DNA of 64,000 nucleotides from Patiria pectinifera (Eukaryota > Echinodermata > Asteroidea > Valvatida > Asterinidae): assembly GCA_029964075.1 (NCBI GenBank), contig CM057137.1, positions 806,001-870,000 of the forward strand, read 5' to 3'. Each line of letters begins with the position of its first letter. Position 1 is the first letter of the stretch. The notes under the pieces were generated by a model. That model saw only the letters and a list, made by a program, of their open reading frames with translations, ran no database searches and was not told the origin of the DNA. The position numbers and the translations under genes were made by a program. Shown here piece after piece: positions 1 to 64,000 of this stretch.

Positions 1-190
1 TTTTCAGTCCTTACCTGATTCCGTGCGTTTTCCCCAAAATAATTTCCTCCCGCTTCTAAAACTGTAATTTCTTCTCATTATCTTTCTTACAGGTTTCTTC
101 CGGCTTGATCGAGCTACACTGCAGTGCCTTTAGGGCACTTTTGAGGGTTTCTTGGTTTCATTTCCACAAAACTATAACTAAATGAAATTT
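1..190 (+). repeat. 3' part of a SINE family copy, cut by window start
   Basis: This stretch matches the body of the tRNA-headed element at 57552-57845 in the same orientation. Shared blocks include TACCTGATTCCGTG, TCTAAAACT, TCTCATT and CTTGGTTTCATT. The promoter half would lie before base 1. It lies downstream of the stop codon of gene 1. Confidence 0.7.
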
Positions 191-236
191 AAAAAAAGCA
201 ATATCAGTAATGGATATATAACGTGTACTTGGTGAT

Positions 237-242
237 TTTATT
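237..242 (-). terminator. candidate polyadenylation signal, gene 1
   Basis: AATAAA read on the minus strand, about 80 nt past the stop codon of gene 1. Cleavage here is not shown by the sequence alone. Confidence 0.45.
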
Positions 243-320
243 TCCAACATGCACATGTGTATAACATGTTTTAACGTTCAATGTGAATTATAACGTGCAC
301 TCCTCTTTGGCCCATCTTCA

Positions 321-2695
321 CTATGGACCCACCGAGGCCTTTCGCTTAGCGTATAGAGCTTCAAAAACTAATAGGGGAATCGACAGCAATATCATTCCAG
401 CAAACAAGCAGAGAGCCATGCTGAAACTTCCCGTCCACTCGTAAACCTGCCCTGAAAAAAAGAAAAGAAATGAAATTTCCTTTTAGATACCAGTGTCGGT
501 AATATGTTAACGGTCGTGAATACATCACCAGTGCCATCTTAAACTTAACCGCTCCTAAATATACTTAAAAAGTAATCATGACTATTAAACGCATTCACAT
601 CATAAAGAAATAAACTTCTTGCCACAGGCTTGTATAAATATCATGATCATACGTCCATTTTCGTTCAATAAACAGTGTTAATCGGAAGCTTTATTGCTTA
701 ACTGAAAGGATATTAATCGGTACAGCAAAGTTACAATTCCTGCATGAAATGTGACAGAGGCCTACGGAAATTGTTTTAAGAGAAAAGGTGTAATGTAGAC
801 ACATATCTCAAATTGTCAACAAACCTGATATCAATCCGCCCAGTGTCCCAGCAACACCGCTAAACATTCCTTGCCAGCCCAGTACACTAACCAACCGGTC
901 ATCCGTCGTAAGGAACCGTGACATGACGTCAATGGCTTGGAACATCACACCGTAACCAACGCCTACGAGTACAGTAAGAGCCAACTGTCCGATGAACGGT
1001 CTGATGAAGGCGTCTAGGAGGAGCGATACACACACGAGGCTCGCCCCGAAACACCCCCAAAATGTCATGGACGGTTTAATACCAACATGCTGAAAGAGAG
1101 GCACTATCAACTTGCCGATGGCGTTGCCAATTCCAAATGCAGTGGGAAGAAACGAAGCCTGTATGCTGCTGAGGCCCTGAAACTGCCCGTGTGACACCAT
1201 GTAAACCAACCACGCATAATAGGTAAAATTACCTGCGGAATTCGCACCAGTCAGCAGAACAAACCTAACATCTGCCAGCAATGCAAAATCCATTGCTTCT
1301 ATGATAAGTCGGCAATACTGCCGATCCCTTGCACAAGAGTCTGGATCTGAGCAACTTCTACCATCAGTATCAGTTTTATTAAGGCAAATTCTCCCTTCTC
1401 TCCATTCTCTGTCTTCGTCCTCATCGCTTACAGGAACCTCTTGGTACTGCTCAGTGTCTGGTGAAGAGGAAGATGGATTGCGTCGCATAAGCATAGCAAA
1501 CGCCACCAGATGAAAGGAGATACCTCCCAGTAAGAGCATGGTTCTTCTCCAGCCATAGGTGTCTAGAAGTACCTGGGTCATGGGTCCGTAAACCATCGTG
1601 CTAACAGGAACACCCAGTGTTGATATTCCAACGGCGAGTGGGTATTTCTCTTTAAAGTATGAAGCCATTACTGCAAAGCCAATGAACAAACAAAGTGCTG
1701 ATCCAATACCTGAAAAAAATGTTCAGAAAGCAGATTGCTTTATGTGGTCAACTTTAACAATCCATATGCATTAACGTAAGGCATAACACGCTGGAAAAGC
1801 AATGATAAAAATACGAAATGGTATTGAATCACTCGATTAACTTTATCCCGTCATTGGATTTGGCAACCTTCGTCTCCAGATCTACACCTCGGTGTCTGGT
1901 ATTATGAACCAATTTCGAACAAAGTAATATACCTGCCAATCCAATAATAACAATGGTCAATGCCAAAACGCTGGTTGATATCGACGTCAGCATGATGCCT
2001 AGCGTACTAAGAAGTCCTCCCAACACCATCATGGGACGACTGCCCAGCAGGCGACACGCAGCTCCGACGATAGGCCCTACCGAAATAAAGGAATCACAAA
2101 CAGTACTGACCAGGCTTTGGACTAGTGCAAATGCGTATCATAAATATGAAAGGAAAACCTAGATTTTACCACGGATTCGTTCAAATCAAATGACAATACA
2201 AGTATCAAATCTGTTATGGTGATTCTGTGAGGGGTATACGGTTATCAGATTCAAGCTTAAGATGGCGGCCATTTTTTTCTCAAAATGACTGTTATGGAGT
2301 GACATTATCCCTATTGTACGATGTGATTACGGGATATCAGTAAACCACTTTCAGTGAATGCTACTGCCGTCTTTAGAACAATGACCACTAAATCGGCTAT
2401 CCAAAGTCGAGTTAGAAGGGACACACAGTGCACAACTCCGACAACCTGAGAGCAAATCAAGGCCTCTAGTACCATAATAAGTTCTTTTTCACTCACCCAT
2501 GCAATGATGCATTAGTCCAAAGAATACTAAAACCCATCCGACCAGCCACATGTCGCTGTCCAGGTCGTTGGTCATGGGAATGAGGAGGACACCAAGCGCT
2601 TTCAAGTTACCGTACACCACCAAATAACAGACGAACATTGTGGCCACCATGATCCAGCCCCTCTTGTTTTGGTCGTAATTTTCAGATGACGCCAT
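321..2695 (-). CDS. SLC16 (monocarboxylate transporter)-like carrier, gene 1, 4 exons
   Basis: Coding exons on the minus strand are 2695-2497, 2076-1933, 1709-825 and 451-321. They join to 1359 nt, or 452 residues. The product looks like a 12-helix major facilitator carrier of the SLC16 family in the plasma membrane. An N-terminal KRGWIMV motif sits where the family has its acidic-G-G-W-G-W signature, and SYFKEKYPLAVGIS matches the helix 4-5 motif. An acidic loop (PVSDEDEDREW) separates the two six-helix halves. In helix 8 the Asp/Arg pair of classical proton-linked members is replaced by Asn and Lys (FGIGNAIGKLIVP), so the substrate is unclear. I start at the Met followed by ASSENYD because gene 2 has the same start; an in-frame Met lies 12 codons upstream at 2731. 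Exon sizes match gene 2, which is divergent, with starts about 1.6 kb apart. Confidence 0.92.
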
Positions 2696-4257
2696 TTTCG
2701 GTTTTGTAATGGAATCAGCGTGATCACGCATGCTGTCAAGCTAAAACGGCTTATCAAGCGCAATTTGGGCGATTCACAATCCAGTGTGTGCACCACCAAC
2801 TATCAGTTTGCCAAGGACAAGTACCCTTTTTAAGTTTACGGTTGACAAAACACGGCCTATTCAAGACTTAGTGAACGACACCATGAGCTTATTCGTTAGG
2901 TACACCGTGGCATAGCCTTCTGCCCCCTTTACAAAAATACCATTGACAAAAGAAAAGAAAAGGGCGAACAAAATACTCGAATCATATGACCGGAACGAAA
3001 CTCCTGACTGGAAAAAAATAACAATTATTAATGTCCAGCGCCGCGACTTTGTCGATCATCTCCCACAATGCACTGGGGGAAAAAGTAATAGGTGCATGTG
3101 GCAGGCTTTATAGGTCAGGCAAGTCAAGTGGATGGGGGTGACTGGGTGTAGATCTGGAAATGGATAAAGATGTAGATAAAGGAATAAGTAAAGAATTTGA
3201 CGGAGATAAGATGAAGTGTGGGTGATACTGAGGTTCCATTATTGTTGATATTGATGAACATTAAGAATAAAAATAGAAATAGGTATGGAAGTATAATATT
3301 TAATGAATGTATCTGCATGTAATTAAGAACTGATCATTTATAAAAGCGTCTCCGATTACTCAGTCCGAAACCAATTTTGTGTAATCTCTAAAAGGGTAGA
3401 AGGCAGTTTGCGTATGGACGACAACTTTGAAACTTTGAAATTATCTGTGGCTCCTTATAGGCCTATATATGATTTTTCTTTCCATCGATTGTTACACTTC
3501 AAATTGCTGTCGGTGGTCGTCAAATGAATGCGATTGAAAACATTTTATCGCGATGAATCTGCGCTCGAGGGAAACAGCCCAACATATAGTTATTAGTTAC
3601 GAACAGCAAATGCAGAACGTCGCCCTGCAAACCTTTCCATTATTTGCATAAATTGGAATAATCCCGCGCGGTTTCCTGGCCATGGCCCTAAAAGGTTACC
3701 ATCGGGCGATAACCTGCTTTTTTAGTCGATACGGTCCCGCATTATACCACGCTCGTGTGTAAAAACAAATAGGCCCTCGATAATGTCTACAGAGCATGAC
3801 AGATGAGTTAATTATCACAATTCCATTGCGATATCATTGCAGCCGCGGCTCTGTTATAGTGCTTGTGGTCAAGGCTGTTTCAGATATGGTTTACTAGATT
3901 ATACATGTCCATTTCGTCACTCGTTACTATACCTCATTCACAAAGGAAATAATTATGCATAAGATCAAATGCACAAAATTGTATGTCTATTCAATTGGAC
4001 GGCTTTGATGTGCCTACAGAAACAGTGTATAGAAGTGGGGTTGAGGCGAATAATGAACCTGCCGCCTGTAACTGCATGACTTGCATGATATTCATCATGG
4101 AAAAGTTCACTCCCTAGGACAAGGCTTTAAGCGACAGTACGTGAGTTGGGACAGAAAAGTCGTCCCTTTGAACGCGTAGGCCTACTATCGAAATATATCA
4201 TCATGTAGGCTCACTGTTGTCATCATCGTTGTGACTGGTGACTAATCATTTCCGAAG
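2696..4257. promoter_or_regulatory. shared upstream region of divergent genes 1 and 2
   Basis: About 1.56 kb lies between the two start codons. It should hold the 5' UTRs and promoters of both carriers. I see no TATA box in a convincing place and no further coding exon. Segments near 3120-3340 are simple-sequence rich. Confidence 0.5.
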
Positions 4258-6495
4258 ATGGCGTCATCTGAAAATTACGACGACGACAAGTGGGGCTGGA
4301 TCATGGTGGCCACCTTGTTCATCTGCAATTTGGTGGTGTACGGTAACTTGAAAGCGCTGGGTGTCCTCCTCATTCCCATGACCAACGACCTTGACAGCGA
4401 CTTGTGGCTGGTCGGATGGGTTTTAGTATTCTATGGAATAATGCATCATTGCATGGGTGAGTGAAAACCGACGTAATGGTCGATGTGAGGCCTGGGTTTG
4501 TGTGTGTCCCTTCGAACTCGACGAATTTGGAAAGGCGATTTGACAGAGGTTTTTAAAAATGGCGGCCATCTTGGATCTGAAAACTACTCCTTAGAGAATC
4601 ACCATAACAGACCTGATGCTTTTCTTGTCATTTAAACGAATCCGTAGTACAATCTAGGTTGTCCTTTCATATTTTGTAAAACGTATTTGTTTAGTAGTCC
4701 AAAGCCAGCATTGGTTGATACGTCATGCCATATAATGTGATTCCTTTATTTCGGCAGGGCCTGTCGTCGGAGCTGCGTGTCGCCTGCTGGGCAGCCGTCC
4801 CATGATGGTGTTTGGTGGACTTCTTGGTACGCTAGGCTTCATGCTGACGTCGATATCAACCAGCGTTTTGGCAATGACCATTTATATTGTGGGATTGGCA
4901 GGTAAATTACTTTGTTTGAAATTGTTTTATAATACCAGGCACTGAGGTGTAGATCTAGAGGCGAAGGTTGTTAAAACAACTGAGGGGATAAAGTTTGCCG
5001 AGTGATTCAAATATCTTTCGGTGCCCGTGTTTTATTATTGCTATTCCAGCCTTTTATGCTTTACGTCAAGGTATCATTAAAGTTGACAACATCAAACAAT
5101 CTGCTTTCTGAACCTTTTTTCAGGTGTTGGGTCTGCATTTTGTTTGTTCGTTAGCTTGGCAACAATGGCTTCATACTTTAAAGAGAAATTCCTACTCGCC
5201 GCTGGAATATCGACTTTGGGTATTCCAATTAGCATGATGGTTTACGGACCCATGACCCAGGTACTTCTGGACACCAATGGCTGGAGAGGAACCACGCTCT
5301 TACTGGGAGGTGTCTCGTTTCATCTGGTGGCGTGCGCTATGTTAGTGCGACAGGATCCATCTTCTTCTTCACCAGACACTGAGAAGTACCAAGAAGTTCC
5401 GGTAAGCGATGAGGACGAAAGCAAAGAATGTAGAGAAGGGATAATTTGTCTCAATGACAAAACTGATACCGATGGCTCAGATCCAGGCCCTTGTAAAAGG
5501 GCACGGCAGTGTTGTCGACTCGTCATGGAAGCAATGGATTTTGCATTGCTGGCAGATGTTAGGTTTGTTTTGCTGACTTGTGTGAAAGCCGCAGCAAATT
5601 TTACCTATTATGCGTGGGTGGTTTTCATGGTTTCGCACGGGCAGTTTCAGAACCTCAGCGAAATCCAGGCTTCGTTTCTTCCCACTGCGTTCGGAGTTGG
5701 CAACGCCATCGGAAATTTGATAGTGCCTCTCCTTCAGCAGGTCGGTATGAAACCATCCATGACATTTTGGGGGTGTTTCGGGGCGAGCCTCGTGTGTGTA
5801 TCGCTCCTCCTAGACGCCTTCATCAGACCGTTCATCGGACAGTTGGCTCTTACTGGACTCGTAGGCGTTGGTTACGGTGTGATGTTCCAAGCCATTGACG
5901 TCATGTCACGGTTCCTTACGACGGATGACCGGTTGGTTAGTGTACTGGGCTGGCAAGGACTGTTTAGTGGTGTTGCTGGGACACTGGGCGGATTGATATC
6001 AGGTTTGTTGACAATTTGAGATATGTGTCTACATTCTACCTTTTTGTTAACAATTTTTGTTTGTCACATTTCATGCAAGATCTGTAGCCTAACTTTGCTG
6101 TTCAACTGAACAATAATTCTCTCGAGCAGATTTATTGAACGAAAATGTATGTTGATATCTAATAGTCTGTGGCAAGGAGTTTTTTAGTTTGCAGTTTTTC
6201 ATTCGACAATTGTTTTGTTGTTAATGCGTTAAATAGCCATGATTACTTTTTATGTACATTTAGGATAGGTTCAGATTGAGATGGCACTTGTGAGGTATTC
6301 ACGGCCGTAAACATTATTACTAGCACCAAAAAGGAAATATCATTTCTGTTCCTTTTTCCAGGGCAGGTTTACGAGTGGACGGGAAGTTTCAGCATGGCTC
6401 TCTGCTTGTTTGCTGGAATGATATTGCTGTCGATCCCCCTATTAGTTACTGAAGCTCTATATGCCAAGCGACAGGCCTCGATGGACCTTCAGTGA
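4258..6495 (+). CDS. SLC16 (monocarboxylate transporter)-like carrier, gene 2, 4 exons
   Basis: Coding exons are 4258-4456, 4758-4901, 5124-6002 and 6362-6495. They join to 1356 nt, or 451 residues. The protein is a close paralogue of gene 1, with the same four exons; exons 1 and 2 are identical in length (199 and 144 nt). The N terminus DDDKWGWIMVATLF and the helix 4-5 motif SYFKEKFLLAAGIS place it in SLC16. The loop between the halves is rich in Ser and acidic residues (about 190-230). The helix 8 Asp/Arg pair is Asn/Asn (about residues 308 and 312). The start codon lies in AAGATGGCG, which also resembles a YY1 core. Every splice site follows GT-AG. The pair probably arose by inverted duplication. 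The 3' part of exon 3 is nearly identical to gene 1, while the preceding part is clearly diverged. Confidence 0.93.
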
Positions 6496-6974
6496 TGATG
6501 GGCCAAAAATATCGTCAGCTTTACACAAACAGCGATTTCTTTTTATGCAGACCTCGTTTTCTTACAACGGGGGCCATGCCCCCCCCCCCAAAAAAAAAAT
6601 TAATTAAAAGAACCGTTTTTTTAAGTGACGCTGCAAAGAGGCAGCCACTGTGTACGTCAACATATTTTGCCAGCAACAACTGGTTAAAGTGGTCAGATCG
6701 CAAAACGGAGCATCTAGAATTCTAGAAAAATGCTGGGATTGTTGCAGTCGTCCTTCCTCCATGGTGAATCGAAAATTCTGAAAGAGACGCTTAAACTGCT
6801 TAAAACTTTTCGTGTGTGACTGGACGTTTGTAAACACTGGCAATCGTGGACTAGGGACAAATGAATTGGGGCACAAACAAAGGGTCCAAGATTGACCGAA
6901 CGACCACGACTTAAACTTTTGTAATCAATGAGTTGTTGCTAACAAGTTAGAATTCGTTGATGTTATATGTTATA

Positions 6975-7332
6975 TTGATGTTATTGGGTGGCATGGGTGG
7001 CTTGTGCGTGAAAGCGCTCGCCTCTCACCAAGGTGACCACGATTCGAATCCTGGCCGCGGATCGCATGTGAGTAGAGTTGTGCGTTGGTTCTCTCCTGTG
7101 CCACGAGGTTTTTTTCCCGGGCCCTCCGGTTTTCCTCCCTCCGGAAAAATCAAACACTTTCGATCTCAGGCTGTGCTCCGTGGTCATATATGGGTCGATG
7201 TGGCCGGCAGCCATAGGCGCCTTTACGTGCCAGCGGCCAGACCACATTGTAGCCGCGCCCTTCGCAATTCAGCATACCAGCTGCGAGTAAGGATGATTAG
7301 CCTCCCAAATTATTATTATTATTATTATTATA
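6975..7332 (+). repeat. tRNA-derived SINE with (ATT)n tail
   Basis: The head resembles a tRNA gene, with a B box GATTCGAATCC near 7041. A conserved-looking body follows (CTCCGGTTTTCCTCCCTCCG near 7125), then a run of ATT repeats at about 7309-7332. The body recalls the central domain of widely distributed animal SINE superfamilies, from memory and untested. It is a retroposed copy rather than a functional tRNA. Confidence 0.75.
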
Positions 7333-8639
7333 GTAATCCTTTATTTATTGTTAGGCCAGGCTGAGACTCATTCCCAAACGTCAAATGATGTCCCGCCTTC
7401 CCTCCCGTCTTCGATTTATCCACGGCCACTTTTCTATTTTGCCGCCTCCCCTAAAACCAAAAACAAAAACACACTCGCTATTTAACACACACATAATGGG
7501 TTACATACGTAGTGTGGACATTTCTTTTCTTTTCGAAAAAACCCTTGAGAAAAACCTGTGGAAAAAAAATTCATTTTACTCACACTGTGAAAACTCTTTC
7601 AACCCAATTTTTTTCTACGATTCCCTTTATTAGTGTTTCTCTTCATTTTGCCACAAATAGGCCCAACTCCAGAAATGCCTGTAAACCTGTTTTCCAGAGA
7701 GGAAGAACCATTCGCTCTTTTCACACTTCCGCCATGTGCATGCAGCAACTTTTCCTAGATCCTCCTCGGACATTTTACAGCCACATGTTATTCCAATTCA
7801 TTAACCCGTTCACGTATCGGCTCAAAGGTTCACCAGTTAAAAATACCTGCATGTATAGCCGCTTATTTACTTAATCAACGATTAATACTCTAAATAATTG
7901 TGGTATTGATAAAAACCTATATATTTGAATACTTTTCAATTCTATGTTTGAATATTACAAAGTTGGAAGTACAAAATAATTGATTAATGTATAAAAGAAA
8001 GCTCTATTTATAAGTGAACCAGCACTTTACAAGCAGATAAAAATGTCATTTTATGTTTGTATTTACAACAATAAAAGAGGTATCGCATTATTTTCATTCT
8101 TTCTAAAACCCTGAACTTGAAGACTTATTCGGACAAACGACACCATGACTATTGGGATCATACTAAATACATAATAATTGATAGGTACAACATGAAATAC
8201 ATTAGGTTAAATAATATTTAGCCAAAAACACGTACCGCATGTCCTAATACCAAGTAAAAGGACATGTAGGTGTAGGGGTAAACACATGTACTTGTATAGG
8301 TCCACATTTCATGTCACAACGCCATTTTTACATTCGATATTTGAACTACGCATGTGTTGAAAATAGTGCGTCGTAGGTCATTCGGAATAAATATAGACCA
8401 TGATACATTTGTTAACACACTGATGGATGTTGTGGTCACGTGGTGCCAACTTAAGCAATCGGTTCTCTTCTTCAATGCATGTATATCTCTTGAAATGTGA
8501 ATGGTGTAAAAGTGGTGAAAAGAGACTGTTTAATGCGGATGCAAAAGATGCTTAAATGTTTGGGTAGCCCGTTGGTATGACGTCACAGGACACGTGGTCT
8601 GTAAAGGGCCATCTCCGAGGTCGTACGTGTTAGTTCTGT

Positions 8640-8645
8640 TTTATT
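8640..8645 (-). terminator. candidate polyadenylation signal, gene 3
   Basis: AATAAA on the minus strand, about 147 nt past the stop codon of gene 3. Confidence 0.45.
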
Positions 8646-8791
8646 CTTTCTGCACTTAGTATGGTTAGTTCCAAAAGGTTTTCGTCGGACATCTTTATCC
8701 CGAATGACCTTTGACCTCGTTGCTCATGAAGGGCAATTCACGAGGGCATCACGCACAGTTCTCAATCGGGTGGGCATATCAGTGTTAATGA

Positions 8792-11700
8792 TTACAGTTT
8801 GGTAGCAACTGACGCACGTTGGTCTCTGTCAAATCTGGAATCCCCATCTTCAGAGGTAACATTCTCTGGTGAGCCCCACTTGCCAGCGTCCATTTGTTCA
8901 TACTGAGAGACACGTTTGCCTGGTTGTGCTTTATCCCCTTCAGAAGGACTTTCATTGGTACCATGCTCTGCGGAACCGTCAGTGTCGTTCACTGTGGATC
9001 CACCTGTGCTCTCGTAAATCGGATTCTGTTCCATGGGTGGCAGAGGTTTCATATCCTCGTAGGCAGTGTTGGGATCCTTCCAAAACGGATCGTCGCCGTT
9101 GCTGACGCCGCCTTTCCCCGACGAGAAGGTGGACATCTCGTGGTGCATCGGTCGTTCTTGGTTGACGTACTCGTTCTCGACCACTGGCGGACGAGTCTCG
9201 GAGGCTAAGAGGATGTCTGGCATTTCGGCCTCTGGGTCATCACCGGCATTGAAACCCGAGTTCAGGAGTGTCACGGGGGCTAAGTCGTCCGGCTTCAGAC
9301 TGATGTTTTGGTTTGCGTTCCCGGATCGTTTCCTGAAATGACAAACAAGTAAGGATAAGATTGTAAGTTTCTTCCCGAATCTGAAATGACCACAATCAAT
9401 CCATATCATCAACGTTTCGTGTTGATTCCCAGTGAAGTTTGTGGAAGAATATTCGTGGAATAAACAAAAAGGTATCCACACAATTATCCTGACGAAGGGC
9501 TACGAAGGAGACAGAGGGAACTGGGAAAACACTTGACCAAGTTATTACAATCGATCTGAACTGATGTTTACAGGATAAAAAAGCGGGACTGATAATGTTG
9601 AAACACCACTGTTTAAAACTCCAAAGGGAGAACAAAAATTCGAGAAAACGGTCAATCAAACATTCACTGTGCCAATGCCCTTGACATGTAGTGAAGGCCG
9701 AAATCGTGGGTTAAAAAAAGAAGAAGATGGAGCTCCGTGCGCCGACGAAAGAGGGCGCCCTTTTACCTAGCAACGACGTCTCATGGGCGGGACATTTTGC
9801 TGGTTGACGCGCACCGTTTCTTGTGTGTGACGCACGTACACCACGGGATTTGTACTATGTACACGCAGTGGCCGCGCTTCGCGGCAAATGAGTTGCTGTC
9901 AGGCAAGATGGCGTCGGTCGGTCAACCCCAACTGTACTTCCTTAGCCGGTGAGGGGGTACTTGTGAACGGAGCGGATAGCGTTGAAAGATTTCAACAACT
10001 TATTGGCGTATCTTACCTTAGTTTACAGGTAAGGGCGGCGATCATGATGATCACTAGAAGAAGGAGGAGTCCTGCTGCCCCACCGATGATGTACGGCAGG
10101 TAATCTATTTGGGGGGAAAACACGTAAGGGGTGAAAATCGTACTTCTGCTTTTACCTTCATTGTGTGGTCTTTGCCGCGTGTTTTCAGTAGGCCATAATT
10201 TTGAGCGAACTTTGCAGTTACAATTAAACAGACATGAATCCTGGGTTATTTACGTAAGTTCTAATTTTTTTCTGATGAAAAACAAAATGACATTTTGACA
10301 GTCTTTTGACAATCTTTTTGTAGTAAAGTTTTCACTGTCTCTTCCCACAAATCGTTGGCTCATATGGCTCATTTGAGGTTTCTTATGTTTTTGGTTTTTA
10401 AGGATGTTCAATAATCAGTTTTAATTTCGTGTGTAATTCAAACAGGTTGGGTTTTGGACGAATTTATTTACAACGCACCTGTTATGGATGTTCGGGGCTT
10501 AGTTGGGACAACCTTCACGGTAGTTTTAGGAGTTTCCTGCTTGGTGGTAGGGTCGGGCTTGTTCGTTATATATGAACTGGTAGTTTGCTGATTGACCGTA
10601 GTAACATCTGAACTGGTAGTTTGAGGTTTGGCTGTGGTAACATCTGAACTGGTAGTTTCTGTTAATCGAACAAATAATTCATAAGCATCCTTGCACCTTT
10701 AAAATTTAAAATCTGTTAAAATATTGAAAAAATTTACGATGCGTCTAATTTGCTCTGGGTGCATTTCATCTGTCGCTTTCAAGTATCAGTAAAATGACCA
10801 ATTTTAAATCAAATATAGATGATAAACATCTTGGAAATAAACGTAATAAACACTATTTGATTAAAGGTAAAGTGTTACCTAATAACAGCGTCGTGGATGG
10901 CTTTTCAGTTGTGGGTTCCTCTGTAGTGGTTGCTGATGCTGTTGTGGTTGGCAGTTGAGTTGTGGTAGGCTGTTCAGTTGTGGTTGGCAGTTCAGTTGTG
11001 GGTTCTGTATTATTTAACGAAAATATCAAATTAATCACCTTTTTTTTAACCAGGACAGATAGAAGAATTATTACCAAATCATAAACAAAATGTGTTTCTT
11101 ATTACGTTAAACACTTCTTTTAAAAAATAAAATTTCGATATAATTTTATCTTCTCTCCCCCAAGAAAGATAAGTACCACGAAAGAAAAAAAAGACTTTCA
11201 AAGTCCCCAGCAAGACTCATATTTTTGCTGGTGCCAGAGGGCCAGCCTAGTGTCATCTTTGCACCTCACTGACTCACTGAATGACTGACTGACTCACTGC
11301 CTCTTTGGAACCGGGCAGTGCTATCGTATGGGATGACCCTGTGACACCAAATGGGCTAAATCCGGCCCAATTGGGAAACACAGATGCATGAAACGAAGCT
11401 TCCAGTGAATATGCAATTCGTGAATCTGAATTAATTGAATAGACATTTTGAGCGCTCTGGAACCGCCTTTACTACGTTGTAAAACAAGTTGGGCAAAATG
11501 GGTTGATTATGAATATCGACCAATGTTGGTCGAATTATCAACTGCCTACACTCTTGGGCAAATTCTTCCCAATAGTTTGACAGGTTTGATCCAATTCAAC
11601 CAAATATGAGGTAATTTCATACCAATGCTGGGTAAATTACATTGCCCAACAATGTTTTATCCAACCTTTTAGCAGTGTATTCTTGCCTTGTCTTGTGTAA

Positions 11701-14700
11701 TATCAAATTAAGTAAACAAACTCTTGAGAACAGTGAATATATTCCTACCTGGAAACACGCCCGTATAATTACAGATGGGCAATTTATCTGATGACCACGT
11801 GCGATTGGTGATACACGTCAATGTAGACTCCCCTACCAGCTCGTACCCAGGCTTACATGTGAAAGACAGTGTTTCACCAACTCCGACACCTACATCCGTC
11901 ACTATGGCATTAGGGACCGCTCCAGGGAAGAAACAACCAGGATTCTCCAAGGGCTCTGTGAATAAATCATGTTGATAGTCACACACCATTAAAACTGTAT
12001 ACCGCCCTCTTATGATCATATAGGCCATGCATGCGCTCTAATTCTGCCTGATATTTACCATTTCCAACGGAGGCTCCTCAGACTTTACATAAAATCCGTA
12101 AGATGTTAAGAGGGGGACGTTCAGTTAGTCTCTGCCATAATTCTCTTACCTTCAAATTCATAAAGCTTGATTCGGAATTCTCCGCCACAGGTCTGGCTGT
12201 TATCACCAGTGCAAGGATCTGAGCAGTTCAAAAGCATGTTGTCCAGTTCAAATCCATACACGAATGGTTTCGCGAAGGCACCTCCACAGAAACACTGGTT
12301 GCCACCTTCCAGGCCATAGTATTGGAAGTTTTTCGCTCTGCACAGTGATTGACAAAGTTGGACGGTCATCTCGCCGCTCTCGCAGTATCTTTGCTCTGAT
12401 CCACAGGAGGTCTGACACACGTTTCCCATGTCATCGCATAAGATGAGGTCTGTCAAGACACGGGGTGTCTCCTCACCATCACCATCGAGGTAACAACCCT
12501 TGTAAACGTCATCTGGAACAAAAAATGTTACCAAGTCACAGATGATGTCACTAGGGTCATTGTCTAAGCACGGGTAATGTCACCTAATGTCGCAGATTAT
12601 TTCATAAAGTCACGGATAATAAAGTCACGGATAATGTCACTTGATGTCGCAGATTATTTCATTAAAGGCTGTTGCCAAGTCATGAATAATGTCACCTGAT
12701 GTCCCGTATGTCACCAAGGCTACTGTCAATTGTCACAGATAGTGACATGACGCCCCCGTATGTCAACGAGGCTATTTGTCAAGTCACGGATACCGTCACC
12801 TGATGTTCCCGTGATCCCGTCATGTCACAGATAATGTCACCTGATGTTCCCGTCATGTCACAGATAATGTCACCTGATGTCCCAGTATGTCTCCAAGACT
12901 ATTGTCAAGTCACAGATATTGTCATTTATAATGTCACCTATGTCACCAATAATATCGTTGACTGACACATGAGGGGAAATTAAACTCATGAGAACTTTCT
13001 TTTTGGTCCAAGTCAGATGACTGGTATTTGTTCTGCACATCTCCCACCTCTTAATTTCTAATGTCTTTTCTCATATTTTGTCAAGGGAACCCACTGAAAA
13101 TAATTCGTTATTCTTGTGTGGTATATCTGGTCAAATGCGGATTAAAAGTTTCTCTTCGAAAGATGTTTTCGAAAAGAGGATTATTCGAAACGAGGACTTC
13201 CGTGTGGTGTTAAAGCTTGAAGTGTATGGACTTCAGAAAAGTACATGCGTAATAAAATATAAGAATTATTGTGACCCTGGTCTCGTCACTGGCAAAAATT
13301 AAAGGTCACTTGAACACAATGAAGCTGTGAGTGTTACCAGAGGGCTAGTTGCCCATACGCAAAATGCATTCATCCAAAATGAATATAAAAGTCTGTTGAT
13401 TGTGTTGGCCCAAGTGAACCATGCATTGTCCATTGTGTGTGTATCCGCCATCGTAGGGACAGTCTGTGAAAATACCTTCCCCTAAAATATTATGCAGTTG
13501 TGGAATTCACTTCTTCTTTTTTTTTAAAAACGTATCAATCGTTTAAAAAAAAACTCAGCAATTTCAATTTCTTGTCTTAGCATTCTTATTCGTAAAATGA
13601 ACTGTTGCAAGTTTCAAGGGCTGGGGAGGGGTGGGGAGGGGTAAAATACAAGCGTCCAAAATGAAAATAATTTTACAAATAAGAATATTCAACAGTACAG
13701 TGATTCCGAAAACTAAGCCTGACCAATTCACTTCAACGTTTAAACTAGTGTTTACGACAACTTCACCAAAATCAACCCTATAACGGCAATTTCAAGTGCT
13801 TTTTCTGCGTATTTTTATTCGCTACAGCGAGCACAAATAAGGCACACCTTCGCTCCTCCAATGGAATGACGCGAGCAGCGGGTGACTCATCACCGCGTAC
13901 GGAGGGAGTCCCCTCTAACAAAATACTGCCCCACCTGCTTCATTTCACTGATAATCAGCCGCCGCGCAAAACAATTTTAAAGGCATATAACATTGAACTA
14001 TATTCAGTGAAAAATAGTTTGCCATTGATGGGCTTCTTATATAGCAGCGGATTTTGTGACACTGTAGATTTGTGGGTTTTTTATATATCGTTCATTCTTG
14101 AATGGAGAGCAGGAATCGAGTGTTTGTGATTATATAAATCATTCCCGTATTTTGAAAGAAATATATCTTTCTTTTTTTTGGTTTTCTCAATGTTTGTGAG
14201 TTGTCTGATCGTGGGACACAAAATACATATTTTTCTTTTTCAAAACAAAAAATGAGAACGGTTGTCAGCATGTTATCACCTTTTATAAAATATGTAACCA
14301 TGTCAAAAGGGAAACGTGTTATCGTTGTCAGTTTATTTTGATGCATGCAACTCTCTTTCTATCCAAAAACGCATGGTTTTGCAAACACGTTTCAAGGTAA
14401 GCAATGTTTTGTTAGTTTAGCCAGGTGTGGATCGTTGCTACCCTTCTTCAAATTCCTTTTATTTGTCATTGTCTTGTTCTTACATTCTGTCTCTTGAGTT
14501 TAGGCCTGGCGACTGAAGGTTACAGAATTATAAAGGTGTGATTGCAGTATTCATCGGGAAAAAGTTATGAATCGGACTTGAATATTGAAGCCCCTGAAAA
14601 GCTGCTTGTTCATGGGTCAGTACAGTATTCGATAATTTAAAAAAAAACCGGTGAGAAAGCTACGGCCATTACATGAAGAAGAAATAATCAGTATGAAGTA

Positions 14701-15547
14701 AATGCAATTTTGGAAGCTACTGTAATTCTGGGCATGGTGTAAGCCTGTGGGTGAAAAAAACTCTTGATAAGTTTAGTTTTGGAAGGGAGTCATACAACTT
14801 GGGTTCCATAATTTACTTGCTCTTGAATAAAATTTAATGAACGACATTTACGATGCTTTTAGGAACGAATTTACGAAATGATACAGAAACCCCAATCTTT
14901 CCTTCGCCGTCCCGGCCAATCGAAACTTAATTATGAAAACTTCCGTTTAACGCAACTATTCCATAGGAATCGGAACTTTGTTTTCAGAAGTAAAAAGTGA
15001 AATGCTTCACATGTCCATTGTGTTACAAAACGTGTTGTACCTATTCGGTCAGTCACAACAGTCGTTCAAATCCGCAAATCTGAATGGGGGATCGTTCTAA
15101 ATAAGATAAAAACGATACTAACTTGTTGAAGCATTGACAATTTAAGATTTGAACCCTTAAAATCAGTCATAGTTCAATCTTGGAATTGAAATAATCTTTT
15201 TCTCGATAAAAGACTCGCTCATTAGCCACTAAAAAAAATCCATGATAACACGTTGGACGTTACCAGATTTGTTTAATGAAACTCAATTATGTTTTCAGTT
15301 TTCACCATGTCATTTCATTCTGTAATCTACTTTAATCCTGCACCAGGGTGTGTGTGGTGCAGTAAAATGGCGTTATTTGTTTTAAAAATATTGCTTTTCA
15401 ATCTGTTAGTCCAAAATGAAAAGGCGGAATTACCCACTAAAACCTACATATTAACTTGCACTCACCTGAATTTTGACAAAATCCCAGCGGAAGTAGAAAG
15501 CAAACCACAGCCGCAACCACAACCCTTTTACCAATTCCCCGCTCCAT
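8792..15547 (-). CDS. WSC-sushi-mucin stalk type I membrane protein, gene 3, 7 exons
   Basis: Exons on the minus strand are 15547-15466, 12512-12150, 11955-11749, 11004-10879, 10658-10479, 10104-10017 and 9332-8792. They give 528 residues. The first exon encodes the signal peptide: MERGIGKR, then a hydrophobic run ending GFCQ. Residues 28-148 are a WSC domain with 12 Cys. Residues 149-217 are one four-Cys sushi module, ending PICNYTG as in gene 4. Residues 218-319 are a Thr/Pro-rich stalk with repeats of PTTTE and TTSSDVTT. Residues 320-348 include the membrane helix (YIIGGAAGLLLLLVIIMIAAL). The tail (349-528) has YVNQ (Y404), YEDM (Y440), NPIY (Y455), YEQM (Y493) and a C-terminal ATKL. WSC and sushi modules commonly bind carbohydrate or protein ligands; signalling through SH2, PTB or PDZ partners is inferred. 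It is divergent from gene 4. Confidence 0.9.
11170..11400 (-). repeat. dispersed repeat in gene 3 intron, homologous to 20985-21185
   Basis: Read on the minus strand, this shares ordered blocks with the gene 4 intron: TATGCATCTG-like, CCATACGATAGCACTGCC versus CCTATACGATAGCACTACC, a run of CACTGA/CACTCA units, then CTGGCCCTCTGG. Both copies sit in the intron just after the sushi exon, in sense orientation relative to their gene. Confidence 0.65.
11460..11690. repeat. possible dispersed repeat with inverted ends in gene 3 intron
   Basis: The segment runs from AGTTGGGCAAAA to TTGCCCAACA, with several internal TTGGG/CCCAA words. The ends are roughly inverted. I cannot assign it to a family. Confidence 0.35.
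12541..12960. repeat. minisatellite in intron 1 of gene 3
   Basis: Degenerate tandem copies of a unit with ATGTCACCTGATGT, CCCGTCATGTCACAGATA and close variants. In the best-preserved part (about 12803-12880) the period is 33 bp. The array starts less than 30 bp before the WSC exon in gene direction, so it abuts the splice acceptor region. Confidence 0.85.
12961..15465. other. remainder of gene 3 intron 1
   Basis: AT-rich intronic DNA between the minisatellite and the signal-peptide exon. Several short open frames occur (for example 13078-13302 and 13866-14129), but they have no splice-compatible or homologous structure that I can see. Confidence 0.6.
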
Positions 15548-17855
15548 ATCTGCTGTACCCGAGTCGAAATATACCCCAAAAGTGGTCTGAGAAACTGATT
15601 CCACCGATGTCGCTAAAATCCAGTCGCCAAATGAGGGAAAATGACTCTATTTTCCGGCTTTCACAATAATCCGTGTCAGTTATTGGATCGTGTCGTACAT
15701 CACGTGCAGGTCGCTAACTATATACTTTGGCAACTACCTGCTTTATATCGTCACCCCAGTGCTAAAAGGTATTTTTGCACGTATGTCATACTGCGGTGAA
15801 AATGCAATAATAAGCCTTTTTTGTCTTCGGTTCGGTACTTTTTTGGACGCACTGGTAATCCCACTGTCCTTCCGGGCTCGAACGAGGTATCGGACTAGCG
15901 GGTGCTATCGTGGGTTTTACAAAAGTGAAAGTGGTGAACAATACACATTTTTTGCTCTCAATACCAAATATCCGTAGGCAAGTTCACCATATTTTAGATA
16001 CCTTTGTTGTGACTCGGTGCGTCAGTTCTGCGTAATCTAAACAAGTTCCGGTTGGGAAAATGCAATTTAAAAAAATGCAGTTAGAGTTGTTACAGAATAA
16101 GACTTATGACGATTGTTCATTGGCATTTCCTAACACACAGGTGGGTTGTCGAATGGCTGACATATTTCCTTGTTACTTAGCAACTAATGAAACTTCTTAA
16201 GTTCCTGCAACTCTTTTCGTATCCACGATGTACAATCAATTTCAAACAAACATATAGCCAAGATTTTTAAGTAAAAGACGAAAATTTTTGTCGATGAACT
16301 TCTTATAAAAAAGTTGGCAAGTCCAAAATCGGTAGGGAGGAAGGACACCGTCTGAAACTAAATGACGATGTACCAAAGTACCACAAAACACGCTTTGCGT
16401 CTTTACGGGCGCACCTTCATCGCTAAATGTACAATGTTTGAGCCAGGTTCTTTAAATCCCTCCCCGAAAAAAAATTAGTTGACCTCGCAAAAGAAAAAGT
16501 GTCAATACTCAATACATGTGAATGTAGTGTGAATTGTATGAAAAGACAAGAATTAATCTTCCGTTCAGCTTCAACTTTGCACTTTGCAGAGGAAGTAAGC
16601 ATGGAAATCTTTGCATTCGACATCAAAAAAAAATAATAATAATAATACAATCGTTCATGATGGGGGTGGAATGCATCCGGTAAAAATGTTTTGTATTCAA
16701 CGACCATGCTTTAAAAAAAAGTTGGGCATGTACCAGTCTATAGTCTAAGGCTTCACATTGAAATCACTTGGCTTCACTCTCATGTGCTAAATGTTAAATA
16801 AAAGTCTCCTTTAATAATCGAATGAAGACCTCAACATTGACTGGTAAAATACTGAGGACCTTGTCTTTGCCTCGTGTGTTTCTGCGCTCGAGGTCCAAAT
16901 CTGGCCCAATACTAGACTAAACCAATTCAATAAAATATATCATGTTGGGTGGAATACATCCGGTGAAAACGTTTTTGTATTCAACGGGCATGATTTAAAG
17001 TTGAATGTGAACTTGTACTATAAAAGACGGCGCAAAGAGATATTCTCCTTATTTTACCAAATTCTAAAAGAACAAAGTATTATTCATCCGCCCCTACACT
17101 GTGCGCAATAAAATACACAAACGTAGCACCCCTGTGACGGCACAGTGTGTGTGTGTGGTAAAAAAAATTACTCAAAAATTCCTTTCATTTGGATTGTGCA
17201 AATGGCTTTCTTTGAAGCTCTTGTTGCCTGCATGCATCATCATACTTCTATGATTCTAGATAATACTTTTGAAATGTGTGGTGACGGATGGCTGAGTCAC
17301 TCCCAAATCTGGGTAACTCCCGGGCCCCGCTTTTGTACCAACCCAAGGCTGCCCCTTTCTCCCTCGCTTTTTGTTGCCTATTTACCAAACTCTCACCCCG
17401 TCGCCAAAATATGTAGCCCTTTTTACACCCCTGTGGGTGTCAAAGGATATTCAAATGAGCACCATTCACATTCAAATTTTTTAATCTTTCCCGCAAACCA
17501 CTGAACCAGAAAGTGTAGTGACGTAGCCTGGGCTATTATGGCGTATATATGTGTACACCCATGGCCGTTATCCACAAGAGCTTAATATATCACGTACCGT
17601 AGCGCACACAGTCAAGAGAACTTGATAGTGTCAACAAGTGGTTATGTCGACGGAAATGTCATCGAAACCTTGCATAACTTAAGAGAAAGGAACGCCAGTT
17701 TCAGCTGAATAACCCGTAAACTTTACGAACTGGTACCGGCATACTCATAGGAAGGAGTGTGAGGGATTTAACCTGAGGATCAACTGGTTTTCACCCGTGT
17801 GCCTATACTAAGAGGAATTTGTTGGAACGAATTGTAACTGTCTGCAGTAATAATA
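15548..17855. promoter_or_regulatory. shared upstream region of divergent genes 3 and 4
   Basis: About 2.3 kb separates the two start codons and must hold both promoters and 5' UTRs. A TATATAT run at 17544-17550, about 310 bp upstream of the gene 4 start, is a possible TATA element. Two related short blocks (about 16660-16720 and 16940-17000, sharing GGTGGAAT, CATCCGG and TTGTATTCAACG) look like an imperfect local duplication. Confidence 0.45.
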
Positions 17856-20800
17856 ATGAAGTGGAGAGTGGATGCGCACGTTTTGGTAGCGGTTCTGCTT
17901 TGCTGCTGTTTTCAATCAGGTGTCAGCCAAGACCCAACAGGTAAGATAGAAATGTTCATGTCGTAAAAAGATTAAGACTTTCTACTTTACAGGTGCTTGT
18001 TAATTAAATCATAAATGTTTTTTACATGCAACGTGGAGGATGCTTTTTTTGACATAAAAATGACATGACTTTTCTTTGTGATATATTATTAGGTTGATGT
18101 CATTAAATATCGAAAATATAGGTTTAAATACGTCAGTTTCTCCTTGCTCTTGATTTGGAATATCTTTTTTATTGTTGATAACACACATATTTTATACTGA
18201 TAACAATGAAATTTATGTTTATTTCACTATACTAAAAGTGGCTAAATATTTCTGCAGAATCCATATTTTTAGTTGACGTGACTGCTTTACTTTAATAATT
18301 ATTATATCATTTCTAAATGCATTAGAGCCAGTAATTTACATCATTTTAGTAATAGAAAACTCATGAACAAAATTCGTGATTGTGATTGAATTGTTTTGGT
18401 ATTTTCAGCGTTGTTTTTGACATCCATGTACATGTTGCTTTATAAATTTGTACCTTGAAAATAATGAAGTCCACACCAAAACTATGTTTCCCAGCAATTG
18501 TGGTTGAGTAAAATTAACACCCTCCTGTGACGTGATAAAAAAAAAATTGTGTTAGAATTTTCTCGAGAAAAAAATTGAACCTTTTTTGTCGTGGTTGGCC
18601 TTCAGTGGGGACATCCTTTCAAATGCTGATGACTCAACCTTGGCTCTTACTAAAGATGGAGGTTTAGGCGCACCCACAGCTGTGCTCATCAAACCAAAGC
18701 GATTCAATGTATCTCAGCTTGGTCAATCAAACATGAAATCACATCTAGAATTCCGTTGTTGATGAAGACTTTGGTGAAAACACTTTACTACCGAAACATG
18801 CAATTCAAGGCGACGGAGTGCTTCGCCATAAAAAAAAGGAATAAATATATTTATCAACTGATTACAGTTAAACTTATACAATGAAAGTCTCTTCGTTTTC
18901 CATTCCTCAGGGCTGTGGAATGTTGACCTATTTGAATTTCAAAAGTCTAGCCTTTCAATTCTTGCAGACTATTATGGGAAAACTGATTGAATTTTTGTAT
19001 AGGACTAAGCTGCATAGGCACGCAGGTCTGTGTAAATGTAAAACACTGATCAACAATGCATTGGTACAAAATGTCAACTAATTCCACAGCGATCATAGTG
19101 ACCAACATGTTTTGACAGAATTAATTAGGAGCACATATAGGGTCACGTTAAATTAATAGTGCATCTAAGGCCTCTATACCCAACTATACGTTTTCACGGA
19201 AGGTGGAAGTTAATGGTAAAACTTTCACTCTTTGACACCAAAAGCTATTTACAGGCCAGGATTATGAATATCAAAGCAAATACAGTATTTTGTTATCTCC
19301 AACTCAACTCTGATCTTAGTTTCATTTTCGTTTTCAGTTTTTGAATGACAATGTGCTCCTCAAAAAAGGCAAATTGAGACTGAAACCGCAGTAATGTCAG
19401 GACTTCACACCGTCAAATTCGTTACCTCGGGAATCTAGACAAGTACCCCTTGCGACATCAAAATATTGCAAAAAGAAAATGAGCCAATTGAATTTTTATG
19501 ATCATGTGACAACCAGTTATACTACACTTACAAGATGCATGTCTTAACAAAATTGTTTGTGCTCGTGTTTTCAGATATCAACCATGGCTGTTATTTCGAC
19601 AATAACCAACGGGCATTATCGGACCTGATAACATGTGGTGATACCATCAACGTGTGTCATTCGTCCTGTGGAGAAGAGCAGCGGTATTGCGAAAGTATGG
19701 ATATGATGACTATCAACCTCTGCCGGGATCTTTGTAGGTGGAGAAACCTTCAATATTACGCCTTGGAGGCAGGACAACAGTGCTTCTGTGGGGGCGCCCT
19801 CTCGGACCCGTTCCAGCATGGAAGTGCTGCAGGCATAGGGAACTGTTCGTTTCCTTGCACCGGAAACAGGAGCCAAACATGCGGTGGAGAGTTTAAGATG
19901 CAAGTCTATGAATTCCAAGGTTTGTAAACCGTTACTCATTTTGAAAATTAATTGCACTTGTGCTTTCAGAATGTTTTGAAAAGAAAATCTACGAGAACTT
20001 GTTTGTTTGGTGGGTGGGTGGGTTCTTTAGGGTTGCTTTTGTCTTTTTCTTTTGGGGTGCTAAACAACCCACAAATGAAACATGTCAAAGGTAGTATTGC
20101 TTTTGCTGTAATTTTTAGAAATGGACGGATTTGGGGTTTTGTATTTTGTTGCAAATATTGTTATCTGACCTGTTTAAAGTTTTGGGATCTTGGATGCTGG
20201 AAAAACCAAGAAAAAAATATGTTCTTGTAGTCTGGTGTCCTGACCCTACTTCAGACAAACCAGAGTAATATATCGACGTCGGGGAATTGTCAGGTCTTTG
20301 TCAATTGTTATTAGCTTGCACCCGTTTACGGATGTGTACCCGATTGCAAACAAAATGTGGACTAACTAAATTTGGTAAACTGGGTGCACTATTTTTTTTT
20401 AAAGCAGATTTTTCCCCAATGATAGTCAGCTGACCATTGTTGGAAATTTTTGTTTGTATGTACCCTATATCGAAGCCACTTGGCTTACATTGGAAGTTTC
20501 TTTTAAGATGGAGCGACATGATCGTATATCATACACTACTCCTCTATAAATTAACTTTTATAACAGTCAAACATCTCATATTTCTTCATTCACAGATCCT
20601 GTTCCAGGATCAGACTGCTTCCATCCTGGCTTTGTCAGGAACTCCTTTATATCGTACGTTGACGCTCTAACAGCTGGAGTAACACTCAGTTACCTCTGCC
20701 TGCCATTGCACCGAATTATTGGCGACGCACAAGTCACATGTCAGCCTGATAGAAGCTGGCAGCCCAACATGCTCCCAATCTGCAACTACACAGGCGTCAT

Positions 20801-23800
20801 AGAAGGTAAGCACATTAGAATAGCAAACACGTGGAAAAGAAAGAAAAGGATCAGACAAGCCAAGTAAACTGGTCCGGGACCAGTCTAAGAAACAAGTGCC
20901 AGCAAGTGAAATTGGTACAAAGAGGACACCAGACCGTACAGGGCGTACACAATTTTATTCAATTGATTTAGAATGGTTATTTGTTGCAAGGTTTCTTATG
21001 CATCTGGGCTACACAGTGGGCCACATTAAGGGTTACCCTATACGATAGCACTACCAGGTTCTCATTGTCAGCCTACAGCCAAGCAGTCCAAGCCACGAGT
21101 GACACTCAGTCACTCACTCACTTGGTTTTTTTGTGCAAGAAGCGGCATTAGACTGGCCCTCTGGGGGACCAGCAGCAATTGCATCCCCTGTCTCTGCTCT
21201 GCATGGAACAGTTAGCAACAAACCTGGGTTGATTGGAAGGCATCTTAGTGGCAGGTCATGGGTTCGATTCCCTGCTTTCTTAAAAACAAAAATCCGATAT
21301 AAAATCGATGACTCCTCAGAAGCCCCCATGGCACTGTAGCTCGCAAACCTATGGGAACTTGTAGAGAGAAGACATTATGGAAATGTTACGCTTTAGAGGT
21401 TGAAAACCTCAGGAAAATAATTTCTTCAAGTTGGGTAACCTGTGGAAAACAGGTAGGGAATAAGACACCCCCAACTACCTGAGCAGGATTCGAACCCTCT
21501 GGAGCAAGATCATGAAGTTTTAGGCTCCCGAAAAAAACACCAAGATATGATATTAAGCTTCTTAAGAATTAAAAATGTTGATGATCAAACAGCGTTACAT
21601 TTCCAAGTAACATGAACGGAACTGCCCCATGAAATTTTCCCACATATTGGATTCTTATAATAAGGTATTTACGTGTATTTTCTCTTTGCACTTCCAGAAC
21701 CCACTACAGAATCTGTAACGACGATGCAAAACCCGACCACTATTCAAACAACAACAGCAGCAAAGCCGCTTACGGGGACCATTACCGGTAAGATTACAAA
21801 TCTGAGAAGTCATAATCTATATAATAAAATCTTTTCCTTTGGCACAGCTCCATTTTAGCACCTTTTAGTCTTTTCTTTGTCGGTGTGTTTGTTCACATTA
21901 CTTAGTTTAATTTGTTTAAGTTTCTCTATACCGCAGTTCTGGCAAACTAATACATTGTAGTTTGGCTGTAAGTGTGATTTGTATTTGTAAATACAATGTA
22001 CGATACTTTTGTAAAACTCACTCTAAGGAATCATAATTGTGGGCTACTGTAAATGCCCTCTGACAACCAGCAGCCCTGGGAGGGTTGCCATTTAATGTCG
22101 TAATTAAGGTCTAATGGTATGACCACCTGATCATCAAACATGTGCTTGATCACGTGGCATGTCAATACCTTTTACATGTAGGGCCCCTACATGTTTTTTG
22201 GGGGGCATTACTTTCGCGCCTTTTTTGTTGTGGCAGGCCAAAGTTCACTGTACACTGACATAGATGTTTGCAATCACTATATAGTTTCTTGTAGAACCCA
22301 GTTTTTGTGAAGGAGTTTTAGCCGTTTGCCTTCCTTATCTGGCAACATTACATTGGTGATTCTTTCCACTTGTGACTTTGAAATCCGATATTGAATGATT
22401 TCATTCCTAAATGCAATAAAAACAAAGTTTTTCTTTTCTTAAGTTATAATTGACTATGAACTATATTTCATAATCCAGGAAACAATTACCAGAATTAATT
22501 AATAAGGGAAAATGACTATAGGTGCATGCATAAAAGTTGTTAAGTTGAACGAAGCGACTGACTGAGCTGGATTTTCACTATCGTCCAACTTCATATATGA
22601 TTTGAACTATAAGTGTATTCTTGATTTGTATTTTACAGGAGGTTATTTAAGAGACACTGTTTTCTAATTTCCATAAAAATTGTTTTCCTCATTAGATTTT
22701 CTGCCTTACATTATCGGTGGCTCGGCGCTACTTCTCCTAATCCTGGTGGTGTGTTTGGTCGGAATATTTGTCTGTGGAAGGAGGTAAGGAGACCTTAATA
22801 ATGTAGCAATTAAATTGCCTAAAACCTGGAAATATGTTTATCTTAATTTAACAAGAAAAGGTGCGTAACAATTCCGCTTTAAAACTCCCTACTTAGTTTT
22901 ACTAAGTACAGGACCAAGTCCGTCAAAATCCATCACAGACTCTGCTTCACATAGTGCCAAATCCGTTGAAATCCACCACTTGTATAATTTTGATGGACTT
23001 GGTACATAATGGCTTATCTTCCAAAAAAACCAAAAGAGGGGGCGAATTTTGATGTAGTTGGGAAGGTTAGAACTAATGAAAATCATTGTGCAAAACCGAA
23101 GCCTCCTAAGTGTCCTGTTCTCCCCTAATAAGTCTAAATTAATTTCGATAATATAATGTGGTATAACCAGAAGGAAGCCTATTGACTTTCTTACTGTCAA
23201 TAAACTATAAGTATCAATATATTCTTAGTAAAGGTGCCGAATAATTATATTTAATCAATATTTTGTGTGAAAGAATACGGAAGTGTTGGTGAAAAAATGC
23301 ATTTGGTAATACTGTGTGGAGTGTGTTACTCGCTCAGACATGCATAAACTATTCGAACGAGCCTTTACTTTCACCTGACTCCTTTACAAAAACGATTTTT
23401 TTTTTTCCCGATGCAAGAATGAAAGGAACTTTTGTGTGATCCAAAATAGAGAACGCTCGATTTCAAATGAACCCACAGAGTAAATATTTTCCAAGGCTGT
23501 GATATTTTCAGCTTTTGTTGGAAGTTTCTTTGAGGGTTTTTCGCTCCACTGCGGGTCCGCTCTGACGGATGAGATCCAAAATGCATTGCGACCTGCGCGG
23601 TCTTTGTGCAAAGTAACTGGTTGTCCACAGAAATTGACCTGTTGAAGTTTCAAAAGAAAATCGACAAAAAATGTGGGAAAAAATGAGTATATGAAAAAGG
23701 ACAGTCTACAAGGAAGCATAAATGAAATATAAAATTCCATCCTCATAATAATAAGAGAGATTTGAATGCATAAACCACATGTGTTTTTAACAGCGGACTT

Positions 23801-24930
23801 TCCTGGGCAAAATAATGCCCAATGTCACGAACGTGAAAAGAGAGAAATTGTCTTAGGAAGAAGAAAAAAGGAGAATGCATTTCAATTGTTACATCTTTAA
23901 AAATCATCCCAAAATCGTGTTTATATAGGCAAAATTTGGGTCAAAATATGTGTAGTACATTTGAGACATTTAGAATTACAAATTTGCCCAAAAAAGGTGA
24001 AATTCGAAAAAAAGAAATCGGCCCCATTTTTTATCGTGTCTTTTTGAAGCTCTGCCCATAAGTGTCTGGTTTGACAGAGTTTGAAGTCCAATCTTTGCTC
24101 AGTTATGGTAAATTTTTGTTTCATTCTGCAAAATATGGTCCATTGAGTTTTGTGGTTAATAGTTTACTTCTTGATTCGTTTTTGGTAGGAGGAGGTCAGG
24201 AAATGCTGGGCAAGACATCTCACTGAAGCCCGAGCCAGCCCCTGTGACTTTCCTCAACACCGGCTTTCATGCTGGGGACGACGCAGATGCCAAAGTTGAA
24301 ATGCCGGACATCCTCTCCAACTCCGCCAATGGCAAATCATCCTCCCCACCTCCAGCCAACGTCTACAACTCCCGAATGTCTACCTTCTCAGAGGAACCCA
24401 TCTATCTGAATGGTGAGGCAGCTCATGTTTCCGTGTACGGACACGTGAATGAGACTGAACCTCAGTCACCTGATGACCCACCGAGCCCCATCTACCTCAA
24501 TGCGGAGGCAGCTTTACCGGACAATGAACAATCTCCCTCGATGGATACACCTGATGGGAACACCGGGTACACCAAGCGGTACTCCGCCACGACAGACCGG
24601 CCCCAACCCAAGCGGGGTGTGTCATCTGAAGACCCTGGTGCCGCGTACGCCACCGGTAACCGCCGGGCTAAGAAGAACGGCACAGGCACCAAAGATCTGG
24701 TCGGATGGAGCCGCCCGAGCTCCCTGTACCAGCGCACGGAATTTGACGATGAAGATGACGGTGATTCTAACGAGGACAACACGACTGTTGAACCGAATGC
24801 CCTCTCCGCAGCTATCTACGCCCAGATCGACAAAAGTCGGAAGAGTGACTCGAGAGAAACTCTCAATTCTGAGGTTTCCGGAAACTCCTTCTTCGCTGAC
24901 CCTGCCAAATCATCCGCTACAAGACTTTAG
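17856..24930 (+). CDS. WSC-sushi-mucin stalk type I membrane protein, gene 4, 6 exons
   Basis: Exons are 17856-17940, 19575-19919, 20596-20805, 21698-21787, 22696-22783 and 24189-24930. They give 519 residues. Exon 1 encodes a signal peptide (MKWRVDAHVLVAVLLCCCF) and ends in phase 1. Residues 29-143 are a 12-Cys WSC domain. Residues 144-213 are a four-Cys sushi module, 214-243 a short Thr stalk, and 244-272 include the membrane helix (IIGGSALLLLILVVCLVGIF). The tail (273-519) begins with basic RRRSGN, followed by a block shared with gene 3 (LNTGFHAGDD and EMPDIL). It holds YLN twice (Y345, Y375; the YxN form bound by Grb2-type SH2 domains), SVYGHV (Y356, ITIM-like), NTGY (Y400) and a C-terminal ATRL (class I PDZ-like). 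Gene 3 is its closest relative in the window. A ligand is not evident. Confidence 0.93.
17941..19574. other. intron 1 of gene 4
   Basis: AT-rich intron of 1.6 kb, phase 1. No further exon or recognisable repeat seen. Confidence 0.6.
20085..20455 (+). repeat. dispersed repeat, copy A (gene 4 intron 2)
   Basis: Matches 45930-46170 in the same orientation. Shared blocks include GCTTTTGCTGTAATTTT, AGAAATGGACGGATTT, GCAAATATTGTTA, GTCTGGT, CCTGACCC and TTTTCCCCAA. Family unknown. Confidence 0.7.
20960..21530 (+). repeat. composite SINE-like repeats in gene 4 intron 3
   Basis: The first part (20985-21185) matches the gene 3 intron repeat. It is followed by tRNA-like B-box words: GGTTCGATTCC near 21262 on the plus strand and GGTTCGAATCC read from the minus strand near 21490-21500. 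This suggests nested or fused tRNA-derived elements. Confidence 0.55.
21788..22695. other. gene 4 intron before the membrane exon
   Basis: No exon or element recognised in this 0.9-kb intron. Confidence 0.5.
22784..24188. other. gene 4 intron before the cytoplasmic exon
   Basis: A 1.4-kb phase 2 intron. Short open frames (for example 23371-23746, minus strand) are AT-driven and not supported as genes. Confidence 0.5.
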
Positions 24931-26132
24931 ATTAATGAGTGGATTTTTTTGACAATCATTTCATACGTTTCAAAAAGCATCAACATAGATGAATATCTTA
25001 AAACAGCGAAAATGAGAGAGTGGTGATTAAATGTAAGAATTAAATGATGAGAGCTGCCAATCATGAGAAAAGTATTCGAAAGTATCACGTCCCAGTGAAG
25101 TCAATTAAAATTAAAAACAAAATACATGGAAAAGATGTGCACAGTCACAAATCAATAGATGGCCGCCTGATTCCTTTACATTTGCTGTGTACTCGGACTT
25201 TGAAGTTTAGCGACGATCTTGTCCATGACTTTAATGTTCCAGACTCATTTTCCTTTATAAAGCGACCACTGCCCATAATTATGAAACATTTAATGTTTGG
25301 ATACTTGGTTTGTTAAATGTTTTGCTTGTATACAAAAAATGCTTATATATGCGAAATTGTTCATTTTAATTATTTGAAATCATTTCGTTGTAACGTATTG
25401 TGAGTTTTTTTGGTGAGTTTCGAAGGAGTTACTTATTGTCAGATATTGGATTTTTGTATTGTTAAAAGTTTACTTTATGTACATTTCAAACGAAAACACT
25501 TTCATCAAAATGTAAATGTAGCGGCCAAATCTTAATTGCAACTTCAAATGTACTTATCAAAACTTTAAATAACAAATATTCAAAACAATTGTAAATTTCT
25601 TAGAGTATAGTAAAGTTTTCTTGAAGGATTTAGCTACGTCATAACAAACCTGCTCTTGGTGTTCAATACACGTGTACATGTATATAAAAAATATGTATAG
25701 GCCTACGCTTTATACATGTATATTTCTGAATTTTGTTGAAAATCGATATTGTTAAAAAAAATATTATAGATACTTGTTCTCGTAATCTGATCAGAGTGTG
25801 GCATTCTCTTCATTGCATTATCTGTAAACAGTATTTCATGGCTGAGCCTGAAACTGTACATATATATCCGAGTTTTATTAATTACGAATTATATTGAATA
25901 TTGATACAAATAATAATTATGCAGTAATTGTCACAGAATTCGACTCCGATTATTAAAAGCAGTTTACATTTTTGTACATGTGAAGGTATGGCAGAGTTAT
26001 ATAATTATGTAGCAATTCAAATACATGTATTTAGCTGTTGGTGGTATAAGTTAAGTATTTAATCGGAAGGTATGACAGTGATTTTGACGATATAATCTTT
26101 CTTATTTCAATATTGTATTGACAAACGAGAAA

Positions 26133-26138
26133 AATAAA
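26133..26138 (+). terminator. candidate polyadenylation signal, gene 4
   Basis: AATAAA about 1.2 kb past the stop codon, at the end of an AT-rich stretch typical of a 3' UTR. Confidence 0.45.
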
Positions 26139-26598
26139 CATTTTCATTTATGAAAATTGAATACATGACTATTGTTATTCGTGTATACAATGATTTTAAC
26201 CGCATGAATTAATCTGTTTTGGACATCATAATGTCTTTGCAAGGCCTTTAAATCTTCGTTATATAAACGGTAAACCATGAACGCGAACGGAATCGAAGTC
26301 ACGCAAATGGAAAGATTGCCTCATCTTCGAAACCAATTTTGTTTTCCCAAACATCAGGACCAGCCATTTTTAATCAGTATCTGACAGGCAAATAAAAAAT
26401 GCCCCACCCAAAGAGTGTCGTCTTTCAATGGACTGATTTGCATAATTTAATTAACTTGACACCTGTTGCCTTTTGACAAATATAGCACGCGCATCATATA
26501 TACAGACTATGATAGGCATACCCAGTGATTAAAACTGAGAGACAACGCCTACCTTACAAACTTCACGTTTGGCTGCAACATCTGTTTCCAGCAAATAG

Positions 26599-26889
26599 TC
26601 ATTTGTATCGTCGCTTTACCAAAAAAATAAGCAACGACGCTTTTTTCTACAAATTTCAATACATGCGACCACATCTGTGTTGGATCAGTCATTATCTATG
26701 ATACGGTAGGCCACTTGCATATTTTGTGGGCGTAAATAGTCATAAGGATATTCATTTGTATCGTCGCTTTACCAAAAAAATAAGCAACGACGCTTTTTTT
26801 CTACAAATTTCAATACATGCGACCACATCTGTGTTGGATCAGTCATTATCTATGATACAGTAGGCCACTTGCATATTTTTAGGGCGTAA
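26599..26889. repeat. tandem duplication of about 138 bp, spaced 153 bp
   Basis: Copies at 26599-26736 and 26752-26889 are nearly identical, both running from TCATTTGTATCGTCGCTTTA to GGGCGTAA. Only a handful of bases differ, so the duplication is recent. Confidence 0.9.
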
Positions 26890-29022
26890 CATTTACGGTG
26901 AGGAATCCAAAGTGAAAGTAGTGGAAGATTAAGGATATTTTTTTCTTGATGACGACTTCTATAGTCGTACAAATAATTTATTTCAGTCGTAGGTTTCACT
27001 TTAACAGTATTAAAGATCTTTAGTTTTGAACAAAAGTTCTCAATTTATAATTGGCAATTTTTATTCATAATTTCTTTGCAATTTAGAGTCCAGATAACCT
27101 GCTTATTCTACATGTAGGCTTACAGTCTACGAAATTACTGTAAACATTACCACGATTACATGTATATAGCTAGTTTGAAAAAATGCATTTAAATTATTGT
27201 TTATTTCCTTTAAACACAAAACTGGAACGCAGATATGAGGTTTTATATGGAATCCCCGCGTTTAAGGAAACATGCTGACTCGTTTGAATGCACTGGTTGA
27301 ATTTAATAAAGCAAGTGTATAATTTTAATGCGCATGTAGTGAAGCTACAATTGATGATCCGTCCTTTCCAAAACAATGCGACTGTGTATGATACCGCATT
27401 CGACATTATGTGTTTCTCGGATAAGGCGTGGTGCCTTTTTCAACACTGTCATCCTGCATATTTATCTTTCGGGAGAGCTGTCGTATCATTTTTTCAAAAC
27501 CAATTTGTCATGTTCGCGGAGAGACGCTGAAAATGAATTAAAATGAGCATTGGATTCAAGCGACGTACGTGCATGACAAAGCAATGATGTGCGACACAGC
27601 TGCTACAGCATAATTGTTATGGTATGAAGTTTACAAAAACACAGTCTCCAGTCATGTGTTTGTATTGCATCCAGTATTTCCTATTGTCCTTTTTGTCATT
27701 TGGTGTCATGTTATTGCTTACTTAGTCTGTGTATATATCCAAGCAACAACTTTTTCCCCGTCAATATCGAAGATGACGAAATAAAACTGTCAACTGTATT
27801 TAGAAATATGGGTACACGAGAAACATGTCCTGACCAAATCATGATATTTAACCTTTTGCCTCAACTAAGGGCTTCAAAAGTCAATTGGTATTGTCCGCCA
27901 TTATTCTATGGTGACATACCAATTTCATTTTAATTGCCTACTCCAGTCGAAAGCAATGCATTCGGGTTATTTAATATAATCAACACATATTGCTGTTAAT
28001 ATTCGAAACACAGAAGAGACTACTTTATTCCAAGAAAGAAGGATGACGTAATGGCCTAGTTCACCTGTCGTACATATTCAATTGTTGCACGTCAAGGAAC
28101 GTTCGCTAATTGTGCGGGTTATGCATGTTAGTAGTCATTGTGAAGATCAGTCTTAAAAGGTTGGTACGTGGGTGTGGTAGTACTTAATGCAAAATGGGAA
28201 CTAATTCCATGAAATCCTTTAAACACGGAAGTAAACCGCGTTTGAAAACCAGGAAAACTACTGTTTTTACCCGTTTTAGGTAGTCTGTAGAAGTTATTTT
28301 CCTTCTGTCAAGTAATCTAAGTTTTATAATCAATTTGCTGCAACCAGACGTCAGAAAATACATGCGTAATTAAAGTAACAATTATTTTATTGTCAAATCT
28401 TATTATGTTTTTAGATGATAATACATGTAATGGCATTTATGTTTGTATACCGACCGTGTATTACGTACGTATGAGGACAGTGTTCTCCGTGTGCACGAAG
28501 TGGTCATTATCTACACGTTAGAAATATACCGGTACTCCTCCAACGTCGCTTTTTAATATAACCCCAACTACTCGTTTTAAATAGGCGTTTGATCACAATC
28601 CTTTGCCTGTGTTTAAATAACGAGGCGGGTTGGATTGTGTAGCACACTACAAACTTGGCGCTGAGGCATTCACCCACGGATCCCAAGGTCCTTAGCATAT
28701 TAATTTCAGAACAGACAACGCTCAGTTTTTACTGTAGGTTTGCACCGGCATGTGGCATGTTACGAGACAACAATTACAAGATTGTTCGTTTCATTCGGGG
28801 ATGATGTTTGTACAGCTTTCTTATGCATCGATCGCGTTTCTGGATTGAGGTCAGCACAACCTGTGGAATTTACGAGAAGACGATTATCACGAAGTCGGTT
28901 CCTGTACTCCCCTATGTCACGATCTCTTTTCTGTTCAGATTTTGTTCACGACACCAAGTAAAAAAGGGAGGTTTAATCTTGTCTACCGTTGTTTTAGGCA
29001 AGGAGGATATAGAATACTAACG

Positions 29023-32000
29023 ATGTCTGGGTTGAGGCGCTGTATGTTCGTTCTTCACGTTGCCATGGTATTCTTCATCAGTAACACACATGGGCAAGGT
29101 AAGATCACCTTACTCCGTTCATCTCCAGTTTGATTTCCATGTGTCTATCGTCACTGTGTACTTAGTGTGGTATTGGCGTTAAGACCTGTGTGCTGATTAT
29201 ACCCAACATTAAAGTCACACTTGTAGTGTTAGATTTAACACCGGCGGTGTCTTTATCGGTTTTAAATGTTTACACCACCGGTATTAAATTTACACTGGAG
29301 TTTTTGCTGTGCAGCTAATGGTTTTATTGACACACATGTCTCTGCTCAACATGGTCAAATAACTACATGTGTGATGGAGGTTTCTTTTGTTTTTTTTTCT
29401 GAATAATCCTTTTGTATAATTTGACAATGAGATGCTAACTGTAGCTTCCGTTTTGGTTGCCATTTGCATAAGTTAATTATGAATGTGCGCATTTCTTACA
29501 TCACGCATGATCGGTTAATTGCTGTCACAGCATGCCACCTTATAAATATTGTCGGTTCCATAATTAATCACAAACCAAAGGATCCGGGGTTTACTAAATG
29601 CCGTTGATTGTTTTGCTAGCTTCAGTTTTACAAGTATGGAGCAACAAATAAATGTTAAAAAAATTATGTCATGAAATTGAGACATATATGATCTTGACAC
29701 CTTTTACGCAGCCGCTACTTTAGTCCGTTGTGTGGTCTTGCTATTGCGTTTGTGTGATGTTTACGCCGAAGTGCATCAATAATATATTAGCGTTTCATTA
29801 ATATGATCAGCAGCAATATTCAAAGCGGCCGGTTATACTGATATTATTGAGCACAGCCATTGCAATGCAATCTATTTGTAATTCGACAGCCAACTCGAAA
29901 CGGATTATTTATTCAAAGCCTATTTAATGAAAGGATTTCAATGTTACCAAACATGCTATGGCGGTATTTGCAGTAAGATACACATTTTCACCTTTCGGTT
30001 AAAAAGTCCTTTGAAAATGTCCTTCTCAAACGTGTTGTAAATATGTGATGGCATATTTTTACATTGGCATTCTGAATGGTTCGAATATATTGATGTTAAA
30101 AAAGGTTAAAATAATTCTTATTTTAAGTACTGCGGAAGCTTCTTTTAAATGTTTAAGTGTTCTGGAAGCACTGCTGAAATCAACATTTCTCAGAACAAGG
30201 TCTGTGCGATTGCTTTAAGACGTAATCTTGCGTATTTCAAACAACCAGTTCGATATATTTAAACCAGAATTATATAAAATACCTGGAAATTTGACGTGGT
30301 ATTGTGACATGGAAATACTATTTGACATTTCATCAAACAACATAAGTACCAAGAAGGGTGATATTGTAGTTAAAATATTTATACAGCGTCAATGCTTGGA
30401 TAATAGTCTAGGTATCCATACTAGAGTGCGGTGTGAGTAAACTGATTTTGTTTTGCTGAAAGATTACTTACCTTTTTTTGTGCTCCGTGGACAGAACTTT
30501 AAAACGGCGTTGTGTTTAAAATTCCGTAACTTGATAAGTACATGCGTGATTTGAATGATTCTTGTACCAAAAGAAAGCTTAATAATTGGGCTTTCATATC
30601 CTACAGATTTTTTTTTTACTCACCCTGTATAGGTATATAGTATATTCTGTCGGTGGTAAAGTATGATTCAACATCGCAATTGACCCAGAATCATCGCAGC
30701 CCACTGCGCTATATATACACATCATCCGTTGCCATATTTGCTTGGTATCGGTCTTCGTATTTGTGCAGCCTGCTCGGGTTTCCATAGAGGAACGATTGTC
30801 ATTATTGTCGTGTGGTGATGGCTCTCGTCACGTGACATTCTCCCTTCTGCGAAACCAAATTACTTTAATTTGAAGGTGTGGCTACAGAGGAAAAAACAAA
30901 TTAACAAACTGTTCTGCCCACGTTACAATTTAATCTTTCGTAGCTAAGTGCGTTTGTGATTGAATTGCTTTTGTGGTGTCGTTTTGGGGGGTTTTTCCCC
31001 CGAAATGTTATTATTTTGTTTTTGATCGAATTAATGTTTTGTTCCAATTGACCAGTATTTTTTTGTGTTCAGAAATAAGGCTTTTATGATTGCTTTCCTT
31101 TTCTCCTATCTATAAAATAATTAAAAAATGGATTGGACATTTTATATCAAGGACCGCTAGAAAGAGAACTAGACTTTTTTTTTTTTACTGATCTTTGAAA
31201 AAAATGAGAAATCTTGAAAGTTGATTTCTATTATTGAATGACTTATTCAAACAAACCAATTGAAACCTGTATATGAGGTTGCTTCAAAATAATGTCAACA
31301 CTATTATTGTCTTAAGGACTAACGAGATAATACATGTGAATGATTTGATATACGCGTCAATCCTTAATTTAAGTGGTAAATGTTCAAGGACTTAGGCTAC
31401 CTCTCAGGCTCGAACCAAGACTACTAAACTGGATTTTTTTTGTAAAATAAATACTGCCCAGTCAACATTTTTATCCAGTGACTTTCGACGAGCAGTTTGT
31501 ATCGAGTAGGGAGGAAACAATCACTGCTGTTGACTGCCCCATTGAACATATCGAATTCTCGGGGTTGTTGAGACTGGAATATTACATAAAGGAAGGCATA
31601 TATTTGGGTCAATAGAAAGATATTGAATGCACAATAGCCCAGCGTACATCAAGGACAACTTGAATTGACCTATAATGTGTAGTGTTACTCCGTGTTGGGC
31701 AGGGCGCCTGTTTTTTGGGGGCGATTGCGTATGTAAGGTAGTTACCGTTTTATAGCCTCAAGAAATCGATATGCCAGATTCGAACAATACGGAGGGGAAA
31801 TTCTCATTGTCGAATGTTTACAGTAAGCAAAGTAATTACTCTTAATTATAATGTTGGTGTGTGGCTTCGTACTCACACATTATCGATGTACAGCAATTTG
31901 TATTCCACCTGCAGCAACGTTTTTTTCCCGTCAGATTCGATTCTCAGGTTTTTTTTGTATTGTATTGTTTTTTTTCCATTTGTCACAAATTAATATAATG

Positions 32001-35000
32001 CAAATGCAACAGATTATTTACTACAACAATAACTAAAATTAATAGAATGCTAATACATGTACAACACTTTGATCAATTAAACATAAATGGTGACAGATGG
32101 GGGAACCAGGAAAAAAAGCCTAAGCTTATACAGAGCCTGGTCCCGTTTGTGAATAACTTATGAAATAAACAACAATTATAGCCATAGTTTAAAACAGTGG
32201 TCAATAAATTAATTAATTAATTATTTACTTGGCATAATAGTAGAAAACTTAAGGAAATTGAAATATGCATGTACTAATTTACAATATAACATTTAATTAT
32301 GATGGAGTGTGACTTATACAAATGTGAATATGAAGGTGTCGTATTGTACCACCTTTTCCAGTTACAACGTGGAAAACCTCCGAGGTTCATATTTTGACTC
32401 CATTGTGCAAAATGGATTAAGGCGTGTGTTTTACTATCAGTCTTACGAAAAAGGCATGGCTAAATTTATTCTGTAGTTTCTATCCGTTCGAGCCAAATCG
32501 GGTGATATTTTACAGAAATCTAATGCATAATTCTTTAAATCCAAAAGACCGTTGTAGAGAGACCTTTTTCTGTGATGCTTTGTTAATGTTATGTATTTTT
32601 TTCCTGCTCCCGACGACACTGTTCTCTGTCAGCCTTTTTATTGTAACAACTAATTTGTAAATTTATCTGACAGGCCAATTAAGACTTAAAATATCAAAAT
32701 TAGTGACACATTATTTGGCCACTCAAAGATCATGTAAAGAGTCACACTTTAGGTGCATCCACAATATTCTTCTCTCAAAATTCATCAGCTAAATGTCAGT
32801 ATCTCTCATCATCATAGAAGTGGGTCTACAAAGTAGATCCTTCTTTGATTTGATGAGTTTTCACATGTGAAATGCCAAAATATTATAGCGGTAAGATGAG
32901 AGGCAATGATAGACCTACAGAGACTTGGCGAGGGCGTAAACGTTAAATTTGTAGGAACCATGGTTCGTTTCTTTTCTTTTTCATCTACTAAAAAGTCTGT
33001 TATGATATTGATATTATATAATAATAATAATAATTTATTCATTTATAAAGCGCAAATTCCAATATGATTTTGTTCAAATGCGCCAATTGAAATGTGTGGT
33101 ACATTGTCTAGCACAGTACTTCATTGGTGTATGTTACTTCAACGCGGTTCCTATTAACAGACACCATCTTGAATTGTTTGGTTTTATTTTTTTTTTAATT
33201 AAGCAAAACAGCACTTTTTTATGGTGCCAATAAATGCATTTTTTATGCATACATTTTTTTTAACCCTGGCATGCCCAAACAGTATAAAACTGGTTTCAAT
33301 TGGAGCCCTGCATACATTACACAATATATATGACTACACATACCCGTACAATTACAAATACAACACCATAAAATGAAGGCACATGGAATTAATGCATACT
33401 ATTAAACAACTATTGCACCTGTTTGTAAAAAGACAAGCGGGAACGGGTTCTCTCGGTTTCGGAACCAATATTTTGCGCAGTTAAGTGCAGGTTTATAATC
33501 CACCTAAAACCTTCGTCCACAATAAGTCCGAATCCTTCTACCAAAGAAAGGAATTAATGCATACTATTAAACAACTTTTGTACCTGTTTGTAAAAAGACA
33601 AGCGGGAACGGGTTCTCTCGGTTTCGGAACCAATATATCGCGCAGTTAAGTGCAGGTTTATAATCCACCTAAAACCTTCGTCCACAATAAGTCCGAATCC
33701 TTCTACCAAAGAAAATAAGGTTAAGGCATTCAAGTACGTAATTAATTGGTCTCATCTGGGGAAAGGAGACATGCCTGCATTACTCTCCGTCTAATGGACC
33801 TCTTTCACAGAATCAGGCCTCTCTGCAATCAGAAAGAGAGAACCCTGTGACCTTGGAAGAATATATGCCTTGTTGACTTTAATTCTCTCTTTTTGGAAGA
33901 AGTCACGTTCAGCCGACGCTAAAAAATGAGTTTTCTTCACAATGCTGCTCGCATTCGACGTTTAAATTAGGGTTTCTGGGTTTTCCCCCGACCATTTTCG
34001 AGTACCAAATTCTGTTCTTGTTGAGGTTGAGCGATCATTACCACGAATGTACATGTCAGTTTTTCCGAACAAGACATGAAACCACTTTGAAAACTCTGAA
34101 ATTTTCAATTTTCACAAGAATATTAAACGTTTCCCGTGGATTTATTTTGCCATCTCATTTTAATAAACCCACTCATAGTTTAGGCTAAGAAATAATTGAT
34201 ACATTTTCAGATGAAATAACCGACAGAATTGAATCTTGTTCGTGCACAAAATTAATTACATCGTTCATTAATTATTTACGGCACATAATCCATTTCAAAC
34301 AGTACCGGTACATATCCATTAAATTATTTTCAATCAAGACCAATTTAGCTTATCTTTTTTTCTGATAAAATAATGGTTTCTTCTATAAACCTTTATCATG
34401 CTTACACCATTTCAGTCATGTTCCCTGTATCCAAAAAACTGTACTGAATAATAATATTTTTGTGCAAAAAGGAACCAGACTATTTCTCCTTCCAGCCTCG
34501 CTTTGGTTACGTTGATTTGATAAGGAAAAAAATCAAGATGACCGCAACATGATAACGGTCAATAGTCATATTGTTCACTAATATACACGCCCTCTCAATA
34601 ATGTTTTTTGAAACCTTTATAATATAATTAAAATGCAAACTTAAAATCCCCGGTAATTTTTTTGTTACGTTTAACCTGAACAAATTAATTACCAATCCGC
34701 TGCAGGTGTAATTACACTGTGTATGCAGAACCTAATTCATTACAAATTCCCGGATATAGGTATGATAAATACATGTAACACACTGCTGTACTACATTCAG
34801 GTGTAAAGAGCCAGCTTGGTCAACAGTGGCATGGCATCGTTGCCAAGAGAAGGATTCGTGACAAAGCGAAACTCTGTCACTACCTTCTCATTTTCCGGAC
34901 GAACAATAGAGGTATTGGCTGTTACTTAGCAACTCTAATGAATTATTCATTGCTATAGAAAAACACATCATCTTCCTGTAGGTGGGCAATAAAATTTAAT

Positions 35001-38000
35001 CGTCCCAGTTTTTAACTGGTTGGTTGACTGTTTTTATTGCAACGTTGGATCGTTGTCCGTGTAAAAGGTTTCAAAATTTTCATTTATTGCCTTCACTTAA
35101 TTGGGAAAGGTTTTCTGGGTTTGTAGAGTAGCATTTAAAGCGCGAAAACACGCCGAAGAATCTTGTTACAGTGGTATACAATACAATGCTGTGCCTGTGT
35201 GCATACATTTTTGGTTTAAACTTCGAATCTCCATTCCGTTGTCAAATTCGCACAGAGCGTCATTTGTGCAAAATCGGCAAGAAAAAAAAGTGATTTCGGA
35301 GTTTATTCAGCAAACAGTGAGTAAGCCTATGAACCCAATGGTAACCGAAAGCTCATAGAGTCGAACCCTGATAAGAAGAGCACTGTTATTACAATATTCT
35401 GCTAACAAAAACAAGCAAAATTTTAGGCCCCAAGTCTTTGGTTTTCTTTGTTTTTCTTTGTTTTCCATTATACAATGTACCTGTTATAACAAGGTAATTC
35501 GTGAAGTCCCAAGGACCTTGTTATAAAGGTGTTCAACTGTACTTGTGAAATCAAAGAAACCTCCATCAACAGCTATGGTCGATGCTTTTATACTCTCTTA
35601 TTTCAAGGGGTGAACATTTTACTCTCTAACTGAATCAGTGAATCTGGGGACAAAGACGTTTAGAGTGATTTATCCAATGTCTTAACCGTGATGTTTCACC
35701 TCAAATCGTCTGCTCCTTACTTTCAGTGGTAGAAGGATTAAAACCTCAAATATTGGAATTATATAAAAGAGTCATCATCACCAACAAACATATTGCAGTT
35801 TTGTCAACTTTTATCATTCAAATTAGCATGTCAATTCGTTTTAATATGTCATTTGTATGGGGTTGGCTTTTTATTGTTGTGTGCTATGTTGACTTAAGAA
35901 TTGTTTGTGCAATGTATCATGGTCCTCTCAATTTTTACTGTATTGTATTGGTTTATTTTTTGTATGAGTTCAGTGATCTGTGTAGAGTTTACTGTTATAT
36001 TGGTTTTATTGCGGTTTTATGTAATGTCATTGTTCAGAAATGCCAGTGGAAGCTGAATTTCTATACGTTTTAGTGTGGATATTAAACTTTAATTTGAAGG
36101 GAAAGAATTACGAATGTAAAAAAAAAAATTATTGAAAACAAAATGAAACTATTGTTGGTCGATATATATTTTTCTAAAGGTTATGCTGAAATCCAAATTT
36201 AATATGTTGCAAACAGTAACATTTGATTTGTTTCTGTTGCCACAGATTCTCGCTTCCTCGGCTGTTTCTACGACAACATCCCAAACCGGGTTCTTCCAAA
36301 CCTGACCTCTTGCAATGACGTCATGGGATTATGCAACAACGACTGCAACGCCAACGTCCCTTACTGCCAGAGCTCTACGGACATGTCCGTCACGACTTGT
36401 CTGGGCCTGTGTGCCCGCAAAGACTTCGTTTACGCGGGGGTCCAAGCCGGTACGCAGTGCTTCTGCGGCAGTCGTACGGCGAGGTACGATTTACACGGGG
36501 AGGTAGGCAACGAGGAATTGTACTTGTGCAGGTCTAACTGCAGCGGAGACAGTACGCAGAACTGCGGAAGCGACTTTCGGATGCGAATCTTTGAAATTGG
36601 TAAGCTTTACAATTATCATACTACAACAAAACAACTGAGCATGAATATATTGCCTTTGATGTGGAAGTCGCCGATTTATGTTTGTATTCGATTGGAACTG
36701 ATAAGAACTTGAAAGGGAAAAATACAGAGCAATGAGTCATTAGAGGGCGCTCTATGGTGGCGCATCTATCTTGTTGTTTTTCAATGATCCATAATCATAT
36801 AATCGTAATTATATAGAATAAAAGTGCATTCCTTACCTATGCCTGATTGAAACCGGACGTTATTTCGTATCCATGTGGAGTATGTTATCGTTTTATATGG
36901 TTATACATGTAATTAATTAATGAGAACCAATGACAGCAACATAGCTCTATGGTGGCGCATCTATCTTTTAGTTTTTGTATATCAATTCAATTCAGTTCAA
37001 TTCAATTTCAATTTCAAATTCAATTTATTCATCATACCAGCATGAAATTTTCCTTCTCACTTTGCACATAAAATTTACAGAAAATTAAATATATAAACAT
37101 ACAGTATACACGTTCAAACATTCAATGAAAAAGGCAATAAATTGTGCAGTAACTTCAAGCAATGGGGATTGGAGAATAAAAGTGCATTTCTTCCTCTATG
37201 CCTGATTGAAACCTGAAGTCATTTCGTATCCATGTGGAGTATATGTTATCGTAATTATATGGTTAGATTTAATTAATGAGAACCAATAACAGCAACATAG
37301 CTGGGGAATACTTGATTGATTGACAGGTTGTTTGCCCATTGATGCTCCTCCGAACTCGACGTTATCGCCGGCCAACGAAACCTTCTTTGAGACCGGTCGG
37401 ACCTTGAATATCTCTTGCCAAGACGGTTTCTTCCTAACCGGTCCAGGCAACTTGACGTGCCTCCCGGCTGGACAATGGAATCTCCCGCCGCCATCTTGCC
37501 TACCAGACGTCTGCGATGCGCCCGAGCCGCCGAATGGCACTCGCCCTGCCGAACGGCCCTCGAACGGCACTCGGGAGAGTTCGGAGTATCGTGGAGGGGA
37601 TACACTGGCTTTTGTGTGCATTGACACGAACGTCACAATCAACATCAGCTGTGTAGAGGGCGAGTGGCAAACTGACGGAATATGCCCAGGTGAGAATAGG
37701 GCCCAATTTCATGGAGCAGCTATGCAGACATTATGTGCTTAGCAAAATGTTGTGCTTATTTCCGTGCTTATAGTACGACCCAGATTAGGAATAACAAATG
37801 GGTTATTAAATACAAATGAGCTTTCGTGCGCATGCGTAATTGCACGTATGTAGTTCAAACCAAATGAACGACAGATTTCATTTTATGCTAATATGCGTAA
37901 TTGTAATGAGTTTAATGACGTCAAATGTGTTTTAGTGGGATCTATACAGATGAATTCCGAAGTTTTAAAATAATGAATGAAATATGACCCGCCTTTGGTG

Positions 38001-41000
38001 TTTCAAACAAAAGTCGCATTTACTGTAAAATTGAAGTTTTTAAATACTGATTGATGGCCTTCTTTGGGATTTTAAACTGAAAATTATGTTTTTTAACCAG
38101 GTAATATCCTAAATTTGATAATATATTTTCTCATGTTTTCTACCTTCACAGAAATTCAGCTAACCACAGAATATCAGCTAACCAATGACTCCACGAAAGT
38201 AATGACGTCCATGGTAACAGAGACATCTGAAGGTGAGATTGGGATGTGTTTTTCTCCATATTTGTTTCGGTCATCTTTTCTACTAATTCAACCCTCGTGC
38301 ATCTAAAATGTCACCACCTTTGAAGTGTGAGATTTTAATGTCGCCATATGAGCCAAGGTTCTCAGACGTTGAAGGCGTACCACCGCGTCCACTTGAGTGT
38401 GTCGAAGTCAACTAGACGATAAGTGGTTTGAGTGTACATGTTGTATCGGTATCTTTGTATTGCTTTGATGAATATTGCAATCTGTCCGTTATAGCGCTAC
38501 TGTCAATTTACATTGTGTTGTGCAGAAAATATAATCAATATTTTTTCTCCTGTTTTTTTGTTCAATTAAAGATACATCACGGAGCGGCATGATCACGCTA
38601 ATGGCTACAGACAGACGTATGTAAAGTATTCTGGGGTTTTTTCAAAAAATTTCGTCCGCACAATTATACTATTCTTAACCTTTCCTTTACACATCTTTCA
38701 TAAAATTTGGAAATATTTTGATAATTTGCAGTGGTTTCTTTTCTTTCACAGCCGTCCAAACAAAAACAACGAGTCCTGGTTTTACAGAAGGTTGGTTCAC
38801 TTTCTTTGTTCCTATTTGTGAAAATTGGTATGAGCTTTATTTATTATTTTTATGTCATCGAATTTTACCTTATAAAAAAATGTCATTACCTTATAAAAAC
38901 AGGTCTTATTTAATTTATAATGATTTTTCGGGAATTTCTTGTTTTTTACTTACTGCAGCAGTCCAAACGGAAAGAGTGAGTCCTGATTTTACCGCAGGTT
39001 GGTTCATTTTCTTTGTTTCTGTTTGTTAATTAATGTGTCAAATTCATCCACTATGTCTTCGAAATTTATGTTGTCTACAACTTTGATAAAAAAAAACCCA
39101 GAGATTTGCATCACTTTCACAACTTTGATTTTAACCTATGATAAAATCAATGATATATTCGGTGATTTTTCTTTCACAGCTGTCCCAACGGCAACAGTGA
39201 ATTCTTTGGTTACCGAAGGTTGGTTCAATTTCTTTGTTTCTAATTGTAAAATTATTTATAAACTTTATTCATTATCTTAAGCTTTCGAAATTAACTTTCT
39301 TTACATTTTTGATTAATCTATGATAATTTGCGACGATTTGTTGTTGTTTTTTTCCGCAGCCGTCCATACGGAATTAGTGACTTCTCTGTTTACAGAAGGT
39401 TTGTTCCATGTCTTTGTTTTTATTTGATTCATTCAATCCACTGTATCTTTTTGATGTTCTGGGGAAAAATAGTGGTGTGTGGAGAAGACTTTTTAGAAAA
39501 AGAAAAACCACAAGTGCATTTTTTTCTCATACCGTGTTCATGAAGTAAAATATTCAGCCCAAAAGTTAATCAAAACTATACATCGTCGTATTACAATGAT
39601 TGTATTCGAAACTAAACCATTAGAATAATATGATTGTTATTATTTCTCTCGGAAAGTAGTTTATCGCACTTTCGGTTCCCGATTTAATCAATCAAATCAG
39701 CCTAAGCGATCGAATGGTACCATTCCCCGTAATTATAATAATTATTATTATTAAAGCTGGTCAAAAATGGCATGTTCACATGCCCACTGATATCAATTTG
39801 CATCAATCAGAAAGTAACGATCGATGGTCGTCGTTGTTCCACACCACTGACGTGTTTTTTTCTCGGTGCATATTGCTGTTATTTTCCATTTGTATAGAAA
39901 CAACGGAGCAGAACCGAACGAATGCGCCGATGGCTACGGACGCGAAAGGTACTCGCAATTTTCATCATTTCAAAACTAGCAATTAATTTGTGCTCGAAGG
40001 GATCTGAGGACAAAGAAAAACAGTAAAGTTACAAAACAACAAAACAATTGTAGCATGACACATAATGGTTCCCATACAAAACACAATGCCCTTTCAAAGT
40101 TTCGTTTTAGTTTTAACTTATAAAGATTGGAAAGGGGAAGTTCTTGGATGTACAGTTAAATTTATTTTCATTTTTTTAATTTGGCGTGGTTCTAATTCAT
40201 AGCTGACACGTGACATACCCTATCCTGAACGTTTCAGATCAATTTGCTGGAACAATCCATCAATCAAAATAGATTATAAAATAAACAAGGCCCATCAAAC
40301 ATCATAGTTTAGTAATGCACTAGGAAATGAGAGCATTGCAAGATCCTTAAAATATACAGATAAGAAACTAAATTATGTGTTCATGTCATGTCACCATCTA
40401 AGAGCTTTATGTGTTGTTACTTATAACAGAATTTACAGTCGCCTCCCAAGCAGGAGTAACGTACGGAAATGTCACCTCGACGCCTTGGGAGAACATGACA
40501 ACATTACCACCGCCTGTCGGATTTCCCCGTGAACGTAAGTGGATCTAATCGGACGCAACAAATGCACTGGGATTGCTTCATTTATTGGAGAAAATCGAAT
40601 TTACATCAAACGGGTGGTCATGTACTGTAACTAGGAAGTACAGATGAGGTCTGAATTATATATTGCCTCTATTTCTTTCCAAATTAATCGCCTTACTTGA
40701 AAATATTGAGTTACTAAATTTTATAAGTGTCATTTCAGTTTATATATGTAAAGAAGAAATAAGCTTTACACTGCATCCGTCCTATGGGCCTTTTTTAAAT
40801 ACATGGTTTGAGTAAATTCTTCTGTTTTACCAAATTTACCCAAATCAAATAGCGCCCTCCCTTCTTACCGATATTTGTCTATAGATGGCGCTGTTTCACT
40901 AACACCTGCGCCCCTCACCACACCTGTTTCTCGTATGCATGGTGCATCTAATCGATTACCTGATTATGTCTGTTGCGTATAGAGATCGAAGCTCAGATAA

Positions 41001-42254
41001 TTGCAAAGGGTCATTTGTTTCGGTGGCATTTATTGTCATGAAAATTAAGCTTTGGCTATTTTGCATGCATAACTGGCACTCGTTGATGCAAGATATCCAC
41101 ATTTCGGTTATTTTCATGGCCTCATCCAATGTATCCCTCTATTGAAGTTGTTGTATGAACAGCCGTAATTTGAATGTGGCTTGATTTTTCTGGGTATCTC
41201 TCTAATTCAATTAATATTTCAGGACCTACAAGCATGCTGTGGTTGATCATCATTGTGGGAGCCGCCCTGTTTCTTTTTGTCGTCGTCTTGTTCATAGCTC
41301 TCCTGGTGGCATGCCGAAAGTAAGTAATAGTATGCGTTTATTTATAGGAATGTTTCTCATATCACTCATATTTTTAAAAAGAGAGAAAACGCAAACCATA
41401 TATGAATAGGATTAAACTTGATAATTATGTTGGTTGCATTGTAATTAACAAGAATGCAGGAAACTCTTCTTTCTTTTTTTTTGCTCTTTAACAGAACTGA
41501 ATGATAATGTTTTTTGTGCAAAAAGGAACCAGACTATTTTTCTTTCCAGCCTCGCTTTAATTACGTTGATGTAAATGGGAAAAAAAATCAGATGGTCGCA
41601 ACATGATAATGGTGTATTCGTATTCCTCCCATTATTTTTGTTTTGTGTGCACCTGTTTCCCCACAGAGAGCTTGCACAAAGCGCCCTCACTGTGGACAGA
41701 TATTGCTTTTTAAAATCAATGATAATGAAAGTTAAAAAAAAAATATTGGTGGGTGTGTCCCACCTGCAATTCGGTGAGCCTTTTCGCTTTAACTTTCAAA
41801 ATTATACCAATGAACATATTACTTGTAACATCCATTTTGCAGGAAAGCCAAACGAGATGAGACGATAAATTTCCAGGAGACTTCACAAATTCCTAGAATT
41901 GATGACATGTCACAGGTGAACTATGCTTACGAAGTTGAAGAAACGGACTCGCCCAACCAAAATGGCCGCCAAACATCCGGGTCACCGATCAGAATCAGTA
42001 CTTTGTACTCACAACAGGAGATCATGATAGAAAACAATAACGGCGGCATACATGAATATGCAAAGCCCGTTACTCCGGCGTACACCACCAGCCAATCGGG
42101 AACTGTGTCTAATGAATATTCATCACCCGTGCATCACCATGCCAGCAACGGCGAGGCTCGAACCGGGCCATCGGTTTACTTTGCCGACTTTCCGGAACCA
42201 GACTACAAAAATACGAGGCGGGAATCATATGTGGAAGTAGTCACCAAACTTTGA
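29023..42254 (+). CDS. WSC-double sushi-mucin stalk type I membrane protein, gene 5, 13 exons
   Basis: Exons are 29023-29098, 36246-36599, 37327-37689, 38152-38232, 38572-38616, 38752-38790, 38959-38997, 39180-39218, 39360-39398, 39898-39948, 40430-40534, 41223-41319 and 41843-42254. They give 579 residues. Exon 1 encodes a signal peptide (MSGLRRCMFVLHVAMVFFIS). Residues 26-143 are a 12-Cys WSC domain. Residues 144-264, all in one exon, hold two four-Cys sushi modules; the second has lost the usual middle spacing. Residues 265-410 are a Ser/Thr stalk built from eight small phase 1-1 exons, four of them 39 nt long and clearly duplicated. Residues 411-442 carry the membrane helix. The tail (443-579) has nine Tyr, including NYAY (Y472), EYAK, DYKN and SYVEV, and ends VTKL. 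The small 5' stalk exons are the least certain part, but each has consensus splice sites and keeps frame. Confidence 0.87.
30455..30620 (+). repeat. dispersed repeat, copy in gene 5 intron 1
   Basis: Matches 61965-62190. Shared blocks include CCGTGGACAGAACTTTAAAA, GTGTTTAAAATTCCG, GAATGATTCTTGTAC, AAAAGAAAGCTTA and TTTTTTTTACTCA. Same orientation in both. Confidence 0.75.
33385..33714. repeat. 165-bp perfect-length tandem duplication
   Basis: Copies 33385-33549 and 33550-33714 are exactly adjacent and 165 bp each, differing at only a few bases (for example TATTGCACC versus TTTTGTACC). Confidence 0.93.
34443..34559 (+). repeat. dispersed repeat, copy A (gene 5 intron 1)
   Basis: Matches 41494-41612 in the same orientation. 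Shared words include TGTGCAAAAAGGAACCAGAC, TTCCAGCCTCGCTTT, TTACGTTGAT and GCAACATGATAA. Confidence 0.75.
36749..37302. repeat. duplicated segment in gene 5 intron 2, second copy interrupted
   Basis: GCTCTATGGTGGCGCATCTA occurs at about 36749 and 36944. A longer block (AGAATAAAAGTGCATT to AGCAACATAGCT) occurs at about 36815-36946 and 37173-37302. The second copy is split by an insert of about 190 bp that starts with TTCAA-type repeats (near 36985-37025). Confidence 0.75.
38752..39398 (+). repeat. four tandemly duplicated 39-nt stalk exons of gene 5
   Basis: Exons 38752-38790, 38959-38997, 39180-39218 and 39360-39398 are each exactly 39 nt and phase 1-1. They encode 13-residue units: PVQTKTTSPGFTE, AVQTERVSPDFTA, AVPTATVNSLVTE and AVHTELVTSLFTE. 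The first codon of each unit is split across the preceding junction. The start of each following intron is also alike (GGTTGGTTC or GGTTTGTTC, then CTTTGTTT), so the exons were duplicated with their flanks. Any of them can be skipped without shifting the frame, so stalk length could vary by 13-residue steps. Confidence 0.85.
41494..41612 (+). repeat. dispersed repeat, copy B (gene 5 last intron)
   Basis: Second copy of the element at 34443-34559, same orientation; it lies between the membrane exon and the tail exon of gene 5. Confidence 0.75.
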
Positions 42255-42798
42255 ATTATCTCTGGTCTGGTTCCCCGAGAGCAGAGCAGTGTCCAAGTAC
42301 CGTCTTTTTGCTTTACATTTGGACCAGACCATTATGTCCCAGAGCATCTCTATTGTCTAATTATGTACACGCTTATTTTGAGCACAAAATACACTTGAAA
42401 AGGGAGGCCATGATTTTAGCAGTTACATACACCTGATGATAGAACGTGAATTTTAAAAGACTCAGGGATGTTTCGAGTCCATCACCCCTGCAAGTCCATC
42501 ACAAGTTCCTGCAAGTTCAGTCCCAATTCAAATCACAAGCTACTCAAATGAACTTGGATAAAACATTCCTTTGTTAATTCATCCACTGTTTCTTGTGATT
42601 TACTTGTGCATGATTGGATTTGTGATGGACTTGTTATTGATGCAACTACACCCTGCGATGACTGTTATAATAAGAACCATTGGAGTACACCACTCAAAAT
42701 AATGTTCCTTTTAGATGAGGACCTGTATGTAAACTGGAACACATTTGGTCAGTTGCACAGTGCCTTATATTTTGCACAACTCGTGTAGAGCGATACTA

Positions 42799-42804
42799 AA
42801 TAAA
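42799..42804 (+). terminator. candidate polyadenylation signal, gene 5
   Basis: AATAAA about 545 nt past the stop codon of gene 5. Confidence 0.45.
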
Positions 42805-43343
42805 AGAATGTATTTTAGAACAAATATATTTATAAAGCAACCTAAAAAAAACAATAGTATAATACCATTTACTAATGTAAGCCTTGTATACGATTTGTGT
42901 ATCGATGGTAAGCTCATTTTGAGCTCTACGCGCCTATGATTATTCAATAATTCATCATGTAATTATAATACTACGCAAACATTTATTACTTACTGAGTAG
43001 ACTTACCTGCGCTCCTTTTGGAATTAGCTTTTGATAATTGTGTTTCGAAATTAGCACTGGGTGTGTGTTGCATGCAGGGACAATATGTCAAAAAAGTGAC
43101 TTAAAGCGACTTGCCAGCCCTTCCTTTTATAACCAAAAGCTCAAATTGTATTAGATAATAACATCAAATAGTTAGATATATTTTAAAGTGAACTTACAAT
43201 GCTACTTGTGTAGGATGCATCGACATTTTGACATGATAATTGCACTCGCTAGATGAACTCTGCAAAAGAAATATCTTTTTAAATTTAAAACGAAGACAAC
43301 AATAAGATAAGTAAGATTTGAGGCTTTGCATAGTGGAGATACT

Positions 43344-43555
43344 AAATAATGAAAGGTTTGCGGAAACACCATGTGCGAATAATTTCTCAACTAAGAGAAT
43401 GGTTCTGAAAAGAACCAGAGGTATAAACTCGACGTTCCGGTCAGTATGCTCTGACCGTCTTCGGGAGAGTTTATACCTCTGGTTCTTTTCAGAACCATTC
43501 TCTTATTGTTGAGAAATTATTCGCACATGGTGTTTCCGCAAACCTTTCATTATTT
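43344..43555. repeat. long near-perfect inverted repeat (arms about 87 bp)
   Basis: Left arm 43344-43430 (AAATAATGAAAGG ... GTATAAACTC) and right arm 43467-43555 (GAGTTTATAC ... CCTTTCATTATTT) are reverse complements apart from a 2-nt difference. The 36-nt centre itself contains CGGTCAG...CTGACCG. No open frame spans it. A fold-back element or recent inverted duplication is likely. Confidence 0.93.
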
Positions 43556-44656
43556 ACAACAATAAGAGTAATGCATCTATGAAAGGAAACGGGCCTCTAA
43601 AGGGGAAGAGATCAAGTGTCACTTAGGAATCACATGTATGTATATTTCGATATCATTTGATCCTGACATTTTGTATTTATATTCATTTCCTGATGTGATT
43701 GGGTTCGATTTATCTTTGTAGCACGATCCAAAGAACTTTAAAGTTTACGAGGCTGAAGAGATATTTTGAATTTTATTTGGATATAAATTCTGGATCAGGA
43801 TTAATGCTGAAATATCACATAATGAAGAAAGTATCGTGGCTTCAATTTTCAAATGCTTTGCGTTGGTATATTCGGTTTATTCTCAAATCAAACACTTAGA
43901 AGCGACATGATTTACTTATGCTTGTTTATTTGACCGTTGTTACGAATTTAAAACAGTATGTTTTGCCACATATTCCGATTTTTTTTTTAAAACGGGACTT
44001 TTTTCAAATACAACAATATATCCTTATTATGACTACTGAAGTGTGTGATTTTAACTTATTTGCATATATTATCATCACGAGTACACTCAAAGGAAAGGGG
44101 AAAGAGCCGAAAGACCTTCAAAAATATTGTATACAAAATGGAGATCTCGTTTTGTATCCGCTGCTACTGAACTCTCGAAATTTATTTAGAAATTTAAGCC
44201 ACAATTATTCTGTACTGTCTTTACCTTATCCGACATTAGAATTATCCGATCTCTTTATGACAACTCCGACCGAAATTGCGCATTATGGGGAAAATATTCT
44301 ACACACAAAAGTCTACCGGCATAGTACAGCGAGGCATAAATAATGCTCTTGTAAAAACAGAATATTATAATTATGATAATTGTGTCTGGTGCCCCGACGT
44401 CTCCGTGCTCGTTCTCACATAAATCCGCGCAGTCGCAGTCGACCACGCAGATGATTTCTTTGTACTTTTACGACCGCGTCCGTCTGTCATACGCTAGTGA
44501 GGCCGACGTGTGCACGCACGGTACGACTGCAATGCATGTCAAACGCTTGGCGTTTATTGTGTACGTCCATTTTTGATGTGTTATTAAGCGAGTGAGCCTG
44601 ACATTGCGGCAATTAGTCGATGATTTCAGTGTGACTGTAGCACGGACCGGAGAAGG

Positions 44657-47600
44657 ATGCAAAGGAGACGATCAGGAGGAGCACCAGACTGGCGCATGGC
44701 TGAGACGATGGGCATGACAAAGGATTATTCACATGTTCTCTTCTGGCTTTTTAGCTTGCTGCTTTTAAATCTACACTGTCTTCCTGTCGCTTCACAAGGT
44801 ATGCAATTTCTCTCTTTTATAATCGATGTTTCTCTATAATTTAGGAGATATTGATACACATCTGATGCCCTTAAAAACACAAATATATAACATGACCAGT
44901 TAATGTAAATAAATGCATACTTTATATACTTGTAGCAATTAGTAAATTCATTTAACATTAAACAAATAAGAAATAAGTAAAATGCCCATTATTTGACAAT
45001 TTTTAAAATTGAGGCGTGGCAGAGTTATAGGCCTGTGCTGTTAAAACATGTATAGATTCAAAGCAATAGGCGAACGAGATATGAATAATTTATAGCTGTA
45101 TATTTTAATTACTATTTTTTTTAACAAACACGATGAATGGTATTCAAATAATATATACTCGGATTGGTAAATCATCAGATGCAGTTGGATAAATTTGCCT
45201 GAATCCGCAGAAAGCAAAGATGAAATACAATGTCTCTTTGAAAGACATAATTACATGGACGCTTTATTCCCATACAGCTACAGGTGTCCGTTCAGATACA
45301 CCTGATCATAAATATTCATTAGTGTAGATCATGCTGTTTCAATTTTCCATGCAGTTTTAATTAAGAGATGCGGGAGTTTAAACCCTCTGCCTGACAAAAC
45401 AATGGACGTGTTGGGACCTTGGGAGTTATATATTCGCAGGCCTAGATTACATATTATTTCTAAAATGTTTCATACAAGAATATCCCGAGGCGTAGGAACT
45501 AGGGCCTACTTCATTTTCTAGTCCATTTCACGACGGTGTGTACTCTGGCCTCATGCCGCGTCCCGAAGGACGAACTGGATCCGTCGTCCAAGCCCCGTCA
45601 AAATTATCGAGAGATATTGAATCCTAGAGATGGAACTGGGTCGTCGTAGTCAGTTGTTTTGATGAAAACAAAAGAGTTAAGTGCGGACGTCTCAGATGCA
45701 ATGTGTACAATCTCTTCGGCGGATTTATTTCAAATTCCACGCAGCTAAAGAAATCATAATAGAATCTGAGAAAACGTATAAATTTTAATATTCTTGAAAT
45801 AGAACTGTGAATTTGATTACTCCACATTTGAAATTCGCATTCCTTCAGCAAAATGAGTAAATTATGGGCAGGTGAACACTTCTTAAACTTATTACAGGTA
45901 AAGTATACGTCTTAAAGGGAAAATACAACATTTGCTTTTGCTGTAATTTTCAGAAATGGACGGATTTAGGGGTTAGTATTTTATAGCAAATATTGTTACA
46001 CTGATATGTTTGAAGTTATGTTGTCGTAAATGCTTGAAAAAAATAAGAAAAACAATCACGTTTCTGTGGTCTGGTTCCCTGACCCCACTTAAGATGAAAC
46101 GGAGCAATTCAGTAGACGTATTTTTTTTTAAACCTGTTTTTTTTCCCCAACGCTGGTCGGCTGGAATTTATCTGGAATTTATCTAATGTAGGGAATTACA
46201 TGTCAAATTATTGACGGAATTAAGGATTTGCTTGGCAACACCCTGTCTCAAGGCGCATTTTCTTTCCATGACAAACACCCGAGTTATGCATCTATTATTA
46301 ACCTCCTCTCCAGCGGTTTTAGTCTCTCACGTTACCATGTCACTGTGAGATTCAGAGCAAAGACGCCATGTGAAGGAGGCTACGCCCGTCTGGCACTTGA
46401 TCTTTCTCAGTATAAACCTCATGAATTTCGTATGACGGTGTCTTATATCGTATTGGTTTACTCATCAAATATGTATTCACACCCACTGCTATTGTCGAGC
46501 AGGTGACAGTACCAGGAAATAAATTGAAAATTATGCTTTGAGCTGAAAAAAAATTTTTGAAATCTTTTTTTGGCAAGTTTCAAGTCTGTTCTTTGTAAAA
46601 TAATGTTTTTGGCTCTATTTATTTTTAAGTACATTTTTTTCCTTCTAAATTAAGAGATTAATTAAGTTGACGTTAGATCCTTATAAGTTGTTGGCCTTAC
46701 ATTAGCATGTTTTATATCCCTATATTTTGTTCAAGTGTGCAATTTCGTTGCCTCAGTAAATCATCGACACAGGGAAATGTAATGTCAACATCGGCTTTCT
46801 TGTTATGACAAATTAATTGTAGACCAAAAAAAATAAAATCAACTTTCGTTTTTCATACTGTAATATTTCTACAGGAAACATGATGGAAGCAACCACAGAA
46901 AGTACAGTCACTACATCCCCTTTGGAAACAACTCACACTAGTGACGCAACCATGACGTCATTGGATATTAATACCACCCCCGGGACCACAGGTCAGTGCG
47001 ATTTATGTATTCTGTATCACCATCTGGGAGTTTTAGGTTTACACGGAAAAAATTATTCGTTTTTATTGAAGATCGTTCGTGAAACTGCAGCCAGACAATG
47101 AAGGTTTTATTGTGAAGCTAAATATACTTGGGGTTTTCTTTTTTTTTATGGACGGCGAATCAGATCTAATGCAGTTTTAATGAAAATCCACTTTGTAAAT
47201 TGAAGCGCATTTTCCTATTTTGTCCTATTTGTTCGTAGAGTCTCAGACAGAATTGGCAACAGAGATAATAACGGAGATCGAGAACGCTACAATGTTCCAA
47301 GAAGGTAAACATAATGCGTTCTTGATGTTAATATTATGATTACAAAGTATTTAATATGAGTAGCGAGTCAGTATCTTCTTGAGTTTATATTTGGAACCTC
47401 TTTAGATAACCGAACAATATTATTTTGGTCATTTATTTATATTATGTGTCTGTAAAGCTTTTCGTGTAATGTTTCCTATAGAGCTGCACACGGAATGGGT
47501 TACGGAGATGGCAACGGAGTTGGAGAACATGACGATATCACAAGGGGGTAATTTAAAAAGTCACTTAAAATTAAAGTTTCTATATGATGTAAAGAAGAAA

Positions 47601-50356
47601 ATGCAACAACAATGTTTTTCAATAACCGAACCCAATTAAGGAATCACACTTATTGGTTGGTTTATAAAGACAAGGGGGAAAGTTGTCAGGTCTAAACAGT
47701 GAACCAACTTTCATTCCTCGGTGGAACTTTTAACACTCTTGTATACAAGTTATTGTTTTCATACAGAGTGCATTTATCTTCGATGATTTCAGGATTCTAG
47801 ACTTTCGTTGAATCTCATGAGACATTTTGTTTTCCCATTGACAGTAAACCAGACCACTGAATCACCAGAAAATGCTACAGAAACATTCACACCTACTACG
47901 GAAGCTCTTGGTGAGTTTGCATTCATTTTCACTTTTTTTTTAATAACAAGTCACAGTCATTATTGTTATTTTTTATGCTAACATTCAACTCAGAATTTCG
48001 TCGAATCTCATGAAGCCTTCTGTATTTCCATCGTTGACAGTAAACCAAACCACTGAGTTATCAGAAAATGGTACAGAAACATTCACGTCTAATATGGAAG
48101 CTCTTGGTGAGTTTGAATTCATTTTCAATGTGTTTTTTTTGGGGGGGGACCTGGTGGAAAATATCATTGTTGTTATATGCTTACAAACTCTTCTATTCAT
48201 ACCTTTGCTCCTCGCATAGAAAAGACAGAAAACCCAAACGCCAAGGCGAACTTTAGTGCGAAGCTAATTATTTGTGTTTTACTCCAGTCGGCTAAGCACT
48301 CTTTTGTTTTGTATTTTACGTTTACGATTGCATGCCAAAACCTTTTTATTCGTAATCTTTACAGAAAATCAGACAGACTCCATGACAGTCACTGAGGAAT
48401 CAACTGGTGAGTTTTCATTCATTTGAGAAAAAAATCTGGATGTTTTTACTACTCAATCATTACAAATGTTCCAAAAATATATAAACAAATGTAGAGCGGA
48501 ATAAATCGTGCTTTAAGAGATGAATAAAGTCAATGCCGAAAGAAACACTTGGATATAAGAAACATGGTTCATTAATGAACAGTAATTAAATTATTTTAAT
48601 TAAGAATGTTGCTCTGTTGTTTTATTAATTATCGTAGGGTCTTTGGATAACGGCAGCACCTCCCTGCCTGTGAATATAACGACTGTGCCATCTATGACAG
48701 CGGTTGGACAAACAACAATCATTCCATCGACCACTGAGTCGCCAAACCCATCCAAAAAAACAACTGTTTCCGCCCAAAGCTGTAAGTTAAGAACTCAGTT
48801 CGAATGACTGACCGATCATGGTAGACTGTCGAGAGGCGCACGTGTTTTTGTCCACCTGTGTAATGGGTGGGGCTTAATTGATAGATATTTGAGGTTTTTA
48901 TCCCAAGGTGAGGGAACGGTCGTCGCCAGAGGGGCAGAGGGTCTGTCATCCCATAAGACGTTTTGGGCAGCGGCGTAGCCAGGGGTGTCCAAAACTTCCA
49001 TCAGTGCTGAAAGGTAGACAGGTTTTGTTCACCGGACACCCGCCTTCCGTAGGGGGAGGGGGGGGGGCTGGACACCTTCTTCCCATGGGGGCGCTGTTCA
49101 AAACGTATATCATGGCTACATTACACAATAATTACCGCTATTCGCTTTCCAAGGGACATTACAATAAACAGCCACTCGAGAGGAAAAAAAAGAGTTGTGA
49201 AAAAAATACGCAGAAAATCGCGGAAAAAGGGACTTTATGTTCTTCCAGCTAATCATGGTAATACTCATATGGTTGTGCTTTACTCCGGATGCCAAATTTT
49301 CAGGCGACTGGGGGGCGCGAACTTTTTAGGGGGGGGGCGTGCGCCCCCCCCCCCCCTTACCGTAGCTACGCCGCTGGTTTTGGGAAGATTGTCATCATCA
49401 TGAGAAAAAAAGGTGTTAGTCTAATAAACTCTGAAGTTTTGTGACCTTTGTATTTCCTCACAGTTATCATCCCAATCTTGATCTTCATGGCTCTTCTCTT
49501 CCTTCTGACTATCATGATATTCATCGTCGTACTAACGAAATCAAGGTAAGCACTTCAGAGACGTTTAACTAAGTTGGAACTACCGAACCATTTTTCCTGC
49601 AAATTTCGTCGGTCGGTCGGTCGCCGGAAAATTGACCAAAAGAAGCCCCCTAAGTTTCCCATAAAATATAACAGCCAAGTTTAAATTTTCAAAACAAAAA
49701 GCAAACAAAAGTAAGTTAGATACTTAACAGAAATTGTTTGTAACAATTCGGAAAGATGTTTATGAAAAGTTTGTAAATGGAGGCAAAATATGCGCAGCAA
49801 ATGTTATAGTCACGTGATATTTATCCCAAATCGCTATAAATCTAGGTATTAGTCTCAAGTATGGTGTTCCGTATGTGCCATAGGCGTCGCATTTGTAAGC
49901 TCTGGCAGGCTTCAATTTGATAGATTGCATGCAAGACTTACATGCAAGATGGCCAGAACTGATTGTGCACTCGCACTTGTTTTTAGACATTGTGAGGTTG
50001 TCACTGCTACACACAAAATGAAAAGGCATTGTGTCAATATCCAGAGTTGCTCCAATAATTACTTATGGTTGATTTTCAAAGATGAAGATGTAAGGCTCTT
50101 TCATTTCGTTTCGTTGTCAATTTTTCGTTATTTCAACAGAATGAAACGAAGTGTATCAACCTACAACCTCACTCCAGCCGTTAACGGCAACACCTCCCAG
50201 ATCGGCTACCGAAACACGGCCTACGACCAAGGCGATGTGGCTGACGACACTGACGTCGAGTGCAGCATGAGGGAAATACGGCTGGAGGGGAAGCCTACGA
50301 ACGGCAGCACTTTACAAAATACCGAGGACTTCGAGGAAGAGCTAACGCCCCTCTGA
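44657..50356 (+). CDS. mucin-stalk type I membrane protein without WSC or sushi, gene 6, 10 exons
   Basis: Exons are 44657-44798, 46875-46991, 47239-47304, 47482-47547, 47845-47910, 48041-48106, 48365-48406, 48638-48781, 49464-49545 and 50140-50356. They give 335 residues. The signal peptide core is HVLFWLFSLLLLNLHCLPVA. The N region is long, and later in-frame Met codons (for example at 44696) could be the true start. Residues 48-236 are a Thr/Ser/Glu-rich stalk with many N-x-S/T sites. Four of its exons are 66 nt each and form two duplicate pairs. Residues 237-263 carry the membrane helix (FIIPILIFMALLFLLTIMIF). The tail (264-335) has STYNL, NTAY (Y292) and a C-terminal LTPL. I searched the 2-kb first intron for a Cys-rich exon and found none, so the ectodomain appears to be stalk only. 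Intron phases match genes 3-5. Confidence 0.87.
44799..46874. other. intron 1 of gene 6
   Basis: A 2.1-kb intron where paralogues have WSC and sushi exons. I found no Cys-rich phase 1-1 exon here. It includes a dispersed repeat at 45930-46170. Confidence 0.55.
45930..46170 (+). repeat. dispersed repeat, copy B (gene 6 intron 1)
   Basis: Second copy of the element seen at 20085-20455, same orientation. Confidence 0.7.
47239..48106 (+). repeat. duplicated 66-nt stalk exons of gene 6 (two pairs)
   Basis: Exons 47239-47304 and 47482-47547 encode related 22-residue units (ESQTELATEIITEIENATMF, and ELHTEWVTEMATELENMTIS, each plus two residues). Exons 47845-47910 and 48041-48106 encode another pair sharing VNQTTE, ENxTETFT and EAL. 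In the second pair the flanking introns are also similar, both before the exon (TCTCATGA, then TTGACAG) and after it (GTGAGTTTG then ATTCATTTTC). The unit ELHTEWVTEMATE also resembles the 39-nt unit AVHTELVTSLFTE of gene 5, suggesting a common ancestral stalk exon. Confidence 0.82.
48968..49376. mobile_element. non-autonomous DNA transposon, hAT-like
   Basis: The element begins CAGCGGCGTAGC and ends GCTACGCCGCTG, giving 12-bp perfect terminal inverted repeats over 409 bp. It is flanked on both sides by the same 8 bp, GTTTTGGG (48960-48967 and 49377-49384). An 8-bp target duplication with ends starting CAG fits the hAT superfamily. There is no transposase frame. It lies in the gene 6 intron before the membrane exon. 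Confidence 0.88.
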
Positions 50357-53300
50357 GGGGCGTGGCCAATGACTGTTATAATTTGGTTGTGTGAGCTCTG
50401 CTGAAAATCTTGTAACCTTGACAAAGCTGTATAGAGACCTTGCACAGAGCGCCCTCAGCGGAGACATGTCTCTGTGCCTCTGTGATACAGATGAGCAATC
50501 TCTTACATCTACTTTCATTGTCACGGAAATTAAATAACAAAACCTGTCAGCAATGAGGGCGCCCTGTCTGCAAGACAGGTCTCGAGTCTCTTCTACGTCT
50601 TCAGAAGCCGTCGTCTAATACCGCAAGTATCATGAAAATTGTGGGCTTTAATTCCACCTGTTCCTTTTCCACCTGTCAGGGGCAAAATTAATGTAAGTTT
50701 CTTTAATTGATAATGCACTTTATGAAGCCATTATAATACTAATTGAACTACACCATGCATGCATTTACGAATGTCGAGTTTCGTTCTGCACACTGTATGG
50801 GGATTTGACTTGTTTTCCCGATTTTCATTTTGTGGTCAGAGCTGAGACTTTGTAAATTTTGCACTCACAGCAACCACCTTTGAAGAGAGGGAGGCGAGGG
50901 TTTTGTGGGCTAAGATAGGCATGAGTAGGCCTTTTGTTCACTCATTGTGTCCGTATTCAAATAACGAAAACCCTCTAAGATTGCTGCCACGCGTAAGACC
51001 CGTGTAGAGATGCAACTCCAAGGGTCCGAAATCATTGTCGCCCAACATGGAGCTGCACTTTGCAAATTATTGATATTATTTAAAGGGTTAGCCTCCCTGC
51101 TTGCTGCATGTTATATACACGACCATATGGGCTGAAACAATCAAATGTATAAGTTTACTATTCCAGCTTGCTGCATTTTCTATACACGACAATATAGGCT
51201 GAAACAATTACTGTTTAATATCAAGCATTACAACAATTAAGACACAAAATAACTTGGCAGTGCACCTGTTCACAAATGCAATGAGACTCTCAAGACTGTA
51301 TGCCGAGAGACCATTTTGTGTCCACCTTTTCATACCCGTTGTAAAATCTGGGCTAAAACTTTACGCAGCGCCCTCATGCGCTCATCTGAAGAAATGTTCC
51401 GTTCTTTGCAGGAATACCGCGCTCTGTAGACCTTTCTATCGTTTGTAAACATTGGGAGCCATTTTGTATGGGCTGCCTCAAACCGGATAACAATTTAAGC
51501 CGTGGTTGGCAACAAATTTTGCCAAAAATTACATATTAACACCCTCTTTATGTAAGAAAGAGGCATTTCTTTATTCTTTGGTAGCGTTGGTTGATTGGTT
51601 ATTTTGTATTTTTAACAATCCAATTTTAAAACATTTATAACTATTCTTTACTTTTGTAAAGTTGGCTTTCCATAGTTTGCCAACAGAGGTGCCAACCACA
51701 TATATGTCTATTGTGGGAGTTATAGAGTAAAGCTGTCATAGTTTAATCATAATATGTATATAAAATCATGTATATAAAATACCGCCCTCTATATTTTTGA
51801 GTAGCACAAATGCGATGACTCAACCTCATACGTTTAGGGTTTGTCTGGAGATGTACAATTGTACATGTAATGAACAGTGAGAAATTATATATTATTGACA
51901 AAATGGCCCAGATAAACGAAATCCCCGATTGAGACCACATTGAATGATGAAAGTGGTAACAAATATTCTTTAAAATAATATTCACATTTGGCTTGGGTTT
52001 ACCAACAGTAAATAAAACTCTTGGCTCACGTTCACACTTATCCCGAAAAGCCAAACTTTTGTATAATTTGTTCTATGAAAGCGAATAAACAATTGGGCTG
52101 CTTCATTTTTGTGAAGTTTTAAAAAGGTCATCAGTCGTCATGTTTTACCCCTTTTTTCCTTTTGGGAGAGAAATTTTGGGTTGTTTTGTCAATTTTACAA
52201 TGTCCCGCCTGAGTCATAATGTTGAACGCCCATTGACAAAGATTGACTAATGCTGATTAGTTTGTACATTCTTAGCCGTTTTCAATTGTTACCCTTTCCA
52301 AACCAAGGTGTGATTTTGTTATACTGAACGGGTCACATCATAATGATAAATACCGCATGAATCGAAAGTACAGAAAAGGTGTTTTACCCCATTGTGGAAA
52401 TAAAAGTGTGTGGGTGGAAATGCCATGGTGAGACGGGCGTCTTTTTGAGAGGCTGGCAGCCGTATATCAACCTAGATTTCTTTAAAGCTAGAGTCCACCT
52501 ACAAAACCAGACATGGGAAACTGTCGACAAACTATAGCCCTATTATTTAAAATGCTTTGCAAAAAACTCAAGCTGAGTTTTCACCTTGTTCAGTTATTAA
52601 TTATTTACTCATAACTGACCTACTCTGTCAAATAAACACCAACATTTGCACAACAACTGCTGGAGAATACTGAATAAACCTGGTCATTATGTTGCATTTG
52701 TGATCTTTCGTGGGAGGGGGGGGGGTTAACTATGAGCCTAGACAGGCTTTTCCGTTTGCTTTGAAAAATAGACAAAAGACCGAAATTTGCATAATTACAT
52801 TCCTTCTTTTTGGTTCGATATTCCAAAAAGGCCGATTTGGCGGATTACACCCAGTAGCTGCTCCCGTACTCCACATTCTGGTCCTGCCGTGAGTAAATTT
52901 GCAATGAATTGTTTTACGAAAGAAAGCTGGATCGAGTGGATAAAACATAGTCATGGACTGCGACATATCTAAGTTTGTGCAAAAAAAACCAAAAAACAGA
53001 ACATTTTTAGTCTTCCGTTAGCTCAAGGATTGCAAGTTCTCGGAATTTTCCGAAACCAGTCACTTTCGTGTTAGTACAGTTACTGCAACAACAACGGCAT
53101 GTATGCCTAGGCCTACACGATACCAGTTTACGAGCTGATTTTGGGCGTGTTGCCCATTACGGAATCCATGATTCACAGTGGATCGTGTGGGTGGTGGGCA
53201 AAACGCCCAGTAAATCGACGCGAATTTAAGGCGGTCCCCATCTACAGAATGACCCAGAGGATGATGGGATATGTTATTTCCAATTTGGAAGAATTCAAAG

Positions 53301-54243
53301 GTTTTTACTTGTGCTTATCGCAGGTGCGCCGAAACTTGCCCCATGGGTAATACACATACAATAACGTTGGCGCTCCCCATATTAAATCAAGTACATGTAC
53401 ACGGTAAATTCAATACTGTTAAATAAAAAGTTTCTTTGTGAGGATCAAGTCGCCTGGAAATCTTTTCATGCTGAACACAAGCAAAAGCCCAGTAAAAACA
53501 TTCTTTTGATGTATAAAAGGGAATTTCATAAACGCATTAGACTATGAACAGCGTACGACCTTTAGTCTGGAAAGACCCCGGTATCGCTGTTTCATTGGAC
53601 GCGCGTCGTTCAACAAAAGACCACTGCAAAATAACATCGGAGTACCAGTCAAATGACCCAAGGTCACTGCATGTATCGATCATGATTATCATCGTGTGAC
53701 GTAACGAGGTCTCCCGAGTCATTCAAAAATGAAGATGGTGGTATGTGAACTTGGTTGTTGCAGGTGTCGAAGCATTGGGTATACCTTTGTCAATAATTGT
53801 GAGCCAACAGCGTAGTTTTTTTTATCAGCACTAACGCCACGAGAACTGTGTGGGCTCTAGTTTTGTGTTCACCAAACTTGAAAGCTTAGTCATGCGAAAC
53901 CGCCGATAATGGGTACAACCGTTGGGGAAATAGGCTTACAATGGCAAGTGAGAAGGCAACTTTAATTCAGTGAGCGTTATGACATGCTAGAATTAAAAGG
54001 AAACAAGTGCACAGGAAAATAGGCATACAACGTACATTTTGTGCCAAGCGCAACCGAACGCTACCAGGGCTGCGTCTTTGGTTATTTGGCATTTTGAGGT
54101 CTGCCCTTCTCGATTCTGTGTTCAATTTCTTGGACACGTCGTGCCTCTGCTACTAAGCACATGTAGCTGCAGTAAACTTTGAAGTGGATTTCGAAAGGAG
54201 AATTACCTTGGAGTTTGACAGCCGAGTACAATTAATCTACACG
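50357..54243. other. spacer between gene 6 and gene 7
   Basis: Gene 6 3' UTR followed by AT-rich DNA. A short direct repeat (TTGCTGCAT, then ATACACGAC and GGGCTGAAACAAT or AGGCTGAAACAAT) occurs at about 51099-51143 and 51169-51210. No gene seen on either strand. Confidence 0.55.
50529..50534 (+). terminator. candidate polyadenylation signal (ATTAAA), gene 6
   Basis: ATTAAA variant about 170 nt past the stop codon of gene 6. Confidence 0.3.
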
Positions 54244-57200
54244 ATGGAAAGACACTGTAAAGCGGCGATTCTGTATGTCCTCATTTTGCTCTATGTGTCA
54301 GGTGAGTTCCGTGCTCTCTCTACTATAATTTAATAGGTCGTTCATGACCAATTATCATGGCAAAAAAAAACACTTGAAAAGAACATGCAAAGTCTCGAAG
54401 TGCTTAGCACAATCTTAGCTTGTCGTTAACTGTGTTTATTAATGGAGACAGTTTTTTTTGTCTTGTCATTGATGAAGACTCTTCTTTTTTTTTCATAAAT
54501 GCAAGACGATTTGATTTCTGTGACAGAGGTTTTATCCTTCTGCTGATTCCATTTGCTTCTTGCAACATTTACTTATTCAACGTAACTCCCTACAAATGAT
54601 GGTGGGTCAACATAGCTTACATTTCTCATCCTGGAGCCGGTTTTTTTTTAATGTTACAACGTAGAGTTACTATATAATATTGTTAGGTCCTTTAACCTTA
54701 ACCCTATCGATACCCTAACGTAAAGTAAACGTAGTACTCTAACCCCAAACTAGACCAAGATCATGATTACTTTCTTATTACTTCTCTCTCTTTCTCATCC
54801 AGTGGTTTCTTCGTCTTGTCCTCCTCCTCCCAAGCAATTGGGCACTAACTGCTCGGATGAAACCATCGTCAACTTCCAGGTCAACTACAAAATTACTTGT
54901 AGCTGTATGTTCGGATTTAATCCGGTGGGCGACCTCACGAGAACGTGTACTGAGAATGGCACTTGGACGGGAAGTGACGACATTTGTCGCATTGGTGAGA
55001 ATTACCCCGATTGCTGGCCTTTCTAGCCTTTCTAATATTTAAAGGAATACAGGGTGATTTGCATTTGTCCCAAAAGTAACATAGACCCAGTTATTTTTAG
55101 AAAGCTTCTTGGATTAAAGATGGTACTGGTGCATGCTATACTCCCCGTGAAATTATTCTGTCTGGGTTGCTAATCATTTAAAAGAATTGGGCAATTCCAC
55201 ACGAGAAAGTGGACATGGCATGGCATGAAGAATGAACCGGACATTACAGTTTCCTTCAATCGTTTTGTATAAAATGAAATGAGAAGAATCAAAATCCTTT
55301 GACAAAAAGTTAAACAAATGTCCTTGAAAATCAAAATATCAAAATATCTTCAAAATGCCGCTCATGGATGGTGGCCAAACAATTTTTACCCAAACAGGAA
55401 TAATTTAATCATTAAAAAAAGCTTGAGAGTTGTCATTCTCATAAAGTCAGTCATCATGCTTTGCTTTTATGTTTCCCCATCATCATTTTGAAATATTACT
55501 TGTATTTCCCACGCAAGATATGAGCAATGTTTCGCTTCTTTTTTTTTTAACAAACCCGCATATTTGTCACTTATTCAGTGACTCAACAGTGTAGCAATTG
55601 TGTTTCTATGTTGTCCTTCCCCTAAGGCTCCGCGGGAAAAGCAAATTGTCCATTGTTAGGGGAATTCCAACACGTACCGTGTCCCAGGCCGATGCAACTC
55701 AATAACAGTTTGAAAACGGCAGTCGAGCTGGTTCCAAATTGGGGTAGGCTATATCTGGTGATCGAAAACAGAATAAAGGATGTCCTAGTTCTCCCAGCCA
55801 TGATCGCCAGTGGTTCAGCTTCCTTTCCCGTAACTATTTCTGAGTGTTAAACATGAATGTCCTTCTTTCAAACCGATAAACTGTTTCCTTCTACAATAAT
55901 ATTTAAAGTAAAAATAATGCCTGTAAATGTACCCTATCAGGAGAAATTATATCGTCATAAGTTAGGCTAAACCTTATGGGATGAGAAGTTAGATTAAGGA
56001 GACATTGAAATGTCTCTCTAATGTCACAACTCCCATTTAGAGGCATAATTTTACCGTCGCAAATAGGCTGCATCGACTCGTGATCCATTACATAAATGAA
56101 CCAAAGTTCGTGGGGGTAGGATATAAGGTAAAACGAGGGTAATGGGGGTCATGAAATTTGAAAATGTTTGTGCACAATTCTATGGGAATATCTCACTAAG
56201 GGACCATCCTCCGTAATAGTAATAACCTTTTTGTAGATTGAAATGAAGAACGTTCAGATATGCAGACGAGCGGTGCCTGCAAAGTTCTGGGGTTTTAGAG
56301 TCAACCAAGATGTTTCAGGAAATGGAAAATGCTAAACTGAGTTAATTTTTAACTCTCCCACAGCCACAGGTGCTTTTCAGTATCTAATGAAATACCCTTA
56401 TATTCAAAATATCCGCATTCCATTGTACATGTATATAGCAAATATCAATACAAACACCAAGAATATTCAGAACAATGAAGGTAGTCTTGTATATCGCACA
56501 ATCACTGGATGCCCTTCGATCTCTGAATGGTAAATCCGGAGGCCATGAATGGCTTGTTTTTCACTTTAGCGAAGTGAAACCGAGGTTATTTGTACAAAAT
56601 TCATATCCGTGAAAATGGCACCAAAAATCAGTGTCCTCGATAACTCCGCATGGCGCCTCATTTCCCGCACGCGTGACCAAAGAATAATGAGATACGACGG
56701 GTCGGGATTATTTTTAAAGCAAAACACAATTCTACTTATTCTTGGGGGTAATTTCTAACTTTTCCAATTGTTTTGGTATAGTTTCAAAAATTGCATGCAT
56801 TTTTTTTTGTCTTCATGCGTAGATGCTGTCTCTGTTGCTCTGGCGTGTTTTGCAGGTTTGGCAGCCATCTTGATTTTCACAACCTTATCGTGTTGTTTGA
56901 TTTCCAGGTAAGTGAGTTAGAAAAAAAGGAGACACTGATCAGCAGCTTTCTCTTAAACGTTGAGGGTTGAAGTAATCCAAACAGTGATGCATGAATCTTT
57001 GCGCTTACACTTCGTTTACCCATAATTAAGGGTGTGCAAGTTTTAAGCTCAATTTTGGAGGGGAAAAACATTATTCACGTCGTGACTTTCAATAGGCATT
57101 AATAGGAGCTTTAACAATGATGTTTAGTTAATTTTGGGGTGTTTTTTGGAGGGGTGGATACAAACAAACGATGCCCAAGGCAGGCATGCAACTGGGAAAT

Positions 57201-58468
57201 CACTAAAAAGAGGAAATTCAAATGTTTCCCAGACTTTGTACAGTGTTTTTGTATTTTCAATGACACACCTGGGAAGTAAAAAAAAAAAAGAGGAAATCAG
57301 CTGATCTGAGGAAAAGTTGCATGCCTGCCAAGTTTATTGGTGTAAGTGTATAGGTTGCTAAAATCCAAATTGCATCGTAACAATCTTTATGTTTTTAGAT
57401 TGAAGTAGACTTCTTTTTATGTTGCTTCCATTAACTTACACGTCTAATTTGGGTACCCAGAAAAATGGCGTCGTACGCCCTCATTCGATCAAAGTTACTA
57501 ACCCATGTGGTCTCTCCAAAACTGACACTAGATTTTGACCTACGTGAATTTTAGGAGTCGGGTTAGCGCAGTGGTTACTTTCCTCGCCTTCAACCGCTAT
57601 GGCCCGGGTTCGATACCTGCCCGGACTACATATGGATTGGGTTTTCATAGGGATTGGGCCCTACCTGATTCCGTGGGTTTTAACCAGAATATTTTTTTTT
57701 GGGGGGGGGGGGGTTTCCCATCTCTAAAACTACAATTTTTTCTCATTGTCTGCTCTCTACATATGCCTTCAGGCTTTTGAGCTACCGTGCTTAGGACAAT
57801 TTTGAGGAATGCTTGGTTTCATTACCAGAAAGAAATCAAATAAAATATAATAAACTGGAAAGCACTCAGAGAGCACAAACCTCCGCAAAGGCTAACAATT
57901 CCCCGCCATAATGTCAGTACACCCAAAAGAAATACTCGCATAAATTGTGAAGAATACTTTTAAAACAAATCCTGGATCCAGACCCAGATCCGGATCACTT
58001 CCAAAATCTAATCGGTTTGTGCTTGTATACCAAGGACCACCCCTACAAAAATGTTGATGCAAATCCGTCCATAACTTTTTGAGTTATCTTGTCAACAGAC
58101 AAACCAACCAACCAACAAACAAACAAACAAAATCCGATGAAGTCATAACCTCCTTGGCGGAGGTAATTAACGTATCTGTTTTAACCACCTTCCTTGGCAG
58201 AGACCGGCGCAGGAGACGCCGGGCAGAACGCCGTCTGACCATCCAACGACGAGATGAAGAGGCAGCTAACGCTGGGTTAAACGGCCCAGCCCAGCAGGAA
58301 CCTGACCACTATACCAGGACTCAATCGACTAAAGAGCGAAGTGACTCGGGACTCCAGACCGACATGGATATGGAAGACATCGACTTCAATGATTTCAGCA
58401 TGGAGGTGGATAGTCCTACTGATAACAATCCACCAGAGGGCCTAAACCTTGATTTTATTGACGAATAA
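54244..58468 (+). CDS. short sushi-TM type I membrane protein with polybasic/acidic tail, gene 7, 4 exons
   Basis: Exons are 54244-54301, 54803-54994, 56823-56907 and 58201-58468. They give 200 residues. Exon 1 encodes a signal peptide (MERHCKAAILYVLILLYVSG). Residues 20-83 hold one sushi module (CPPPPK, ITCSCMFGFNP, RTC, GTWTGSDDIC) with two extra Cys. Residues 84-111 carry the membrane helix (VALACFAGLAAILIFTTL). The tail (112-200) starts with a strong basic run, RDRRRRRRAERR. It ends in an acidic, aromatic stretch with DMEDIDFNDFSMEVD and LNLDFIDE. There is no WSC domain, no mucin stalk and no T-x-L terminus, unlike genes 3-6. The membrane exon is 85 nt, the same as in gene 8. Phases (1, 1, 1, 2) follow the cluster template. 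Function is unknown; the tail could bind acidic lipids or act as a released nuclear fragment. Confidence 0.87.
54995..56822. other. intron 2 of gene 7
   Basis: Holds a phase-compatible open frame at 55627-55850 after a pyrimidine-rich acceptor, discussed as a possible alternative last exon. Otherwise no element recognised. Confidence 0.45.
57552..57845 (+). repeat. tRNA-derived SINE in gene 7 intron 3
   Basis: It contains an A box TTAGCGCAGTGG at 57563-57574 and a B box GGTTCGATACC at 57607-57617, spaced as in RNA polymerase III promoters. The body matches the copy at the window start. A poly-T/poly-G run interrupts it near 57690-57713. Confidence 0.85.
57879..58164. repeat. dispersed repeat with ACCTCCGC terminal inverted ends
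   Basis: Left end ACCTCCGCAAAGG and right end CCTTGGCGGAGGT are inverted with one mismatch in 13. The inner part includes GTCCATAACTTTTTGAGTTA and an (AAAC)n/(AACC)n run. The right end stops about 36 bp before the acceptor of gene 7's last exon. Confidence 0.75.
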
Positions 58469-61455
58469 ATGTTGGTTTAGATATAGAGAGTATAGCTTTT
58501 ATTCTCTGGGAAACATAGGCTATGATCTAATTTTAGGATGTTGTCAAAGCTGTGGTCGTAATCATGTTCTGGGCTGAAGCCAATAACAGGGCGAAATATG
58601 TAAATTCACCTGTCACTAGGCTAAAAAAAAATACTATAAAATAAGTAAAAGCTTCTAAATATAACAAAATGTACAGTATAAGGTGCTTTTTAGTGTATAC
58701 TTCCAGTGCAAGAAAATTGGTTGATGGTTACTTACTGCTTGAGCATGGCAATAGATATGTACATTATGCAGGTTTTCGTACGGTTTTAAAACATCATGAA
58801 GCCCTTTTTTTAATACAAGGACTTATGTTATACCCTGAAAATTGACTTAATCACTCATATCCAAGATTGTGCTCCCTTTTTTTGAGAAAAATCATTCGTA
58901 AAATTAATGTTGATATACAAAGACAAATCAATTTGAATTGAATTGCCTAATCCCCTATACATCATGATTTAGTTATTTTGGATGGTTCATTCAATGAGTT
59001 CATGGTGATCAGTGTATTATTGCTGATCTCGTTATTTGTCAGAAGTGACTCAATCCAAGATGGCGTTGCCCATGAGTTGTCTCCACGTTGTGCAATATGC
59101 ATCAAACTTAGAAGCAAATTTTGCGCAGATAATGGAACTATGAGTTGTGTTTAGTTGTACATAATTGTACTAAAACAAATCATGATAATAGGGAGCAGTT
59201 TTGTGCCCAGACCCATCCTAAAGTACAATTCTTCTTCTTTTTTAATTGAACGATACCACCACAGGGCAAGCCTGTTTAAGTACTGAATATGAAGTTCTGT
59301 GGCCAACATCAATAAGGGTTAATTTCGTTATCTTTGTCGAGAATATGTGTTTAATGTTTACGTCAAAAAAATAATATTAATAAGCAAAAGGTGTTTTTTT
59401 TTTATTTGTACAGGTGTCTCTTTGAAGTTTTATCAAATAATTTTTAACTGCAACTTTTTATAAGAGTAATCCTGCATTTGCACAATAAAAATATATGCAA
59501 GTTTTATAACGCACTCTATGTTTGTTTTCTGTCTCATAATCTTGGTTTTCAGTGATTTAAGGCTAAGGATGTAGGATAAAGGTTATGAGGGAAGGGCTGA
59601 GTCATGCTACTTCTTGAATTGTAACAACAGGTTCAATTTTTCATTTAGGTCTAAAGAGTGGCACATCAATGTATCGGAGGCAAACTTTCTTTCTTTTGGA
59701 AAATGATTGATTTGCGATTATTGTTCAAATTGCTGAATGTTGCTACCGATGTGTGGATAATAACATTTCAATTGAAATCTTGGCAAGAAAGGGCTAACCT
59801 TTGCTTTGTACTTTCATAACAATGAATAGTTTGTTTTTTTAAAGATCAAGCAAACATTACCACTTTAGGGTGTTATTTTTCTTTCCATCCGTAACAAAAG
59901 CCCCAAGTTAAAGGAATGTGTGTAAAAATCCCAGCGGTATTGCCGATTTGGAAGGGAACTGAGGGTTTTCGCTTCTTTTCATTGGTCTAAGCAGCTCCAC
60001 TTTTCTCACACATGATATTGTCCTACCGACCTCTTGCCTACAAAAAGGGATTATGTAAAATTTGAAACCCTGGGAAAATGTTGGGTTTTTTTGTAAGCCT
60101 TTATAGTCGATCAAAGCCAACTGCGCGCCAGTGGTGAGAAAGTTCTGCCATGCCCGAGGCATTTTTTCTCACGGAAGAAAAGCTGGAAAAAAACACTCCT
60201 GTACACTTCTTCATGTAAAGCTAATACAGAGCGCCCTCCGTGGCTCAATTGCCAAGAGTTCAAAATATTTAGGGCTCAAATTTTGCTTAAAGGGCGCTAG
60301 AGAATTGCAACACAATGCAGCTTGGGCAATACATGGCGATTCAACAGGCAGCGAACACAGAAAATAATTAAACGAAAAATCATTCCCATCTTCCTTTGAC
60401 CAATTGCCACATTGTAATGGGCCCCACAACCCCCTGTCCTGCGATTACATTGCCATTCTAGAGTACATGTATAAGGATTCCTGGGGATACGTTTTTTTTT
60501 CTGATGTCTTTCTTCATATTTTCCAAGCAAGCGATGGGGGTATAAATATTATACAAGTGCATTATAAGTCTATTGTACCAGTGGATATGGTCATGATGTA
60601 TGCACTGTACACGCGCATGCGGTCACATCCCCCGTGTTTATTACAGAAACAGCGCTTTGAAATTATTAAGAAACCTTGAAAATGGAAGGGAAAAAGTATG
60701 TAAACGACCATTTTTTCCCCCAACTATATACGGAAACACCTTAACCTTTATTTCACATTGTAAGTGGTGTGAACAACAGACCTTGTATGTAACGGTGCAC
60801 AATGTTTACCTCATATAATCCGCCCATGTGCAACAGGGCGCGGAAACTTTTGAAAAGATTCAATTATTGTTGGTCGGCCTACTCTTCTCAAATGGTAATA
60901 ATTTTGTACCGCCTGAATGTCTGCAATGGATTGTGGGTGTCTATAAACGTGACTCAGACACGATTCGTTTGTCACCAAAGAAATCAATGAAGCTAGTGGT
61001 ATTTGGTTATTGAATCACTACTACAAAAACTTGTTTACAACATACAAACGATTTCTCTTCTTTTTTTGTGTCCAGCTACTACTCATTAGACTTGACACAG
61101 TCGTTCTCGGGAAGATTGAATACCAGATTCAAAACTATTTGAGTAACTGCAATAAAAAAAGAGTTAACAATTTCAACTTTTGAGAAGAAAAATATGATTA
61201 AAAGAATATCTCAAGTCCAGTCCCGCCACGTCTTCTGTGCATGAATTTCAGCTTTGCACACGAAACAATAGCAATCAGTCAAATACGGATTTGAAACAAG
61301 TCTAGCCGGCTGTACGCACATGCGCACTCGACGCCGGTAAATGTCAACCATCAAGAACGAGCACAAACGGTGTTGTTTCTAGTTTAACACCATATACTTT
61401 AGCAGTCGCTGCTTGTGAAAACCTACGTAGTTGGTTATTTTGCACTCCATTCGCC
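58469..61455. other. gene 7 3' UTR and gene 8 upstream region
   Basis: AT-rich; no additional exon or element that I can support. Short open frames near 60100-61010 lack domain or splice support. Confidence 0.55.
59484..59489 (+). terminator. candidate polyadenylation signal, gene 7
   Basis: AATAAA about 1.0 kb past the stop codon of gene 7. Confidence 0.45.
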
Positions 61456-63935
61456 ATGTCTTTTTCCTTCTTGCAACGTAGACATTTTGGAGTCCTTTTG
61501 CAAACTGTTATATGGGCGCAAATCTATGGAATCATTACGGGTAAGAATGTAGCTGAAAGTTTTATACTGACACTAATTATAGGTGCCAAGCAAAAAATAT
61601 TGCTTAACAATTTTAGGTATTAAGCACTAATCAGCTGAGAACCTGTGACAGGCAATATACATGACACTGAATGTTAGCTGGTAACCTGTTTTTGCTAAGC
61701 GAATATTTTCTGTGCTTAACAAATTTCTGTGCCAACTAACTCCATGGAATTAACCCATATTATGAAAAACACAGACTATAAATGGTCCACTTTGACAACT
61801 AAAAGTAAAAGTTCACATCAGCGACAAGTTTAAGTTAAAGCTCTTCGTTTTGTTCAAGGTTGTCCGAATGTTTTCGACATCTCTGAAACATCTTTGACAG
61901 TTTAGTTTTTAAAACAATTCACACACCTCCCGATGTGGTTTGCTTTCGTTGTGCTGAAAGAACACATACCTTCTTGTGATCCGTGGACAGAACTTTAAAA
62001 CGGTGGTTGTGTTTAAAATTCCGCAACTTGGAAAGTACGTACATGAGTGACTTGAATGATTCTTGTACTAAAAGAAAGCTTATGAATTGGGCTATCATAT
62101 CCTAGATTTAGAAAGTGCTACATGCAGAACTTCAGTGAAACAATGGTCCCGACATTAGGATTTCGGTGTTTTTTTTACTCAACCTGTATTCAAATTATAG
62201 GTTTTCCCTTCACCGTCGTTTAAACACTGTATACTCAGTGTGTTACCTTCTGAGTGAAAGTTGGGGAAAAATCACTCGGGTGGGACTCAAACCCACGACT
62301 TCTGCTTGCTAGTGCAGATGTCTTACCACTTGACCACTTTGGTAAGACATCTGCACTAGAAAGCAGGAGGTCGTGGGTTTGAGTCCCACCCGAGTGATTT
62401 TTTTTCCAACTTTCACTCAGAAGGTAACACACTGAGTATACAGTGTTTAAACGTCGGTGAAGGGCAAAACCTATAATTTGATTTATCACCCCGACGCAAA
62501 AATTCCATCTTACAATCACCCTGTATTGTATATTTGTTTTGACAGCGCAATCAGGGGATGAATGCCCCGAGTTCACGTGCCGTACTCCCTCCTCCTCGTT
62601 CACAACAAGACTGAGCGGGGATGAGACATGTTACCGATACGGCAAGGCGCTCACGGTAGACTGCCAGATTGGGTTCCAGCGGAGGGGGCAAGACGATGCT
62701 ACCTTTATCGTCGTGTGCAATCTGGATGGCACGTGGACGTGGTCGGATTCCTGCGTGATAGGTAAGACTTCTTTTCGCGGTTTCATCCCCACAAAAAAAT
62801 AGGAGCTTCCAGTCTGCTTCAATGAATAATTTAAAATTCGTTCCCTAATGTTAAAAGCCAGATTTTTTTTACAAAAAAATTACAGTCAATAAGGCTGCAT
62901 TGTGCTTGCATAAATAGTCTGGCGCCATCTTAACAGTTAACACTTAATGAAATACATTCAGGGAACTCGACAAAAATGGCCAACTCGTGAATAAGGCCCA
63001 TTACATGGATGTGTGTGCACTCGTGACACTTTTGCCTGAAATTTCAGGTGTCAACAAAATACACATGTATGGTGCCGATATGTTTTATAATTTGAGGGGA
63101 AAAAACTGAAATCATGCATTTGCAAAAAGGTAATACATATTACAGGGATGAAAGTGGATTCAAGACATTTTTGCCTGAAATTTGAGGGATAAAGAAAATA
63201 CACACACATGTATGGTGCCGATATGTTATTTATTATTTGAGGGGGAACCAACTGAAATCAGGCAATTGCAGGAGATACATCCCTGATATGAATATTTACT
63301 GTCCACTGTACTTATCCATATTCACGGATTCGTAACATTTTCTTAAAAAAAGAAAGAGTTTGAAAAGGGAAAAGAGAGTCTCCTAACGTCAAATGAGGCC
63401 CAACGTCCCCCTCCAGCTTTTCTAATTAGCAGGTCGGTCGGTCGGTCGGTCGGTCGATCGGGCGGGCGGGCGGTCAGCCAGCTCCTTCTAACTTTTGCCC
63501 CCCGAAAATTTGCTTTTGGAACTGCCGGTGTGAAATTTGGACTCGACGAAATACGGACTCATTAGTTGCATTGTGCATTCCCAACTGAAGATAATTAGGA
63601 CAGTTGCAGGTCACATGAGAGGTTCGAGTCCAAACTTGCAGCAGAGACCAGATTGCATAGGAGTCCAAGTTTTCATATGGCACCAGTGTTAATAGTTTGT
63701 CTTTTGAACTAACTGCACAACATGTCCCGACTTAGGTTTATACTGTTCAAAATTGCTTAAAAGTATGACAGTTTACAAGAGTAACGTGGTTTTGAGCCAT
63801 TATAAATTGCATTTACTTTATCTGCAGTGTGTGGACTTTTTTTATTTCAGACATTTTCTCCGTCATCATCGCGTGTTTAGTATCATTCGTCTCTCTCGCC
63901 ATCTTCTTCGTGATCATGTACTGCATTCTCACAAG
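61456..63935 (+). CDS. sushi-TM type I membrane protein, gene 8, partial (continues past window end)
   Basis: Exons seen are 61456-61540, 62546-62761 and 63851-63935; the cytoplasmic exon must lie beyond base 64000. Exon 1 encodes a plausible signal peptide (VLLQTVIWAQIYGIITG) after a basic N region. Residues 29-100 hold one sushi-like module with six Cys (ECPEFTC, ETC, VDC, VVC, then GTWTWSDSC). The membrane exon encodes DIFSVIIACLVSFVSLAIFF and ends in phase 2, as in every other cluster member. Its 85-nt length and the D..SV..AC pattern match gene 7, so genes 7 and 8 are probably sisters. Intron 1 carries a long palindrome with a tRNA-like core. Without the tail, signalling type cannot be judged. 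Confidence 0.83.
61965..62190 (+). repeat. dispersed repeat, copy in gene 8 intron 1
   Basis: Homologous to 30455-30620, with an extra 70 bp or so before the TTTTTTTTACTCA block. It runs directly into the palindrome that follows. Confidence 0.75.
62191..62480. repeat. 290-bp palindrome with tRNA-like core in gene 8 intron 1
   Basis: Arms 62191-62327 and 62341-62480 are near-perfect reverse complements around a 13-nt centre. Each arm contains a B-box word (GGTTTGAGTCC at 62376-62386 on plus; its complement near 62290). Read on minus, the left arm plus centre also has an A-box-like TGGTCAAGTGG. It looks like two head-to-head copies of a tRNA-derived element. Confidence 0.9.
62762..63850. other. 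intron 2 of gene 8
   Basis: Contains an imperfect local duplication (GTGTCAACAAAATACACATG near 63049 versus a related block near 63190, both followed by TATGGTGCCGATATGTT) and a (GGTC)n/(GGGC)n microsatellite at about 63431-63472. No exon seen. Confidence 0.6.
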
Positions 63936-64000
63936 GTAACGATGTCATCTTGGTTTACACTTGAATTTCAGTCCGAAAAATGTTTGATTTGTAGTTGCAA

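Follow-up and report, generated by a model that had tools for sequence, protein, structure and literature searches.

The window, a stretch of 64,000 nucleotides of the Patiria pectinifera genome (C9:806001-870000, C9 being the contig that also holds the kinase genes and F-like copies described below), carries six exon chains, A to F, which we rebuilt with AG/GT borders, matching phases and no internal stops. All use one template: a signal exon leaving in phase 1, modules in phase 1-1, a membrane exon running from phase 1 to phase 2, and a single tail exon. There are 7 exons in A, 6 in B, 13 in C, 10 in D, 4 in E and 3 in F, where the tail lies outside the window. The module sets are WSC plus sushi (A and B), WSC plus two sushi units (C), stalk only (D) and sushi only (E and F). 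A first-pass annotation had proposed six genes on a common template and phases, with modules gained and lost between them in these combinations; both proposals hold, since all six chains are in phase, annotated starfish orthologs match A-E in their exons, and the WSC and sushi modules are backed by Pfam.

Gene A lies on the minus strand. Its signal exon (15466..15547, exit in phase 1) begins with ATG and has a GT donor of 8.2 bits; it is unsupported by the Acanthaster planci ortholog P0001, whose N-terminus differs (1/13 aligned residues identical). From the WSC to the tail, A and P0001 align exon by exon. The WSC exon (12150..12512, 1-1, 12 Cys; Pfam WSC 1.2e-12) is identical to P0001 at 85/119 residues and the sushi exon (11749..11955, 1-1; Pfam Sushi 2.5e-10) at 54/69. 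Two mucin stalk exons (10879..11004 and 10479..10658, both 1-1) and the membrane exon (10017..10104, 1 to 2) follow from the exon chain model. The tail exon (8792..9332) includes YVNQ, YEDM and YEQM and ends in -ATKL, a C-terminus common to P0001.

The other genes are on the plus strand. Gene B, which aligns with its ortholog proteins exon by exon, has a signal exon at 17856..17940 (25/28 to P0002), a WSC exon at 19575..19919 (1-1; Pfam 1.5e-12), a sushi exon at 20596..20805 (1-1) that is marginal in Pfam (3.5e-4; 21.4 bits against a cut-off of 20.7), and, from the chain model, a mucin exon at 21698..21787 (1-1) and a membrane exon at 22696..22783 (1 to 2). Its tail exon (24189..24930; 239/247 to P. 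miniata P0002) includes YLNG, YLNA, SVYGHV and YAQI and ends in -ATRL.

Gene C likewise aligns exon by exon with ortholog proteins. The signal exon (29023..29098) matches P. miniata P0005 at 24/25 residues, the WSC exon (36246..36599, 1-1; Pfam 6.4e-13) at 108/118, and the double sushi exon (37327..37689, 1-1) at 116/121. Both sushi units lie in this one exon, and Pfam recognises the first (1.8e-10) and not the second. The stalk has exons at 38152-38232, 38572-38616 and 39898-39948 (within 38152..39948) and four 39-nt microexons with tandem DNA similarity (38752-38790, 38959-38997, 39180-39218 and 39360-39398), all four of which are found in P0005. The last stalk exon (40430..40534; 32/35 to P0005), the membrane exon (41223..41319, 1 to 2; 31/32) and the tail exon (41843..42254; 131/137) complete the gene. 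The tail ends in ESYVEVVTKL, and the -VTKL terminus is also present in P0005, P0006 and P0007.

Gene D aligns with its A. planci ortholog P0010 at the signal exon (44714..44798; 20/28), the membrane exon (49464..49545, 1 to 2; 20/27) and the tail exon (50140..50356; 58/72), which ends in -LTPL. Judged from the Acanthaster ortholog, its start may be 44657 instead of 44714. Its seven stalk exons, all 1-1 and within 46875..48781 (46875-46991, 47239-47304, 47482-47547, 47845-47910, 48041-48106, 48365-48406 and 48638-48781), reach only 27-57% identity to P0010; those starting at 47845 and 48041 sit inside a tandem DNA duplicate.

Gene E, which also aligns exon by exon with ortholog proteins, comprises a signal exon (54244..54301; 17/19 to P. 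miniata P0008), a sushi exon (54803..54994, 1-1; Pfam 2.7e-8; 60/64), a membrane exon (56823..56907, 1 to 2; 28/28) and a tail exon with an Arg-rich start (58201..58468; 85/89). Gene F has a phase-consistent signal exon (61456..61540), a sushi exon (62546..62761, 1-1; Pfam 2.4e-6) and a membrane exon resembling that of E (63851..63935, 1 to 2; z 5.4); a tail exon looked for beyond the window was not found. The series runs past the window, with F-like exons at C9:876, 879.8, 883.8 and 889 kb, one of the four passing the Pfam sushi cut-off. We propose that E, F and these downstream copies form a sushi-only side branch.

In Pfam the WSC (PF01822) of A, B and C scores 48.0-49.2 bits against a cut-off of 27.8. 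Each of the 10 aligned A-C family sequences has 12 Cys in this domain, eight core and four extra, the core positions being judged by eye after the available excerpt of PMC9024836. Sushi (PF00084) is above cut-off in A, B, C (first unit), E and F, and the same search gave no sushi in D. The stalks of A-D contain 29-45% Ser plus Thr. Pfam matched no kringle, CUB or SRCR domain in those exons of A-F that were searched, nor in 10 orthologs. A kinase was likewise missing, in Pfam, from the tails of A, B, D and E and from the gene C ortholog P0005; the tail exons of A-E extend to the stop codon, and these five genes have no cytoplasmic kinase. The top five Foldseek matches of a weak WSC model (pLDDT 52) were KREMEN and Wsc1, at E values of only 0.09-0.37. 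Two AlphaFold models, of pLDDT 42 and 52, were too weak for use.

Compared with shuffled sequences, the membrane segments of A-D group together (z 3.6-31.6) and those of E and F pair, with no link between the two groups (z at most 0.7). The E and F sushi exons are similar to the sushi exons of A and C (z 3.3-6.9), as any sushi domain might be. Of the single six-gene family originally suggested, the A-D part is thus retained, whereas E-F stand apart and are joined to it through sushi likeness only. By membrane segment A-D are one family, and on sequence grounds they are conserved starfish type I receptors. Orthologs with matching exons are P0001 (A), P0002 and P0003 (B), P0005, P0006 and P0007 (C), P0009 and P0010 (D), and P0008 and P0011 (E). 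Taking contigs of equal size as the same contig, the A. planci orthologs of A, B, C, D and E share one of 4,565,964 bases, and the P. miniata orthologs of B, C and E, with P0004, share one of 42,407,541 bases. Exons and tails match in A. planci LOC110978649, LOC110978642, LOC110978773, LOC110978675 and LOC110980746 and in P. miniata LOC119729251, LOC119729249 and LOC119729248. These are gene predictions, and the listings do not group them as a family; the starfish orthologs are annotated as 'uncharacterized', except for P0004 ('E-selectin-like').

Tyrosine makes up 2.2% of the tail in A, 3.6% in B, 6.6% in C, 4.2% in D and 1.1% in E, so that the description 'tyrosine-rich' suits C and not the others. 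Tail tyrosines are kept at 4/4 positions in A (a tail 46% identical), at 8/9 in B and, over four species, at only 3/9 in C. All four tails of A-D close with an [S/T]-x-[V/I/L] that resembles a class-I PDZ ligand (shuffle p 0.011-0.042 per tail) and is kept in 8/8 retrieved A-D orthologs (P0001-P0003, P0005-P0007, P0009 and P0010; the C-headed chimera P0004 was left out of this count) and absent from E and its orthologs. Two YxxM motifs in the A tail exceed shuffles (p 0.006), and the counts of YxN, YxxP, ITIM-like and YxxPhi motifs show no excess. B has a single ITIM-like site, SVYGHV, which reads TTYANV in Acanthaster; its occurrence does not exceed chance (p 0.27).

Four receptor tyrosine kinase (RTK) genes, G1-G4, lie 170-205 kb upstream of the window, out of sight of the first-pass annotation. 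Two of them, G1 and G2 (~190 kb from B on the same contig), carry the WSC-sushi-mucin cassette of B at 87-92% DNA identity, sushi-mucin intron included. In B the shared block spans 19560..21927 (exons 2-4, the sushi-mucin intron and flanks; blastn, three pieces each), its right edge lying 140 bp beyond the mucin exon. The WSC exon is 87% identical, the sushi-mucin intron differs by 7.5-8.4%, and the WSC-sushi intron aligns at its edges only. The signal, membrane and tail exons of B gave no blastn match in G1/G2. The shuffling of extracellular exons described by the first-pass annotation is real and can be seen in the DNA itself. Among B, G1 and G2 the dN/dS of the WSC is ~1 (0.94-1.12) and not raised above 1, a value equally compatible with relaxed constraint and with diversifying selection. 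The WSC of P. miniata gene B is closer to that of G1 (11/115 differences) than to that of the window's B (26/113), so copies exchange or were sorted.

G1 (WSC 46.1 bits in Pfam) forms one phase-consistent chain from the WSC through the kinase end (aI), and a signal was also identified; signal, ectodomain, span and kinase thus lie in a single chain. Its kinase has GRGDFGEV, AIK, EEF, HRDLAARN and DFG. Pfam PK_Tyr_Ser-Thr matches the joined kinase pieces at 2.7e-85 in G1 and 3.2e-80 in G3, and TIE2, RET and FGFR1 are among the close relatives with solved structures. For G3 the stalk, span (with a GC donor) and kinase form a chain, and no head was identified. The G2 membrane exon lacks a good acceptor (its best combined splice score is -4.0, while G1 reaches +3.8) and no G2 chain was built, so this copy may be damaged. 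An SRCR-like exon in G4 stays below cut-off (E 2.5e-4). The kinase membrane exons leave in phases unlike those of A-F (1 to 0 in G1 and G4; G3 uncertain), so that the upstream phase-1 border alone is in common. The kinase N-lobe exon has 139 matches in the genome; just two of these, G1 and G2, are preceded on their own strand by a WSC exon, at a distance of ~3 kb. A further combination appears in P. miniata P0004, a predicted model in which residues 25-292 match gene C and 294-366 match the stalk and membrane exons of G3 (C9:612147-611497); it thereby joins a C cassette to a kinase-type membrane segment and ends soon after the span.

Near-identical ectodomains on different signalling ends are thus present in B and G1, and in the possibly damaged G2. 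We put at close to even the chance that this is a recognition-receptor cluster in which kinase and docking receptors trade extracellular cassettes, much as in paired receptors. A sensing or immune-type cluster, as first suggested, is still the best reading; its ligand, signalling and immune role we infer. The WSC-sushi head would bind a glycan or protein ligand, raised off the membrane by the mucin stalk. The kinase form would signal directly, and either this kinase or one of Src type could phosphorylate the docking form (B, A, C) in trans. Docking tails might then recruit SH2 proteins through YxxM (A), YxN (A and B) and YxxP (C), while PDZ scaffolds anchor the docking form. Receptors that share a head, with and without a kinase, might work like paired receptors, or as a kinase and its docking co-receptor; D would have a similar tail on a stalk that bears no head. 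Since the tails of C, D and E do not align with those of A/B or with one another, it is the class of motif that speaks for docking. A more specific version, which we regard as rather doubtful, is a starfish-evolved paired-receptor system: a small set of WSC-sushi-mucin heads would have been moved repeatedly by phase-1 exon exchange between PDZ-anchored, kinase-free docking receptors and members of a very large starfish RTK expansion. Copies and species would swap these heads and let them diverge, as the likeness of the P. miniata B head to that of G1 suggests and as a non-self or allo-recognition locus would do.

The S/T-rich stalks and PDZ-like ends of A-D, and the conservation of headless D in Acanthaster, would also suit epithelial or matrix-anchoring mucins, whose heads bind matrix or microbial glycans in adhesion or the glycocalyx and whose ends only localise the protein at junctions, without receptor signalling. 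In the text available from each source, a starfish sushi-domain protein is associated with epithelial junctions (PMC13409769) and SRCR, WSC and sushi domains are combined in a P. miniata skeletal protein (PMC5460417). A signalling role nevertheless fits better with the same head being on the G1 RTK, with its key motifs intact, and with the tail tyrosines kept in A and B, though only in part in C; we consider the mucin explanation unlikely. Less probable again is that the non-kinase receptors are decoys or dominant-negative partners that capture the RTK ligand and weaken its signal. The ectodomain that B has in common with G1/G2, its ITIM-like site and, from the part of PMC8211107 at hand, a WSC-bearing inhibitory receptor in amphioxus all lend themselves to this idea. 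However, a decoy has no need of a conserved docking tail such as that of B, and the ITIM-like match is within chance.

Gamete-recognition proteins, with fast-changing heads driven by sperm-egg coevolution, are a distinctly improbable explanation. SpREJ6, 7 and 10, egg-jelly receptors of sea urchin, contain WSC domains (PMC1934368, in excerpt), and the WSC of B differs from P. miniata at 26/115 sites, compared with 8/247 in the tail. A simpler source of the fast WSC difference is exchange or sorting of copies, the P. miniata WSC being nearer to G1 than to B. Finally, phase 1-1 extracellular exons are common among animals and E-F have no membrane or tail similarity to A-D, but that unrelated neighbours or mis-spliced models were taken for a family is barely credible given the annotated orthologous proteins of A-E, their listing on contigs of equal length in Acanthaster and the membrane likenesses within A-D and E-F, and is contradicted for A-D.

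The recognition-receptor reading can be set against known systems. The first-pass annotation knew of no named animal family with WSC, sushi, mucin stalk and tyrosine-rich tail; as worded this lacks support, since WSC and sushi already occur together in echinoderm SRCR proteins. The P. miniata skeletal protein PMI_006935 is listed as 'Scavenger Receptor/WSC/Sushi domains' (PMC5460417, in part), and the accessible text of PMC10855680 gives a count of 36 WSC domains for the SRCR proteins of sea urchin. These proteins resemble A-C in having WSC and sushi in one protein and differ in SRCR, none of which was found in A-C. What is new is the sharing of a head cassette between gene B and upstream kinase genes; our literature searches found no paper on such a system. 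Amphioxus BbLcLRR is likewise a deuterostome type I WSC receptor, inhibitory and with functional ITIM-like tyrosines; its ectodomain is LRR, and sushi is not listed in the portion of PMC8211107 seen. KREMEN1/2 (WSC, kringle and CUB; type I) are alike in WSC and single span and give the best solved-structure match (E 4.2e-10, best stretch), but kringle and CUB are not in A-F, and A-C have four extra Cys before the WSC helix. The WSC of A-C also lies in one 1-1 exon, whereas in Xenopus kremen 2 a phase 0 intron interrupts the WSC region (PMC3927609, in extract). The WSC of yeast Wsc1 is a PAN/Apple fold with a long L5 loop (PMC9024836, as excerpted). Wsc1-type sensors have a similar plan of head, stalk, span and tail, with 8 Cys in the WSC against 12 here. 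To our knowledge they have no sushi and no tyrosine or PDZ-like tail.

G1 and G3 resemble TIE2, RET and FGFR in their kinase domain; G1 differs in its WSC-sushi-mucin ectodomain and in the 139 genome matches to its N-lobe exon. If our reading is right, domain shuffling between docking receptors and receptor tyrosine kinases has been recent, with the intron still attached, and a receptor-kinase expansion of 139 matching exons in one starfish genome makes the question of what these animals sense testable. Paired immune receptors of the KIR, SIRP and LILR type have near-identical ectodomains on different signalling ends and are kept alike by duplication or exchange. The starfish genes would follow the same logic with different parts: other domains, a tyrosine kinase as one partner, and an immune role that is so far conjectural, giving an echinoderm receptor system that parallels the paired receptors of vertebrates.

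We rebuilt the six receptor genes of the window on AG/GT borders, with A reading leftward (minus strand) and the other five, B-F, rightward (plus strand). Phases agreed at all junctions and no chain contained an internal stop. The exon and phase template proposed in the first-pass annotation fits A-F on these rebuilt chains, with the exception of the F tail, which lies outside the window and was not found when looked for beyond it. The exon joins do not rest on our chains alone; predicted protein models from P. miniata and A. planci fit the same exons: gene B agrees at the exon level with its P. miniata ortholog (P0002), gene E with its P. miniata and A. planci orthologs (P0008 and P0011), and gene C with P0005 of P. 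miniata, all four 39-base microexons included. Agreement between gene A and its A. planci ortholog (P0001) spans the WSC exon to the tail, and the signal exon of A is without support in that protein. Gene D agrees with A. planci LOC110978675 at the signal, membrane and tail exons; its stalk exons align weakly to the ortholog (27-57% identity). Very small stalk exons of genes C and D, together with flanking intron, are tandemly duplicated (window positions 38739-39426 and 47799-48137), and stalk length differs among species.

Protein identity places the window close to P. miniata (window, C9:806001-870000, where C9 is contig CM057137.1). In that species, the tail of B is identical to LOC119729251 at 239 of 247 positions and that of C to LOC119729249 at 131 of 137, and the sushi, membrane and tail exons of E share 94-100% identity with LOC119729248. 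The A. planci proteins for A-E are all listed on a contig of 4,565,964 bases, equal length being taken as the same contig. An ortholog of gene C in Asterias amurensis, a forcipulatid, retains 52% identity across WSC and sushi, so gene C predates the split of these starfish lineages. The F sushi, searched as part of a composite protein query, gave no ortholog match. The three protein searches reach only word-sharing relatives, and one of them stopped at a candidate limit, with 7994 scored.

The six genes had initially been read as one family. The membrane and juxtamembrane segments do not bear this out: they tie A, B, C and D together (z 3.6-31.6 against shuffled sequences), and likewise E with F (z 5.4), with no tie between A-D and E-F (z ≤0.7). 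Because the ties stay within each set, we recognize two adjacent groups, A-D and E-F. The phase pattern alone was dropped as proof of common descent, since phase 1-1 modules are generic, and membrane-segment similarity was used instead. The E and F sushi exons show similarity to their counterparts in A and C (z 3.3-6.9) and less to that of B (z 0.7-2.1); this may reflect merely a common domain type. Among the tails, A and B are the sole alignable pair. The sushi-only array extends beyond the window: downstream on C9 there are at least four further F-like sushi-type exons (C9:876139, 879828, 883800 and 889231, plus strand), one of which passes the Pfam cut-off, and phase 1-2 membrane exons at C9:880522-880612 and 884742-884832.

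Several other elements accompany the genes in the window. Two MFS transporter genes that resemble each other (306-2701, minus; 4252-6507, plus; 82-93% DNA identity; Pfam MFS_1) form a divergent pair beside the cluster. The intron directly before the F sushi exon holds a palindrome of ∼290 bp (62190-62481, 92%) which, with a tRNA-like match inside it (62279-62337), is probably a tRNA-derived repeat. Intergenic or intronic DNA also contains a 214-bp palindrome (43343-43556) and two-copy tandem repeats of 154 and 165 bp that are 95-97% alike (26595-26889 and 33385-33729).

A genome-wide WSC search of the 613.5-Mb assembly returned 72 exon matches, including two on C9 (626 and 637 kb) that are gene-B-like heads. 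The sequence of C9:563-806 kb, upstream of the window, contains four receptor tyrosine kinase genes: G1 (C9 ∼638-630 kb, minus), G2 (C9:627-619 kb, minus), G3 (C9:612-607 kb, minus; head not identified) and G4 (C9 ∼600-605 kb, plus). In G1, a single phase-consistent chain leads from a signal exon through WSC, sushi, mucin and membrane exons to a full kinase. The full WSC and sushi exons of G1 are 1-1; the chain build shortened both, as well as the HRD-DFG exon of G4. The membrane exons of G1 and G4 run from phase 1 to 0, compared with 1 to 2 in A-F, and the phase of the G3 membrane exon hinges on a GC donor. G2 is 89-97% identical to G1 in DNA along most of its length and may be a damaged copy, because its membrane exon is without a good acceptor. 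The joined kinases match Pfam strongly (2.7e-85 for G1; 3.2e-80 for G3), with TIE2, RET and FGFR1 as close solved relatives; the top structure-search row carried an EGFR label with no single stretch passing, and was left uninterpreted.

Upstream of G3, an open frame at C9:616311-616358 (minus) resembles the G1 and G2 signal exon and is possibly the signal exon of G3. The open stretch at C9:613435-613879 (minus) was suspected by eye to be a secreted repeat domain, a reading that Pfam does not support (no match above cut-off); the P. miniata counterpart, an ‘E-selectin-like’ model (P0004), instead carries a WSC-double-sushi head. Upstream of G4, an SRCR-like exon (C9:599322-599504, plus) suggests other head types on such kinases; its match is weak (Pfam 2.5e-4, below cut-off), and we do not assign G4 an SRCR domain.

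The heads of gene B and of G1 and G2 are related at the DNA level. Within window positions 19560-21927, gene B shares 87-92% DNA identity with both kinase genes. The shared block takes in three exons (WSC, sushi, mucin) together with the intron between sushi and mucin and short flanking stretches, and its right edge falls inside the mucin-membrane intron. The signal, membrane and tail exons of B have no DNA match in G1 or G2, and the signal peptides show a weak protein likeness (50-58%). Between B and G1/G2 the sushi-mucin intron has diverged by 7.5-8.4%, the WSC exon has a dS of 0.10-0.11 and a dN of 0.095-0.119, and the mucin exon shows no changes in 28 aligned codons, indels aside. Since the gene B architecture is also present in A. 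planci (P0003), the simplest order would be that B came first and the kinases acquired its head later.

A second joining event may be recorded in P0004. Relative to gene C of the window, this protein is identical at 110 of 118 WSC positions, 118 of 121 in the double sushi and 21 of 27 in the first stalk exon; the stalk and membrane segment that follow correspond to G3 sequence near 612.1 kb (89%) and 611.5 kb (71%), respectively. Its WSC differs from that of P0005 at 12 sites, so P0004 is a separate copy. Neither the genome-wide WSC search nor the C9 sequence revealed a WSC exon at G3. The case is weaker than that for B and G1 because P0004 is a gene prediction.

The kinases themselves are numerous. 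With the G1 N-lobe exon as query, 139 genome matches were obtained at E ≤0.001 (163 candidates, 150 scored), nearly all free of stops and mostly in dense clusters on contigs C3, C20, C19, C17, C14 and C4; others are on C21 and four on C9. This points to a very great expansion of receptor kinases in the starfish genome examined. Against 72 WSC places, only two of the 139 matches, G1 and G2, are preceded on their own strand by a WSC exon, at a distance of ∼3 kb (pairing was computed for 36 typed places and read from the match lists for the rest). C3, C4 and C21 have no WSC places, and the only one on C20 is >2 Mb from the other C20 kinase matches. G1 and G2 lie on gene B's own contig, ∼190 kb from B, which would fit a local capture of the head.

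The head of gene B appears fast-changing. Compared with P. miniata, 26 of 115 WSC sites differ against eight of 247 in the tail (Fisher p 2e-8) and 11 of 174 in the pooled stalk (p 1e-4 versus WSC). Compared with A. planci there is no WSC-tail contrast (32/114 and 65/232 differ; p 1.0). We dropped the hypervariable WSC as proof of positive selection, as sorting or exchange with G1/G2 accounts for much of it: the P. miniata gene B WSC differs from G1 at 11 of 115 sites and from B at 26 of 113 (tree support 56%), and its being nearer to G1 suggests that WSC heads were probably exchanged or sorted among copies. Among B, G1 and G2, WSC dN/dS is 0.94-1.12 (Fisher p 1.0); for the sushi exon it is 0.50-0.56 between B and G1/G2 and 2.64 between G1 and G2 (nine versus one changes, p 0.69). 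The WSC cysteines are conserved in B, P0002 and P0003. Changes in the B WSC concentrate in two loops whose borders were picked post hoc (17/45 versus 9/70 elsewhere, p 0.003). Gene C did not show significant clustering of this kind (p 0.37); the variable WSC columns of B and C coincide at six of 11 (p 0.017).

The tails of A-D end in ATKL, ATRL, VTKL and LTPL, respectively, and that of E in FIDE. A class-I PDZ-ligand-like end is retained by all eight A-D orthologs and exceeds chance in each tail (p 0.011-0.042; 1000 shuffles per tail). By the same shuffling, the gene A tail is enriched in YxxM (two, p 0.006) and NPxY (one, p 0.027), and counts of YxN, YxxP, ITIM-like and YxxPhi motifs across the tails are within chance. 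All four tyrosines of the A tail are conserved in A. planci despite 46% identity. Eight of nine are conserved in B and three of three in D; in C, three of nine are conserved across four species. The description of the tails as tyrosine-rich applies to gene C (6.6% Tyr), the only clear case, and not to the others. A-E are not kinases; Pfam detected no kinase in the tails of A, B, D and E or in the gene C ortholog P0005.

The heads of these receptors are modular, the same head occurs with two kinds of inner end, and the docking-type tails are conserved. The ligand of the heads would be a glycan or a protein; the kinase form would signal, and the docking form would be phosphorylated and recruit SH2 proteins at a PDZ-anchored site. 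Among the papers listed by literature searches on A-F, mostly the top-ranked ones, none described these genes. As presented in PMC8211107, amphioxus BbLcLRR is a deuterostome precedent for tyrosine signalling by a WSC receptor. The WSC fold is treated in PMC9024836 as a PAN/Apple domain, a kind that binds proteins and carbohydrates, and PMC9252488 describes fungal WSC proteins as glucan-binding lectins.

The WSC of A-C has 12 cysteines in all ten aligned sequences, orthologs included, four of them in an insertion preceding the helix. Its best solved-structure match is KREMEN1. The structure models were too weak to use; the AlphaFold model of the WSC was poor (pLDDT 52), and its top five Foldseek matches, to KREMEN and Wsc1, did not reach significance. 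Pfam found no kringle, CUB or SRCR domain in the A-F exons tested or in 10 orthologs, and the receptors are neither KREMEN nor SRCR proteins. Without claiming an immune receptor class, we see the likeness to paired receptors in one head carried on different ends.
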